From assembly GCA_903813345.2 (NCBI GenBank), contig CAIIXF020000009.1:3534001-3598000 (forward strand): a DNA stretch of 64,000 bases. The letters run 5' to 3'. The stretch's first letter is position 1; each line of letters starts with the position of its first letter. A program made the position numbers and the translations under genes. The DNA is from Owenia fusiformis. Taxonomy: Eukaryota > Annelida > Polychaeta > Sabellida > Oweniidae. Below are positions 1 to 64,000 of the stretch, piece after piece. The notes beneath the pieces are model-generated. The model saw only the letters and a program-made list of their open reading frames with translations. It did not search any database and had not been told where the DNA came from.

Positions 1-602
1 GAGGCCAAGGTGAAAAAAACGGAATACATGTGAATTATTTATATTTTGTGAATATACCACAAACATTTCAAATGATAATATTTATTACTTTGGTTTAAAA
101 TGAAAAACATGAGATTTTTGCAAAATTTCCGCTAATTCTAGAGCGATGGGCATCTTAAAAAATGGTTGCGTAAAACTATTCACCAATAAACAAATTTCCA
201 CCAAATATTGCGCAAATCTTTTGACTAGTATTCGAGTCATCTTCCGGACGGACGGACGGATGAACGGACTGACTGAGGGTCGAACTGACGGACGGAGGGC
301 TTCACTATATCCATACCGAACTTCGTTCGTTGGGATAATTACGAATACATAGATCTTTACTGAATGCTGGATTGCAATTGTTTTCACTTCGTCAATCGGC
401 AATCGTAAATCCTTCAAATTGTATTTTTTTAATTTAGACGCCGTTTAAGTACGAATTTTTGATAACACATTCAATTTAGATTGTAATATTGGTTACGCAA
501 TAACAACGTCAAATGTGGACAATGGACATAACCTCTAAATGTATCTCTCTATTTCCCTATTAATAACTTCTTAAATCACAACGTTTACATCGATTCTTTA
601 AC
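1..602. other. Flank below gene C; no gene seen
   Basis: AT-rich sequence with a short degenerate CGGA microsatellite at about 240-300. The small open frames on both strands here translate that repeat or random sequence. I see nothing coding. Confidence 0.5.
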
Positions 603-1122
603 TGTCTCACTGGTGATCCACTCGATTACGCTGGTTACCGAAACGGCTCGTTTTGGTAACAAAATGTCGGAACGCGAAGGTACGATTTTTCTTTTTTCCT
701 TATTTTACGCGTTGTTGGCAGAATTCCGACGACATTTTTATCACAAACGTGTATCAGTATCATATGTTTAAGAAAATGTACATATTTGCGAACAAATAGT
801 TCATAATTCCTCACTTAAGTTACATAAAAGGTATTTCGAAAAACAGTTAAGATCTGCACTTTTTACCCAACCCGTTTATGTAACTAAAGTGAAGAATTAA
901 ATCGACGATTCTGATGTCTTCTGAGCTATTTTTTCGCAAACATATACATTTTGTAAAACATATGATACTGATATACGTTTGTGGGAAAAAACGTCCTGGC
1001 AGAATACTACAACGCGTGAAATAAGGAAAAAAGAAAAATCGTACCTTCGACGTTCCGACATTTTGTTACCAAAACGAACCGTTTCGGTAACCGGCGTAAT
1101 CGAGCGGATCACCTGTGTGTCT
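603..1122. repeat. Fold-back repeat just past the gene C stop
   Basis: Two inverted arms of roughly 200 bp, about 603-800 and 895-1122, around a spacer of about 90 bp. The outer arms pair GGTGATCCACTCGATTACG with the reverse of the right end, and inner parts keep matching through GTATCAGTATCATATG. The right arm ends within 20 bp of the gene C stop codon at 1139, so it probably lies in the 3' UTR. No coding content. Confidence 0.75.
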
Positions 1123-1138
1123 GCTGTCGATTCGTAAA

Positions 1139-4100
1139 TTAGTCTTGCTTCTCAGTACACATTCGTATAAACATATCTCCGAGGGAGTTCACATCATCAG
1201 ACATATTCATCTGTATGAACCATAAATGCCAAAGTTCCCGATCAAAAGTAATCCGTCCATCCTTAAAATATATTTTATGATATCGTAGTAAGATTGTTAA
1301 TTATTTGCCTTTGGGTCGGCTACTTTTACCCACTCTTTAGTATTTAAAAACATGGCTGAAATATTCACTCATCGAGTACATTGATAATAACCAGTACAGT
1401 TCTACTTGAATACTTTATCGTACAGCTATTTAATGGTATGTAATACAATACTTGAAATTGAAATTACGACTGACTTAATGAATGAACTTTTATCTTATGA
1501 ACGTACGTATGTTATATTCTTGAAATATTTCTCAGATCTTTCTTGTGGCAATTTTAAACATTTTCCGTAATATGTTACCCATTCCTCTTTCTCCACCCAT
1601 CCATCAGCTGTAATATAAGGATATACGTACAAATAACAATATAACAACAAGTAAAATGATACACAGACTATCATCGAAACCGAATATTTATGTGATAGTA
1701 AAAGCACATTATCAAAGCAGTGAACGCAAAATTCCGTTGCTGGAGAACTTACAATTTCCAAGTCTATCAAATACATCAAAGTAAACGTCCATGTAACGTA
1801 AGTACCATTGTGGGATTTGAAGGGTCTTAGTTTGAATCTGCCGGCACATTTTTTCCAAGGCATTTAGCCATTCGTCGATGGTAACCTTTTAAAAAGGAAT
1901 GCAGACTAACACCCCAGTCACATTTGTCGCACGGAGGCCGTGCGTCGACCGCAGATCAATTAAATCATTGTATTTTTGCGGCGAGCGTAGGAAAACTACG
2001 CTCGCCTTGTGGCCTCCGTACGGCGTATCCAGTTTTTTACAGGCCGCAAGGTCGCCGTAGAAATGATAACTCGGAGTTATAATATTTGTTCATTTATCAT
2101 CTGGCTCAACAAGATTGAATCATTATTTGTCAATGTTTCCCGATCACTTTTCATTTGATATTACATCCTAGCACTATGAATAACATTTATAAATTGTCCC
2201 GATGTTAATAAAATGAAAAAAGTATTATTTATCAACAGAAATTTAAAATTCACCGTGCGGCTGCCGTGGGAAATGTGACTGCAAAAGTATGAGAGCGCAG
2301 AAATTCCACGGCGAGCGTAGAAATGTTACTGGCCGCAGAAATGATAGACCGCAAGGTCGCCGTAGAAAATGTGACTGGGGTGTTACAAAAACATTTTTAA
2401 CTACATCTAGCAATTTATGTATATTACGCCCCTATCACAACAAACTGGTTCTCAACCGTTCTTTACAGTCCTGCAAAAAGTCGTAAAACGCGCTAAATCT
2501 GGCTGTGGTCGGGAAATATGTCAAAAATAATTAGCTACTTCGTTCATAAACAGTCTCCAATAATTGAATCGATTCAAAATTCTAAGATCACCTTCCTTCC
2601 CGTCTGAGAACGTTCTTGGAGTTCGTAAATAGACCTTAGAAAGTTGCAGCTACGTTCATTCCGTTCGCACACAATTTAAAACCAATTTTGAAGAACGCAG
2701 TGGCAACTTATTTTGGTGCGAAAGCTATATTTTCGTATAACTCGTGCATACGCAGTCTTTAATCATACACTCTTAATCGGTTTAAACCCGTTTACAATTA
2801 GTTCTACCTCGTTCTCAATACGTCCTCAGACAGTTCAACTCGTTGTAAAAACGTCCCTATTAGGATTGACGTACGACGGTACCGTTCGCAATACGTCCAG
2901 GTCGTCGTCGGTGCGTTGTCAATTGTTCTAATTGTAGAACGTGGCAACCGTGAGAACATTTTGAGCATGTTTTGAGTTCTAGAGGACCTACCCGGGTCTA
3001 AGTACGAATCCGTTAGTACACAGTTGAAGCGTTTTCGAGAACGTAGTGAGAACTAGTTTGGTGTGATAGTAGGGCAACAAGTTCATAAGCAATCTTCGAT
3101 ACCTCCTGAATCAGTTTAAACCCTATATGCCAGACAGTTCAACTCATTCTAAAAACGTTCCTAGTAACCTTACTATCACACCAAACTAGTTCTCACTACG
3201 TTCTCGAAAACGGGCTTCAACTGTGTACGAACGGACTAGACGTACTTAGAATCGTTTGGGATCTATTTACAAACTTCATCGAACGTCCTCGAACGGGTAG
3301 GTCCTCTAGGACTTAGAACATGCTCAAAATGTTCTCGTGGTCGTCACGTTCTACAATTAGAACGAGTGACAACGTACTAACGACGAGCTGGACGTACTAC
3401 GAACGGAGCCATCGTACTTCAATCCTACTAGGGACGTTTTTACAACGAGTTGAACTGTCTGAGGACGTATTGAGAACGAGGTAGAACTAATTGCAAACAG
3501 GTTTAAACTGACTAAGAACGTATCAAAGACTGCTCATGAAAAAATATGTAAACATATAGCTATCACACCAAACAAGTTGCCACTCCGTTCTTCAAAACTG
3601 ATGTTAAACTGTGTGCGAGCGGAATGAACATATTTGCAACTTTCTAAGGTCTATTTACGAACTTCATGAACTTTCTCAGACGGGAAGGTCACTTTAGCAT
3701 TTTGAAATGATTCAAAATTCGATGGCGACCATACCGTTCTGTAATCAGGTCATAGTGACCTTCTAGACTAAGTGACGCGTTATACGACGCTGCACACCTA
3801 CGTGGTGCGACCTGATCGAACTGCGAATGAGATGGACGTATTGAAGACTGTTTATGAACGAAGTAGCTAATTATTTTAGACATATTTCCCAACCACAGCC
3901 AGATTGAGCCTGTTTTACGACGTTTTCGTAGGACTGGCAAGAACGGGTAGGAACTAGTTTGGTTTGATAGGGGGATAAGATTAATGTACGAATTAAATTT
4001 CGAAGATATTCATCACGCAGTTTTGAAAAAACGTGAAGAGAACGCGATTCGCAAATACTTGGCAATTAATTGTGTACCTTTATAAATTCTTAGCATAGTC

Positions 4101-7100
4101 AACAGTGGCTCGATTTTCATGAAATAAAGCATATTGGAAAGATAAATCAATATGATAAATTTGTATCTATCAAATAGAGAAACAATTACCTTTTTGTATT
4201 ATCTAGAGATTTAGAAACAATGTAACAATCAATTTTTTATGAATTTCAATTTTATTGGAATCAAGTTCCAACTATCATAACTTTGCCTCTCTTCCCCAAT
4301 CAATCTAGTTTTGTTTACGCCAAATAGTGACCCCCACCATCCCTGAAGACATTGTGGTTCAAAATCTTTTCCCCATTCCTTTATTTTAATTAACAATGAT
4401 TTTCCAATGAGTCAAAAATCAAACTTATTGTTGTTTTACCAGCTTTAACCATTGGCTTTTGGCACAACTCTTCTAGTTTTTGTCATATGATGATTACAAA
4501 TAAAACCAAACTAAAGCTAACCATATCGTCCAGGTTAGTGTCTGCAATATATTTCACTGCCTTCCACATGTTGCTAAAAACGTCATTTAATCTCACCCAC
4601 ATTGGACTGCCCTCTGTCCAGTTGGTCAGGGTGAGAATATTCTGCAGAAATGAAATATTTAATCATTTATTTTGACTCATTGATAGTCACGTAATTAACC
4701 GTGTATGACTCTTGTATTAGGGATCTTGAAGCTTTTTGGAATCTGAAAGTGAGCTTTACAGGGAAAGTAAAAGTCAGATTCCAGGGGTCATATCAATAGT
4801 TCAGTGGGTGTAATTGATAAATCAATAATGTCAAATCTAAAACACAAATGTGAACTCTTTAGACAAAAGTACCCAAGGAGTGGGTATCGACATGGATATA
4901 CTTTATCCGCTAAAAGTCGACAGTCTCCGGGAATACTAAAAATCCTATTACTACTATTACTTGGATACGCATACAATGGTTATTTATAGAGTAAAAAGTG
5001 CATTTTCTGGCCTCTTAATTTCATGGAATGTTCCATATGTTTGAGCCGATGGGAAATGGGAGATCATTCCTCATATTTTCCACTCTTCAAGAGAAGGCCA
5101 GCGTATACTGGTTCCCATAATATCGGCCAAACATCATTTATGAAACAGTTCAATGTCAACATCGAGCATCAAATAGACACTGGCAATGGTAAGATCTCAG
5201 CCAGATAATTATGTGAGAAGTCCATTGTGAGGTGACAGCTAGTCTATAGGGAGATATAAAAATTTCATGGACAAAACAATGCCTGAATATTACAACAATT
5301 ATGAACTGAATTATTTTCCTTCGAGAGTGACTAATATCCAGGACTGGGAGATAATATGTGAAAATACAGCAATGTATATTTCTTATTCAAACATGACCGT
5401 GCTCTATTCGAATTTCTCAACCAATCAGAATGCAGCATAGCCAATATAGAACGTTCTCTAATTCTCCATAGATGCACGACCATGCTCTATTCAATCTGCA
5501 ATTTGCATTGTTTTGAGTGACGTCACATCGATCTCAGCTGCACATCTGGGGCTCTGTCCGGGGATAGCTGTTCTTTTTTACTCCCTCCGTAACTACTGTA
5601 ACTATTTAACTATGCCTGACTTCAGTTTGCACACCGTATAAAATCTAAAACGGGGAGTAAAATAGAACAGCCCAAACAAATTCTAAAATTTTTCCGGCCG
5701 ACTTCAGAATCTTGACAGCATGCGTAAGGGTTATTCTTCCTTCATGCCCGTTCCACAGACACGGCTTTTACTAATTTTTATGTTTGAATCGGAATAAATA
5801 ATGATAGGCCATTCAATATGGTGAAATTCAGCACTCTTTGGACAAAATGTTAGTACAAATGCACCCACCTTCGGTTCGTGCTTTGTACAACATTCTGTCC
5901 AACTCGTGCTGAATTTCACCATATTGAATGGCCTATCATTATTTATTCCTTAAATATACCGAACACGCAGATAAATTCTGAAAGAATATTGTGAAATAAA
6001 TTGTTTTTTCTAAACCCTTATGACATGACCCCTGAAATGTGACTTCCACGTTCCTAGTAAGAACTTTTGGAAATTGTTCATGACACATGCAGAATACAGA
6101 TCATGACCATGACAATCCAAAAATAATCATACACACATTTTCACAAATAATAATTTTACCATTATCTGAATTTTTGTTGATTGAACTGCAAGAATAGAGA
6201 CAATTGAATAAATACAAGTATTGGCTATCAATTTCTAATTTTTTCTTCAACATGTATTGTAATGACTTCAATATGAATGAAATGTCCCTTGGTCTTCTGG
6301 TCTTGGATTGTGATATTGGTTCTTGAATGATGGGGGGAAAGGGGGTATTAGACATTGTTTCTTTTCACGTTAGATCATGGTTTTGGGCTACACGGGGTTT
6401 GTTTTTCTTGACTGGTATGCACTTGGAGTTTGCTTTTTCTTGCTAAGTTCAATAACAACTTTTGGTCCTTTCCCTTTGGCACTTGTGCTTATATACTTAT
6501 ATATTCCAATTTTTATTCGCCCACCCTGTACATTACTCGGAAACCCAACTGCGAAATAATACAGGGTGGTCAAAAAACTGAGACAATTCTTAAAACGTAG
6601 AACGTGTGCAAATATATTACAAGAATATCTGTAAAATCTGTGAAACTAACCTTCACATGTATATCGAAATCGTTCTTGCTAACCACTCCATTTTTGTCTT
6701 GATCTGAAAATAACCTAAACTGAAATCAAGAGTACACAAAGACATAAAACGTCCAATAATTGTATATTCATATGACTTAAGTTTTACAAGAATAAGAATA
6801 AAATTATCAATGGCTTACCAAACCAGGTATAAAACTGATACTTGTTTTTCTTCTCCCAGATATCGGTGCGATTAAATTCGGCTCTGGAAACTAATTGTTT
6901 GACTATCATTTCTCCAAAAGTATTCCCAATAGTTTCCACATCCCTAGATACAGTGAATCCAAGTATCATCTCCCTGAAAAGAGCTATGTCCAAAACCCGC
7001 TGTCCATTCTAAAAAGACAAATCATGTCTGTATACGGTTGTCACATCTGGTAGCAATAAAATTGAAATTGTGAATGTTGAAATTGCAATATTAAGTGACA

Positions 7101-10100
7101 GGGTGACACAAAAATGCAACCCGCATAATAACGTATTTGCCTGTTTGATAACCGGTTGTTCTTTAGCACAGTGAAACTGATAAATTTAGACTCTATTGAC
7201 CAACTCCACAAGACGTTTTAGATGACTTGCTTAACTAGATGCATTTCATTAGGGTTACAAGATGTGCGCACACTCTTTTAAGTCAATGGTATGATTTCCA
7301 AACATGAAGGATCTGTAGCACACTATAGGGCAGCAACATTTAATGCAATATTTATGAAGGTGTATATGTCTTGATTTTTTTAAACACCATTTGCTGAAAA
7401 AACGTCCGGCTTTCGGGTCGAATATGTATTTCATCACAAAGGGTCAAAAAACGTAAATATTTTGATTCGAACTTTTGTACATTTTATAATTCACAGACCG
7501 TTATTCTAAGCATACGTACACAAATATATTATCATAATGTAAAAATATACTATAATTTTACTGTAGATGTCGGTGTTTAATTAGTGTTATTACTCAAGTG
7601 TGTTTTGCAGATTTTGTTTGATTTTTTCAAATATGAGTCAAGCCTATTCAACATAATTGTGTGGAATATTCAGGTAATTTATGATTGGGAACATATTCGA
7701 TTCCTTACCATTTAAAACATTTTATTATCAGAATTATTCCATATAATCGCAAGGGGTCTAACAACAAATTATCGTTAATTTTTTATAAAACATAATACAA
7801 TAACAAATAGGTAAGATTCATGTCTAATTAAATATTACAGAGGTATTGGAATGTTCATATATTCCAAGGGCATGTCTAATAATTAATTAGAGTCATATGC
7901 AATCGAACACCTTACAATTCTTCCTCGACATTACTTGCGGCTATCATCAAGTTTTCTGATTGTTGTATCTTTTTTTACCTTACCGTTGGGTACAATCAAA
8001 TTTAGGAAGATAATGTTAACGATTTTTACGCAAAAAGTGTTATATATGTGGCTCAAGCTAAAAATATAATGAGGACGCGAAAAAAAATTGCAAAAAGGAC
8101 TCAAGAAAACCCTAGGGGGAGGCGGATTGACCATCCCCGCAGACATTAGGGTTCATTTTATGTGCAAAATAATTAGTCAAGGGTCAGAAGGACAAATGTT
8201 TTGTATAACATTATGTGAGTGTGATGCATTTTTGTGTCACGCTATATTTCAAGAGTATACTTTAATCATGACATGATGTTACCATAATGATTTTCCTGTA
8301 TGCAGACTCTACGAAGCATAGAAAAGTGTTGGGGATGTGTCTTGATTCGTAGTAAAATCCAACAAATTCAACTTCGTCAATCAAACCATCTCCTAGAATA
8401 TCAATTCATTAAACATAATATAATGTAATGCGAATCGATGCAATTAATGCTAGCTACTTTATGAAAATATATCTTTCAATGTATGCGTAAATTATCATAC
8501 CATTTTTGTCAATTATGTGAAAAGTTATGTCAATATACTCGCGGAACCACAACGGTATGTCATTTTTCTTCTCGTAATTTGCAGCAAAGTCCGCCCAGAA
8601 GGTGCACCATTCAACTAAGCTGATCTGTGAAGTAAAAGTTTAGTGTTACACGTTTCCCACGTCAACAGTGACTAACACATGTAACATAATATGGAGTGTC
8701 GTAAATATATATGGACCGTTATTACGTGGTCATTATGTGTTCATATATTTTTTACTTTCTTGTCAACGCAGGGAATCGATTGCATCGCTTTATCAACACA
8801 TTCTATTATCCATGTGTACAATAATGCTTTTATTGATCTCTTAACGCTACATGATTATAGCATGCTTGAAATATTGACAATATGTTGGATGTTTGTTATG
8901 ATAACCGTGGATTTCAATTACTCGCCTGGTTGTTTTTATCCGCATCACTGGTTAGATTTGTCCATAAGTTACTTTTCATGACGTTGGCTCTCTTCCACAT
9001 TGGACTTCCATCTTTCCAGTCTCTTCTAAGTACCAGGTCCTAGGATAACTGATAATGTCAATCTCGTGGCATGTCAATATCTGACATTGTGTTCGGTTGG
9101 TTCTTTACTAATGACGATTTTATTGAAACATTCACTCAATGGTTCAGTTGTTAAAACGGCCTCATCTCATTTAACGGAAACAAAACATGTATGTAATAAT
9201 ATAATGGTTTTCCAAAATATTGTAAAAAGTAAGCAAGTATACCTGGAAAGCCATGTCAAAATCCTTTTTTCCAACAACTCCATTCAGATTCCTATCTAAA
9301 AATCAAAGGAAATCATGTAAACGCATAAAGTTCCGGTTGATAAAAAAGTTGTTCAAAAGAATTTGCTCAATTTGAAGCAAGTTGAAATTATACCTCGTTG
9401 AGCTTTTTTGACCTTGAGAAAGCCATTAAGGGTCAAATCTCAATCTGAAGTCAGTTTGAACTTCTGAGAACTTGTAGATGATTTTGAACAAAAGTCAGTG
9501 AAAACAGAATTTGAGCCAGGCCACAGGAAAAGGGGTCTGATCACAAATTTTTCAATATTTTGATTTTTTGTTTATCTTAAAAAGCACAAAAATACCTTTC
9601 AAACGAGCCATGACTTATGTCTTAACAATTTTCCCTTAAGTTGGATTTTAATTTAGCACATTTTCCTCTTAATCTTGGGCACATTTTTGGCCCTGTAGCA
9701 CAATTTTAATTTTTGTGATAAGACCGGTTTTCCTATGGGTGTCTACAAAACTAAGACCTAAGGCCTAATACCTACAAAACTAAGACCCCCCACGTAATAA
9801 AACTAAGACCCTGTTATAAAACTAAGACCCCCACGTTATAAAACTAAGACCCTGTTATAAAGCTAAGACCCCCCACGTAATAAAACTAAGAACCTGTTAT
9901 AAAACTAAGACCCCCCACGTAATAAAACTAAGACCCTGTTATAAAACTAAGACCCCCCACGTTATAAAACTAAGACCCTGTTATAAAACTAAGACCCCCC
10001 ACGTTATAAAACTAAGACCCGGGACTGGGCCCGCAGAGAATGATTAAGCAGAGAATTACTCATCCCCTCCTGACTATCAGCAAAATTCTGGAACGCGACA

Positions 10101-10180
10101 ATATACTCACCAAACAACATGTAGAATTGATTTTTTATTTTTGCCATCCAAAAGGAATCACGTTTGAAGTTGTTCGCCAT
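1139..10180 (-). CDS. Double-domain sarcoplasmic calcium-binding protein (SCP-like), gene C
   Basis: Eleven coding exons, all minus strand, in order: 10111-10180, 9243-9295, 8926-9039, 8501-8624, 8283-8392, 6819-7008, 6651-6703, 4522-4641, 1753-1885, 1507-1607, 1139-1261. They splice in phase to 396 residues starting MANNFKRDSF and ending in TAA. Domain 1 EF1 loop is DRNLNGVVGKKD; EF2 is damaged (ADKNNQISLVE, two residues shorter than in the paralogues); EF3 is DKNGDGLIDEVE. Domain 2 has EF1 DQDKNGVVSKND, EF2 DTNLDDMVTIDE and a 14-residue third loop DRLGNSDGWVEKEE. Each domain ends with a degenerate fourth EF-hand, as in amphioxus SCP. SCPs are cytosolic Ca2+/Mg2+ buffers, often in muscle. 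Intron 3 has a GC donor; all other introns are GT-AG. Intron 8 (2.6 kb) holds a MITE and a 1.5-kb palindrome. Family assignment is firm; exact function is inferred. Confidence 0.88.
1907..2385. mobile_element. MITE with TAACACCCCAGTCACATTT termini, gene C intron 8
   Basis: A 479-bp element whose ends are perfect 19-bp inverted repeats, TAACACCCCAGTCACATTT. Inside are GC-rich subrepeats (CGGCGAGCGTAG, CCGCAAGGTCGCCGTAGAAA) in both orientations. No transposase and no clear target duplication. On the minus strand its end is only about 20 nt above the acceptor of exon 9. Confidence 0.8.
2429..3973. repeat. 1.5-kb palindromic (fold-back) element, gene C intron 8
   Basis: The ends are inverted: CCCCTATCACAACAAACT at left and its near-complement ending TTTGATAGGGG at right. 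Nested arms pair along the whole length, for example 2490-2560 with 3840-3915, and 2590-2700 with 3545-3690. The core near 3050-3240 also pairs (CACCAAACTAGTTCTCACTA). No transposase. Class unknown; possibly a non-autonomous DNA transposon. Confidence 0.75.
4075..4330. repeat. Intron 8 block of gene C shared with gene A
   Basis: About 250 bp just past the donor of exon 8 (on the minus strand) that closely matches 47610-47860, at the same relative place in gene A intron 8. Shared strings include TGAATTTCAATTTTATTGG and CAAGTTCCAACTATCATAAC. Either ancestral intron sequence kept since duplication or two copies of one repeat. Confidence 0.6.
5791..5949. repeat. 159-bp near-perfect palindrome, gene C intron 7
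   Basis: Outer arms of about 42 bp (5793-5834 and 5906-5947) are near-perfect inverted copies containing GATAGGCCATTCAATATGG. The inner parts also pair (TTGGACAAAATGTTAGTAC with GTACAACATTCTGTCCAA), leaving a loop of about 20 bp. Probably a short fold-back transposon. Confidence 0.75.
6220..6560 (+). mobile_element. Solo 3' end of the Penelope-like retroelement, gene C intron 7
   Basis: About 330 bp matching 46650-46970, the tail of the retroelement at 44161, over strings such as CTTCAACATGTATTGTAATG and GTTTCTTTTCACGTTAGATC. A 5'-truncated insertion would explain it. A single mariner-like end (CAGGGTGGTCAAAAAACTG) abuts it at about 6563. Confidence 0.6.
7620..7990. repeat. Dispersed repeat, gene C intron 5
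   Basis: Parts of this stretch reappear in the same order at 30350-30600 and 31060-31150 in gene A intron 8, around motifs such as CATGTCTAATA, CATATGCAATC and TTTTCTGAT. In the second copy a fold-back sequence (30588-31060) lies between the two parts. Type unknown; no coding. Confidence 0.45.
9510..9745. mobile_element. MITE, GAGCCAGGCCACAGGAAAA family, gene C intron 1
   Basis: Matches the element at 17109-17335 from GAGCCAGGCCACAGGAAAA to AAGACCGGTTTTCCTATGG. The right end is cut off by the minisatellite that begins at about 9770. No coding. Confidence 0.65.
9770..10019. repeat. Minisatellite, gene C intron 1
   Basis: Tandem units alternating ACTAAGACCCTGTTATAAA and ACTAAGACCCCCCACGTTA, a composite period of about 41 bp, repeated about six times. 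It ends about 90 bp from the donor side of exon 1. Not coding. Confidence 0.85.
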
Positions 10181-11266
10181 GTTGAAAAATATGACTGTGC
10201 AGCTAAGAGGAAAGTATGGGCGCAATGCTCTCATGATTATTTTGAATCAGTAATGATATAGTCTAGATGAAAAATTGTTTAGTTTATACATGTATATGCA
10301 GGAAGGGCAAAATAACTTTCCTGTATTCTATATTTCATTCACTATATTTTAAATGGTGCAAAAATAGTTTAGGCCTAGTTTTGCATATTTCAATTAAAAA
10401 GTGGTGATATACCATGATTGTATATTTAGCCGTATTTGGTCGATTACAGACAAATAGGCTTATAGTTGTTTCGGGAAGTGAGACCGATAGTGGAAAGTTA
10501 ATTGAAGTGAATAAGTAAGTAAGATTTTCGGCCGTTGAAACAGCAAAATCCAGGTACGAGTCATAGCTTAGTTAGTTGAGCAGTTTAGTCAATTGATTTA
10601 TTCTATCATCTATTCATATGTGGTAAGTCTTACAATTCAACAAATGAAAATAATATAACAATTTTACCCAGCTAACCTTGGGCCTATTAACCACTGTCAA
10701 GAGCGGTAAAAACAACATTTCAAAGATCTATAGATCGTGAGTTGCTAAATGTGGTTTATCTTTGTTTCGAAAAGAAATATCAGAATTGAACTTTGACTTA
10801 CATAAAATAATCTAAAGTGATGTAAATATGATAAAAATTCATGAAATCATGAGAGTTGTCCTTAACATGTCGTATAAGCTAGTGTTATGCTTGTAGCACT
10901 GTATCAATGTAAGATTTTAACTAAAGGAGCCCATAACATCAAGACAGACTCTGAATATCAGCATTTGATAATATATGTGGGGGTCAGCAATGATTTCAAA
11001 TGTTACCTTACCTTGTATTCGCGAATGCAACAAACACCAGTCGGCTACCAGTACAACCTACTTTTTTGTATTATTGACCAACTCATTTAAATATGAATGG
11101 AAGAGTGGCAGATACTATTCATATTTCAATGAGTTACTCATAAAATAGTAGGTAAATCCGGTAGGCGACAGGCGTTAGTTGCATTCGCGAATGCAAGTGT
11201 ACAATGCGTAATGTAATTTCGATTATTTTCCCCCAGGCAGTCAGCTCTACTTCACTGTCAATATTT
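10181..11266. other. Spacer between genes B and C
   Basis: About 1.1 kb holding the gene C promoter, the gene B 3' end and the inverted repeat at 11014-11195. No further gene is seen, and no strong TATA box for gene C. Confidence 0.5.
11014..11195. repeat. Inverted repeat past the gene B stop
   Basis: Arms of about 75 bp pair from ATTCGCGAATGCAAC at left to GTTGCATTCGCGAAT at right; the centre pairs ACTCATTTAAATATGAAT with its near-complement. It starts about 70 bp past the gene B stop on the minus strand, in the B-C spacer, so may lie in the 3' UTR or in the promoter region of gene C. Confidence 0.75.
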
Positions 11267-14200
11267 TTATTGTTTCTCATCCTTCCCAAGAAACATGGTG
11301 GCAACAATATTCCCGGCAGAATTCATATCAGTGGACAAGTAATATTGTAATATCATTGTAGACCAAAAGTCACGATCCATAGCGATTCGTCCATCCTGAA
11401 ATTACAATATGCAAACGATGATATACTTAAAAAGTCGGATGTTATTGTTAATTCAAACATCACCGTGCTCTAATACTCCAATACGCGATAAAGTTTAGTT
11501 TAGTTCAGTTTAGTTACCTCCCGTTTGAAGAGCTCTCATGTATGGTACAACTTCTTCTACAATGGGTAAATCCAACTAAGTATTATAACATGCGTATTCC
11601 CATACAAACCATCTGTTTTCCAGAGAAAACTAAGATTTGTGGACATGTTTTGCTATCATTCCATCATACCCTAGTATGTCCTCTGTTAGTAAAAAAGGTT
11701 GAATCAAAATTTCCCACGAAAATCAAAAGATCTCACCTGTTGAAGACGTCATCTATAGAAAATGTCAAAAAATGTTATTCTGATTTTGACAGATGGAGGC
11801 AAGTCAAAAAGGTCAACTTTTTTTTAAAGAAAATGCACCTTAATCACATCAAATCATGTCTCAGAGTTGGTCCGTACATACACATTTTCATTCATGTACT
11901 TACCGAAATCCAGCCACTGGTGATGCTAATGTAATTACAAAAATTAGACTATATTTTTGTTTCTATAATGCCATCTATTCGTCTTCCCACTCGGCGGAAA
12001 GATCTAATGGTTGTGTTTCTCCAATCGGGTTCTTCTCCATTGGATTACACAGGGGTGCGATTTTCAATGCCGTATTGCGGCTTTATTAAACATTTATGTG
12101 GAGTAACATTTGCACAAACGATAGATATGTGTGTAATTAAGTTATACAAGGCTTTTTAAACTATAATATCTAAACCCAAAGAAATCTGTAGTTAGAAATG
12201 CCGTCCAATTCCAGTGGTGTCACTGATTTCCCAGACATTCCTCAGACGTAATTGAAGATAGAAAGCAATATGAATAATATCACTTTGGATCTCCGATTAT
12301 CTTTCTGATTACTATATAAATTGGATCATATAACTATACTTGAGGGCTGATGGAAGATCGGAAGCTGTGAAACTGCCAATTTTCACGCTAATCAGAATTT
12401 GTTAAGATTTCGTTCGAGTACTAGTAATCGTCTGCCATTTAGATGCTTTCATACACTATGATGTAATCATCAACCAAATAAATAACCCAATTGTTACCCT
12501 TTACTTTGCAATCTCCGGACGTTTTGTTCAGAGTAATCGACTCTTTCGGCAGGCCAATGAAAATGTGAAACTTCCAAAGCGATGCATCATGGGAGATATT
12601 TATGTAAATTACCACCTTAACTCTTATCGCGAATCGGAGTATTGGATTTCTCAGCCTATCAGAAAATAGCACAGGCAATTATGAACGTTCTCTATTTCAC
12701 CATATATGAAGGTGTGCGGTTCAATATCCATCCGCCAAAAGGCATGACCCCTATATAGTCCATTTAAAAACCTTACAATGTGCTAGATACAAATGCTTGA
12801 AGATATGCTTTTAAAATTAGTAAACCATTTCAAAAACTATGGTTTCCCTGTAGTAGTGAAAGGCACATTGAAAATGAATAACACCCCTTCCATTTATGTT
12901 TTATGATTATTTCACTTTTTTATAATATTTTGCAATACCAGTACGGTAAATTTTCTTCATTTTTTATCAAACAATCTATCTTACCATTATTCATAATATC
13001 TGTCAATTTCAAGAAAGTCGCGCCACTACGTTTGAAAATAATTCAGATAATGTCATTTTCCCATTGAGTTCCATTATAAAATATGGAATTTTCGAACATA
13101 ATATTTTTAAACTATACACCCTTGGTATACGCAGCTAACGAAAATTGACCGGTACGGGTCAAAAGCTGGACCGGTACGGGTTTTATTTGAATTTAAAACA
13201 GCCATAACTTGCTCAATATTGAATTCCTCGTGTCTAATTTGAAATATATGATGCCTCCCGATGCTTTTAAGTACCCCAATTTTTTACAGATTTTTAAACG
13301 GACCAAAACTCTCTAAATGCGCATTTATGCTCTTTTCTCTCGAGAACGACTGTCTCATTTTCACGATAACTTTTATTTAGTACTTCTAACATATAAGATC
13401 TATTTTTCCCCATCAAGGTCCAAGTGAAGTATGAAATTAGGCCACCAAACGCAAGGCCTTCTGTTATCAGGTGAGAATTGCAGCCATTTTTCCAATTTCT
13501 TGACTGTGACTGTATTTGAATTCGTGACTATTGAAATGTGGTATTATGACATCACAGTGCTAAATGTCATTATTTGTACTTGGTTAACATCATGCTGAAT
13601 AAATTTAACAATTTCCCAAACATTTTGATCATTTAAAGGAAAGAAATATTAATAAAATAACACTTTAGATCTTTTCATAATAAGAAATATTGGTACCTGC
13701 CCCGCCCACCCCTACCCCCATGTTGTTATAGCAACCATCTTAAAACCTAATATTAATGTTGGATGCTGAAACTTCAGGATAAAATAGATAAAACTTCAAT
13801 TGTTATATACACAAAAACTCAGATGAATTGAAGAATAACAAAGAAAGTTAGAGCATATAGTGCATAACTTCTGGGACAACCCTCGTACAATGATCATGAT
13901 ACATCGTTTTAATAAAGGAAAATCAGACACGAGTCGTTGATTAGCAGCCGTTTGAAGAGAAGATCGAGTGGATTCACTATACCCCGATGCTGTCCTTATT
14001 TCTCCAGCATAAAAAATGTGCAGCATTAATAATCAATTAATTAGCTGTAAATCAAGGCAAAAGCGGTTTATTTATGCCCGGGATTTATGATAATTTTAAT
14101 TAACTTGAAGTTAACTTATTAATAGTATGTTTTGTTTACGTACGTATGTTATGTCATTGTAGCACTGCTCAGTTAAGTCATCTGGAAACTTCAAAACTGT

Positions 14201-17200
14201 TCTGAAATAAGTTTTAAATTCCTCGATCGACACCCAACCATCAGCTACAATAAAATATGTTTTTCATGATTAAACTACAGAATTATTAAAACACAATATA
14301 GACGCCCGATAGATGCATTAGGCTTGGTAAATTGAAAATTCGATAAAGATAATGGAATAACTTTGCAACTTACAATTTCCAAGCCTATCCAATACATCAA
14401 AGTATAGATTCAGCCAGTCTCTATACCAGGGAGGAATCTCCATCGTTCTGGCTTTGAGTTGCGTGCATATTTTTTCAAAGGCGTTGAGCCACTCATCGAT
14501 GGTTATCTTAATTAGAATCAGATGTTTTAACGATATAATGCTAAGCCAAGGCAGATCATAACACATCATAAGATAGACATATACAAGTGTACAGGGTGAT
14601 TCAAAAAGATAGCCAATGTTGGATTGGAATAACTGTATTACATTTGATGGAGTCGCATCAATATATGTGTGTGGATAAATAAATCATTCCATGATATATT
14701 AGTTGATAAACGGTTCTGTATTTGCATTTTTGAATGATGAAAATTGTAATTTAAATGTAAGTATGCAACTGTTTTTCGCACTCCATCTACAGGAAGATTC
14801 TAACATACATGTAAGTGTGAAAGTGATTGAAAAATAAGAGGGTTTCATATTATAATTGCTAAAATAACAATTCACGATATTACCATGGGTAAAAGAGAAC
14901 AAACCTTATCATCTTTGTTAGCGTCAGCTAAAGACTTAATCTCATTCCAAAGGGTACCAAACAAGTCATTACATCTTACCCACATGGGACTTCCCTCTGT
15001 CCACTTGGCAAGGGATAGAATATGCTACAACCACAATAATAAAATGATATGGAAGACTTTATTGTAAATAGCCAAGGGTGTCTATACATGAAATTTCTTG
15101 AATGTTTTAATTGCCTTTTTAATTGTTTATCCTCATGTATGCTGATGACACTTTTATCTTATCAAAAACAAAGCAAGTTTTACAAAGTGGTCTTGATGTG
15201 TTAGAATCATATTTCGAGCAAAATAAACTTTTCGTTAATGCTGAAAAGACAAATGTCGTAATGTTTTCTAAGAAAAAAAACGAAGAAACAATTAGATGTT
15301 TGTAGACTCATTCAAATATGTGTGAGTTTGGTTCTCTTATAATGGGAATTTTCGCAAAAATGTTAATTTATTATTACGATTTATTTGACTCCTTAATTTT
15401 GCCAATTTCGCTTATGTGTGAAAAACTTCATTTAAAATATGTAAATATATATTGAGAGTAAAACGTACAAAACCATCGTCTACGATAAACGGCGAGTTAG
15501 GTAGATATCCTATTGAAATATCAAATTGAATAAAAACAAGGATTTTTGAACTTAATTAGTCACAAGTGGCATTTTAAGTAGCAAAGTGTACATGTATAAG
15601 TCAATGCTCAAAATATACAAGGAAGTGGTTAATCACAGTGGCTTATCACGTGGTTAAAGGGTGACGCATATCGTTTAGCAAATCGAACGCTCGTTTCTGG
15701 TGTTGCTCACCGTTTAGTATAAAAGGCCCGATCCCGGAATAATACTCAAGGGTTCACAGGTTCGATGTCGTTGTGTCAACACCTCTAACTGTTATATAGC
15801 ATAAGTATATTATAGATCGTCACACATTTATAAAAGGGTGATTTTTATTTTGACAAATCAATTTCAAATTTATGGGTGAAGTTTCAGGATCTTCTATTTG
15901 TGTATAATAAGGAAAAATTGGCATCTAAATTTCCCCATAACGTAATAGCACTGAAATATCCTACAAATGAAACAAAGCAGTTCTAACACAAGGATTTATA
16001 TTGGCTGTTGTACATGTACTGTTTGAACGCAATCACTCCATGGATAACGTTTTCAAAATCATTATAAACGGATTACTTTATCTCAAAGACAATTTCAATA
16101 AACTGGATTTTACAGAACTCCCCTTATTTCTTAAAAATGGACTGATCCAGTTGATTCGCCTGGAGCCGCCATATTGTTTATATACGGGATGCTTATCGGA
16201 ACCCTTTAAAGTGTGAAGAGAATATTTTAAATGAATGTGGTTTTCCAAATATCTGGATATTTCAAAGTTTTGATAGTAGATTTGCACTGTAATTAAGAGT
16301 TAAACGCAAACTAAAATATCAATTCATTCAAAAATTGAATACAAACCTTCAAGAAAGTAAATACCATTTATACAAGGCAATGAAGATCATTATTAACTTT
16401 GAATCTTATCTCCACCACCCATTGAGCATGCGTCTTTACATGACAAAATCTAGGGTGTCAAATCATAATTACCAATAGAAATTGGATGGCTCAATCATAT
16501 ACCAAGACATTCACGAATATGTAAACATGGTAACAAATTAGGTGATGAATATCATCTCATAATATAATGTTTATTATTTAAAGATCGAAGGGAGAAATGT
16601 TTAAAACTATACTTCAAAAAACAGGCCAAATATTTATAAATTAACTGAATTATTTACAAACAAAAAGGTATACAATTCAACTAAGTAAATTTTTACAAAG
16701 TATTTTGAAAGGATTAAACTAAATAACTGCCATTAGATATTGTATCAATTTTGTATTACATGCATATTTGATTATGTATTTATACTCACAGGTGTGGGTA
16801 AAAGGAAAAACTAAATTGAAACTGAAACTAATATTCTCAAAGACTGCATGCATGTGATGGAAATATAGTTTCTAATATGGGCTTATTTAAAATGCTATAT
16901 CGACGCACCTTCACATGTAGGTCGAAATCTCGTTTTTCAACAATCCCATTTTTATCTTGATCTGTAAAAACATACTGTCGGTTACACCAATCATTAGAAA
17001 TAATATTCAATTACAAAAATTAATGTATGGATTCAATATAACATTTAACAAGCTAATCCGAATATATGTGAATTCTGTTAAATACATAAGCACCTTTGCT
17101 AGAATATATATGAGCCAGGCCACAGGAAAAGGGGTCTTTATCATAAAAAAAGCACAAAGAGACCTTTCAAATGAGCCGTGACTTATGTCTTAACAGTTTT

Positions 17201-20200
17201 TTCTTGCAGATATAGACCAAAATACGGATTTGAATTTAGCACAATCTCCTCTTAATCTTGAGCACATTTTTGGCTCTGTAGTATAATTTTAATTTGTGTG
17301 ATAAGACCGGTTTTCCCATGGCCAGGCTCATATAATAATGTTATTTACGCGAATACAACTATGTACACGTCACAACATTTTACTCATTTTTATTTCCAGA
17401 AAATCGCATAAACGATTGCTTAGAAAAATAACATTGCCAAAAGTATTCTGAAGAACATTTATCATATATGCCTATTGGGATTCTGACAGAAAGGAAACAT
17501 ATTTAAGAATTGCAGAAATGTCGAGTTTAATATCTTTGGTGGCTCTGCAAAATACGCAAAATATGAGAAGACTTCATTCATGAAAACTGAGAATAATGGA
17601 TCGACAAATCAATTCAAAAACATCAACGGTGAAGATCCCACTAAACTTACCAAGCCAAGTATCAAACTCAAATTTGATTTTCCTTTCCCAGTATTTTGTT
17701 CGTTTGAATTCAGTTTCACAACCTATTTGCTTGACCAACATATTTCCGAAAATATTTCCAGGGCTTTTCATATCCATCGAAACGGTGAATCCAATCATCA
17801 TCTCCCGGAAAATGTTGATATCAAACTCTCGTTTTCCATTCTAAAATGCCCAATATGTATTGTAAAAAGTAGTAAAAAGTAATTTAGTATAGGATATTCT
17901 CGAGAAAATTTTCAATTAACTACAGGGTGACCGGAAAAAAAGGAGACCATTGAAATAGGCAATATCTCCTAAATAGACTAGTGACATCAATGAAATTTTG
18001 CATACATCAGGACAGTTCTATGGAAATTTGTTCCTGAAAGTGTCAATACAAGCAGTCAACTGGTTCAGGAGCTATGATCATTTACATAACATGCTCCAAA
18101 TAGGCGCAATTGAGACCAACGCAGAGCTGGATACATTTGGCAAATACCCTTACATATTCCGACCTTGTTATGGCATTACATTTAGCATTTATTGCCACCT
18201 TTAGGTCAGCAATTGTCTCAGGATTGTTTTGGTACACATTGTCTTTCAAATTGCCCCACAAAAAGAAATCAGGTGGATTCAAATTTGAGGTGTATGGAGA
18301 CGAAGCTTATCTGACCTATGGCTTCTGACTCAGTGGTCCCACTCAGTTACAGTATCATCCTAAGGAGGTTTTGGGCAGCCCTTGGTTTTCATATGGGATT
18401 TAATTGTGCCATATAGTGGTTTTAGTAACATGGCACTATGCCCAATACCTAAAGTGACTCTTAAGATTTGGTAAATCAGCACTTTGGCAACAGGATGATG
18501 AACCACATGTCAGATAACCCTTCATTGCCATTACAGCCTAGACTTGAATCCTGCTGATTTCTTTTTGTATGGATATTTGAAAGACAATCTATACCAAAAC
18601 AATCCTCAGACTATTGTTGACCTAAAGAAGGCAATCACTGCTATATGTAATGCCATAATAATGCCATAGAGGGCAGAACATGTAAGGGTAGTTTGCCATA
18701 TGAATCCAACTCTGCGTTGGTCTCAATTGTGCCTATTTGGAGCATGTTATGTAAATGATCATAGCTCCTGAACCAGTTGAATGCTTGTATTGAAACCTTC
18801 AGTAACAAATTTCCATATAACTGTTCCAGTGTATGCACAATTTCATTGATGGCACTTGTCTAGTTTAGGAGAAATTGATTACTTCAATGGTCTCCTTTTT
18901 TTCCGGTCACCCTGTACTAAAATTTACTAACGATTACTTGTAGAATTTTATGAAAAAAATTATAATAAATAAATGTGTAAAACTGCAACACATTTCTCAA
19001 GAAACTAATGAACCGACTCTATGAATCATATTCTGCATACAGTTAACATTAGGCGAATCACAAACATTGAATTCATCATTAAGTGGATTGTAGTTACCAT
19101 GGTGATGCTCATGTATGCGGCCTTAACCACGTCTTTGGAAATGTGAGGAAAATAACGCGATTCGTGGAAAAATGCAGTAAATTCATCGTCATCTATCCAT
19201 CCATCGCCTGAAATGGATCGTAATATGATATTTTGCTAAATATCCTTTTAAGGCATGCGACACGGTCAATTGAACTGTCTTGTATTGAAATGTAATAAAT
19301 ATAGTCCATTGTTGTGCTTAATTTGCCTTGCTCTGGCTATCGTTAAAACCAAATATTAGGGAGTTTAAGCTTGCAATGTTTTTTAAACCTAAACGAGATC
19401 GGAAAATATTTAGGCGATGCATTTGTATGGGTGATTGGTTCATACATATAGGTTGTTGTTTCGATTTTATATGCACGCTTCAACTCCCTGATATCCTTTC
19501 AAATACGATGTACAGTGATCATATTTTCAAGATTATGCCGATATTATTTGTACAGCATCTTACCATTTTTATCGACCATGAAGAAATGCATGTCAATGAA
19601 CTCAGAGAACCAAAGAGGTATGTCATCCCCGTGTTTGTAATTTACAGCAAATTCTTCCCAGAAATTGTACCATTGTGTTAGACTTATCTGTAAAAATGAT
19701 TAAAAAACATTAACAGTTGAGAATCAAGTATTATGTTGTATATTCAACCTAGATTATATATCAAACAGACGTGATTTGGGGTATCCATGTATAATTGCTT
19801 GGTTTACAAATGTTATTCACTCACCTGGTTGTTTTTGTTTCTATCTGCACCACTTTTTAAGTTACTCCACAAGTTGTTTTTCATGTCGTTGGCTCTCTTC
19901 CACATTGGGCTCCCATCTACCCACTTAGTTTCTAGCACTAACTCCTAAATGTAAATATATACATCTTTAATACTAGTATAATGCTATATCATCTAATAAT
20001 TTGACGTTTTGGCTATACGTGTCAATTATTGTATACAGAAAAGATTGTTCATTGAACAAAATCAAGCCACTATATTCAGGATGGGTCAAAAAACAATACC
20101 TAAGTTAAAATATGAATATCATATGATATTTGTTGAACCATGCCATGAATTATATATTACCTTAAACAGCATTCATTTTGTAACAATGTGACACCATCCA

Positions 20201-21815
20201 ATTGAAAACCGTTGTTTTCAAGTGGAGTTAGTGGCAAAAAATGACACAGGGGGTGTCATGAGCAACCAAAAATTTATTCACTACCGGTTTCCAAATTGCG
20301 AAAAATTGAGGGAAATTTGAACTTTTGCACCATCAAAAGAGGTACATGTATTCACCAATAAAACTCTAACTCCATCAAAACACAAAGGGTTTACAATCGG
20401 ATGATGTCATATTGTAAGGAAATTACTTATCTTTAAAATGTTATACAGTACATGCCATGGTTTAAGCTATATCATATGAATAATTCATCTTTAAAATTGG
20501 GTATTGATTAGTTTGGCCACCCTGTATACCTGAAATTTCAAGTCAAAGTCCTTCTTTTCAACAACACCATTTCTATTGCTATCTGAAAAAGGAAAATGCC
20601 ATTGTTTGTGTATTTTACATATGACACATATGGTGATTACGACATTATGTCGTATGGATATTCCTCAACATATATTGAACGTAATAACGCAGAATGTCAA
20701 CGTTCAGTCATTGCAATAATCCAAACCATTACAGTTATATACAAGACATTGCGGTAAATGTTTTAATATAAAACCGTGACTCAGATTCGTGGATACCAAT
20801 GTGGCGTTAAGAAACACAGTATGCAGATAAATATAACTGTAATGTCTAGACTCAAAGTTAATTGGGAATCGGAGACATAAAATCCATTCACGACGTCGCA
20901 GCCAAAAAAACATAAAAGAAAAAGCTCAAATAGACAACATGACCCCTTAATCTGGAAATAAATGTCGAAAGTGTCATATGAATGTGAACTACGGCTGAGT
21001 TAATATGTAGCTTGATCATTCCTTGATATATTAGCTCGTTGCCCTGCGTGCAGAGTCAAACGAAGTTGGACGAAATTCTCTTTTAAATTAAGAAGTGAAG
21101 TCAAACGAATGCAAAGGGCATAGCTCGTGTAATTGTTGGCAGATCATAATGATAATTATTCATCTTTTTACACAGTCGTACAAAACATGTTTTAACAATC
21201 ATCATGCAACGTTATGTTTGCAAATATGGCTGAAATCCAGATTAAGGCAGGCCCAGTCCATACCCCATACTTTGGAAACATAATTCAAACTAATCTATAA
21301 TTGGCTCAATGTATTGGCTATGACTGATAGCTCGATTTGAATGATCAGTCCCACTACAAAAAAAACTTAATTACATATTATTTTTAGGTCAGCCAAAAAT
21401 ATATAATTACAAGTAGTTGACATAACAACTGGTATCTTTATTGGAATTATATAATAATACATAATCTTACATAATATATTACTGAGTTATGCATTTTAAA
21501 CACGTTATAGTTTATGCATATAGTGCAAAACAAAAACTCGGCCACTCTAGTCGTTGATTATTTGGCCGTTTAATATGTTTTAGATTAACTTTTAGTAAAT
21601 TGATGTATCAGTGATACACTATAAAAGTGACCCTTTGCGTAAAATGTTTTTACATATCAATGAGCACCTTTAAATGATTGGATGTTTCGAGAGTTAAGTA
21701 AAGAACACTTACAACAAAAAGCTAATCATCTAAAGGGATACTCACCAAACCACATGTAAAATTGATGTCTCATTTTTGACAACCAAAATGAATCGTTTTT
21801 GAAGTCCTTGGCCAT
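11267..21815 (-). CDS. Double-domain sarcoplasmic calcium-binding protein (SCP-like), gene B
   Basis: Eleven coding exons on the minus strand: 21746-21815, 20530-20582, 19825-19944, 19564-19687, 19098-19207, 17651-17840, 16909-16961, 14905-15024, 14374-14506, 14144-14244, 11267-11395. They join in phase to 400 residues starting MAKDFKNDSF and ending in TAA. Domain 1: EF1 DSNRNGVVEKKD, EF2 DRNKNNQISLTQ (position 12 is Gln instead of Glu, so weak), EF3 DKNGDGWIDDDE. Domain 2: EF1 DQDKNGIVEKRD, EF2 DANKDDKITIDE, third loop DRLGNSDGWVSIEE with two extra residues. The GSPMW motif precedes EF2 in both domains. All introns are GT-AG, including intron 3. Intron 5 holds a mariner fold-back, intron 6 a MITE, intron 7 a LINE relic on the opposite strand, and a MITE end touches the donor of exon 2. 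A TATA box lies 40 bp above the ATG. Exon lengths place B closest to gene C. Likely a soluble calcium buffer. Confidence 0.9.
11396..14143. other. Gene B intron 10
   Basis: About 2.7 kb of AT-rich intron. The short open frames, including 130 residues at 11542-11934, lack recognisable domains. A motif CACCGTGCTCTA near 11460 recurs near 5395, hinting at an old repeat. Nothing else supported. Confidence 0.5.
15105..16740 (+). pseudogene. Decayed LINE (non-LTR retrotransposon), gene B intron 7
   Basis: On the plus strand 15123-15305 encodes the reverse transcriptase core LMYADDTFILSKT and continues to LFVNAEKTNVVMFSKK, typical of CR1/L2/Jockey-like enzymes (YADD catalytic box). Past several stops and frameshifts, about 16480-16620 reads like a LINE C-terminus with a zinc-binding pattern (ICKHGNKLGDEYHLI). 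Upstream ORF1 and most of the enzyme are missing. It nearly fills intron 7 and runs against the host gene. Confidence 0.7.
17109..17335. mobile_element. MITE, ATGAGCCAGGCCACAGGAAA family, gene B intron 6
   Basis: About 225 bp with inverted ends ATGAGCCAGGCCACAGG and CCATGGCCAGGCTCAT. A second, right-truncated copy lies at 9510-9745. No coding. Confidence 0.75.
17923..18914. mobile_element. Tc1/mariner-derived fold-back element, gene B intron 5
   Basis: 992 bp flanked by TA on both sides, with ends CAGGGTGACCGGAAAAAA and its complement. Arms of about 300 bp are inverted copies of each other. Each arm holds the 3' end of a mariner transposase: minus-strand frame at 18082-18282 (PPDFFLWGNLKDNVYQNNP) and plus-strand frame near 18546 (NPADFFLYGYLKD). 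No full transposase remains. Confidence 0.8.
20077..20527. mobile_element. Probable mariner-like MITE, gene B intron 2
   Basis: The right end CCACCCTGTATAC and left end CAGGATGGGTCAAAAAACA are imperfect inverted repeats around 450 bp. Its right end lies 3-6 bp from exon 2; the TA beside it is part of the splice donor GTATAC. The left boundary is less sure. Confidence 0.5.
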
Positions 21816-21854
21816 GTTGTCTTCGTGAAAGTTAAATATGCTTGCAGACGACTA

Positions 21855-21861
21855 TTTTATA
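21855..21861 (-). promoter_or_regulatory. Candidate TATA box of gene B
   Basis: TATAAAA on the minus strand ends 40 bp above the gene B ATG at 21815. The implied 5' UTR would be very short, or interrupted by an upstream exon that I cannot see. Gene A has only a weak AT-rich candidate (TATAAT on the minus strand) near 53230, and gene C has none that I trust. Confidence 0.4.
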
Positions 21862-23059
21862 TCACGTTAGTGTCTCGGGTAAACGGTATTGGTGAGGTTA
21901 AGGTGCGCGTCTTTGAAAAGACTGTCTGGTGAACAAGTGGAATGATGGGCATGCGAGGATTCGTTCTCCCCGTCGTTGTATGAGCGTGTTCGAACAAAGC
22001 TAATTTAGACGGTTAACAGTAATATGTTGGGGTCATAATATTATTACACAAGCGAGTACAAATTATTTTCAAACGTGTAGCTTGACCGCCATTTTATTCT
22101 AATGATTTAACACGTATAGAAGGTGTGAAGGTGAATATGTACTTTTATTGCATTTTTATGAGACTGTGTTTACAAATAAACATTCTCTAAAGTTGCAATT
22201 TTGAATCCATGGTGTGGAACTGTGCAACAACTTCAGGTATTTGTTATTCAGCTAGTTGTCCTCAGTTGTACCTTTGTATAATTGCTAAACTCTCTTATAA
22301 GCTGCTATTGTTTACTTCAGAGCATGATACGATGTGGCTACTGTTGTTCTATTAGAATTGGAACAGATAGTGTCAAAATTGTGAAGTACTTATTTCGTTA
22401 GTGTATACAAATTATCGAATATTAATTGTATTAGGATATATTGCTGTCATTTAATACTTATGTTAAAAAAACAATATCAAATAACGAAATGAATGTATCA
22501 TTGTTGTTGGTATATTTTGCATCAATATAATAACTACATTGTGATAACAACTGTCTTGGTTATCTGGGGGTACAACTTACATCAGAAAATAATGAACTCT
22601 GATATGCACTAAACAATGCCATCTACATATTCATTAAAAATCTGCAAAAGGCTAACAGGCAAATTTAAAGCAGATATAGCAGTGATCTACGAAGTTTATC
22701 TACCAACATGAAAATATGGTTCATTTAGCGAATGACTTTTTTGGGCATCAACTAAGGAACTAGAGAACATTGAGACGTTTATAATTTCTTTAATATACAA
22801 AGCACATAGAAACTTGAATAATGGATATAATTTGCAACTGTATTACCGACTGTCATTATATGATGTCCTTAAAATTGAGACATAAAATATATTGTTCAAT
22901 GATATTTATAAAAAATAGTTGTTCTCTCGGAGACTGTCATACCTTCGATGTTAATGTTACAGTAGGTCTACCATATCTGACGTTTATAAAAAGCATTATA
23001 ACTAAAATAATGTAAGAATCATCAATATGCAGTTTTACGACTCTCGAAGAACCGTCAGT

Positions 23060-23730
23060 TGGTGATGTTGAACACTTGTATCACCCAAGCTAATGCTGCA
23101 CCGGAGACTTAAAAAGGAACTCAGACACTTGTACAAAGATTGTTAAAGTAACGTTTAGTTGAAGAATTTAGTATGGCTACTTGCATCATTAGCGTTTAAA
23201 CGTTTGTCAACGCTTGAATAGTCAGCGTAAATGCTACTCCACAGAATGGAAGGATAATTTAACAGTTATAGTCACTATGAAAATGATATGTTAAACAACT
23301 GATTGAAACATTTGCATCGTTGTCCGTTATTCGCTGCTTTTGAAAACCGAATGCTGACATTTGAATCATCTTTGTGATAGAAGTTACGTCAGAGGACTGA
23401 GTTAATATACTCTAAAACCTGCAGCGCTAAAGTCATTGGGAAACAGAGTTTGGACACTTGCATTAACATTGTTAGCGTTAATTTAGAGGATTAATTAGCC
23501 GACTTGTATTGGTGCGAAAGTTACGTTCGAGAACTAAGTTTGGACAGTTGTACCGTTGGTGCCAAAGAGCGTCCTAAAACCTGGGTGGAAAGCTGTATCC
23601 CTGGTGTTAAACTCAAAGTTACGTTAGGGATCTTTGTGTTGATACTAGACTCATTTGCACCGTCAATTTTCGGGTTAGTTAAGAGGACTCAATATAGACA
23701 AGAATTGCCACTGTTAACGCTTCTTTAATA
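23060..23730. repeat. Degenerate tandem repeat upstream of the GPCR
   Basis: Imperfect units of roughly 75-100 bp share AAAGTTACGTTAGAGGACT-like, CAGTTTGGACACTTG-like and TTGCATCATTAGCGTT-like segments, seen near 23090, 23175, 23320, 23385, 23450, 23530 and 23620. Unit borders are blurred. Confidence 0.4.
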
Positions 23731-23864
23731 CCTGAATGCGTACACCTTTCTTCCAAGCCAATGTTATGTTAGTTCAATGCTATGTATATTTCGTATTCTA
23801 TTATAAGCAATCATGCACTTTTCATGCATTTTTACGTCTATAAGAATTACTTTGAAATGTGTTA

Positions 23865-24998
23865 ATGTCTATTATTCAGAACAAAACTTCTTCAGCAATG
23901 TCTTTCCCGAATAATACATTGTCATCGCATAACCAAAACCAAGATGCTAGACATTATTGGACTGAAAATGAATCAACAACAACTTTCTTTGTGAATAACC
24001 TGACAGATGTAAAACAGAATCATGAATCGCTAGCACTCGGGCCTTCTACAATATTCTTAATAACATTAAATTGTCTCTTATCATTGTTGATATGCGGGGG
24101 TAATATCCCTGTCCTGGTTAGCATTATTTCATTCCGATCGCTGCGTACGGCAAACAATATGTTCCTTGTTAGTTTAGCAGTGTCTGATATCTGTGTTGGG
24201 GCGGTAGTTGTACCACTAAACATGATCAGTCGATATATGACCCCACTCATCTTTAAAGGGATCGTGCAAAATGAATACATCTGTATCGTGAAATGTTTCT
24301 TTAATGTGTGTCTATCAGGTGCATCTCTTTTCAGCATGGGTGGCATCGCGCTAGATCGTTACTTTGCTGTAACAAGACCCCTAAGATATAAAGTACTTGT
24401 AACACGCACTCGTACACTGTGGTTTATCGCACTCAGTTGGCTTTATGCCATTGTTGTAGCCTCATGCTTTATGTTCTTCAAACCCGAAGCCCATTTTGAC
24501 GAATATAACGTCGAGTGTGTGAAGCAAGTGTTCACTCGTGGATACACAATTTTTGTAAATGCGAATATCTTCGTTCTTTTTGTGGTCATCTTGGTTTCAC
24601 ACATTGTTGTGGCAGTTGTTGCAGTCCAACAACGATCGAAGTGTATTCAAAGACTAACAAGAGTTAACAATACTCTTGCAGTGGCCTATTATAAGGAGAG
24701 TCGGTTGGTTAAAACCATGACTTTGGTAGTCGTGTTGTTTGCACTCTGTTGGTTGCCGGGTACGTTCACAACTCTTGCAAGGTGGATCTTTCGCGACGAC
24801 ACTGAAATCCTGCGTTTGTTTAACACGGGTTTTAGATTGTTGTTGTGGTCTAATAGCGCCATGAATCCATGGGTATATGCTTTTAGAATGAGGGAACTGA
24901 ATAGAGGTATGAGGCGTGTTGTGTTGTGCAGATTCAAGAAACAACATGCCCAAGATGAACGTGTTTGGTGGACAAGGAATACAACGGATTCGCATTGA
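23865..24998 (+). CDS. Rhodopsin-family (class A) GPCR, orphan, amine/adenosine-like
   Basis: Single-exon frame of 377 residues from the first ATG at 23865; the open frame extends 6 bp further up to a GTG. Seven hydrophobic segments at about 60-86, 96-121, 137-166, 183-206, 227-256, 285-310 and 321-344. Landmarks seen: N80 (1.50), D108 (2.50), C140 (3.25) with C218 in loop 2 for the disulfide, S154 (3.39), D164-R165-Y166, W192 (4.50), E278 (6.30), C295-W-L-P298, N330 (7.45) and N334-P-W-V-Y338. The N-terminus has NKT, NNT, NES and NLT glycosylation sites. Position 3.32 is Asn147, not the Asp of monoamine receptors, and TM5 has no proline at 5.50. The NPWVY-FRMRELNRGMR end resembles adenosine and amine receptors. 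It lies alone, opposite in strand, between genes A and B. A plasma-membrane G-protein-coupled receptor; ligand unknown. Confidence 0.9.
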   Translation: MSIIQNKTSSAMSFPNNTLSSHNQNQDARHYWTENESTTTFFVNNLTDVKQNHESLALGPSTIFLITLNCLLSLLICGGNIPVLVSIISFRSLRTANNMFLVSLAVSDICVGAVVVPLNMISRYMTPLIFKGIVQNEYICIVKCFFNVCLSGASLFSMGGIALDRYFAVTRPLRYKVLVTRTRTLWFIALSWLYAIVVASCFMFFKPEAHFDEYNVECVKQVFTRGYTIFVNANIFVLFVVILVSHIVVAVVAVQQRSKCIQRLTRVNNTLAVAYYKESRLVKTMTLVVVLFALCWLPGTFTTLARWIFRDDTEILRLFNTGFRLLLWSNSAMNPWVYAFRMRELNRGMRRVVLCRFKKQHAQDERVWWTRNTTDSH

Positions 24999-27900
24999 TA
25001 GACCTTGTTTCAAATGTATATTGGGCAGTTTGTCAAAGCAATGTGACCTTATCGAAAGGATCTTTGTTTAAAAAACACATTCGTTTATCAATTTTCAACA
25101 TTGGGGACGTTTAACAGGTTGTCATATTTTGACTCACTGATATATTGAATGTTCATTATCATTGGGTTAAAACGGTCACGACCATGGAAAATCAAGACTG
25201 CTTTTAAGAAGTGTTTAAGCACTTTTAAAAGCATTCAACTGTCAACTTGAACGCATTGCATAAATGAGTCTCTAATAATTACACACGTATTAATTTTTAT
25301 TGCAGAGTCCACAATTTCAAAAATAACACTTTTCCAATATTTGTATTATCTACATGTTCTAGTTTATGGAAAGTATGATTAAACATTTAACTTTTTTACC
25401 CTCATTTAGTTATTTACTTATATGATTATAAATCAGTTGTATAATATCAAATTCAAAACATCTAAGACTAGTTTTTTCTAAAAGGTTTGTTAGTATCAGA
25501 TAACACATGCTTATGAAAGAATCGTGTTATGGACTACAATTGAAATGTAAAAAATGATGTCCAGAATTTATGGACAATTAGTTCTACATATTTAAGGTTT
25601 TTCCGTGTATTTGGATCGCAGTTATAAGAACATAATGTTGTTTCATCGAAGATTGCATGAACAATTATGTCTCAATCGCAATCAAAATAGTAACTGAATC
25701 TTTTGGATGCAATACAATTTACAAAATAAACGGTTTCCTGAACTGATTTAGAATCATGATTCCGAAGCAATACACGATATCAGAAAATGTTAGAAGAGCA
25801 GGCCATAGAAGCAGTGCATGATTTCAGTGCGCAATAGTAACAGGCGTTCACCTACATCTTGTTGCTTGTTTTAGCCCATACATGAGAATTTCAAATAAAT
25901 CCATGAAATTCGCCATTAATTTCCGAAATTTGGAATTTAGGACACGTAATCTAAAGGGAGACAATTTAAGGCTGCCAGACACTTAACCCAACCACTTCTT
26001 CTGCCTCTACATCCCACCTTTCTGAGTCTAGCCTTGCTTTTAATCCCAATTTGATGTTTTAGATTATTTTATTTACATAAAAAATGTGTGTGAACATAAA
26101 TGTTGCAAGTTACAGACTCAGTTATATTTTTATGTTCTTTATATGTTCATTTAACACTTATTATTATTGATTGTATCAGATAAGCGTCTAAAGGTATCAA
26201 TACAATTGATTAATGATAATTAAGGCTTGTTGTTTCAGCTTTCTCAAGTAAAGTTATGAGAAACTTACAGCAAAATATACTAGAACAGAAGAAATGTGTT
26301 CTTGGTAACATATTTCATAAGCTATAAAAAATGATCCAATGGAATACATTTAAAATGACAATTCGGGAAATGATCATGTTAATTCAATAAAAGAATCAAA
26401 AGAGAATCCATCTTTAGATTCTTTGAATATTAATTTTTGAGAATGTAATAAACGTAGAGCAAACTATTACTAGCCTTGTTTGAGTTGTTCCCAATTTCAA
26501 TTTTTATATTTGGGTGTGCATACTTTATTTGACCTCATGTCAATGATAAAGGTATTCTATAAAAATGATTTAGATTCTTCATTCCAATTCAATCAAATGA
26601 TATCATTTTCCAGTTGAGCGTTAACACACCAAACGAACTGCTATGTGCAGTCTCGTCGATTTTGGCGAATCATGGATTCAATTGAAATGTCCAATTACTG
26701 TTCTTCTTAAGAAAACATTGAATTGATTCGTTTTTATGTATATTGAGTAAATTCTAAAAAAAGCCATATTGGATTGGAATCTTATCATCAAAACTTCTTT
26801 ACACGTTTCTAATTAGTTGCACCTTGTTACTTTGATCATAGAGTATAATAATAAATAAAAATACTACACATCGTGAAACTACTCAATTTTGGTATATTTT
26901 CCCTCCTTAATATGTTAGTCAATGGTGTACAATTTCCAGCCACAACTTTTCATGGAATTGACATTCGGCTGTTTCCTGGCATAAGCTCATTGTTAAGATT
27001 CTAAGGTGCATACTTTTTCAGATTACAATATGTGTAAACAATAATTAAATGTATGATGTGAACAAAAAATAAATAAATTGTTGAAAAAATAAGCTCATTG
27101 CATTAATAGTTTACATATTAATCAGATGCGATAAATTTCTCAAACGTTATATTAGCAAATACATAAATTGTGTTCTATTAATATATAACAGTAATACAAA
27201 CAGTGATATGTGATAGTAACTTAAACACAAGTTGATACTTGTAGCTTATTGAAAGTATCTAACTATTCTAATTTCAAATATTTGATGCTTATGACAAAGT
27301 TAGCAAATTCAATTGTCTGCCTAACTTGTATTTTTGCGACAACTTGGACGGGTGGATATTATTCCAATTACCTTGCGACAAACCTATCAGTTCTTATTGG
27401 CTTGACACGGGAATGTCAATTTTAAAAACTTCATAAGATTTCTCATCAATATCTGACCTATTGTTATTGTTAAAAAATGAGAAAAATTGGAAGTATTACA
27501 AATAATATCAATTTATATTGCTATCCTTAAAGTAGTATTTTCTTTTCAAACTATGCAAATAAACATTCAGAAATAAAGAAGCTTTTTTTAGCACATAATT
27601 CAATGAGGGAGTTAGGTTTGCCAAACTCATGGAGTGGAGTGCTAGATTACACAGTGTTTGGTACATGTGTGGTAATTATAAACAGAACAACCGCTTCTTT
27701 GTGGTATCATGCAAATGTTCAACAAAGGATGATTCCAACGAGAACTTGAGCAAAGTAGAGCGTCGAAGTTGATTAATTATTTCTTTCATGAATATGGGGC
27801 AATTTAGATATTTTCTAGGTTCAAACTAAACTAAATAAAACTCTTGATATGGTTTTGCGCAATTTGATCATTTTTGTTGATGAATTTATTCATTTATTTC

Positions 27901-28155
27901 AGTCAGTAACGTTATCTTGAATTGCGTTGTGCTTCGCAAAGAATTCGTTGCATTCGTTATTAAATGTGGAAATTATTTTAAATAAGATAAATACGTATGT
28001 GTTCATCGATTTCTATTCTCGGAACTTTTTTTCAAATGATTTATTCAAAGAGGCTCTTTGGAAAATAGTCACATTGCGGAAAATAGTAATATTTTGTGCC
28101 ACTACTTTGCTCAATTGTCGTTTATAAAAATGTCATGACTCCAAATAATGGATTC
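24999..28155. other. Spacer between the GPCR and gene A
   Basis: About 3.1 kb, very AT-rich, with no transposase, RT or conserved frame. It should hold the GPCR 3' UTR (AATAAA occurs near 25727) and the gene A 3' end. Confidence 0.5.
28040..28045 (-). promoter_or_regulatory. Candidate polyadenylation signal of gene A
   Basis: AATAAA on the minus strand, 111 bp past the TAG at 28156-28158. No AATAAA is seen in the first 70 bp after the stops of genes B and C, where fold-back repeats begin instead. Confidence 0.35.
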
Positions 28156-31100
28156 CTACAACTGTTCATCGATGAGAAGCATCATTCTGGCTTGGATATT
28201 CCCGGGGGAATTCATATCAGTGGATATACTGAACTGGAGAGCCATCAAATTGAAATAATCCCGATCCATAGCAATGCGCCCGTCCTGGAAAATGTATAAT
28301 ACAATAAACTAACTGTTAAAATAATCATGGATACAAATATCTTCACTCATTCGCTTCACTCATTCAATATCCACTCATGGATATAAATGATATTTTTTCA
28401 AAACCATAGGATATTCCCATAATAATAGTCATGAAAAAAGTTCAAATTATAGTATTCTTAGTCACAGACTGTATTATTTATTTTATTATATTATATTTTA
28501 GACGTTTCTAATGCATACTACATCCATGATCACTGATATTTTAAAATGAAACAGTTGAAATACATGCAGGCAAATCTAGTTATTACGTCATTGAAGCTTA
28601 ACAATGTCACAAAAATAATTTACTGTCATGGCGATACACCTTTATCCCAGAGGCGGTTTTGATTTGAAATTGTTAAAGCAATTAAATGATGCTTTTTATT
28701 GTTTCTAGTTAATATTACCACTCTATGAAGTTATCTAATGTTATATATAGTGTAATTTATACATACAAAAGTAATTTCATTGTAACACTTCCTAGAAACT
28801 TCATCTGGAATCTTATGTAGTCGAAAAAATGAAACAAATTCCTCGCACTCGATCCATCCATCAGCTGAAACGAGCCAATATATTAGGTTGTCAATTACAA
28901 AAAAGCAGAATATAAGACAATATTTGTAGACAGATAAAGTAAAAATCTTCTGAACATCTTTATCACAACGTACCATTTCCAAGACCATCAATCACATCGA
29001 AGAATGTATCAAGCCATGCTCTATACCAAGAAGGTGTATCCATGGTCTTAGCTTTAATTTGCTTGCATGTGTTCTCCATAAAGTTAAGCCATTCATCAAT
29101 GGTGACCTTTATGTATGAAATGAGAAAAACACACTTAATAATGTAGCCTTATAGAAAAATAATCTTTGAATTGGCGTGACGCGATTTATGGAATATATCA
29201 CCACCAGTTTCTGACCTATGATATCTCAAAACTGGTTCAAAATGTTTACAGATAATCAATTGTTTGTGTATGTATGTATATTAGAGGAATACAATTTGTA
29301 TATCCTGAATTTCACACAAAAACAATAGTACAATAACTTCATTTCGAAGGACAATATAGTGAAATATTGGGCCGAGGGCCGAAGGACGCAATGACGTTAT
29401 TAGTATTATTACCACCGTTAATGACCAGAACTGAAACAGCAAGAAAATGTTACGCACTGAACGATATCTAATTTCCCGGGGGAATTGCATTCTCGACCAG
29501 CAGTATTGACCGCCACTATAACGTCACATATTGCTCAGGTCGATATAGTAAAATGAACGCCTTCTAACCTGGCACTAAAACCCCTAGAACTGGCCCGGCA
29601 AGGTGGTAATAATGAGTTGTAGTATATTTTTACACAGACTTAGCACACAGCAATTTCTCATCTAATGACCTTACTTCTAAGCTGTTATGTACACTATGCA
29701 TCAACTAACACATTTGAAATAAAAACCTCTAAACCCCATACAAGTAAATTCCCAGTTAATCCATGGTTTAATGACAAATATATAACTATACTATTGAGAG
29801 GTCTAAGAAAATGTTGTATAATTGCTATTTTGTTCCAACAAGGTTCGGAAAGACATTTCATTTCATTCTCAAGAATTGGTAGAAAGGAACAAAAACAATT
29901 GCACTAAAAAAAACAAAATATATTCAAAATATATTACATAAAGGACCGTGTTTTTTACAAAAATATTTTCAATAATTGGTTGAAGAGAAAAACATTGTTG
30001 AATTCGGTTCACTATATCGATACCTATCCTTTTACTTTTTAAGAACTCAAAGGGTATTTTGCGAATAAGTATACCTAAAGAATCCAGAAAATCAATTTGA
30101 AAAATCAACTTTTTAACTTTCAAAGGTTAATGAAGGTCAACCAAGGGTCAAATTTAAAAACAAAGGTCAAATTATAACTCCCGAGGATCTGTTCTTTAGC
30201 AATTTCGAAATTGGACCTTTTTAATAGGTTTATGAGCTCTAATAACCCAAACTTGTGCAAAATATAGATAGATATCCAATCGCTAATAATGGTCAAAATT
30301 AGTGTAATAACATTAATGTGATAAGTATATTTTATTTTATTTTTCAAATATTGGTCAAGCAGGTTCAACAAATTTGTGAGGATTATTTGAAAAATTCATG
30401 ATTTCAAACATATTCGGTTTTTACCATTTGAAAGTTCTATTGAAAGAATGTATCCCTATCATAGTCCGGAGACAAAGAAGAAATAATTGCTTTATTAATG
30501 AGGAACTAACAATGACAAATATATAGAATATATATCTTTAAATGACATCTAGGTATTGGTACGCTTATTTATTCAAACGACATGTCTAATAGTATACAAA
30601 TAGTGGCTGCCATTAAGGGAAAAAGTGTAGACTATTTTACCCGAGGGAATGTTTTGTCCACTGACATGTTCCCGAGACTGCAGGCCGGGGGAACATGTCA
30701 CTGGACAGGATATTCCAGAGACTCTGTGTCCCCAAAATGTGGCAGCCACTATTTGTTTTATTATATACCTCATATGTACTCTGTAAGCAAAAACAAAGTG
30801 AGAAGTCATTTCATTGGAACGTTTTATGCTTACAGGTTCTTATTGGCATTTTTCCTTTCAACTCCTATAATCTCAGTTATCGGGGAAGATAGAACGTGCT
30901 AATGACTGGTAACATGATGTAACTGGTGATAAGTACATTTCATCTTCCCTGAGTGATAGCAGGGATTTAGGACTTCCTAGGGAATTAGTTCATCTATTTC
31001 ATATCATGTGACCATGAATAAGCCAATGAGCATCGAGAATACATATGAGGTATATAATAATACATAATAAACATATGCAATCAAATGCCTTACGTTTCCA

Positions 31101-34100
31101 TTTCGACGTACTGCTGCATATCATCACATTTTCTGATGATTATATTTAATTATACATTTTTTGCTAGTTATCATCACATTTTTGGTGAAAATCAAAACAA
31201 AATATTGCAATCAGAACATCGCTTTTTAAGAAGATGTTGAGATACAAATCAAAAAAATTAACAATTAACAATAACAATCATAATGTTGTAAATAAGACAT
31301 ATGTAAAGGTTAATTCTAATGAAAGGGAAATAGTCAAAACAGGATCTTAAGAGGTTCTGGACAAATCATTTGATTCTGGACTTGTCATATATTTTTTTCA
31401 ACGAAATCACATCCAAGGGTTGAATTCTTATTAGCTATTTAGAGAGTGAGTCCTGCCTAGTATTAATTTCAATAAAAAAAAGTTAAAATAGAACCCTATT
31501 TGAGAGTCAATCTAATACTTACATTACATTGATAAATTAAGGCAAATCCTGAAATATTTTTAAAGTGCATTTTTTATGAAATATTATCCAGCAAGTATTT
31601 AGATGAAACGGTCTTATTTAAATACAAATCATATCATGATGATATTTTTCATGAAACATTTTTCAATGAAATTCAATTGAAGGGTCAAGATAAAACGAGC
31701 TAATTTTGGTGAAAACCCTTACATGATGATGTGTTTTCATAACTTCTTAAATAAAATTCCATCAAGGGGTGAAGATAAAATGATCGAATTTAAGTGATTT
31801 AGGATCACGAGGATATGTTTTCTTTGATATTTTCTATGAAATCCCATCCAATGGTCAAGGTAAATTTTTGATTTTGATTTGGTATTAGGTCACGTAATCG
31901 AAAGATCCATATAAGGCCCATAGAACCATATAGGAACGTCATTTTGAATGTCACGTGATAGATCCATATAAGGCTTTTAGAACAATGTCGGGAAAGATGA
32001 GGGGAAGCCCCTGACACCTGTTTCACGATTTTTGATTTGGTTTTAGGTCACGTGTTCGAAAGAAACACATAAGGCCCATAGAACCATATAGGAACGTCAT
32101 TTTGAATGTCACGTGATAGATCCATATAAGGCTTTTAGAACCATGTCGGGAAAGATGAGGGGAAGCCCCTGACACCTCTTTCACGATTTTATCCGAACGT
32201 TGTTCGGATCATTTCAGTTTTTATGCACTTCATTATTGTACCGAAGTTTGCCGATTCGATTCGTCGTATTTCGGAATCCTGGTGACAATTTTATACTCCA
32301 TTGGAGTATTTTTGAACTACTTCTTATGACGGAAATTCCCGAACCTTGTTCGGATTAATCCGGATTTTCTGACCTACTTTATCTACCGAGATTTCACGAG
32401 TTAACATTCGTCTCATTCCGGAATCCTGGTGACAATTTTATACTCCATTGGAGTATTTTTGATCTACTTTTTCTGGATTTTGCCCTACTTATTATATCTT
32501 GACAACAAGCAAATCAAAAAGTTCGACATGAACGGGTCTCGATCAACTAACCTAGACAATGGAAGCCAGGCACGCTAACGATGAGGCCAGCGAGCTGCCG
32601 ATATGAAAGAACAAAAGTATTATATATTTATACCGAGCGTCAATTCAAAATGATCCTCACTTAAATACGACTCGTCAGTTGTATCCAGAATAGTAGAACG
32701 CCTATGGCGCTAGTGAATAACCAAGTCCCAGGTGAGTGGTTCGTATCCCTCCGTGATATACTATTTTTGTTTTATTAAATACGAAAGAAAGGAGCAAGGT
32801 GTAGGTTGAAAACAAGACGTTAGTTTGTTTCAAAACAGTTTGGAAACATTAATCTCTGATAATTTAAGGTTTTCCACTCCTGAAGGGCCTCTAGATCTAT
32901 GAAATTCATTAATCAAGACAGTGTAAAATTTTTAGATATATGTAATACGTTTTCATACTTTAGCCTGTGGAATCAACTAAATATTACATTTTGGATTTCA
33001 TTGATATCCTGTCATAGTCCTAATTTTTTTTGAAACATTATTTTTTCAACACTGATACAAATTTACCTGACATTTCCCTGACATACGAGGGTATATCATA
33101 AAGTTCTCATAATATCTCTCTAATTTTTTTATTTTTCAATATATTCTGATGAATTTTTCACAGAATGTGTAGTATAGAATGCTGTATTAATTTATCAAAA
33201 AATATTTGGTATAACAGAAATATTATTTAAGAAAGGGTTGCCATAGTAACTGGAAATCAAGGCACCCGGGGCAAATAAAAAATCATGCAGGAATAGCCCC
33301 AACTAACCATGTTAAAATGCATAACAAGTTATCAAATAAGCTATGAAACACATCAAATTGGTAAGTACCATGTAATCTTGACTGCTTTAAACTATTATAG
33401 TGGTCATGTGAATTGTGTGATCTCATAATGGATGATTGTAACGCTTCATTAGAAGTAATGTTAGACACTACAACTGTTTTGTCAGATATTCCATGGAAAG
33501 TCAATTTTCCACTTTAGTCCATCTTAAATAAATAATAGACCGGTATAGGGTGTAATTATGTTGGTATCTTTGCACCATATTTGTTTTAGATCATATTTAG
33601 TATGAGCAAAGGATTTTTCGAACTAAACTTGACTTTTTATCAGTGAGAATATTATTTTTCTGATGATCCCTGCATCTATGCACTATCTTACTCAGTCATT
33701 TCTGATCATTAAGCTTTGATTCTCATTTAAAATGTATGGATAAACAATAAAATATCAGCATTTAGCAGTGCAAATTCAGTTCAAAGCTTCTATAAAGGGA
33801 GTCAAACACATAGATTTTGAAAATCCGACTCGTTTAAAGAAGAATATCAGCAGCTTAAATCATACAAAATGGAGGGGGGGTAGGCGATTTCTGCAAGAAA
33901 ACTCAACACATTTGGAAGATTTATTTTTTCAAGATATTAACAACTGAATTGCCAAATGAATAGGCGCAGTGCATGGCAAAATATGTAAGGTCTTCTAGTA
34001 TTTTTTTGAACTGAGTGGTATGAGGGGCGTTATTATCACAACACTGACATTGCTCACTTTTTAAAGTTGTTTCAATGCGTTATATGTAAATGGGCGTGTG

Positions 34101-37100
34101 GAAGGCCCGTGGGTGGCAATAAAATAACTCGAACTTCAAATTAAATATATATATAAAATAGTATATTTCAAACTTCAATGTTCAAAATACAATGCTCTGT
34201 AATGTACAACACGAACTCTTACAACAACTACTGACAAGCCAACACCCAATGCAAACCCAGCTACATGTGAGTGAGAAAGACCATATAAGGGAACAATAGA
34301 TATATAAAACTGACACAGTTTGCATAGTTGAATAACTGGTTTCAATAAAAGGTGAAAAGTGAACATGGTATTTAAAGAGTAAAACTGCAAACAACCTACT
34401 TAGGGACCTGTTATATTGAGATGAATAGGGATTGATTAATATGAACAGTAATAATATAAAATGTGAAAATGACCATGTTACATATACAAAAAATAACCCC
34501 ATTGTAACAAAATCACAAAAAGTGAAATATCTATTCTTGTATTGCATTTTCGTTCACTGGACATATTTTAATTTGCATTGCTATTAGATACATTTTAAGG
34601 GTGATATGAAAATTGAACCACGAAAACAGATGTACTCTAAGTTAAAGGGAACTTTCTACCATACCCGCCATGCTATCTGACCCGAACGAGCCACCTTGTG
34701 GTGAGATTGGTAACTACCTGCTCGCATCTGCGTTATTACGCAGAGACATAAACGTATACACAAGGAAACTATAGGAGCTAACCTATTTTATCTCTGTATA
34801 CATTTTAACTGTAATACATCGTTACAAAAATACAAAATACCTGTATATTGATTTTTTGACCTTGACCGATTCTTGAATTGAATCGAATTTGTCCAAAGGT
34901 CTTGAAACGTAAAATACCTAAATATCTATCTTTGACCTTGGGATGACCTTGTACAAGAAACATTAATGTTGACCTCGGTTCATCGAATCATAATTCGCCA
35001 AGGGCCATAGTATCATCAAACGCCAAATACCTAGACATTGATCGTTTACCTTTGAATGGACTTAACTCTGACCTTCGGAGACCAACTTACTAAAGATAAA
35101 TGGTGTAGAAGGAGATGTCCCGATAGACAGACAAAATGACAGACAGACCAAACATGCTTTTATAGTAGGTCTCGACATCTCCTTTTGCCCTCATACTTGA
35201 TGGGCCAGTGAGCGTTCTACTAAGGTCAGAGGTCAAAGTCATTTTAGGTTAAAGGCAGAATCAGATATATGGAGGTGACAAAATTACAAGCAACATGTAC
35301 ACTTGACGTACTTATCTATTCCTTACAATCTCAAATACAATATCTCACAAAATATGTACGATATGTTAGAAATTGATGAAGTTATAATAGACTAAAAGTG
35401 CAAAATTGTAAATAATAAGTAACCATTCTTATACAAGAAATATACAAAAGTCATTGTTGTAAACTCTTTAGTTTTCCTGAAATAAAGTGTGCAGTTTTGG
35501 GATTTTTAGATAATAGACATGAAAAGGAATGACATAAGCCAGAAATATTCTAAAATTGAAACAATTTTTTTGTTAGACTGCTTGCTAGATCCGATTCTCT
35601 CTTTAAAATGTCAATATCTAGGTTTACGCGTTTTTTACCCTTGGTCTGAGATTCGACCCTTGATGAGGCATGATTAGGTGACCTGAAGTCAAGGTCATTC
35701 CTATGTAAAATATCAATATCTATGTATTTGGTGATTTAAAGTCCTTTGGGCTGCTGTGACCCTTGGCAACCAACGATTAGGTGAACTGAGTTCAAGGCCA
35801 ATGTAACTGAGTCAAGTTTGTTTCAAGATCAAAAATTAATATCTAAGTATTTGGCGTTGAAAGGACCTTGAGGGCTACAATGACCCTTGACGACACATGA
35901 TTAGGTGACCTAAGGTCAACGTCAATGTGTATTGGCCAACGTTATTTCAAGGTCACATCTAGGTACTAGTATCTGGCGTTTCACGAGGTTTCAACAAGTT
36001 CATCTCAATTCAAAAATCAGTCAAAGTCAAGTTATCAATACAAGTATTTTGCATTTTATGGAGGCTGCTGCTATATGGGGACCCTTCGTGATCCACTCGA
36101 ACATGTAGATTTCTAGTATTTGTAAAGATGTATAAAAGTTAAAATGTATACTTTCCATGAGCTCCTATCGTTGGATTTAAATAAGGAGTATGATTTTAAA
36201 ATTGGCTAGGTCGTGGTTAAGCAACAATAACATGTTCGAAATACCGCTGTGTAATTCCTGGATCACATTTGCTGCGAGTATTTTGTTCAAAATTGAATAC
36301 ATTTCTGAACACAATACTCAATCGGCCGGGCGCCGTAGTGAAAATCGGAGCAAATGTGACCAAGACATAAAACAATTGAATAATACTGTATCAGTATCAC
36401 ATTTACAGCGGTCAAAAGCTTTTACAAAAAAACGCCAGAGTTGGCAATCATATCAAATGAAACCAATCCCGCTGTGATTCATAGAAATAACTAATTTACT
36501 GCATTGAGTGCAATGTTATAACCATGTCGATTTACATGAGTGTCCGATTCATTGTACCAAATTTAAACCTTGACTGTTCTCCAGAAAGCAATAAGCTGAC
36601 ATATATCATATTTTACATTTTAATACAACTGAAAAGATAATAAATGTTTTAATTTAAAGTTGACGTAGTTATAAATGTTTTCAGCGTAAAATCAAAGCAC
36701 AACCACATAATTAAAAAAATTACGCTGGGATTCCAACTGGATACAACTGACGAGTTGTATTTAAGGTGGCCTAAAGTGCTGCTTATTTTTTCGTGAAGCC
36801 ACTCAATTAAATTACGATTTCTCTGCACCCTGATGTTCAATCAACATCATTCGAGTATCTATATGTTCCTGACACGTTCGGGCATCCGGTTATGACAACG
36901 TCTACCCAATGTTTGCACGAGAAATTGACGTAATTCATGACTGAAATCGGGAAGACAAAAATATGTGATATTCTTTCAGAATTGTTTATAATAACTATTT
37001 ACAAAAACGTTCCCGAGACACAATCCATTTAGGTAGGGTTTGTTTTAAAGTCGAAAAGCCCCAATAAGACAATACAAACCCAGATAAAACCCAGAAGAAT

Positions 37101-40100
37101 GCAGATTGCATGTAATAATTTACGTTCATGTAAACAAGTAAAGTACATATAATCCCCATATAAAACACTGGCCTACGTGACATGTAAACACAGGTTCAAA
37201 TTGAAATATAGAAAATTTTCAACATAGCATTTGCTTCTGTGTTCTGTATGCCCCTCTACCTGCTTAATAAGGCAATGTATCTTCAAATAAAACCTTAGCC
37301 AAGTAGATAAAGGTCTCTGGAACACTTTTGTATATAGTTTTCACGGCTTTGTATAAAAAACCTCCTACCTCATACCCACCTAGTACCACCTACGTGGAAC
37401 ATGATACAGTCATTGAAGGGTTCAATTTTAATGATTATTAAATCTCAAAATAGCTCAAAGTATTAACATTTCTACAAAACCGGCTTTGTTTTATGACTAG
37501 ACAGATGACAGATCCATAAATAAAGGCATGTGGATGCATTTTAATGTGTAATGACCCGAGGGCGCCCCGGGGGAATAAATAACTAACGACCACGACCATA
37601 GGTCCAACAAGCCAGATAAATAAATTGAAAGAAAGTGTGCTAAATTCGATGCTCCGAGTGGGAATCGAACCCAGCTGGGATGAAGTAGCAACTTGCTATC
37701 AAGGATCGTTACAAATGCTTCTATAATTCATCATGAACTAAGATTTAATAGACTAAGATTTTTAAAATTGAACCCTTCAAAGACTGTATTATGTCCCACG
37801 TACGTGGGTAGGTGGGTATGAGGTAGGAGGTTTTTTATACAAAGCCAGTTTTTCACAAGCAATTTTATTCCCAGACGCTCAAACGTGTCAGGAACACATA
37901 TATATTTGAATTATCTTGATTGGACATCAGGTTGCAGAGAAATCGTATTTTTACTGAGTGGATTATTGAATTTCATAGATCTAGAGGCCCTTCAGGAGTG
38001 GAAAACCTTAAATTATCAGAGATTAATGTTTCAAAACTGTTTTGAAACAAACTAACGTCTTGTTTTCAACCTACACCTTGCTCCTTTCTTTCGTATTTAA
38101 TAAAACAAAAATAGTATATCACGGAGGGATACGAACCACTCACCTGGGACTTGGTTATTCACTAGCGCCATAGGCGTTCTACTATTCTGGATACAACTGA
38201 CGAGTCGTATTTAAGTGAGGATCATTTTGAATTGACGCTCGGTATAAATATATAATACTTTTGTTCTTTCATATCGGTAGCTCGCTGGCCTCATCGTTAG
38301 CGTGCCTGGCTTCCATTGTCTAGGTTAGTTGATCGAGACCCGTTCATGTCGAACTTTTTGATTTGCTTGTTGTCAAGATATAATAAGTAGGGCAAAATCC
38401 AGAAAAAGTAGATCAAAAATACTCCAATGGAGTATAAAATTGTCACCAGGATTCCGAAATGAGACGAATTAGTATAGTAGGAACAAGGGGTTCCCATGCA
38501 CCCATAAGGTGTGAATAAGTTACATACATTTTTGTAATCCCTAGGGTGTCTATTTAATGAATCCATTTGTTAACATTGCCAACTAATGTCCCATAGTACT
38601 TTTATGGCGGCATTCAGTTACCATGGTTACGCATCTTTAGACATCATACCTTGGTGTCTTAAATCATTTGTAGCTCTGTCATTATTTGGTCCATAGAAAT
38701 GATATTGGTACCAAATTAAACCTCGTTAAATTTCCAATAAATTTATGATATTCAATTATGCAAATTATCTAATTTGCATAAATTATGACGTCATCAATCT
38801 ATTTTTGGTTCAGAATTTCCAACTATAGCAACGTATCTATTAGAACTGAGGCCGTATGGCAAAATTTCTGAAAGGTTTTGTCCTTTATGCTATTAGTAGA
38901 AGGTATAAGCAACATAAAAGTGAAAACAGATTCAAAATTGAATCAGTATTACGAAAGTTATCTAACTTTCGAGGCAGCTATCGTGAATGTCATTATTTGA
39001 CAATAATATACATTACGTCTTACCTTGGAGTCTTGAATCAATGTCGCTTCGCCATTATTTGGTCTATAGAGATGATATTGGTATCTGATTAAACCTTGTT
39101 GAATTTACTATATGGTTACAATATTCAGTTATGCAAATTAGCTAATTTGCATTAATTGTGACGTCATCAATCCATTTTTGGTTCAGAATATCCTAGTATA
39201 GCAACATATCTATTAGAACTGAGGCCGTATGACATAATGTGTGCATAGTTTTGTCCCTTATTTGATGAGTGGAAGATATAAGCAACATTAAAGAGACAAC
39301 AAAATCTTCAAAATTGGATCAGAATTAACAAAATTATCCAGCTTTGGAGGCAGCTACTGTGAACGTCATTGTTTGACAATTATAAAAAGAATATTAAATT
39401 AACAAAAAAAAGTAACAACCATTATATTATAGTTGTTTCAATCTTATTGAGTAAAAATGTGCATGTATTGAACTGAACTAATAAGTATGTGGAAAGGTTA
39501 CATGCATTTTGACTATCATTCACAGGGGTCAAAACGGTTATCTCGACCCTGTATATTAAAGATCCAATCTTATAATTTACCATGCACTTTCAATGATTCA
39601 TATAAATAGTATACATAAAGTCTGCTTTTCATCATATTCTTCATATTCTTGATTCTTAAAGCATCTGAAGTATATAGCATGATTAGAAGTAAAGATGATT
39701 CATTATATGGTTTATGTAATATTTCTAACATTTCAGATGCTATGGTAACATCACTTGATAATGAGGTTTTTACATTTCACGTTCTAAATGAGTAAAAAGG
39801 AAGTTATTCTCCCTTTGCTTTAGAGATAAATAGTTGCATGAATTTGTTTAGAAAAATTATAACTTAATTAATTTAACCCCCCCCCCCCTGACAGCCCCAT
39901 ATTTGAAGATTTTGGTGAAACCTGGCAAAATACATTAATTATTAGGTTCCAGAAGCCCCCAGAAGCTATATGATGGCCCCCAGTGGCCCCAAGAATCTAT
40001 ACAGGGGCCCCAAGTGGCCCCCAGGAGCTATACTGTGCTCCACAGAAGCTATATGTTGGCCCCCAGAAGCTGAATAGTGGCCCCCAGGAGCTATACGGTG

Positions 40101-43100
40101 GCTCCCAGAAGCTATATAGGAAACCCTGTGGCCCCAAGAGCTATACGGTGGCGCCCAGAAGCTATACAGGGGCCCCCAGTGGCCCAAAAAAGCTATACGG
40201 TGGCCCCCAGAAGCTTTACAGGGGCCCCCAGAAGCTATACGATGGCCCCCAGAAGCTATACAAGGGCCCCCAGAAAGTATACTATGGTCTCCAGAAGCTC
40301 TAGGTGGCCCCCAGTGGCCCTCGGAAGCTATATGATGGCCTCCAGAAGCTAATAAGTGGCCCCCAGGAGCTATATGGTGGCTCCCAGAAGCTATACAGGA
40401 AACCCTGTGGCCCCAAGGAGCTATACGGTGGCGCCCAGAAGCTATACAGGGGCCCCCAGTGGCCCCAAAAAGCTATACGGTGGCCCCCAGAAGCTTTACA
40501 GGGGCCCCCAGAAGCTATACGATGGCCCCCAGAAGCTATACAAGGGCCCCCAGAAACTATACTATGGTCTCCAGAAGCTCTAGGTGGCCCCCAGTGGCCC
40601 TCGGAAGCTATATGATGGCCTCCAGAAGCTAATTAGTGGCCCCCAGGAGCTATATGGTGGCTCCCAGAAACTATACAGGGGACCCCAGTGGCCCCAAGAA
40701 GCTAATCGAAGGCCCCCAGAAGCTATACAGGAGCCCCAAAAAGCTACATGATGGCCCCCAGAATCTATATGATGGCCTCCAATGGCTTCCAGAAGATGTG
40801 AAGGGCCCCCAGTAGCCCCTAGAAGCTATACGGTGGCCCCCAGTGGCCCTCATAGGCTATATGATGGCCCTAAGAAGCTAAATAGTGACCCTCAGGAGCT
40901 ATATGGTGGTTCCCAGAAGCTACACAATGGCTCCCAGAAGCTATAAAGGGCCCCCCAGTAGCCCCTAGAAGCTATACGGTGACCCCCAGTGGCCCCAAAA
41001 GCTATACGGTGGCCCCCAGAAGCTATAAAGGGGTCCACAGTGGCTCCCAGAAGCTATACGATGGCCCCCAGAAGCTATGCAAGGGCCTGCAGAAACTGTA
41101 CTGTAGCCCCCAGAAGCTATACAGGGGCCCCCAGTGGCTCCTAGAAGCTATACGATGGCCCCCAGAAGCTATGCAAGGGCCTACAGAAACTATACTGTAG
41201 CCCCCAGAAGCTATACAGGGGCCCCCAGTGGCTCCCAGAAGCTATACGATGGCCCCCAGAAGCTATGCAAGGGCCTACAGAAACTGTATGGTAGCCCCCA
41301 TAAGCTATACGATGGCCTCCAGAAGCTATACAGTGTCCCCCATATAGCTTTGGGGGCCACCGTATAGCTTCTAGGGGCTACTGGGGGCCCTGTATAGCTT
41401 CTGGGAGCCATTGGGGGCCATCATATAGATTTTGGGGGCCATCTTGTAGCTTCTGGGGGCTGCTGTATAGCTTCTGGGGGCCATCGTATAGCTTCTTGGG
41501 GCCACTGGGGTTCCCTGTATAGCTTCTGGGTGCCACCGTATAGCTCCTGGGAGCCACTATTTAGCTTCTTGGGGCCATCATATAGCTTCTGAGGGCCACT
41601 GGGGGTCACCATATAGCTTCTGGAGACCACAGTATAGTTTCCATGGGCCCTTGTATAGCTTCTGGGGGCCATCGTATACCTTCTGGGGGCCACTTGAGGC
41701 CCCTGTATAGATTCTTGGGGCCAATGGGGGCCATCATATAGCTTCTGGGGGCTTCTGGAACCTAATTATTAATGTATTTTGCCAGGTTTCACCAAAATCT
41801 TCAAATATGGGGGCTGTCAGGAGGAGGTTAAATTAAGTTATAATTTTTTTAAACAAATTCATGCAACTATTTATCTCTAAAGCAAAGGGAGAATAACTTT
41901 CTTTTAACTCATTTAGAACGTGAAATGTAAAAACCTCATTACCAAGTGATGTTACCATAGCATCTGAAATGTTAGAAATATTACATAAACCATATCATGA
42001 ATCATCTTCACTTCTAATCATGCTATATACTTCAGATGCTTTAAGAATCAAGAATATGAAGAATATGATGAAAAGCAGACTATATGTATACTATTTATAT
42101 GAATCATTGAAAGTGCATGGTAAATTATAAGATTGGATCTTTAATATACAGGGTCGAGATAACCGTTTTGACCCCTGTGAATGATAGTCAAAATACATGT
42201 AACCTTTCCACATACTTATTAGTTCAGTTCAATACATGCACATTTTTACTCAATAAGATTGAAACAACTATAATATAATGGTTGTTACTTTTTTTGTTAA
42301 TTCAATATTCTTTTTATAATTGTCAAACAATGACGTTCACAGTAGCTGCCTCCAAAGCTGGATAATTTTGTTAATTCTGATCCAATTTTGAAGATTTGTT
42401 GTCTCTTTAATGTTGCTTATATCTTCCACTCATCAAATAAGGGACAAAACTATGCACACATTCTGTCATACGGCCTCAGTTCTAATAGATATGTTGCTAT
42501 ACTAGGATATTCTGACCCAAAAATGGATTGATGACGTCACAATTAATGCAAATTAGTTAATTTGCATAACTGAATATTGTAACCATATAGTAAATTTAAT
42601 AAGGTTTAATCAGATACCAATATCATCTCTATATACCAAATAATGGCGAAGCTACATTGATTCAAGACGCCAAGGTAAGACGTATGTATATTATTGTCAA
42701 ATAATGACATTCACGATAGTTACTTCGAAAGTTACATAACTTTCGTAATACAAATTCAATTTTGAATCTGTTTTCACTTTTATGTTGCTTAAAGCTTCTA
42801 CTAATAGAATAAAGGACAAAACCTTTCAGAAATTTTGCCATACGGCCTCAGCTCTAATAGATACGTTGCTATAGTTGGAAATTCTGAACCAAAAATAGAT
42901 TGATGACGTCATAATTTATGCAAATTAGATAATTTGCATTATTGAATATCAGAAATTTATTGGAAATTTAACGAGGTTCAATTTGGTACCAATATCATTT
43001 CTATAGACCAAATAATGACAGAGCTACAAATGATTTAAGATACCAAGGTAAGATGTCTAAAGATGCGTAACCATGGTAACTGAATGCCGCCATAAAAGTA

Positions 43101-46100
43101 CTATGGGACATTAGTTGGCAATGTTAACAAATGAATTCATTAAATAGACACCTTAGGGATTAAAAAAATGTATGTAACTTATTCACACCTTATGGGTGCA
43201 TGGGAATCCCTTGTTCCTACTATACTAAATGTTAACTCGTGAAATCTCGGTAGATAAAGAAGGTCAGAAAATCCGGATTAATCCGAACAAGGTTCGGGAA
43301 TTTCCGTCATAAGAAGTAGGTCAAAAATATTCCAATGGAGTATAAAATTGTCACCAGGATTCCGAAATACGACGAATCGAATCGGCAAACTTCGGTACAA
43401 TAATGAAGTGCATAAAATCCGAAATGATCCGAACAACGTTCGGATAAAATCGTGAAACAGGTGTCAGGGGCTTCCCCTCATCTTTCCATACATGGTTCTT
43501 AAAGCCTTATATGGATCTATCACGTGACATTCAAAATGACATTCCTATATGGTTCTATGGGCCTTATATGGATCTTTCGAACACGTGACCTAATACCAAA
43601 TCATAATCAAAATTTTACCTTGACCATTGGATGGGATTTCATAGAAAATATCAAAGAAAACATATTCTCGTGATCCTTAAATCACTTAAATTTGATAATT
43701 TTATCTTCACCCCTTGATGGAATTTTATGAAAGAGGTTATGAAAACACATCATCATGTAAGGGTTTTCACCTAAATTAGCTCGTTTTATCTTGACCCTTC
43801 AATTGAATTTCATTGAAAAATGTGTAATGAAAAATATCATCATGTTATGATTTGTATTTAAATAAGACCGTTTCATCTAAATACTTGCTGGATAATATTT
43901 CATAAAAAATGCACTTTAAAAATATTTCAGGATTTGCCTTAATTTATCAATGTAATGTAAGTATTAGCTTGACTCTCAAATAGGGTTCTATTATAACTTT
44001 TTTTATTGAAATTAATACTAGGCAGGACTCACTCTCTAAATAGCTAATAAAAATTCAACCCTTGGATGTGATTTCGTTGAAAAAAAAATATGACAAGTCC
44101 AGAATCAAATGATTTGTCCAGAACCTCTTAAGATCCTGTTTCAAGAACCATCTAAATTTTTTGAATAATTATAAGATTAAACCAGGAGAGAAACAGGAAC
44201 ATTTGCCCAAAATTTACTGGACACCAAAGTTACATAAAGCCCCTTATAAAGCTAGGTTTATTGCTGGGCCTAGAGTCTGTTCCACTAAAAAAGTTTCTGG
44301 ACTATTGACAAGGTGTCTTCAAGCTGTTAAAAATAATAGGGAGGCTCATTGTAAGGCTATTTTTAGAAATTCCGGGGTTAACCATATGTGGATCCTTAAA
44401 AATTCCAAAGATCTTTTATCAAAATGTAATGATTTGTCTACACTTTACACATCAATTCCTCATGACAAGTTAAAATATTAAATATTCGGAATCATTAAAA
44501 AAGACAATGATGGGTTGTAAATTTAAATATGTTAACTGTAATTCAAATAGGGCTTAATTTTCTAGTGAACAATATGATAAATATATTTCTTTCACTGTAG
44601 TACAATTCTGTGAGGTGTTAGGCTTTCTTATTGATAATATATTTGTTAAGTTTGGAAGTTCAGTTTTACGTCAGAATGTAGGTATACCAATGGGTACAGA
44701 TTGTGCTCCTCTTTTAGCAGATCTTTTTCTATTCTCGTATGAGTATAAACTTTTACAAATGACGATGAAAGATAAAAGTAAATTTCATATTGCATAGTTA
44801 TTTAATAAGACAGATCGATATATTGATGACTTGTTGAGTTTAGACAACCCAAAATTTAAAGAATTTGTAGGTGAGATATATCCTACTGAGCTAGAATTGA
44901 AAAAAACTAATGAATCTGATATGAGTGCACCTTATCTTGATCTTCTTATTAAAATTAAACCAGATAATAATATACAGGGTGTCCGGAAAGTAAAGATACA
45001 AATGCTCTCATTTCAAGAGATTTACCTTCTATGAGATGAAATTGCTACAGAATGTGGAATGACATTATAAGAATATATCCTACAACTGCCATGACTTTTA
45101 GTTTCAAAATGAAAAAGTTATGGTTGTTATGGTAACGAGAGTCGAGGGTAAGTGGAGCAACGTCACAACTGTGTTCTGCAAATCTCTTTCCTGCTCATAT
45201 GATCTTGGCACTCCACCATCTAGTCCTATATTATATCAAATTTTGTACCACAACAGCATAAGGATTAGTAATGTAACATCATTTGATCATTTTATATTAC
45301 TACTATCATTGAATTTTCAGTATTTTCCCCATTACCTATACATTATTGGTGCATCTTGACCGGCGATTCAAAGGCCTGGCAAAACCGCTGCTGTCCATCT
45401 CTCAGATTGCTGACAACATTGGCTTCCAGCTGAGTCTCATTTGTATGTTCAACTTTTTACAAATATTGCTTTCAAATGGTCATTAAAGTAGAAGCCTAAA
45501 GAGGCTTTATCAGGTGAATATGGGGCATTGTATAGAAAGGTTTAATGTCAAGACACTCCATTGTAAGATTTGTTTTTGCTTTGTGAATTGGTGCATTGTG
45601 CAGATGCAATATTGACTTTCCTACTAATGGCCAGGGACCATTCTTCTAGGCACTTGTATAATATTTCTTTCATTATACTGGTTAGTGACATAACATAGTT
45701 CTGATATGTAGCAATGGCATCATTATATAAAAGAAAACACCATGGCAGCAATAATACAATGATTAACAAAACAAAACATAGATAGAAAATACAACAAATA
45801 ACACTGTTTCAAATGGTTGTCTTTTAGCTATTTTTCACCTTTGAGCGTTGTTCTGGAACTGCTCCGCATACCCCTCACATCCGTAACCATAACAACCATA
45901 ACTTAAACACATTTAGACTATATGTGACGAAAGTTGGTAGAAATATTGTAATATTGTTTATCTACAATCTGTAGCAATTTCATTTCAAAAAACCCAAATT
46001 TCTTAAAATAAGAGTATTTGTATCTTTACTTTCCGGACACCCTGTATATTGCAAATTATATGACAAAAGAGATGACTTTAATTTTGACATAGTTAACTTT

Positions 46101-49100
46101 CCACTGGATAGAAATATTCCACTTAACCCAGCATATGGGGTTTATGTATCCCAGCTTATTAGATATAGCAGGGCGTGTTCAAAATATCTAGATTTCAAAT
46201 CAAGACACCATATTTTAGTGATCAAGCTGTTAGGTCAAGGTTATACTTGTAAAAAACTTAAGAAATACTTTCTGGGCTTTGCTGAAGAGTACAAGTCATT
46301 AATTTCGAAATTTCAAGTTTTACCACTTGAGATGCTGAAGGATGTAGGAATGTTATAATTAAATTGGCAATGAACTCACAATTTTTTCACTTGGCACCTT
46401 TTGAGGTGGATCCCGGCTATGACATTAATAGTTGAGAAATAGGGATCGAAACCAGCCATAGTTTTCTCCTGATGACCATTGTGAATTGTTGTGTTTTATG
46501 GATTATGATGACGGCTTTGCGAACGGATGTTGACCCTTTTAATTGCCTATGGACTTCAAGATTGGATTATATCTATCCCACATCATTTGAGACTGAATGC
46601 TCTATCTTTTATGAGTACTAGCATCTACAACTATTTTTGATGTTATGAGTATTGGCTATCAATTTTTCCATTTTTTCTTCAACATGTATTGTAATGACTT
46701 CAGTATGAATGAAATGTCCCTCGGTGTCCTGGTCCTGGATTGTGATATTGGTTCTCGATTGGATGGGGGAATGGGATGTTAGACATTGTTTCTTTTCACG
46801 TTAGATCATGGTTTTGGGATACATAGGGTCTACTTTTCTTATGACAGATTTACACTTACAGTTTGCTTTTCTTGTTGGGTTTCTTTAAAGTTTTTAGTCA
46901 CCATTCCCTTTGGTATTTGTGCTTATATATTCCAACTCCTACTCTAAGCCAGACAACCCCAGTTGTTTAATGCCACAGTGAACAAAATAGTGTTATTAAC
47001 CCTAATGTCTGCAAACTTTTTTATAATACTGTCTGAGATTGTTTTATACTTGTCCGATTTTATCATTGTTGGTATTGTTGTAAAACTTATTCAATACCTC
47101 TTCAGATATGTTTTATTTTCTTTAAAAAGTAGGTCAATATAGGTCAAGTCGAGGTCAACGTGACCGAAGGGGGTGTAGCTTTTGACATTTTGTAATAAAT
47201 TGTAACAATAATATATTATATTTTAAATATACTAAAATCATGGTAAAAGCTTTTCTTGAACTGAAGTTACACACTCCCAAAGAAAGCAGGTATCGCGAAA
47301 TCCCATTGAAATCAATGTAACGTGAAAGTGAATAGGTATTGTTTCAATACGCATAAGTGTATGACTTGGTATTGCTTCAATATGATTTTGGCCCGTTATG
47401 TTGCGTAGCGACCACCTGGCAACGGCAAAAAAAACATCGAAATAGTGAAATCGAAAAATTGGGGGTAGGAGAGAATAAAAAAATTGCATTTAACATTTTG
47501 AAGACAATATGCTAACAAAATTTCAAATTAAGGTATTCATAGAGTAGTTTTTAAAAAAAATATTTTCTCTACAATTTGTGAAGATCACGACTACTTGGCA
47601 ATTGGTAGTTTTTACCTTTAAAAATTCATAACACAGTCAATATTGTCTCAATTTTCACGAAATAAAACATATTGGGAAGAGGTTCAATATGCTAAGTTAT
47701 TATTTATCAAACAAAGCAATAATCTTTTTGTATTTTCTAGAGCATTGGAAACAAAATAACAATCAATATTTTATGAATTTCAATTTTATTGGCATCAAGT
47801 TCCAACTATCATAACTTTTCCCCTCTACACCCAAATCACATGTTTTTTACACTAAAAAGTGTATTTTAGCTGTAACTAAAGCTAAAAAATAACGGAGACA
47901 CAAAATAATCGAGGGGTCGGATAGACATTAGGGTTAATTGTATGAAATCCCATGTAATCTTTAATCTTGGCATTTGATGCCATTTAGGCAAGCCATTCCA
48001 TGTAAATTCAAATGTCATGAAATAAATAATTTGTTGACTGCTAGGAAAAAACATCCATTATATATCGCTGTCGTTCAACAAAATTGAACAAAATAAAAAA
48101 CAAACAAACCTTATCATCCAGATTGACATCTGCTGCACGCTTTAACTCCTCCCACGTGTTAGCATATACTTCCTTGCATTTCAACCACATCGGACTACCC
48201 TCTCTCCACTTTGTCATGGTTAGGATATTCTGTGTAAAATTGTTGAAGCCCCCATATAAAGTTTGAACAACTTTGGCTTGTAGTCTTACAAAATGTTTTC
48301 CAAGTATGATAGTCTATGTAAAACTTTATTTTTTAATCTAAAAATGTGATTTATGAAGGACCTTTTGTTCGAAAATTGTGAATTAAGTATCGTTTCCGAT
48401 CACACATACAACCTTATCTGTTAATGGTCAGAGAAAAGAGTAAATACATTTAAAAAATTTAGTTTCAATATAAACCAATGATACTGTATTTTTAAAACAT
48501 TATATTAAGTAATACTTCCTTCTAACCCGATATGATATTGGTTTCTTTTTTTAAATAAAGCATAATTAGAAAAATGATTTTGCCACAATAGTATTGTCAC
48601 GATGATGTCATTTTGGTTGCAAAATGTTTCTTATATGCTAAAGTGGCACATTATATATGAGATTTTAAATTGTAATTGCCCTTTATCCCATCTTTGCATT
48701 GCTGTTATGATATATTTTTGCAATGTATAGTAAAATATTTGATGATTAAAAAGGTTTAAGGTTAATTTGAAAATTGGCGGGGAATTTGAATATTTGGAAA
48801 TGAAAAAATGAAAAGCTGTCATTATTTTCATAATATTTGTTCTAAAAATCTCTAAATTAAGTTTGAGTTAATAAAAATTAGTGGATTAATGATATAAACA
48901 TACTTTCATGGGGAATTTTATGGAATATAATGTTTATAGATTTTTCATAAATCATCCGGATGGATTTTAATTGACTCGATTGTACATAAACCATTACTTC
49001 ACATTCTTGTATTGCCCAAAATTAAATAAACTCACATTAGCACTTTGATCGAAATCCTTCCTCTCAACAACTCCATTTCTGTCTTGATCTGAAATTTAAT

Positions 49101-52100
49101 CGAATTGTGTGTACGGCTATTTTATATACAATAAAGTAACTTTATCTATGTACAAATAGGTTTGTGTTGAATGTCTTATTTCATTAATTTATGTTTTTAT
49201 TTTATTTCGGAACTCTATTTACCAAACCAATAGTAGAAATGGTGCCTTTGTTTTTTGTCCCAGAATTCAGTGCGTTTAAATTCAGTTTCACAACCTATTT
49301 CTTTGACCAACATTTCTCCCATTATGTTTCCAGGGCTTTTCATATCCTTGGACACAGTGTATCCAATAACCATCTCCCGAAAGAGTTTGTTGTCGATGTG
49401 ACGTTGTTCATTCTGAAAAAAGAAATTACTTCATATCTTGAGAATTAAATGCTTGACATATAGGTGACAGAGGTTATTTAAATGCTCTTCCTATCGATAA
49501 GAAAACATATCCAACGTATTGGTGTCTTTTATTTTTGATATAAGAAATAAGATTATACATTTTAGAATTATTCTTATCACTCAGATTCATCTATCCATTC
49601 TGAATATACTCCCCTCCCCTTTGCTCACTGTCTAAAATAACAATTTCTTATTTAATGAGTGCTATAGCTACCAATGTTATCCTTCGATATGCAGTTTCTA
49701 CAATGTCTTGATGGATTTGACGTAACCCATGGAAATAGTCAACGAATTCAGTGCAATCTATCCATCCATCTCCTATAATACAAATCGCAATGTCATCAGG
49801 TATTTCCTATCGGTTAATGTTTAATTTCTTGATTTACAAATTACTTATAACATCTTACCATTTTTGTCCATAAAACAAAAGTATACGTCGAGAAACTCTG
49901 TGTACCAGAAAGGAAGATCGGTGTCATTGACGTATTTCGCAGCACATTCCGCCCAAAAATCGACCCATTCGTTAAGACTTATCTGTAAACAAAAAGGAAG
50001 AATTCCCTTTTCCATCTCAACAATATCATCAAAAATTGTTAAAGCTGGACTACGCTCCGAAACGCAATCTTGGGTTGTTTCGGGGGTGAACTTTATCATT
50101 TTGAGCTTAATGAAAGATTATAGAATGATGAACAAATGGGGCAAATCTTGTGTAGAAATACTTACGATAAATGTGTCATTTCAAAGATTTTTCATTGAAT
50201 TTGCTTCGATCGGTGCCGGCGATATGATTTTGGAAAGGTTTCTAAATGAAGAACGTGACGTCACTTCCGAATCATAGCATTCAAAATAAGTAGCGTTTAA
50301 TTACTTTCCCTTACATAATGATACGGTGGTGTAGCGGGTAGAATCCTCGCTGAGCACGCTGGAGGCCCGGGTTTGAATCCCGCACTAGCCTTTTTATTTT
50401 TTTAACTAAATGATAGTTCTTTGATATTACGCAGAAAAAAACAATTTTTATTTACATAAACTTTATATTAGAGCTTGAAAATGTAAAAACAATATATGTC
50501 AACATATTGCGTTTTGGAGCGATGTGCAGGTTTAATTTTGCCATTGGTTGAGGATTGACTGAAATGCTAACATTAAAATACCAAGTTGAGGTGCAATACA
50601 TTATTAAATTGAATTGAGTGGGATATGATATGATATCAGATGACTAATACTGCGTGGATTTATTTGGCTCGCCTGGTCATTTTTGTCTGTATCTGCACTG
50701 CTCTTTAGTTGCTCCCACAAGTTGGTTTTCATGGTATATGCTCGCTTCCACATTGGACTTCCTTCTACCCATTTTGCACCTTGCACCAGGCCCTATATCA
50801 ATTAGACGAATGCTGCTATTAATATAAAAATCACACCACTTTTACGCCATCCATCCAAAACAAGTTTCAATAGAACCCAAACACGAAACCACCGGTATTT
50901 ATAGCAAATTGCATCATTTCGTAATTTACTTAAGATTGATAACAAAATAAAAATAAAATGAAAGGTAATGTTTTCATTGATGATTGCATTGTTCATCCAT
51001 GTTTAAACGTTGAGTCTTCCGATGATTCGTCTTTTTACCACAGCTCCACCTGTGGAATATTGTTTTATGAATGCTAAGATAGAAGATATACCTGAACAAC
51101 GATGTCAAAATCTTCCTTATCAACTACTCCATTATGATTGAAATCTACAAAACATGAAGAAAGCTATTGTAAGGTTTATAGAGGGATTTGAGGTTGCCGA
51201 AAATCCAAGACTGCTTTCAATATGAAGCTCATATTACGTTTAAACAGTGTATGAATAATTCATATAATAGAACTTTGTGCCACCAAAAGTTTGTACGTTT
51301 TGATTTTAGCTGTGCTTGCAATGAATAAAGGCTTTGTATAAAAAACATCCTACCTCATACCCACCTACCCACGTACGTGGCACATGATACAGTCTTTGAA
51401 GGGTTACATTTTAAAGATCTTAGTTTATTAAATCTTAGTTTATGATGAATTATATATGCATTTATAACGACCCTTGATAGCAAGTTGCTATTACATCCCA
51501 GCTGGGTTCGATTCCAACTCGGAGCTTCGAATTTAGCACACTTTCTTTCAATTTCTTTATCTGGATTGTTGGACCTATTCATGCGCTCGTTAGTTATTTA
51601 TTCCCCTTGGGTCATAACACATTAGAATGCATCGATATGCCTTTATTTATTGATCTGACATCTGTCTAGTCATAAAATAAAGCCGGAATAGTATTTTTTG
51701 GTTTAATAATCTTTAAATTGAACCCTTCAATAAATGTATCATGTTCTACGTAGGTGGGTAGGTTGGTAAGAGGTATGAGGTTTTTTATACAAAGCCTGCA
51801 ATGAAAGATAACGTAAGGCGACAACGCTAGACAACTTAAGGATGAGCAATCTTCGCACGCTACGGTCGTCACTGCGTTAATCGACCAACGGGAGCTGAGT
51901 GAACGAAGATGAGAATGAGCTCCTTGATAGCCCGGCTTAGAAGTCATTGAAATATTGCGTATGTACCTTGTTATACTTTTGTCGGGGACCGCCTCAAATC
52001 CTATTTTTGTCTTAGTTCAGATTCCAAGGTCAAATCTGTTTAGTTTAGGCTAGAATTGCTGTATTTCAGATATCAAGATGTCCTTTATTTCAATATTTGA

Positions 52101-53174
52101 AGACTAATTAGTTCAAAATGAGTATTGCTAAGATAAAGTATAGTCTCACTGGCCGGATTCAGAAGCTAACAAGGCGGAATAAATTTAATTGGCCGAAAAA
52201 GGCCTAAAAGCACGAATGGCCCACTTGTTGAGCCTGAGAATGAATCTAAGAGAGGTGAATTTTTCCATTATGGACTTCCCACGTTCCGCATTGCACAATA
52301 TAAGTTCTGCACTCGGGGTGTGTACAAAGGCTTAAACATTAGATTACATGTAGTTGGTTTCTACATTTTTGTACGCATTTTTACTCGAAAAAACACCTGT
52401 TTTTACTGACTAAATTTTTGAAACTACCCGAGTCACGATCGTTAATGCATGATGCACCAAATGTGGTATTTTATCTGTAGCTTTAGCTAATAACGATTAC
52501 AAAAATATATATACCGGTGGGGAAATACAGAGGGGTCACCCTATCCACCTAAGGGTTAAGATGTTTAGCATCAACTTCTTTATTGGAATTTGATTTAAAG
52601 CAAGCGTGTCAACAGGTTATAGTCACAAATTGTACAACGTCTTTGTGCATCGTCCTCTAGGAGCATCGGTGTTATAACACTATCAGGTACCGGTCACGTA
52701 CAGCATATTATATGTAAAATAAACCCGTACCTAGAATACTTACTCCAAATGCATTAATGTTAGGACTAATGGGAGCTCAGGGTTCGGGGGAATCTTCTGG
52801 GAATGGCGTAGATATTACATGTAAACAATAATTTTTTTAAAAGTAGAGATTCTGGTAATATAACACTTACAAATGTATGAACAGCAAAGTTCGGATGTGA
52901 CGATAAGTACTCGAATACGTAAAGCAACCCGGCAAAATTTAGTTCATAACATGAATTAGTATGTGACAAAGTATTAGAAATTGAAGATCTATAATGAGAG
53001 GACATTGGTTTACCGTTCCACGAGTACACTATACAAGACTGCAAACGTAAAATCAGTTGAAACAATTATCAATATGCAAACATAATGTCTGTGATGATAC
53101 TTACCGAACCAAGTGTAGAATTGATGCCTCATTTTAGCCAGCCAAAAGGAATCATCCTTAAAATTCTTCGCCAT
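28156..53174 (-). CDS. Double-domain sarcoplasmic calcium-binding protein (SCP-like), gene A
   Basis: Eleven coding exons on the minus strand: 53105-53174, 51092-51144, 50673-50792, 49859-49982, 49672-49772, 49223-49412, 49036-49088, 48110-48229, 28974-29106, 28767-28864, 28156-28284. They join in phase to 396 residues, MAKNFKDDSF to LLIDEQL-stop. Domain 1 EF loops: DFNHNGVVDKED (24-35), DTDKNDQISLNE (75-86), DKNGDGWIDCTE (120-131). Domain 2: DQDRNGVVERKD (220-231), DVNLDDKVTIDE (271-282) and a 14-residue loop DGLGNADGWIECEE (317-330). Position 12 of each EF1 is Asp, as in amphioxus SCP. A has the best preserved EF2 of the three copies. Intron 3 uses a GC donor. Intron 8 is about 19 kb and full of transposons. 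The joining of exon 8 to exon 9 across it rests on phase and on the paralogues; the alternative is that exons 9-11 belong to a truncated extra copy. Confidence 0.85.
29107..31338. other. Gene A intron 8, lower part
   Basis: No coding. Includes the dispersed repeat shared with 7620-7990 and the fold-back at about 30588-31060. Near 29390-29600 there is a GGCCGAGGGCCGAAGGACGC segment of MITE type. Confidence 0.45.
30588..31060. repeat. Fold-back insertion in gene A intron 8
   Basis: CAAATAGTGGCTGCCA at 30597 pairs with TGGCAGCCACTATTTG at about 30742, and GTCCACTGACATGTTCCC with GGGAACATGTCACTGGAC inside it. A further copy of the ATATACCTCATATG motif is inverted at about 31040. It splits a repeat whose uninterrupted form is at 7830-7970. 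Confidence 0.55.
31339..32910 (+). repeat. Element X, copy 1 (gene A intron 8)
   Basis: About 1.57 kb from ACAGGATCTTAAGAGGTTC to CTCTAGATCTATGAAATTC. Two more copies are in the window, both interrupted. This copy carries a local duplication: about 145 bp at 31890-32035 and 32040-32185. It holds two tRNA-like pol III promoter sequences: minus strand at 32510-32600 (A-box-like CAGCTCGCTGG, B-box-like GTTGATCGAGACCC) and plus strand at 32695-32765 (GTGGTTCGTATCCCTCC). No protein; perhaps a composite SINE-type or non-autonomous element. Confidence 0.7.
32911..37344. other. Gene A intron 8, middle part
   Basis: Mostly non-coding. Holds the AGGTCA-rich tandem repeat (35620-35990), a small hairpin at 35110-35190 (AGGAGATGTCCCGA with its near-complement), and at 36715-36890 a fragment inverted relative to 37850-38200. 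Two doubtful exon-like stretches at 34228-34309 and 33360-33505 are discussed as a finding. Confidence 0.45.
35620..35990. repeat. Tandem repeat rich in AGGTCA/TGACCT
   Basis: Three or so imperfect units of about 125 bp, each with TGACCCTTG, GATTAGGTGACCT, a CAAGGTCA-type motif and a TATCTA-G-ATTTGGCG-like segment. Similar words occur at 34850-35000. Not coding. Confidence 0.55.
37345..37846. mobile_element. MULE-like MITE, copy 1 (gene A intron 8)
   Basis: 502 bp with long inverted ends starting GGCTTTGTATAAAAAACC. Flanked by AGTTTTCAC at left and AGTTTTTCAC at right, a target duplication of about 9-10 bp, as Mutator-like elements make. The interior, read on the minus strand, has GGGTTCGATTCCCAC, a good B box. 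A second copy is at 51330-51796. Confidence 0.75.
37966..38469 (-). repeat. Element X, copy 2, distal half
   Basis: Reverse-orientation element X from the tail (TTTCATAGATCTAGAGGCCC) to the point where the 4.76-kb fold-back element enters. The other half continues at 43228-44139. The tRNA-like segments are at about 38100-38170 and 38275-38365. Confidence 0.75.
38470..43227. mobile_element. 4.76-kb fold-back transposon with minisatellite core
   Basis: Inserted in element X copy 2 with a 3-bp AAT duplication (38467-38469 and 43228-43230); the empty site is seen at 58600 in copy 3. The ends are TAGTATAGTAGGAACAAGG inverted. Two arms of about 1.5 kb (38470-39950 and 41760-43227) are near-identical inverted copies. 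Within each arm are two direct subrepeats of about 380 bp. The core is a 21-bp minisatellite that changes orientation. No transposase is encoded, so it was moved by an enzyme from elsewhere. Superfamily unresolved. Confidence 0.88.
39950..41760. repeat. 21-bp minisatellite with an orientation switch
   Basis: Units like GGCCCCCAGAAGCTATACGG, 21 bp long, run forward from 39950 to about 41345 and in reverse from there to 41760. A higher-order unit of about 281 bp repeats near 40075, 40355 and 40635. Because 21 is a multiple of three, frames stay open (APRSYT repeats), which creates false genes. Confidence 0.9.
43228..44139 (-). repeat. Element X, copy 2, proximal half
   Basis: Reverse-orientation start of element X, ending at 44139 (complement of ACAGGATC), directly beside the Penelope-like element. 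Single-copy version of the segment duplicated in copy 1. Confidence 0.75.
44161..46970 (+). pseudogene. Penelope-like retroelement, broken, gene A intron 8
   Basis: Plus-strand reverse transcriptase pieces: IYWTPKLHKAPYKARFIAG and LYTSIPHDKLK at 44161-44481; VGIPMGTDCAPLLADLFLF at 44615-44797; RYIDDLLSLDNPKF and YLDLLIKI at about 44815-44975; then past an inserted mariner, DDFNFDIVNFP, AYGVYVSQLIRYSRACSKY and on to a stop near 46358. The order of the motifs (KLHK, YTSIP, GIPMGT, YIDD) fits Penelope-like enzymes. Several stops and frameshifts; not functional. The non-coding tail to 46970 recurs at 6220-6560. Confidence 0.75.
44975..46044 (-). mobile_element. Tc1/mariner relic inside the Penelope-like element
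   Basis: 1070 bp flanked by TA, with inverted ends CAGGGTGTCCGGAAAGTAAA matching for about 35 bp. Minus-strand frames keep pieces such as IHKAKTNLTMECLD and, in another frame, YNAPYSPD, matching the catalytic half of a mariner-type transposase; frameshifted and dead. Confidence 0.8.
46971..48109. other. Gene A intron 8, upper end
   Basis: No gene. The part at 47610-47860 matches gene C intron 8 (4075-4330). The rest is AT-rich without identified repeats. Confidence 0.5.
47610..47860. repeat. Intron 8 block of gene A shared with gene C
   Basis: Counterpart of 4075-4330. It lies about 250 bp past the exon 8 donor, against about 190 bp in gene C. Shared strings include CTTTTTGTATT and TTTTATGAATTTCAATTTTA. 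Confidence 0.6.
50330..50400 (+). pseudogene. tRNA-like sequence (tRNA pseudogene or SINE head), gene A intron 3
   Basis: GGTGTAGCGGGTAGAAT resembles an A box and GGGTTTGAATCCCGC a B box with one change; a TTTTT pol III stop follows at about 50391. The acceptor stem pairs poorly and the anticodon loop lacks the expected U33, so it is not a working tRNA. Confidence 0.45.
51330..51796. mobile_element. MULE-like MITE, copy 2 (gene A intron 1)
   Basis: 467 bp, same family as 37345-37846: ends GGCTTTGTATAAAAAAC, inner GGGTTCGATTCC on the plus strand here. Flanks share TGCAATGAA but not in perfect register, so the target duplication is eroded. Confidence 0.75.
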
Positions 53175-54529
53175 GATGTTAAGGGGATGTTAAAACCTAC
53201 TTGTGTGCAATGACCCGACTCTAAACACATTATATCTTTATTACTGGCGGATCCAGGATTGAGGCCCAATCAACCCCCCCCCCCCCACTTTTTTGAGGGC
53301 CCATAAATAGGAAAAAATCGTAGGGCCTAAAAATAGGCCTTTTGGGGCATTATTTGGCTTTTTACGCCCTTTTAGGCAAAAGTATCAACATTATCAATAC
53401 TCAAAATTTGCCTTCTCCCTCACTTGATAACTTCTAGATCCACCAGAATTCCTAACAGCTTGGTCACGTAAGTATAGAGTCTGGATATGTGTCTTTGTCA
53501 TTTTTAATGAGCCTGGTTTTGTAAAACATTGAGGTATCGCGTATCGGCCCTTGGCATTCAACCTTGAGCCAGTATTTTACTTTTTGAATAATAGAATCAT
53601 CACATTTACAATTAATGAATTAGATATTGTGTAAAACTTTACCAATATGATGCACGGAAATTGTTGAAACACATCAGATGATCTTAAAAAAGGTTTCATG
53701 GAGAGATATTAGTTTAAAACCCTACCATATGATAAATGGGACACTATTTGAGCAGAAAACACAATTTTTATTTCCATTGACCATAAGGGGCGTGTTACCT
53801 ACACAAACAGTTAGAGGGGGCAAAGTTATCCCCTGTGACCAAATTTTAAGAAGCCCTTCTTGAAAAAATTCTTACAAAAATCAAAAAGAAATTTAATATT
53901 CAGTGTTTTGAGCCATATTTTATTAGTATTGGTCCATAATTAATGAAGATATTGACATTTAAAGACCATATAGGGGTATGTTGCAATTTTACTGGAAGAT
54001 GAATTTGTCTTTGGAAACTAAGAACATTTCTTTGGATGACAATAACTTTGCAACTGATGGAGGCAGGGTGCTAATTTTTACACCTTAATAGGCAGGATTC
54101 AAATCCAAACAAAGTCAGAAAACATAGATTTTTCAGACTACGGCTTAAATAATTTCCACGGGAAGATTGATGAAGGGTTGAAGAATCGCAAATGTTGAAG
54201 TTCACATTTTAACGATTTTCAGTGATGTTTGGTTAGGGCTTATAATTTCTGCATATATCAAGACTACGAAAAATGTATGGTACAAACTAAAATTTTAGAC
54301 CTTCCTCTACAACATGTGAAAATATGAAAGGATTTCTGCATGTAATAAGGGAAATATAGCCTGTTGCAACAGGTCCAAAACCTAATCAGGTGTAGAATGA
54401 AGTGAACTGAACAAGATGTTGAAGTTTGAAAAGCAACTATGAAGCCGTTTTTCTTAAAGTTTGCGGACAAGGATTTCCATACAACTGTCGAGATAATAAA
54501 TGTTTCAATATCAATGTGACGTAGATATA
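53175..54529. other. Upstream region of gene A
   Basis: Presumed promoter region. Contains a run of 13 C at 53274-53286. The open frames here are short and without known domains. Confidence 0.45.
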
Positions 54530-55575
54530 CAGGGCGTTCATAAAGTTCTTGCAAAAGTACTCTGAAATGTTGGTGTCTCAGTCAATCTGACTGAAATTTT
54601 CAGGCGGTATACATACTCCATTCATACATTGAGATCCTAAGTTATAATTAATAAGTCGGTTGTTATAGTCACATGAGCCGGGGGTCGGCGGAGCACTCAA
54701 AAAGGATCTGTTTTGTTTGGATGTTCAGAATGTTTTTACTAGTTCTATTTACTTTAATAACAGTATCTCAAGAAAATGGATGTTCAAAATGGTGTCAAAA
54801 GTGGTCTATACACCTCTGCTGTCTTACTTAGCATTCCTCAAATATATGGGGGAATCCTTTTTGAAAATCTATTGCGATTGATCTTTGTATGGATGGCTTT
54901 TATCAACGCCATCTGATCCTCACTGGATTTCATTCTTGGACGGCCTGCTCTAGCATTGTCCTTACCATTTGTTCTGCCATCAGTATACATATCTTAGTCC
55001 GTTTTGTAAATGGTTCTTCGCTTTTGTAAATGGTAAATGGTTGGCCATAGCCTACTTCCAAAACACCTTATGAATATCATTAAGTGTTTGTTTTCTTGAA
55101 TTTCCCAGTAAAACATACATCCCAATGCTACTGATTATTTGTAATTGCAAATCATCATATTTTTCTGATTTTGCAGCCATTTCCACAAAAGTAAAATTGA
55201 CGCTGCCTTTCACAAAGTCCGATATCATCAACCAATATAGGTGACTATGATACCATGAGTGATGTCATGAATCAAAGAGGTTTAAACTATGATGTCATAA
55301 TGTGACATCTTAGTGTTGACATAGCAACATTGGCTTGTTTTGTATTTTCTAGATAATTTAAAGTATGTCAAAGTTACTCGTTTTAATTTTTCTTTTTTTC
55401 AATGCTGCTCCGCCTACCCCCAACTCCTATTACTCTAGCAATCATAACTTTTTTCTTCAAGGACATATTCATTTTTATTCAAGATTCAAATGTATAAATA
55501 GTGTATGTATACTGAGTGAAAATTTCAGCCAGATTGATTGAAAAACAAAAAAAGTACTTTTGCAAGAACTTTATG
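54530..55575 (-). mobile_element. Tc1/mariner relic upstream of gene A
   Basis: Left end TA then CAGGGCGTTCATAAAGTTCT; right end matches inverted (TACTTTTGCAAGAACTTTATG) but the outermost bases are lost. Minus-strand sequence near 54900-54960 reads GRPRMKSSEDQMALIKAIH, the helix-turn-helix linker region of a mariner-type transposase. Degenerate. Confidence 0.7.
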
Positions 55576-57726
55576 TTTTTTAAGAAACGTTTCCCGTTAA
55601 AATAATAGAGGAGTCGAAAATGACTTTCAAAAATGACGTTGAATTTCTGATAGAGCATTTCATTTTCTATATAAAATATTTTTGCTGAAGCATTTACTGA
55701 ATAGATATCCATTCACTGCAATTATACTTTTTACGTCTTGATAAAGCTGTTGGATACCAATGTCAAAAGTTACCCGACTTTTTGTGATTATGAGTCTAAG
55801 AAAGCATTCTTGAGTTTCAAATTGATAATATGTAATAATACATTTTGATACTCAACATTTTGCCTGCATTTAGTCAGCTGGATACCAATGCCAAGGTAGA
55901 TAACTAAGGTAGATGCCAATTCTTTTTGATACTCAACTTTTTGGTAATTAAAAGTCCCTGCCTGCATTTAGTAGATATATATTGTCCTGTGCATAATTTT
56001 GAAACCTTATCTTAATTTTTCACGAACCTTTAAGTTTGTTAATTCTGTAATAGTTTCCGATTTGTAATCAGCAATTAGGATATATTCCTGTGTAAGGGCA
56101 CTAGCGGTTATCGTTAGTGATTTGGTTCTCTGTTTAAAAAGTAATTTTTCTCCTTCCCTATCCCATTGGAGCGCCAAGAAATCTGACGATAGGTAAGTGT
56201 CTTAAAGTTTATTTATCTAAAACATTCGGTGGACAACCCATGGTGTAAGATTGTTATAGCAGGCTAGGCGAGTCTTTTCCGAACACTGTGGTATGTTGCA
56301 CTAGGCTTGGATACTAGTTGGTTGGTAGGGTAAAATGTTATAATGGCCACATGGAAAACTCTTCTGGAGTCTCCAACCTATTAGAAGGCGCTTTTTCGGC
56401 GTATTTTGAAGGTTTTATCCCTTTTTGAGGTTTTTTAGTTCATAAAGGAGCCTAATAGTGCATATCATATTAAAGGGCTGTATCGTAGCTGAACAATGGT
56501 ACCCAAATCGTGACATTTTGATGCAACTTTTGTGTTTTTAGGGCGAGGCCACTGTGCCAAATATCCCGAATTCCATTCTCCCGTGTCATTCAATTGGCTT
56601 CGTGGCAGTTTTGAATGAACCTTTGTTTCTTCCTACCGTTATGCCGTCATTAGATGCAATCGAAAGCCTTGACATGGATATCAAAGGTAGAAGAAATCGC
56701 TTTCCAATGATACCGCATATGGCCATATTCATCAGTTGGGTGTACTTTATATGTGATGCAGACTGTAAGGTGTACCCCTACCCAAAATAAATTTTAAGAA
56801 ACCTTTAAATCAAATTTCCTGAATTTTGCTATATTGACCTGTGTCTATAAGGATTAGATCTTCCCCCGTTAGTCAATTTGTCACCCCTAGGCCCTATACA
56901 TCCTATAGTGAACCTAGAAATTATAAAAAGTACAAAGTGTTATGATCAATTCATGATAATACGGTTTTTTAAAGTGATTTAACTGGGTTGGACAAAAAGT
57001 TAGTTTGGGGAAAAAATAATATAGGCTAATTAAGGAGGCCATTATTGAAGTATTGATTTTGTCAATACCTTGAAAAATAAAAATGGTAGCAGCATAATTA
57101 TTTTGTCTACGTTTTCAGGGTTAATGAATAAGATAAAGTTAAAATATACAATAGCAGCTAATTAGATACTGTGCATATATGCAAATTAGCAAGTTTTATG
57201 ATTGAAATATCGCATTTATTAAAAATATTCTGAATGTCAAGATTACAAATCATATATGCAAATTAAGGCGGTCATTATTGAAGCATTTACATTATTTTAA
57301 AAGTAATAAAGATAGGTCCACAATTATTGTGTCCTTACCCATGTTTTCAGGGTCAATGAATAAGACAATGTAACAAGATACAAGAATAACGCATTATATA
57401 TTAATGTGAATATGCAAATTAGCATATTCTATAATCGAAAGATCAAATTTATGCAAAGTATTTCATTTATCAGGTTTACAGTGCAATTGAAAGTACTCAC
57501 TAATTGAGGATTTCCCTTAGTGATTTAAGTTGGTTGCCAAAAATAACTTTAGGAAGAAAATTACAACTGTGAACTCTGGGGGCCATTATTTAAATATTGA
57601 ATATCTTCCATATCTTAAAAAGTATGAATGATAGTATCAAAATTGTTGTACACAACCAAAGTTTTCAGGGTCAATAAATAATATAGTGTAATAAAAAGAT
57701 ACTATTATTACTTATTCGATATTGTA
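55576..57726. other. Non-coding stretch with old repeats
   Basis: Two related segments at about 55740 and 55860 share TTTTGATACTCAAC and CTGCATTTAGT. From 57010 a tandem repeat begins. The 78-residue frame at 56554-56790 is not recognised. Confidence 0.45.
57010..57720. repeat. Imperfect tandem repeat, 230-310 bp period
   Basis: Three units near 57030, 57260 and 57570, each with a GGCCATTATT--A-TATTGA segment, TTTTCAGGGTCAATGAATAA and, in the first two, ATATGCAAATTAGCA. Not coding. Confidence 0.6.
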
Positions 57727-58702
57727 ACAGGATCTTAAGAGGTTCTGGACAAATCATTTGATTCTGGACTTGTCATTTTTTTTTTCAACGAAATCACATC
57801 CAAGGGTTGAATTTTTATTAGCTATTTAGAGAGTGGGTCCTGCCTGGTATTAATTTCAATAAAAAAGTTAAAATAGAACCCTATTTGAGAGTCAATCTAA
57901 TACTTACATTACATTGATAAATTAAGGCAAATCCTGAAATATTTTTAAAGTGCATTTTTTTATGAAATATTATCCAGCAAGTATTTAAATGAAACGGTCT
58001 TATTTAAATACAAATCATAACATGATATTTTTCATGAAACATTTTTCAATGAAATTCAATTGAAGGGTCAAGATAAAACGAGCTAATTTAGGTGAAACCC
58101 CTTACATGATGATGTGTTTTCATAACTTCTTTCATAAAATTCCATCAAGGGGTGAAGATAAAATGATCGAATTTAAGTGATTTAAGGATCACGAGAATAT
58201 GTTTTCTTTGATATTTTCTATGAAATCCCATCCAATGGTCAAGGTAAAATTTTGATTTTGATTTTGATTTGGTCACGTGTTCGAAAGATCCATATAAGGC
58301 CCATAGAACCATATAGGAACGTCATTTTGAATGTCACGTGATAGATCCATATAAGGCTTTTAGAACCATTTATGGAAAGATGAGGGGAAACCCCTGACAC
58401 CTGTTTCACGATTTTTATGCACTTCATTATTGTACCGAAGTTTGCCGATTCGATTCGTCGTATTTCGGAATCCTGGTGACAATTTTATACTCCATTGGAG
58501 TATTTTTGACCTACTTCCTATGACGGAAATTCCCGAACCTTGTTCGGATTAATCCGGATTTTCTGACCTACCTTATCTACCGAGATTTCACGAGTTAACA
58601 TTCGTCTCATTCCGGAATCCTGGTGACAATTTTATACTCCATTGGAGTATTTTTGATCTACTTTTTCTGGATTTTGCCCTACTTATTATATCTTGACAAC
58701 AA
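57727..58702 (+). repeat. Element X, copy 3, first part
   Basis: Starts ACAGGATCTTAAGAGG and runs to the AACAA duplicated by the next element. Resumes at 63570. Confidence 0.75.
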
Positions 58703-59504
58703 CACGGGTAGTATCTAAAGCCCCGCTATGATTTAAAAATCGCGAGCAAGTTCCCGCTGAAATCGCGAGGAATAAAAAGAAGTCATGGGTTCTTTTTTGT
58801 GTTCTTGAATTGTATGATTTACAAAACGTTTTCATTTAATTTTTCCCAATGATTACATGGTATTGAGACTAAAAAAGCAACTGCTGGAAAAAATGTATCA
58901 CGAGCGGTCGTTCTGTGGTTCGTTATTTGTCAATTGAAGAGAGAAAGTATATTTTTGAATCTTTATCTATATATTTCTATACCTTATTGGTGAAGAACGA
59001 TGTTGTCCTGTGGTTGAAATAACGATAGTGATATGAAATAAAGATGTACCGAGTTTCACTTCCTAAAGCTTTACAGAACATTTTATATTTAAATTTGATC
59101 ATATCCCTCAAGGCCCCGCTTCTAGCAGGAGCAATTAAGCAAAGATCCCGCTGAAATCAGGAGGAGGCCCCGCTGAAAACATGAGGAGGTCCCGCTGAAA
59201 ACAGGAGCAAGTGTCTCTCAAAAATGGAGTGAATCCCGATTTTACCCTGGAAATCTCCCACTTTCGTACCCACCTTGATCAACTATTGTACCCAGTTTGA
59301 TGAATACATTATTTGTCAATACAATTCTCAATAACAGCAAACACAACTGTTTAATATAGTTCATATTATGATACATTGTTATGGAAAACTGCAGTATCAT
59401 ATTTCCATGCCATTTTACAGAATAAGAAAGATCATCTGAGAAATGTGATGAGTATTAGATCGGACGAAATGTTAAACATTTAACCTCATTTTCATAATTT
59501 GAAG

Positions 59505-59700
59505 TAAATAGAGGTTATTTAATGGGAGGGATGGAATATGGATTTTATTCCGAGGGAAAATATGATATTGGCCAAGGAAAATATCATATTGACCGAGGGC
59601 GATAGCCCGAGTGTCAATATGATATTTTCTGAGGCCAATATCATATTTTCTCAAGGAATAAATCCATATTCCATCACGACCATCAATAACCTATTTATTT
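59505..59700. repeat. Hairpin palindrome inside the 4.87-kb element
   Basis: AATAGAGGTTATTTAATGG pairs with the right end CAATAACCTATTTATT; the inner arms pair ATATGATATTGGCC and GACCGAGGGC-type words around GCGATAGCCC. About 195 bp in total. Confidence 0.75.
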
Positions 59701-59867
59701 CATAATATTTATTTTTTCAATTTTTGTATGTCATCATCCAATGATTGTGACATAAAATTATACAATTTATCATATAACATTTTCAACTTTTATTATCAAG
59801 TTTTACTTAAAAATATAAATAATTTATAACAATAAAACTCAAGAGAAATTACCGGGAATATTTCTGA

Positions 59868-59965
59868 TACGGGATCTGATACGGGATTTTTGCTGATACG
59901 GGATCCAATACGGGATCTGATACGGGATTTTGGCTGATACGGGATCTGATACGGGATTTTTCAAA
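59868..59965. repeat. GATACGGGAT minisatellite
   Basis: Seven copies of the core TGATACGGGAT (one AATACGGGAT), separated by TTTTTGC or by C. Confidence 0.85.
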
Positions 59966-60175
59966 TAACACTTTTATTCCCTGTTATTTTCCCAGGGAAA
60001 ACATGTTATTATGGAATAATGTAAGATATTCTGTATTCTCTGTATTGCAACTTTCCCCTCTGTTCCATCTTTGAGAACAAGTCGATATTCAGTAAGATAC
60101 ACGTATAAGCGTGCGTTTAGGTCAACCTAAAATGATTTAGTCAGAATAATGTTTATGAATATTATTCCTATATCA

Positions 60176-62160
60176 ATCTCCTGTTGCTTACTTGCTTGCT
60201 CGCTTCCTCCCTTCCTTGCTTCTTCGCTTCCTTCCTTCCTTGCTTCCTGGCTTCCTTCCTCGCTTCCTCACACCCTTCCTTCCTCGCTTCCTTCCATCCT
60301 TGCTTCCTTCCTTCCTCGCTTCCTTCCTTCTTTGCTTCCTTGCTTCATTCCTTCCTTGCTTCCTCACTTCATTCCTTCGCTTCCTCCCTTCCTTGCTTCC
60401 TTCCTTCCTCACTTCCCTCCTTTATTTCTTGCTTCCTTCCTTGCTTCCCTCCTCGCTTCCTTCCTCGCTTCCTCCCTTCCTCGCTTCCTCGCATTCTTGC
60501 ATCCTTCCTTCCTCGCTTCCTTCCTTCCATCCTTGCTTCCTTCCTTCCTTTCTTGCATCCTCCCCTCCTTGCTTCCTCACTTCCTTCCTTCTTCGCTTCC
60601 TTGCATCCTTCCTTCCTCGCTTCGTTCCTTCCTTGCTTCCTTCCTTCATTGCCTCCTCGCTTACTTCCTTCCTCGCATCCTTCCTTCCTTGCTTCCTCCT
60701 TTCCTTGCTTCCTCCCTTCCTTGCTTCTTTCCCTCCTTGCTTCCTCGCTTCCTTCCTGACTTCCTTCCTTCCTTCCTTGCTTCCTCTTATCTTTCCTTCC
60801 TCGCTTCCTTCCTTCCTTGCTTCTTTCCTTGTTCGCTTCCTACCTTCCTTTCTTCCTCACCTCTTCTTTTCTTGCTTCCTTCCTTCTTTGCTTCCTTCCT
60901 TCCTCGCATCTTTCCTTCCTCGCTTGCTTCCCATCTTGCTTCCTCGCTTCCTTCCTCCCTCGCTTCATTCCTTCCTTGCTTCCTCGCCTCTCTCTTTCAT
61001 CACTTCCTTCCTTCCCTCCTTGCTTCATTCATTCCTTCCTTCCTCGCCCCTTCTTTTCTTGCATCTTTCCTTCCTCGCTTCCTTCCTACCTTGCTTCCTC
61101 GCTTCCTTCCTTCCTTCCTCGCTTCCCTCCTTCCTCGCATCTTTCCTTCCATGCTTTTTTCCTTCCTCGCTCCCTTCTTTCCTCCTTTGTTTCCTCGCTT
61201 TCTTCATAAATTTCTTCCTCACTTCCTTTCCTCCTTCCTTCCTTGCTTTATTCCTTCCTTCCATGCTTCCTCGCTTACTTTCTTCCTGGCTTCCTCGCTT
61301 CCTTCTTTCCTTCCTTCCTTCCTCGCTTCCTTCCTTCCTCACTTCCCTCCTTCATTCCTTGCTTCCTCCCTTCCCCACTTCCTTCTTTCCTCCTTCCTTG
61401 CTTCCTCATTCCCTTCATTCTTTCCTCGCGTTGTTCTTTTGTCGCTTCATTCCTTCCTTGCTTCCTTCCCTCCTTGCTTTCTCGCCTTCTTTCCTTACTT
61501 ACTTCCTTCCCTGCTTTTTTCCTTCCTTCCTTTCTTGCGTCTTTGCTTGCTTCCTTCCTTCCTTGATTCATCGTTTCCTTCCTTCTTTGCTTCTTGGCTT
61601 CCTTTCTTCCTCGTTCCCTTCCTTGCTTCCTCATTTCCTTCCTTCCTTCCTCGCATCGTTCCTTCCTTGTTCCCTCGCTTCCGTCCTTTCTTTCTTCCTC
61701 AGTTCCTTCCTTCCTTGCTTCCTCACTTTCTTCCCTCCTCGCTTTCTCGTTTCCTCGTTTCCTTGCTTCCTTCCTTCCTTCTTTGCTTCCTTGCGCCCTT
61801 CCTTCCTCGGAATCTTTCCTTCCTCACTTCCTACCTTGCTTCCTCGCTTCCTTCTTTCCTCGTTTCCCTCTTTCCTTCCTTGCTTTTTTCCTTCCTCGCT
61901 CCCTTCTTTCCCCCTTCTTTGCTTCCTCGCTTCCTTCACAAATTTCTTCCTCACTTCCTTCCTTTCTTCCTTCCTTCCTTGCTTCATTGCTTCTTTCCTT
62001 CCCTCCTTCCTTCCTTTTTTTCCTTCCTTGCTTACTTATATTACTCCCACCTTCACTTCTTCGATTTACTTCCTCCATCCCTTCTTTACTTGCTTGCTAA
62101 CTCAATTACTTACTTCGTTGCTTGTTTACTTCCTCACATCCTTGCTTGCTTTCTTGATTA
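60176..62160. repeat. 2-kb polypyrimidine CTTCCTTG-type repeat
   Basis: The plus strand is almost all C and T, with G or A about every 8-16 bases, in units such as GCTTCCTTCCTTCCTCGCTT. Most units keep frames open on both strands, giving false proteins of 683 and 695 residues rich in SLPSFLA (plus) and EGRKEAR (minus). No start context, domain or codon bias supports coding. Confidence 0.92.
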
Positions 62161-62199
62161 TTTACATTCTTTCATATGGCAGTGGAAAGACAAATTTTG

Positions 62200-62800
62200 A
62201 TGAAAACCTGCAAACGAACAAACGAACGAGGAAAGAACGCAAGGATGGACAGAAGAACAGCCGAAAAAACAATGAATGAACAAACGGACGGATAGGCGGC
62301 CAAAAGAACGCATGAAGGAAAGATAGAAGAAAACAATTTACAAAAGATCGAACCCACGCACGCAAGAACGTAGTTACAAACGAACGCACGAATGAACGCA
62401 CGAACGAACGAACACACAAACGAACGCAAAAAGAACGAACAGACGAACGCACGCATGAATGGACGGTTGAACGAAAGCACGCACGGACGAACGGACGGCT
62501 AGACGGATGAACCCACGAACGAAAGGGCAGTCAGACGAAAGCAAGCACAAACGGACGGTCAGACGAACGCATGCGCACACAAACGGACGGACAATCTCAC
62601 GGATGCACGCACGAACGAACGAATGGACGGTCGGACGAACGCTGCCACGAACGCATGATTGGGCGATGCACGCACGCACGAACGATCAATCTGTCGGATA
62701 AACGTACGCATGAACGAACGGACCGTCGGACGAACGAACGCACGCACGAACGAACGGTCGGTCGAATGCACGCACGAATGAACGGTCGGACAAAGAAACC
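62200..62800. repeat. Degenerate ACGA microsatellite
   Basis: The plus strand repeats ACGAACGAACG and CGGACGGACG with variants. The open frames (SFVRSFVRAFV on the minus strand, ERTNGRT on the plus) are translations of the repeat. Confidence 0.88.
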
Positions 62801-63569
62801 AATGAAATATATTTGTCCTCAGAAGTATAATCCTTGGAATAGTTAATTATGTAGAATGTACATTTAACTCCGAAAAGTCTATTTACATATAAAAAATTGA
62901 TCATGCCGCTGACAGATGGATTAGACTGCCTGAAGTTGAAGAAGAAATATTTTTGATGTTGCCATAGAATGATATGTTATGTGATTGTCATTAATACGTT
63001 ATTTGCACATTCGTGTACGTTCATATAAAGAAGCTCACTATATTCATGGAATAATGATGAAGCTTTCCTCGTGATCGAAGCGGGTAGTCGTGAAATTTGC
63101 TCGTGTTTTCAGCGGGGTCTCCTCATGTTTTCAGCGGGGCCTCCTCATTTTTTCAGCGGGGCCACTGGAACACCTTTAATGATGTATTTCGACCCCCATG
63201 GCAGGTGTCATTGTCCAGTAACTTATCAATACAGACCATCTTGATCCGATATTTATTATGGAGTATGTAAATCGTATTTATTGCCTTTATTTTAACGATA
63301 AAGGTAATATATGAACAGTAAATTATGCAAACGTGCATGTTGACGCCCCTTTCCTTCATGCAAGTACAAAATAATCATTTTTCATGTCATTTTTGTCAAA
63401 TATATCTGTTTTCAAAGTTTTGCTTGAGTATCAAAGAACGGTAATAAGTATTTTCATCCTTTTGGTTCATTTTCCAAAGTGATACAAATAAACAGGACTA
63501 TGCTCGCGATTTCAGCGGGGACTTGCTCGCGATTTTTCAATCATAGCGGGGCTTTAGATATTACCCGTG

Positions 63570-64000
63570 AACAAGCAAATCAAAAAGTTCGACATGAACG
63601 GGTCTCGATCCACTAACCTAGACTATGGAAGCCAGGCACGCTAACCATTAGGCCAACGAGCTACCGATATGAAAGAACAAAAGTATTATATATTTATACC
63701 GAGCGTCAATTCAAAATGATCCTCACTTTTGTCTCCACTTAAATACGACTCGTCAGTTGTATCCAGAATAGTAGAACGCCTATGGCGCTAGTGAATAACC
63801 AAGTCCCTGGTGAGTGGTTCGTATCCCTCCGTGATATACTATTTTTGTTTTATTAAATACGACAGAAAGGAGCAAGGTGTAGGTTGAAAACAAGACGTTA
63901 GTTTGTTTCAAAACAGTTTGGAAACATTAATCTCTGATAATTTAAGGTTTTCCACTCCTGAAGGGCCTCTAGATCTATGAAATTCAATAATCCACTCAGT
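63570..64000 (+). repeat. Element X, copy 3, second part, cut by window end
   Basis: Resumes with AACAAGCAAATCAAAAAGTT and runs past CTCTAGATCTATGAAATTC to the window edge. Carries both tRNA-like segments (minus at about 63590-63670, plus at 63775-63845). Confidence 0.75.

Follow-up and report, generated by a model that had tools for sequence, protein, structure and literature searches.

Proteins of the SCP/calexcitin family are small calcium-binding proteins of invertebrate muscle and nerve, built from one module, that bind Ca2+ and Mg2+ with high affinity and are abundant in the cytosol of excitable cells. The window that we analysed (the whole stretch of 64,000 nucleotides from a contig of the annelid Owenia fusiformis) holds three neighbouring minus-strand genes with SCP-like units, and the question that they raise is whether each encodes one double-length protein or two proteins of ordinary size, and, if one, what such a chain might do. 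The answer that we consider probable, on the strength of the sequence, is that each gene encodes a single predicted cytosolic chain of ~400 residues, in which two EF-hand modules, both of the calexcitin/amphioxus-SCP group and fused before the gene was triplicated, are held together and would act as a Ca2+ buffer or sensor.

The window is rich in introns and has a GC content of ~34% over most of its length. Splice sites were placed by homology and consensus on a minus-strand reading of all frames, which gave the following predicted models (genes A, B and C).

Gene A, 10180-1139, minus strand: 11 coding exons, predicted chain of 396 amino acids
A exon 1, 10111-10180, minus strand: start of unit 1 (MANNF...)
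A exon 2, 9243-9295, minus strand: EF1 loop of unit 1
A exon 3, 8926-9039, minus strand: GSPMW segment of unit 1 and start of EF2, followed by a GC donor
A exon 4, 8501-8624, minus strand: unit 1, end of EF2 to start of EF3
A exon 5, 8283-8392, minus strand: EF3 of unit 1
A exon 6, 6819-7008, minus strand: bridge without a stop, from the degenerate EF4 and C-terminal end of unit 1 into the start of unit 2
A exon 7, 6651-6703, minus strand: EF1 of unit 2
A exon 8, 4522-4641, minus strand: GSPMW segment of unit 2 and start of EF2
A exon 9, 1753-1885, minus strand: unit 2, end of EF2 to start of EF3
A exon 10, 1507-1607, minus strand: EF3 of unit 2, its 14-residue loop lying across exons 9-10
A exon 11, 1139-1261, minus strand: degenerate EF4, C-terminus and stop
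Gene B, 21815-11267, minus strand: 11 coding exons, predicted chain of 400 amino acids
B exon 1, 21746-21815, minus strand: start of unit 1
B exon 2, 20530-20582, minus strand: EF1 of unit 1
B exon 3, 19825-19944, minus strand: GSPMW segment of unit 1 and start of EF2, with Gln at EF2 position 12
B exon 4, 19564-19687, minus strand: from the spliced model
B exon 5, 19098-19207, minus strand: EF3 of unit 1
B exon 6, 17651-17840, minus strand: bridge, end of unit 1 and start of unit 2
B exon 7, 16909-16961, minus strand: EF1 of unit 2
B exon 8, 14905-15024, minus strand: GSPMW segment of unit 2
B exon 9, 14374-14506, minus strand: from the spliced model
B exon 10, 14144-14244, minus strand: EF3 of unit 2, 14-residue loop across exons 9-10
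B exon 11, 11267-11395, minus strand: C-terminus and stop
Gene C, 53174-28156, minus strand: 11 coding exons, predicted chain of 396 amino acids
C exon 1, 53105-53174, minus strand: start of unit 1
C exon 2, 51092-51144, minus strand: EF1 of unit 1
C exon 3, 50673-50792, minus strand: GSPMW segment of unit 1, followed by a GC donor
C exon 4, 49859-49982, minus strand: from the spliced model
C exon 5, 49672-49772, minus strand: EF3 of unit 1
C exon 6, 49223-49412, minus strand: bridge, end of unit 1 and start of unit 2
C exon 7, 49036-49088, minus strand: EF1 of unit 2
C exon 8, 48110-48229, minus strand: GSPMW segment of unit 2, followed by a 19,003-nucleotide intron
C exon 9, 28974-29106, minus strand: from the spliced model
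C exon 10, 28767-28864, minus strand: EF3 of unit 2, 14-residue loop across exons 9-10
C exon 11, 28156-28284, minus strand: C-terminus and stop

A preliminary description of this DNA had proposed three tandem minus-strand genes of 11 exons, each encoding about 400 residues, and the spliced models bore this out, with exact coordinates and with chains of 396, 400 and 396 residues. The exon entry phases (0,1,0,0,1,0,1,0,0,1,0) were common to the three genes. All 30 introns ended in AG and 28 of the 30 began with GT; the remaining two, intron 3 of A and intron 3 of C, had GC donors, which counts against our reading. At this position the donor is GC in A (exon 3 edge at 8926, donor side at 8925) and in C (50673 and 50672, respectively) and GT in B, and because B nests beside A in the tree described below, this distribution suggests either that the GC donor is ancestral or that two changes took place. 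The start of A is uncertain, because an in-frame upstream ATG that was found in this gene only lies 18 codons before it (~10180-10240, minus strand) and would add 18 mostly hydrophobic N-terminal residues. Upstream of their starts, B meets a stop at 13 codons and C at 6 codons.

Each chain consists of two SCP-like units of ~200 residues. In B, the alignment of the two units over 195 positions shows 35% identity (E 2e-47 for this pair), and in all three genes unit 2 repeats the intron phases of unit 1 (1,0,0,1,0), with five intron positions shared. The units meet in exon 6, which is 190 nucleotides long in A, B and C, is open throughout with no stop codon, and has two matches to the unit profile, with the C-terminal part of a unit at its beginning and the N-terminal part of a unit at its end. 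The shared introns and the in-frame exon 6 thus uphold the earlier view of the product as a double-length, two-unit SCP-like chain. In a tree of 14 rows (the six units and eight comparators, among which the crab SCP row was flagged as long-branched), the three copies of unit 1 formed one clade (support 97/97), the three copies of unit 2 formed another (97/96), and all six units grouped together (100/100). Because the unit 1 sequences form one clade and the unit 2 sequences another, the tree points to a single fusion that came first and a fused gene that was then triplicated; the tandem expansion proposed previously therefore stands, with one fusion placed before it. A duplication private to gene A, in which its two units were joined in the tree, was rejected (p-AU 1e-71).

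We suggest that the ancestral gene, with a single module and five introns, underwent a head-to-tail duplication, and that exon 6 would have arisen when the first copy's final exon merged with the initial exon of the second copy, with loss of the stop codon. The ground between the head-to-tail copies was presumably removed by deletion or unequal exchange, and the two-module gene would later have been triplicated in tandem. Judged by analogy, the fusion of tandem copies is a known road in invertebrates: a two-domain arginine kinase of clams is named in a title (Suzuki 1998, as cited in PMC4649718), and multi-domain globins are on record (PMC4503718). There, too, tandem copies of one domain were fused, although the likeness is one of analogy only and these proteins are unrelated to the window chains.

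The window contains exactly three copies, and no fragment of a fourth is visible in it. A strict 12-residue EF-hand pattern had six matches, all on the minus strand and one at the EF1 of each unit, whereas 40 Markov-1 simulations of the window averaged 0.2 matches and never gave more than 1. The six-unit profile, run against the 2,899 window ORFs of at least 15 amino acids, matched the 33 modelled exons (by construction) and found nothing better than E 6.6 among the other ORFs. With the 33 exon peptides as queries, tblastn at E<=10 found 368 places beyond the models, compared to ~330 expected by chance, the best of them at E 0.035. Together, the profile and tblastn scans ruled out further copies or fragments in the window. 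No tRNA or Rfam matches were found in the window. A search with the six-unit alignment, which covered virus and prokaryote contig sets, gave 113 and 101 pattern matches, respectively, none of which was confirmed.

dN/dS was estimated by the Nei-Gojobori method, and with dS at 1.2-2.3 over the chain the ratios are approximate. They came to 0.24 (A-B), 0.26 (A-C) and 0.12 (B-C) for the whole chain and to 0.22, 0.22 and 0.19 for exon 6 in the same order of pairs. Variable sites in exon 6 numbered 26, 18 and 37 at codon positions 1, 2 and 3 (p 0.014). Measured in this way, exon 6 is under purifying selection. Two figures for the linker count against our reading, namely the A-C value among its ratios over 25 codons (A-B 0.26, A-C 0.51, B-C 0.22) and the distribution of variable sites by codon position over 19 codons (7/4/10), which was not significant (p 0.12). 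The intron DNA flanking exon 6 was 23-41% identical in ungapped comparison, and in the 1.5 kb upstream of the genes the common bases beside the ATG numbered only 3-4. By the evidence of these alignments, the copies are old and their coding parts alone are conserved.

To place the units among solved structures, we compared their profile with the PDB, which gave 94 matches at E<=0.01; the figures that follow come from the best 60 of these 94. Within this set of 60, eight distinct calexcitin, insect juvenile hormone diol kinase (JHDK), amphioxus SCP and crab SCP sequences had E<=2e-17. Calexcitin 2ccm ranked first, with 106 bits (E 2e-29), and was followed by other calexcitin chains; the remaining scores, again among the best 60 of 94, were 95 bits for JHDK 7pjd, 83 for amphioxus SCP 2sas, 83 for JHDK 6kth and 68 for crab SCP 7wbo. 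Chain B alone matched 49 PDB sequences at E<=1, and Nereis SCP was absent from these 49. Pfam EF-hand families exceeded their cut-offs in all three chains, and no SCP-specific Pfam model was among the families found for them. In NCBIfam, chain B had no match above the cut-offs.

By score, then, the closest solved relative is squid calexcitin, followed by insect JHDK and amphioxus SCP, and the tree chooses none of them. The best tree put the units beside amphioxus and crab SCP, which counts against kinship with calexcitin, but with support of 54/49 this grouping is unsupported. Neither the placement of the units with calexcitin and JHDK (p-AU 0.30) nor their placement with amphioxus SCP (p-AU 0.38) was rejected. 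Nereis SCP as the sister of the units was rejected (p-AU 0.0002). The likeness to Nereis SCP that had been drawn previously fails on both the tree and the PDB matches of chain B. Because the tree chooses neither calexcitin/JHDK nor amphioxus SCP, yet rejects Nereis SCP, the label 'SCP' is, as far as alignment and tree can tell, right in the broad sense that takes in SCPs, calexcitin and JHDK.

The comparators differ from the window chains in size. A single module of ~170-200 residues is a trait of the SCP family, whereas the window chains have two modules. Squid calexcitin (2ccm, 4ndb-d, 5f6t) aligns almost end to end with each unit and shares with the units the EF1, EF2 and EF3 loops, the degenerate EF4, a Trp between EF1 and EF2, and an E-W after EF2; it differs in having one module, of 191 residues, in lacking the GSP, and in having an EF3 loop of 12 residues where unit 2 has 14. 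Insect JHDK 7pjd has the W..GSP segment of the window units, but 7pjd and 6kth are single modules of 184 and 201 residues, and we ascribe no enzyme activity to the chains of the window. Amphioxus SCP (2sas) and crab SCP (7wbo) share the loop pattern of the units and the Asp at position 12 of EF1, but are single modules of 185 and 196 residues without the W..GSP segment. Nereis SCP (1q80, 2scp) has the layout of four EF-hands and the Asp at position 12 of EF1 that are seen in the window units. The W..GSP segment, to which attention had been drawn before, is indeed present in the units, with the refinement that it recurs in JHDK 7pjd: GSP is found in this one alone of the eight comparators, and the Trp and the E-W beside EF2 are common to calexcitin and JHDK.

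Taking as canonical a loop of 12 residues with Asp at position 1, Asp, Asn or Ser at positions 3 and 5, and Asp or Glu at position 12, we counted five canonical loops in A, four in B and five in C. In unit 1, the EF1 loop lies at residue 24 in all three chains, the EF2 loop at 73 in A and 75 in B and C (with Gln at position 12 in B), and the EF3 loop at 118 in A and 120 in B and C. In unit 2, the loops of A, B and C lie at 221, 223 and 220 (EF1), at 272, 274 and 271 (EF2), and at 318, 320 and 317 (EF3), the last of these having the 14-residue form D-x-L-G-N-x-D-G-W-[V/I]-x-x-E-E. The two extra EF3 residues were present in three of three unit 2 sequences and in none of the 11 other alignment rows. 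Position 12 of EF1 is Asp, not Glu, as in the comparators of the calexcitin/SCP group, and EF4 is degenerate in six of six units. The arrangement of canonical EF1-EF3 with a degenerate EF4 is complete in unit 1 of A and C, with departures in unit 1 of B and in every unit 2. By this canonical rule, the earlier estimate of up to six EF-hand sites per chain was too high, because the EF3 loop of unit 2 has 14 residues in A, B and C and the EF2 loop in unit 1 of B ends in Gln.

Inspection by eye revealed no signal peptide in B or C, which makes a cytosolic location most likely for the chain; in A, the upstream ATG would add a hydrophobic stretch. Each module would bind Ca2+ (or Mg2+ at rest) through EF1, EF2 and, in unit 1 only, EF3, leaving EF4 a purely structural part and giving four or five canonical sites per chain. 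Tethering would double the sites per molecule and fix the two modules side by side, and in excitable cells the chain may serve as a buffer of high capacity or as a Ca2+ sensor with two heads. Two sources give precedents for either role: SCP is presented as an invertebrate Ca2+-buffering protein (PMC8460440), and calexcitin is described as a Ca2+ sensor that binds GTP and acts on K+ channels and ryanodine receptors (PMC13042319). Of the two we prefer buffering, since the group, taken as a whole, has muscle buffers among its members. That the chain is instead a two-headed signalling protein in the manner of calexcitin, acting on ryanodine receptors or K+ channels and not as a buffer, seems to us possible but distinctly less likely: calexcitin, with its described action as a sensor on those targets, is by score the nearest solved relative of both units, but the tree does not put the units with calexcitin, and muscle buffers belong to the same family.

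Crustacean SCPs act as non-covalent dimers. A bolder form of our reading, which we offer tentatively and think rather unlikely, is that the window chains would be obligate covalent SCP/calexcitin dimers with split duties, in which unit 1 has three standard sites (two in B), the EF3 of unit 2 has been turned into a conserved 14-residue loop, and the whole could serve as a two-headed switch, its halves answering different Ca2+ levels or holding two partners. No published two-module SCP or calexcitin was found in the titles and abstract starts of the literature searched, which was part of the whole, and the two-module architecture may well be catalogued already. If our reading is true, these tethered, selected and triplicated modules would make it possible to test which of capacity, affinity, kinetics and two-handed binding gains from tethering, and mutation and binding experiments could be aimed directly at the conserved odd loop of unit 2. 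For annotators, the lesson would be that a 400-residue gene of such kind can be a true fusion; no new class of mechanism is opened.

Intron 8 of gene C, between exon 8 and exons 9-11, is 19,003 nucleotides long, which counts against our reading. We consider it quite improbable that gene C represents the remnants of two broken copies, one comprising exons 1-8 (53-48 kb) and the other exons 9-11 (29-28 kb): the exon groups are 19 kb apart and have repeats between them, but together they make up one exact and complete set, on the same strand and with order and phase preserved; the scan of the window found a second set of neither group; and both halves are constrained, with a unit 2 dN/dS of 0.16 for B-C. 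Moreover, nested mobile elements explain part of the length of the intron. A repeated element occupies 31337-32922, and an inverted second copy at 37953-44144 is split by a 4.8-kb palindromic insert at 38469-43228, which has arms of ~1.9 kb that are 92% alike, central tandem arrays, ends that are almost identical and what looks like a 3-bp target duplication (ATT). Because these nested elements account for part of the 19 kb, they favour one interrupted gene C.

The least probable alternative, to which we give very little credence, is that each gene yields two proteins of one module each, from transcripts that are separate or end at alternative sites, with the 400-residue chain an artefact of joining: gene-joining annotation artefacts are reported as widespread in helminth genomes (PMC12964723), AATAAA or ATTAAA occurs in intron 6 of B (three times) and C (twice) in AT-rich DNA, though not in intron 6 of A, and an ATG lies within exon 6 of A, B and C, but in all three genes exon 6 is one open exon coding for both units, and no residue at the start of unit 2 corresponds to the Met that initiates unit 1. 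With intron 6 retained, a stop would be reached after 74, 88 and 65 codons in A, B and C, counted from the beginning of exon 6, distances so unlike that the three genes have no end in common, and the Met of exon 6 is an invariant residue of the units that is also found at the C-terminus of unit 2 and so gives no sign of a start. A single transcript per gene, and with it the two-module chain, is strongly suggested by the structure of these predicted models.

Mobile and repeated sequences were also seen elsewhere in the window. A further copy of the element at 31337-32922 lies at 57722-64000 and is split by an unlike insert of ~4.9 kb (58703-63569), which has terminal inverted repeats of ~31 nucleotides and what looks like a 5-bp target duplication, and which contains a long tandem array of the TTCC type. 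Fold-back (self-inverted) repeats occur in or beside the introns of A and B (608-1117, 2564-3715, 5791-5949, 11012-11197, 17921-18916 and 59494-59708). Introns 7-8 of A (4056-6495) and intron 8 of C (46648-47861) have stretches of 276 and 285 nucleotides in common, at 80-84% identity and in the same orientation, which are perhaps mobile elements or kept intron sequence. Between B and C, on the opposite strand (23865-24998, plus strand), is an intact single-exon ORF of 377 amino acids for a rhodopsin-like GPCR (Pfam 7tm_1, E 1.8e-38), the best PDB matches of which, among the best 60 of 505, were the beta-1 adrenergic, adenosine A2a and histamine H2 receptors.
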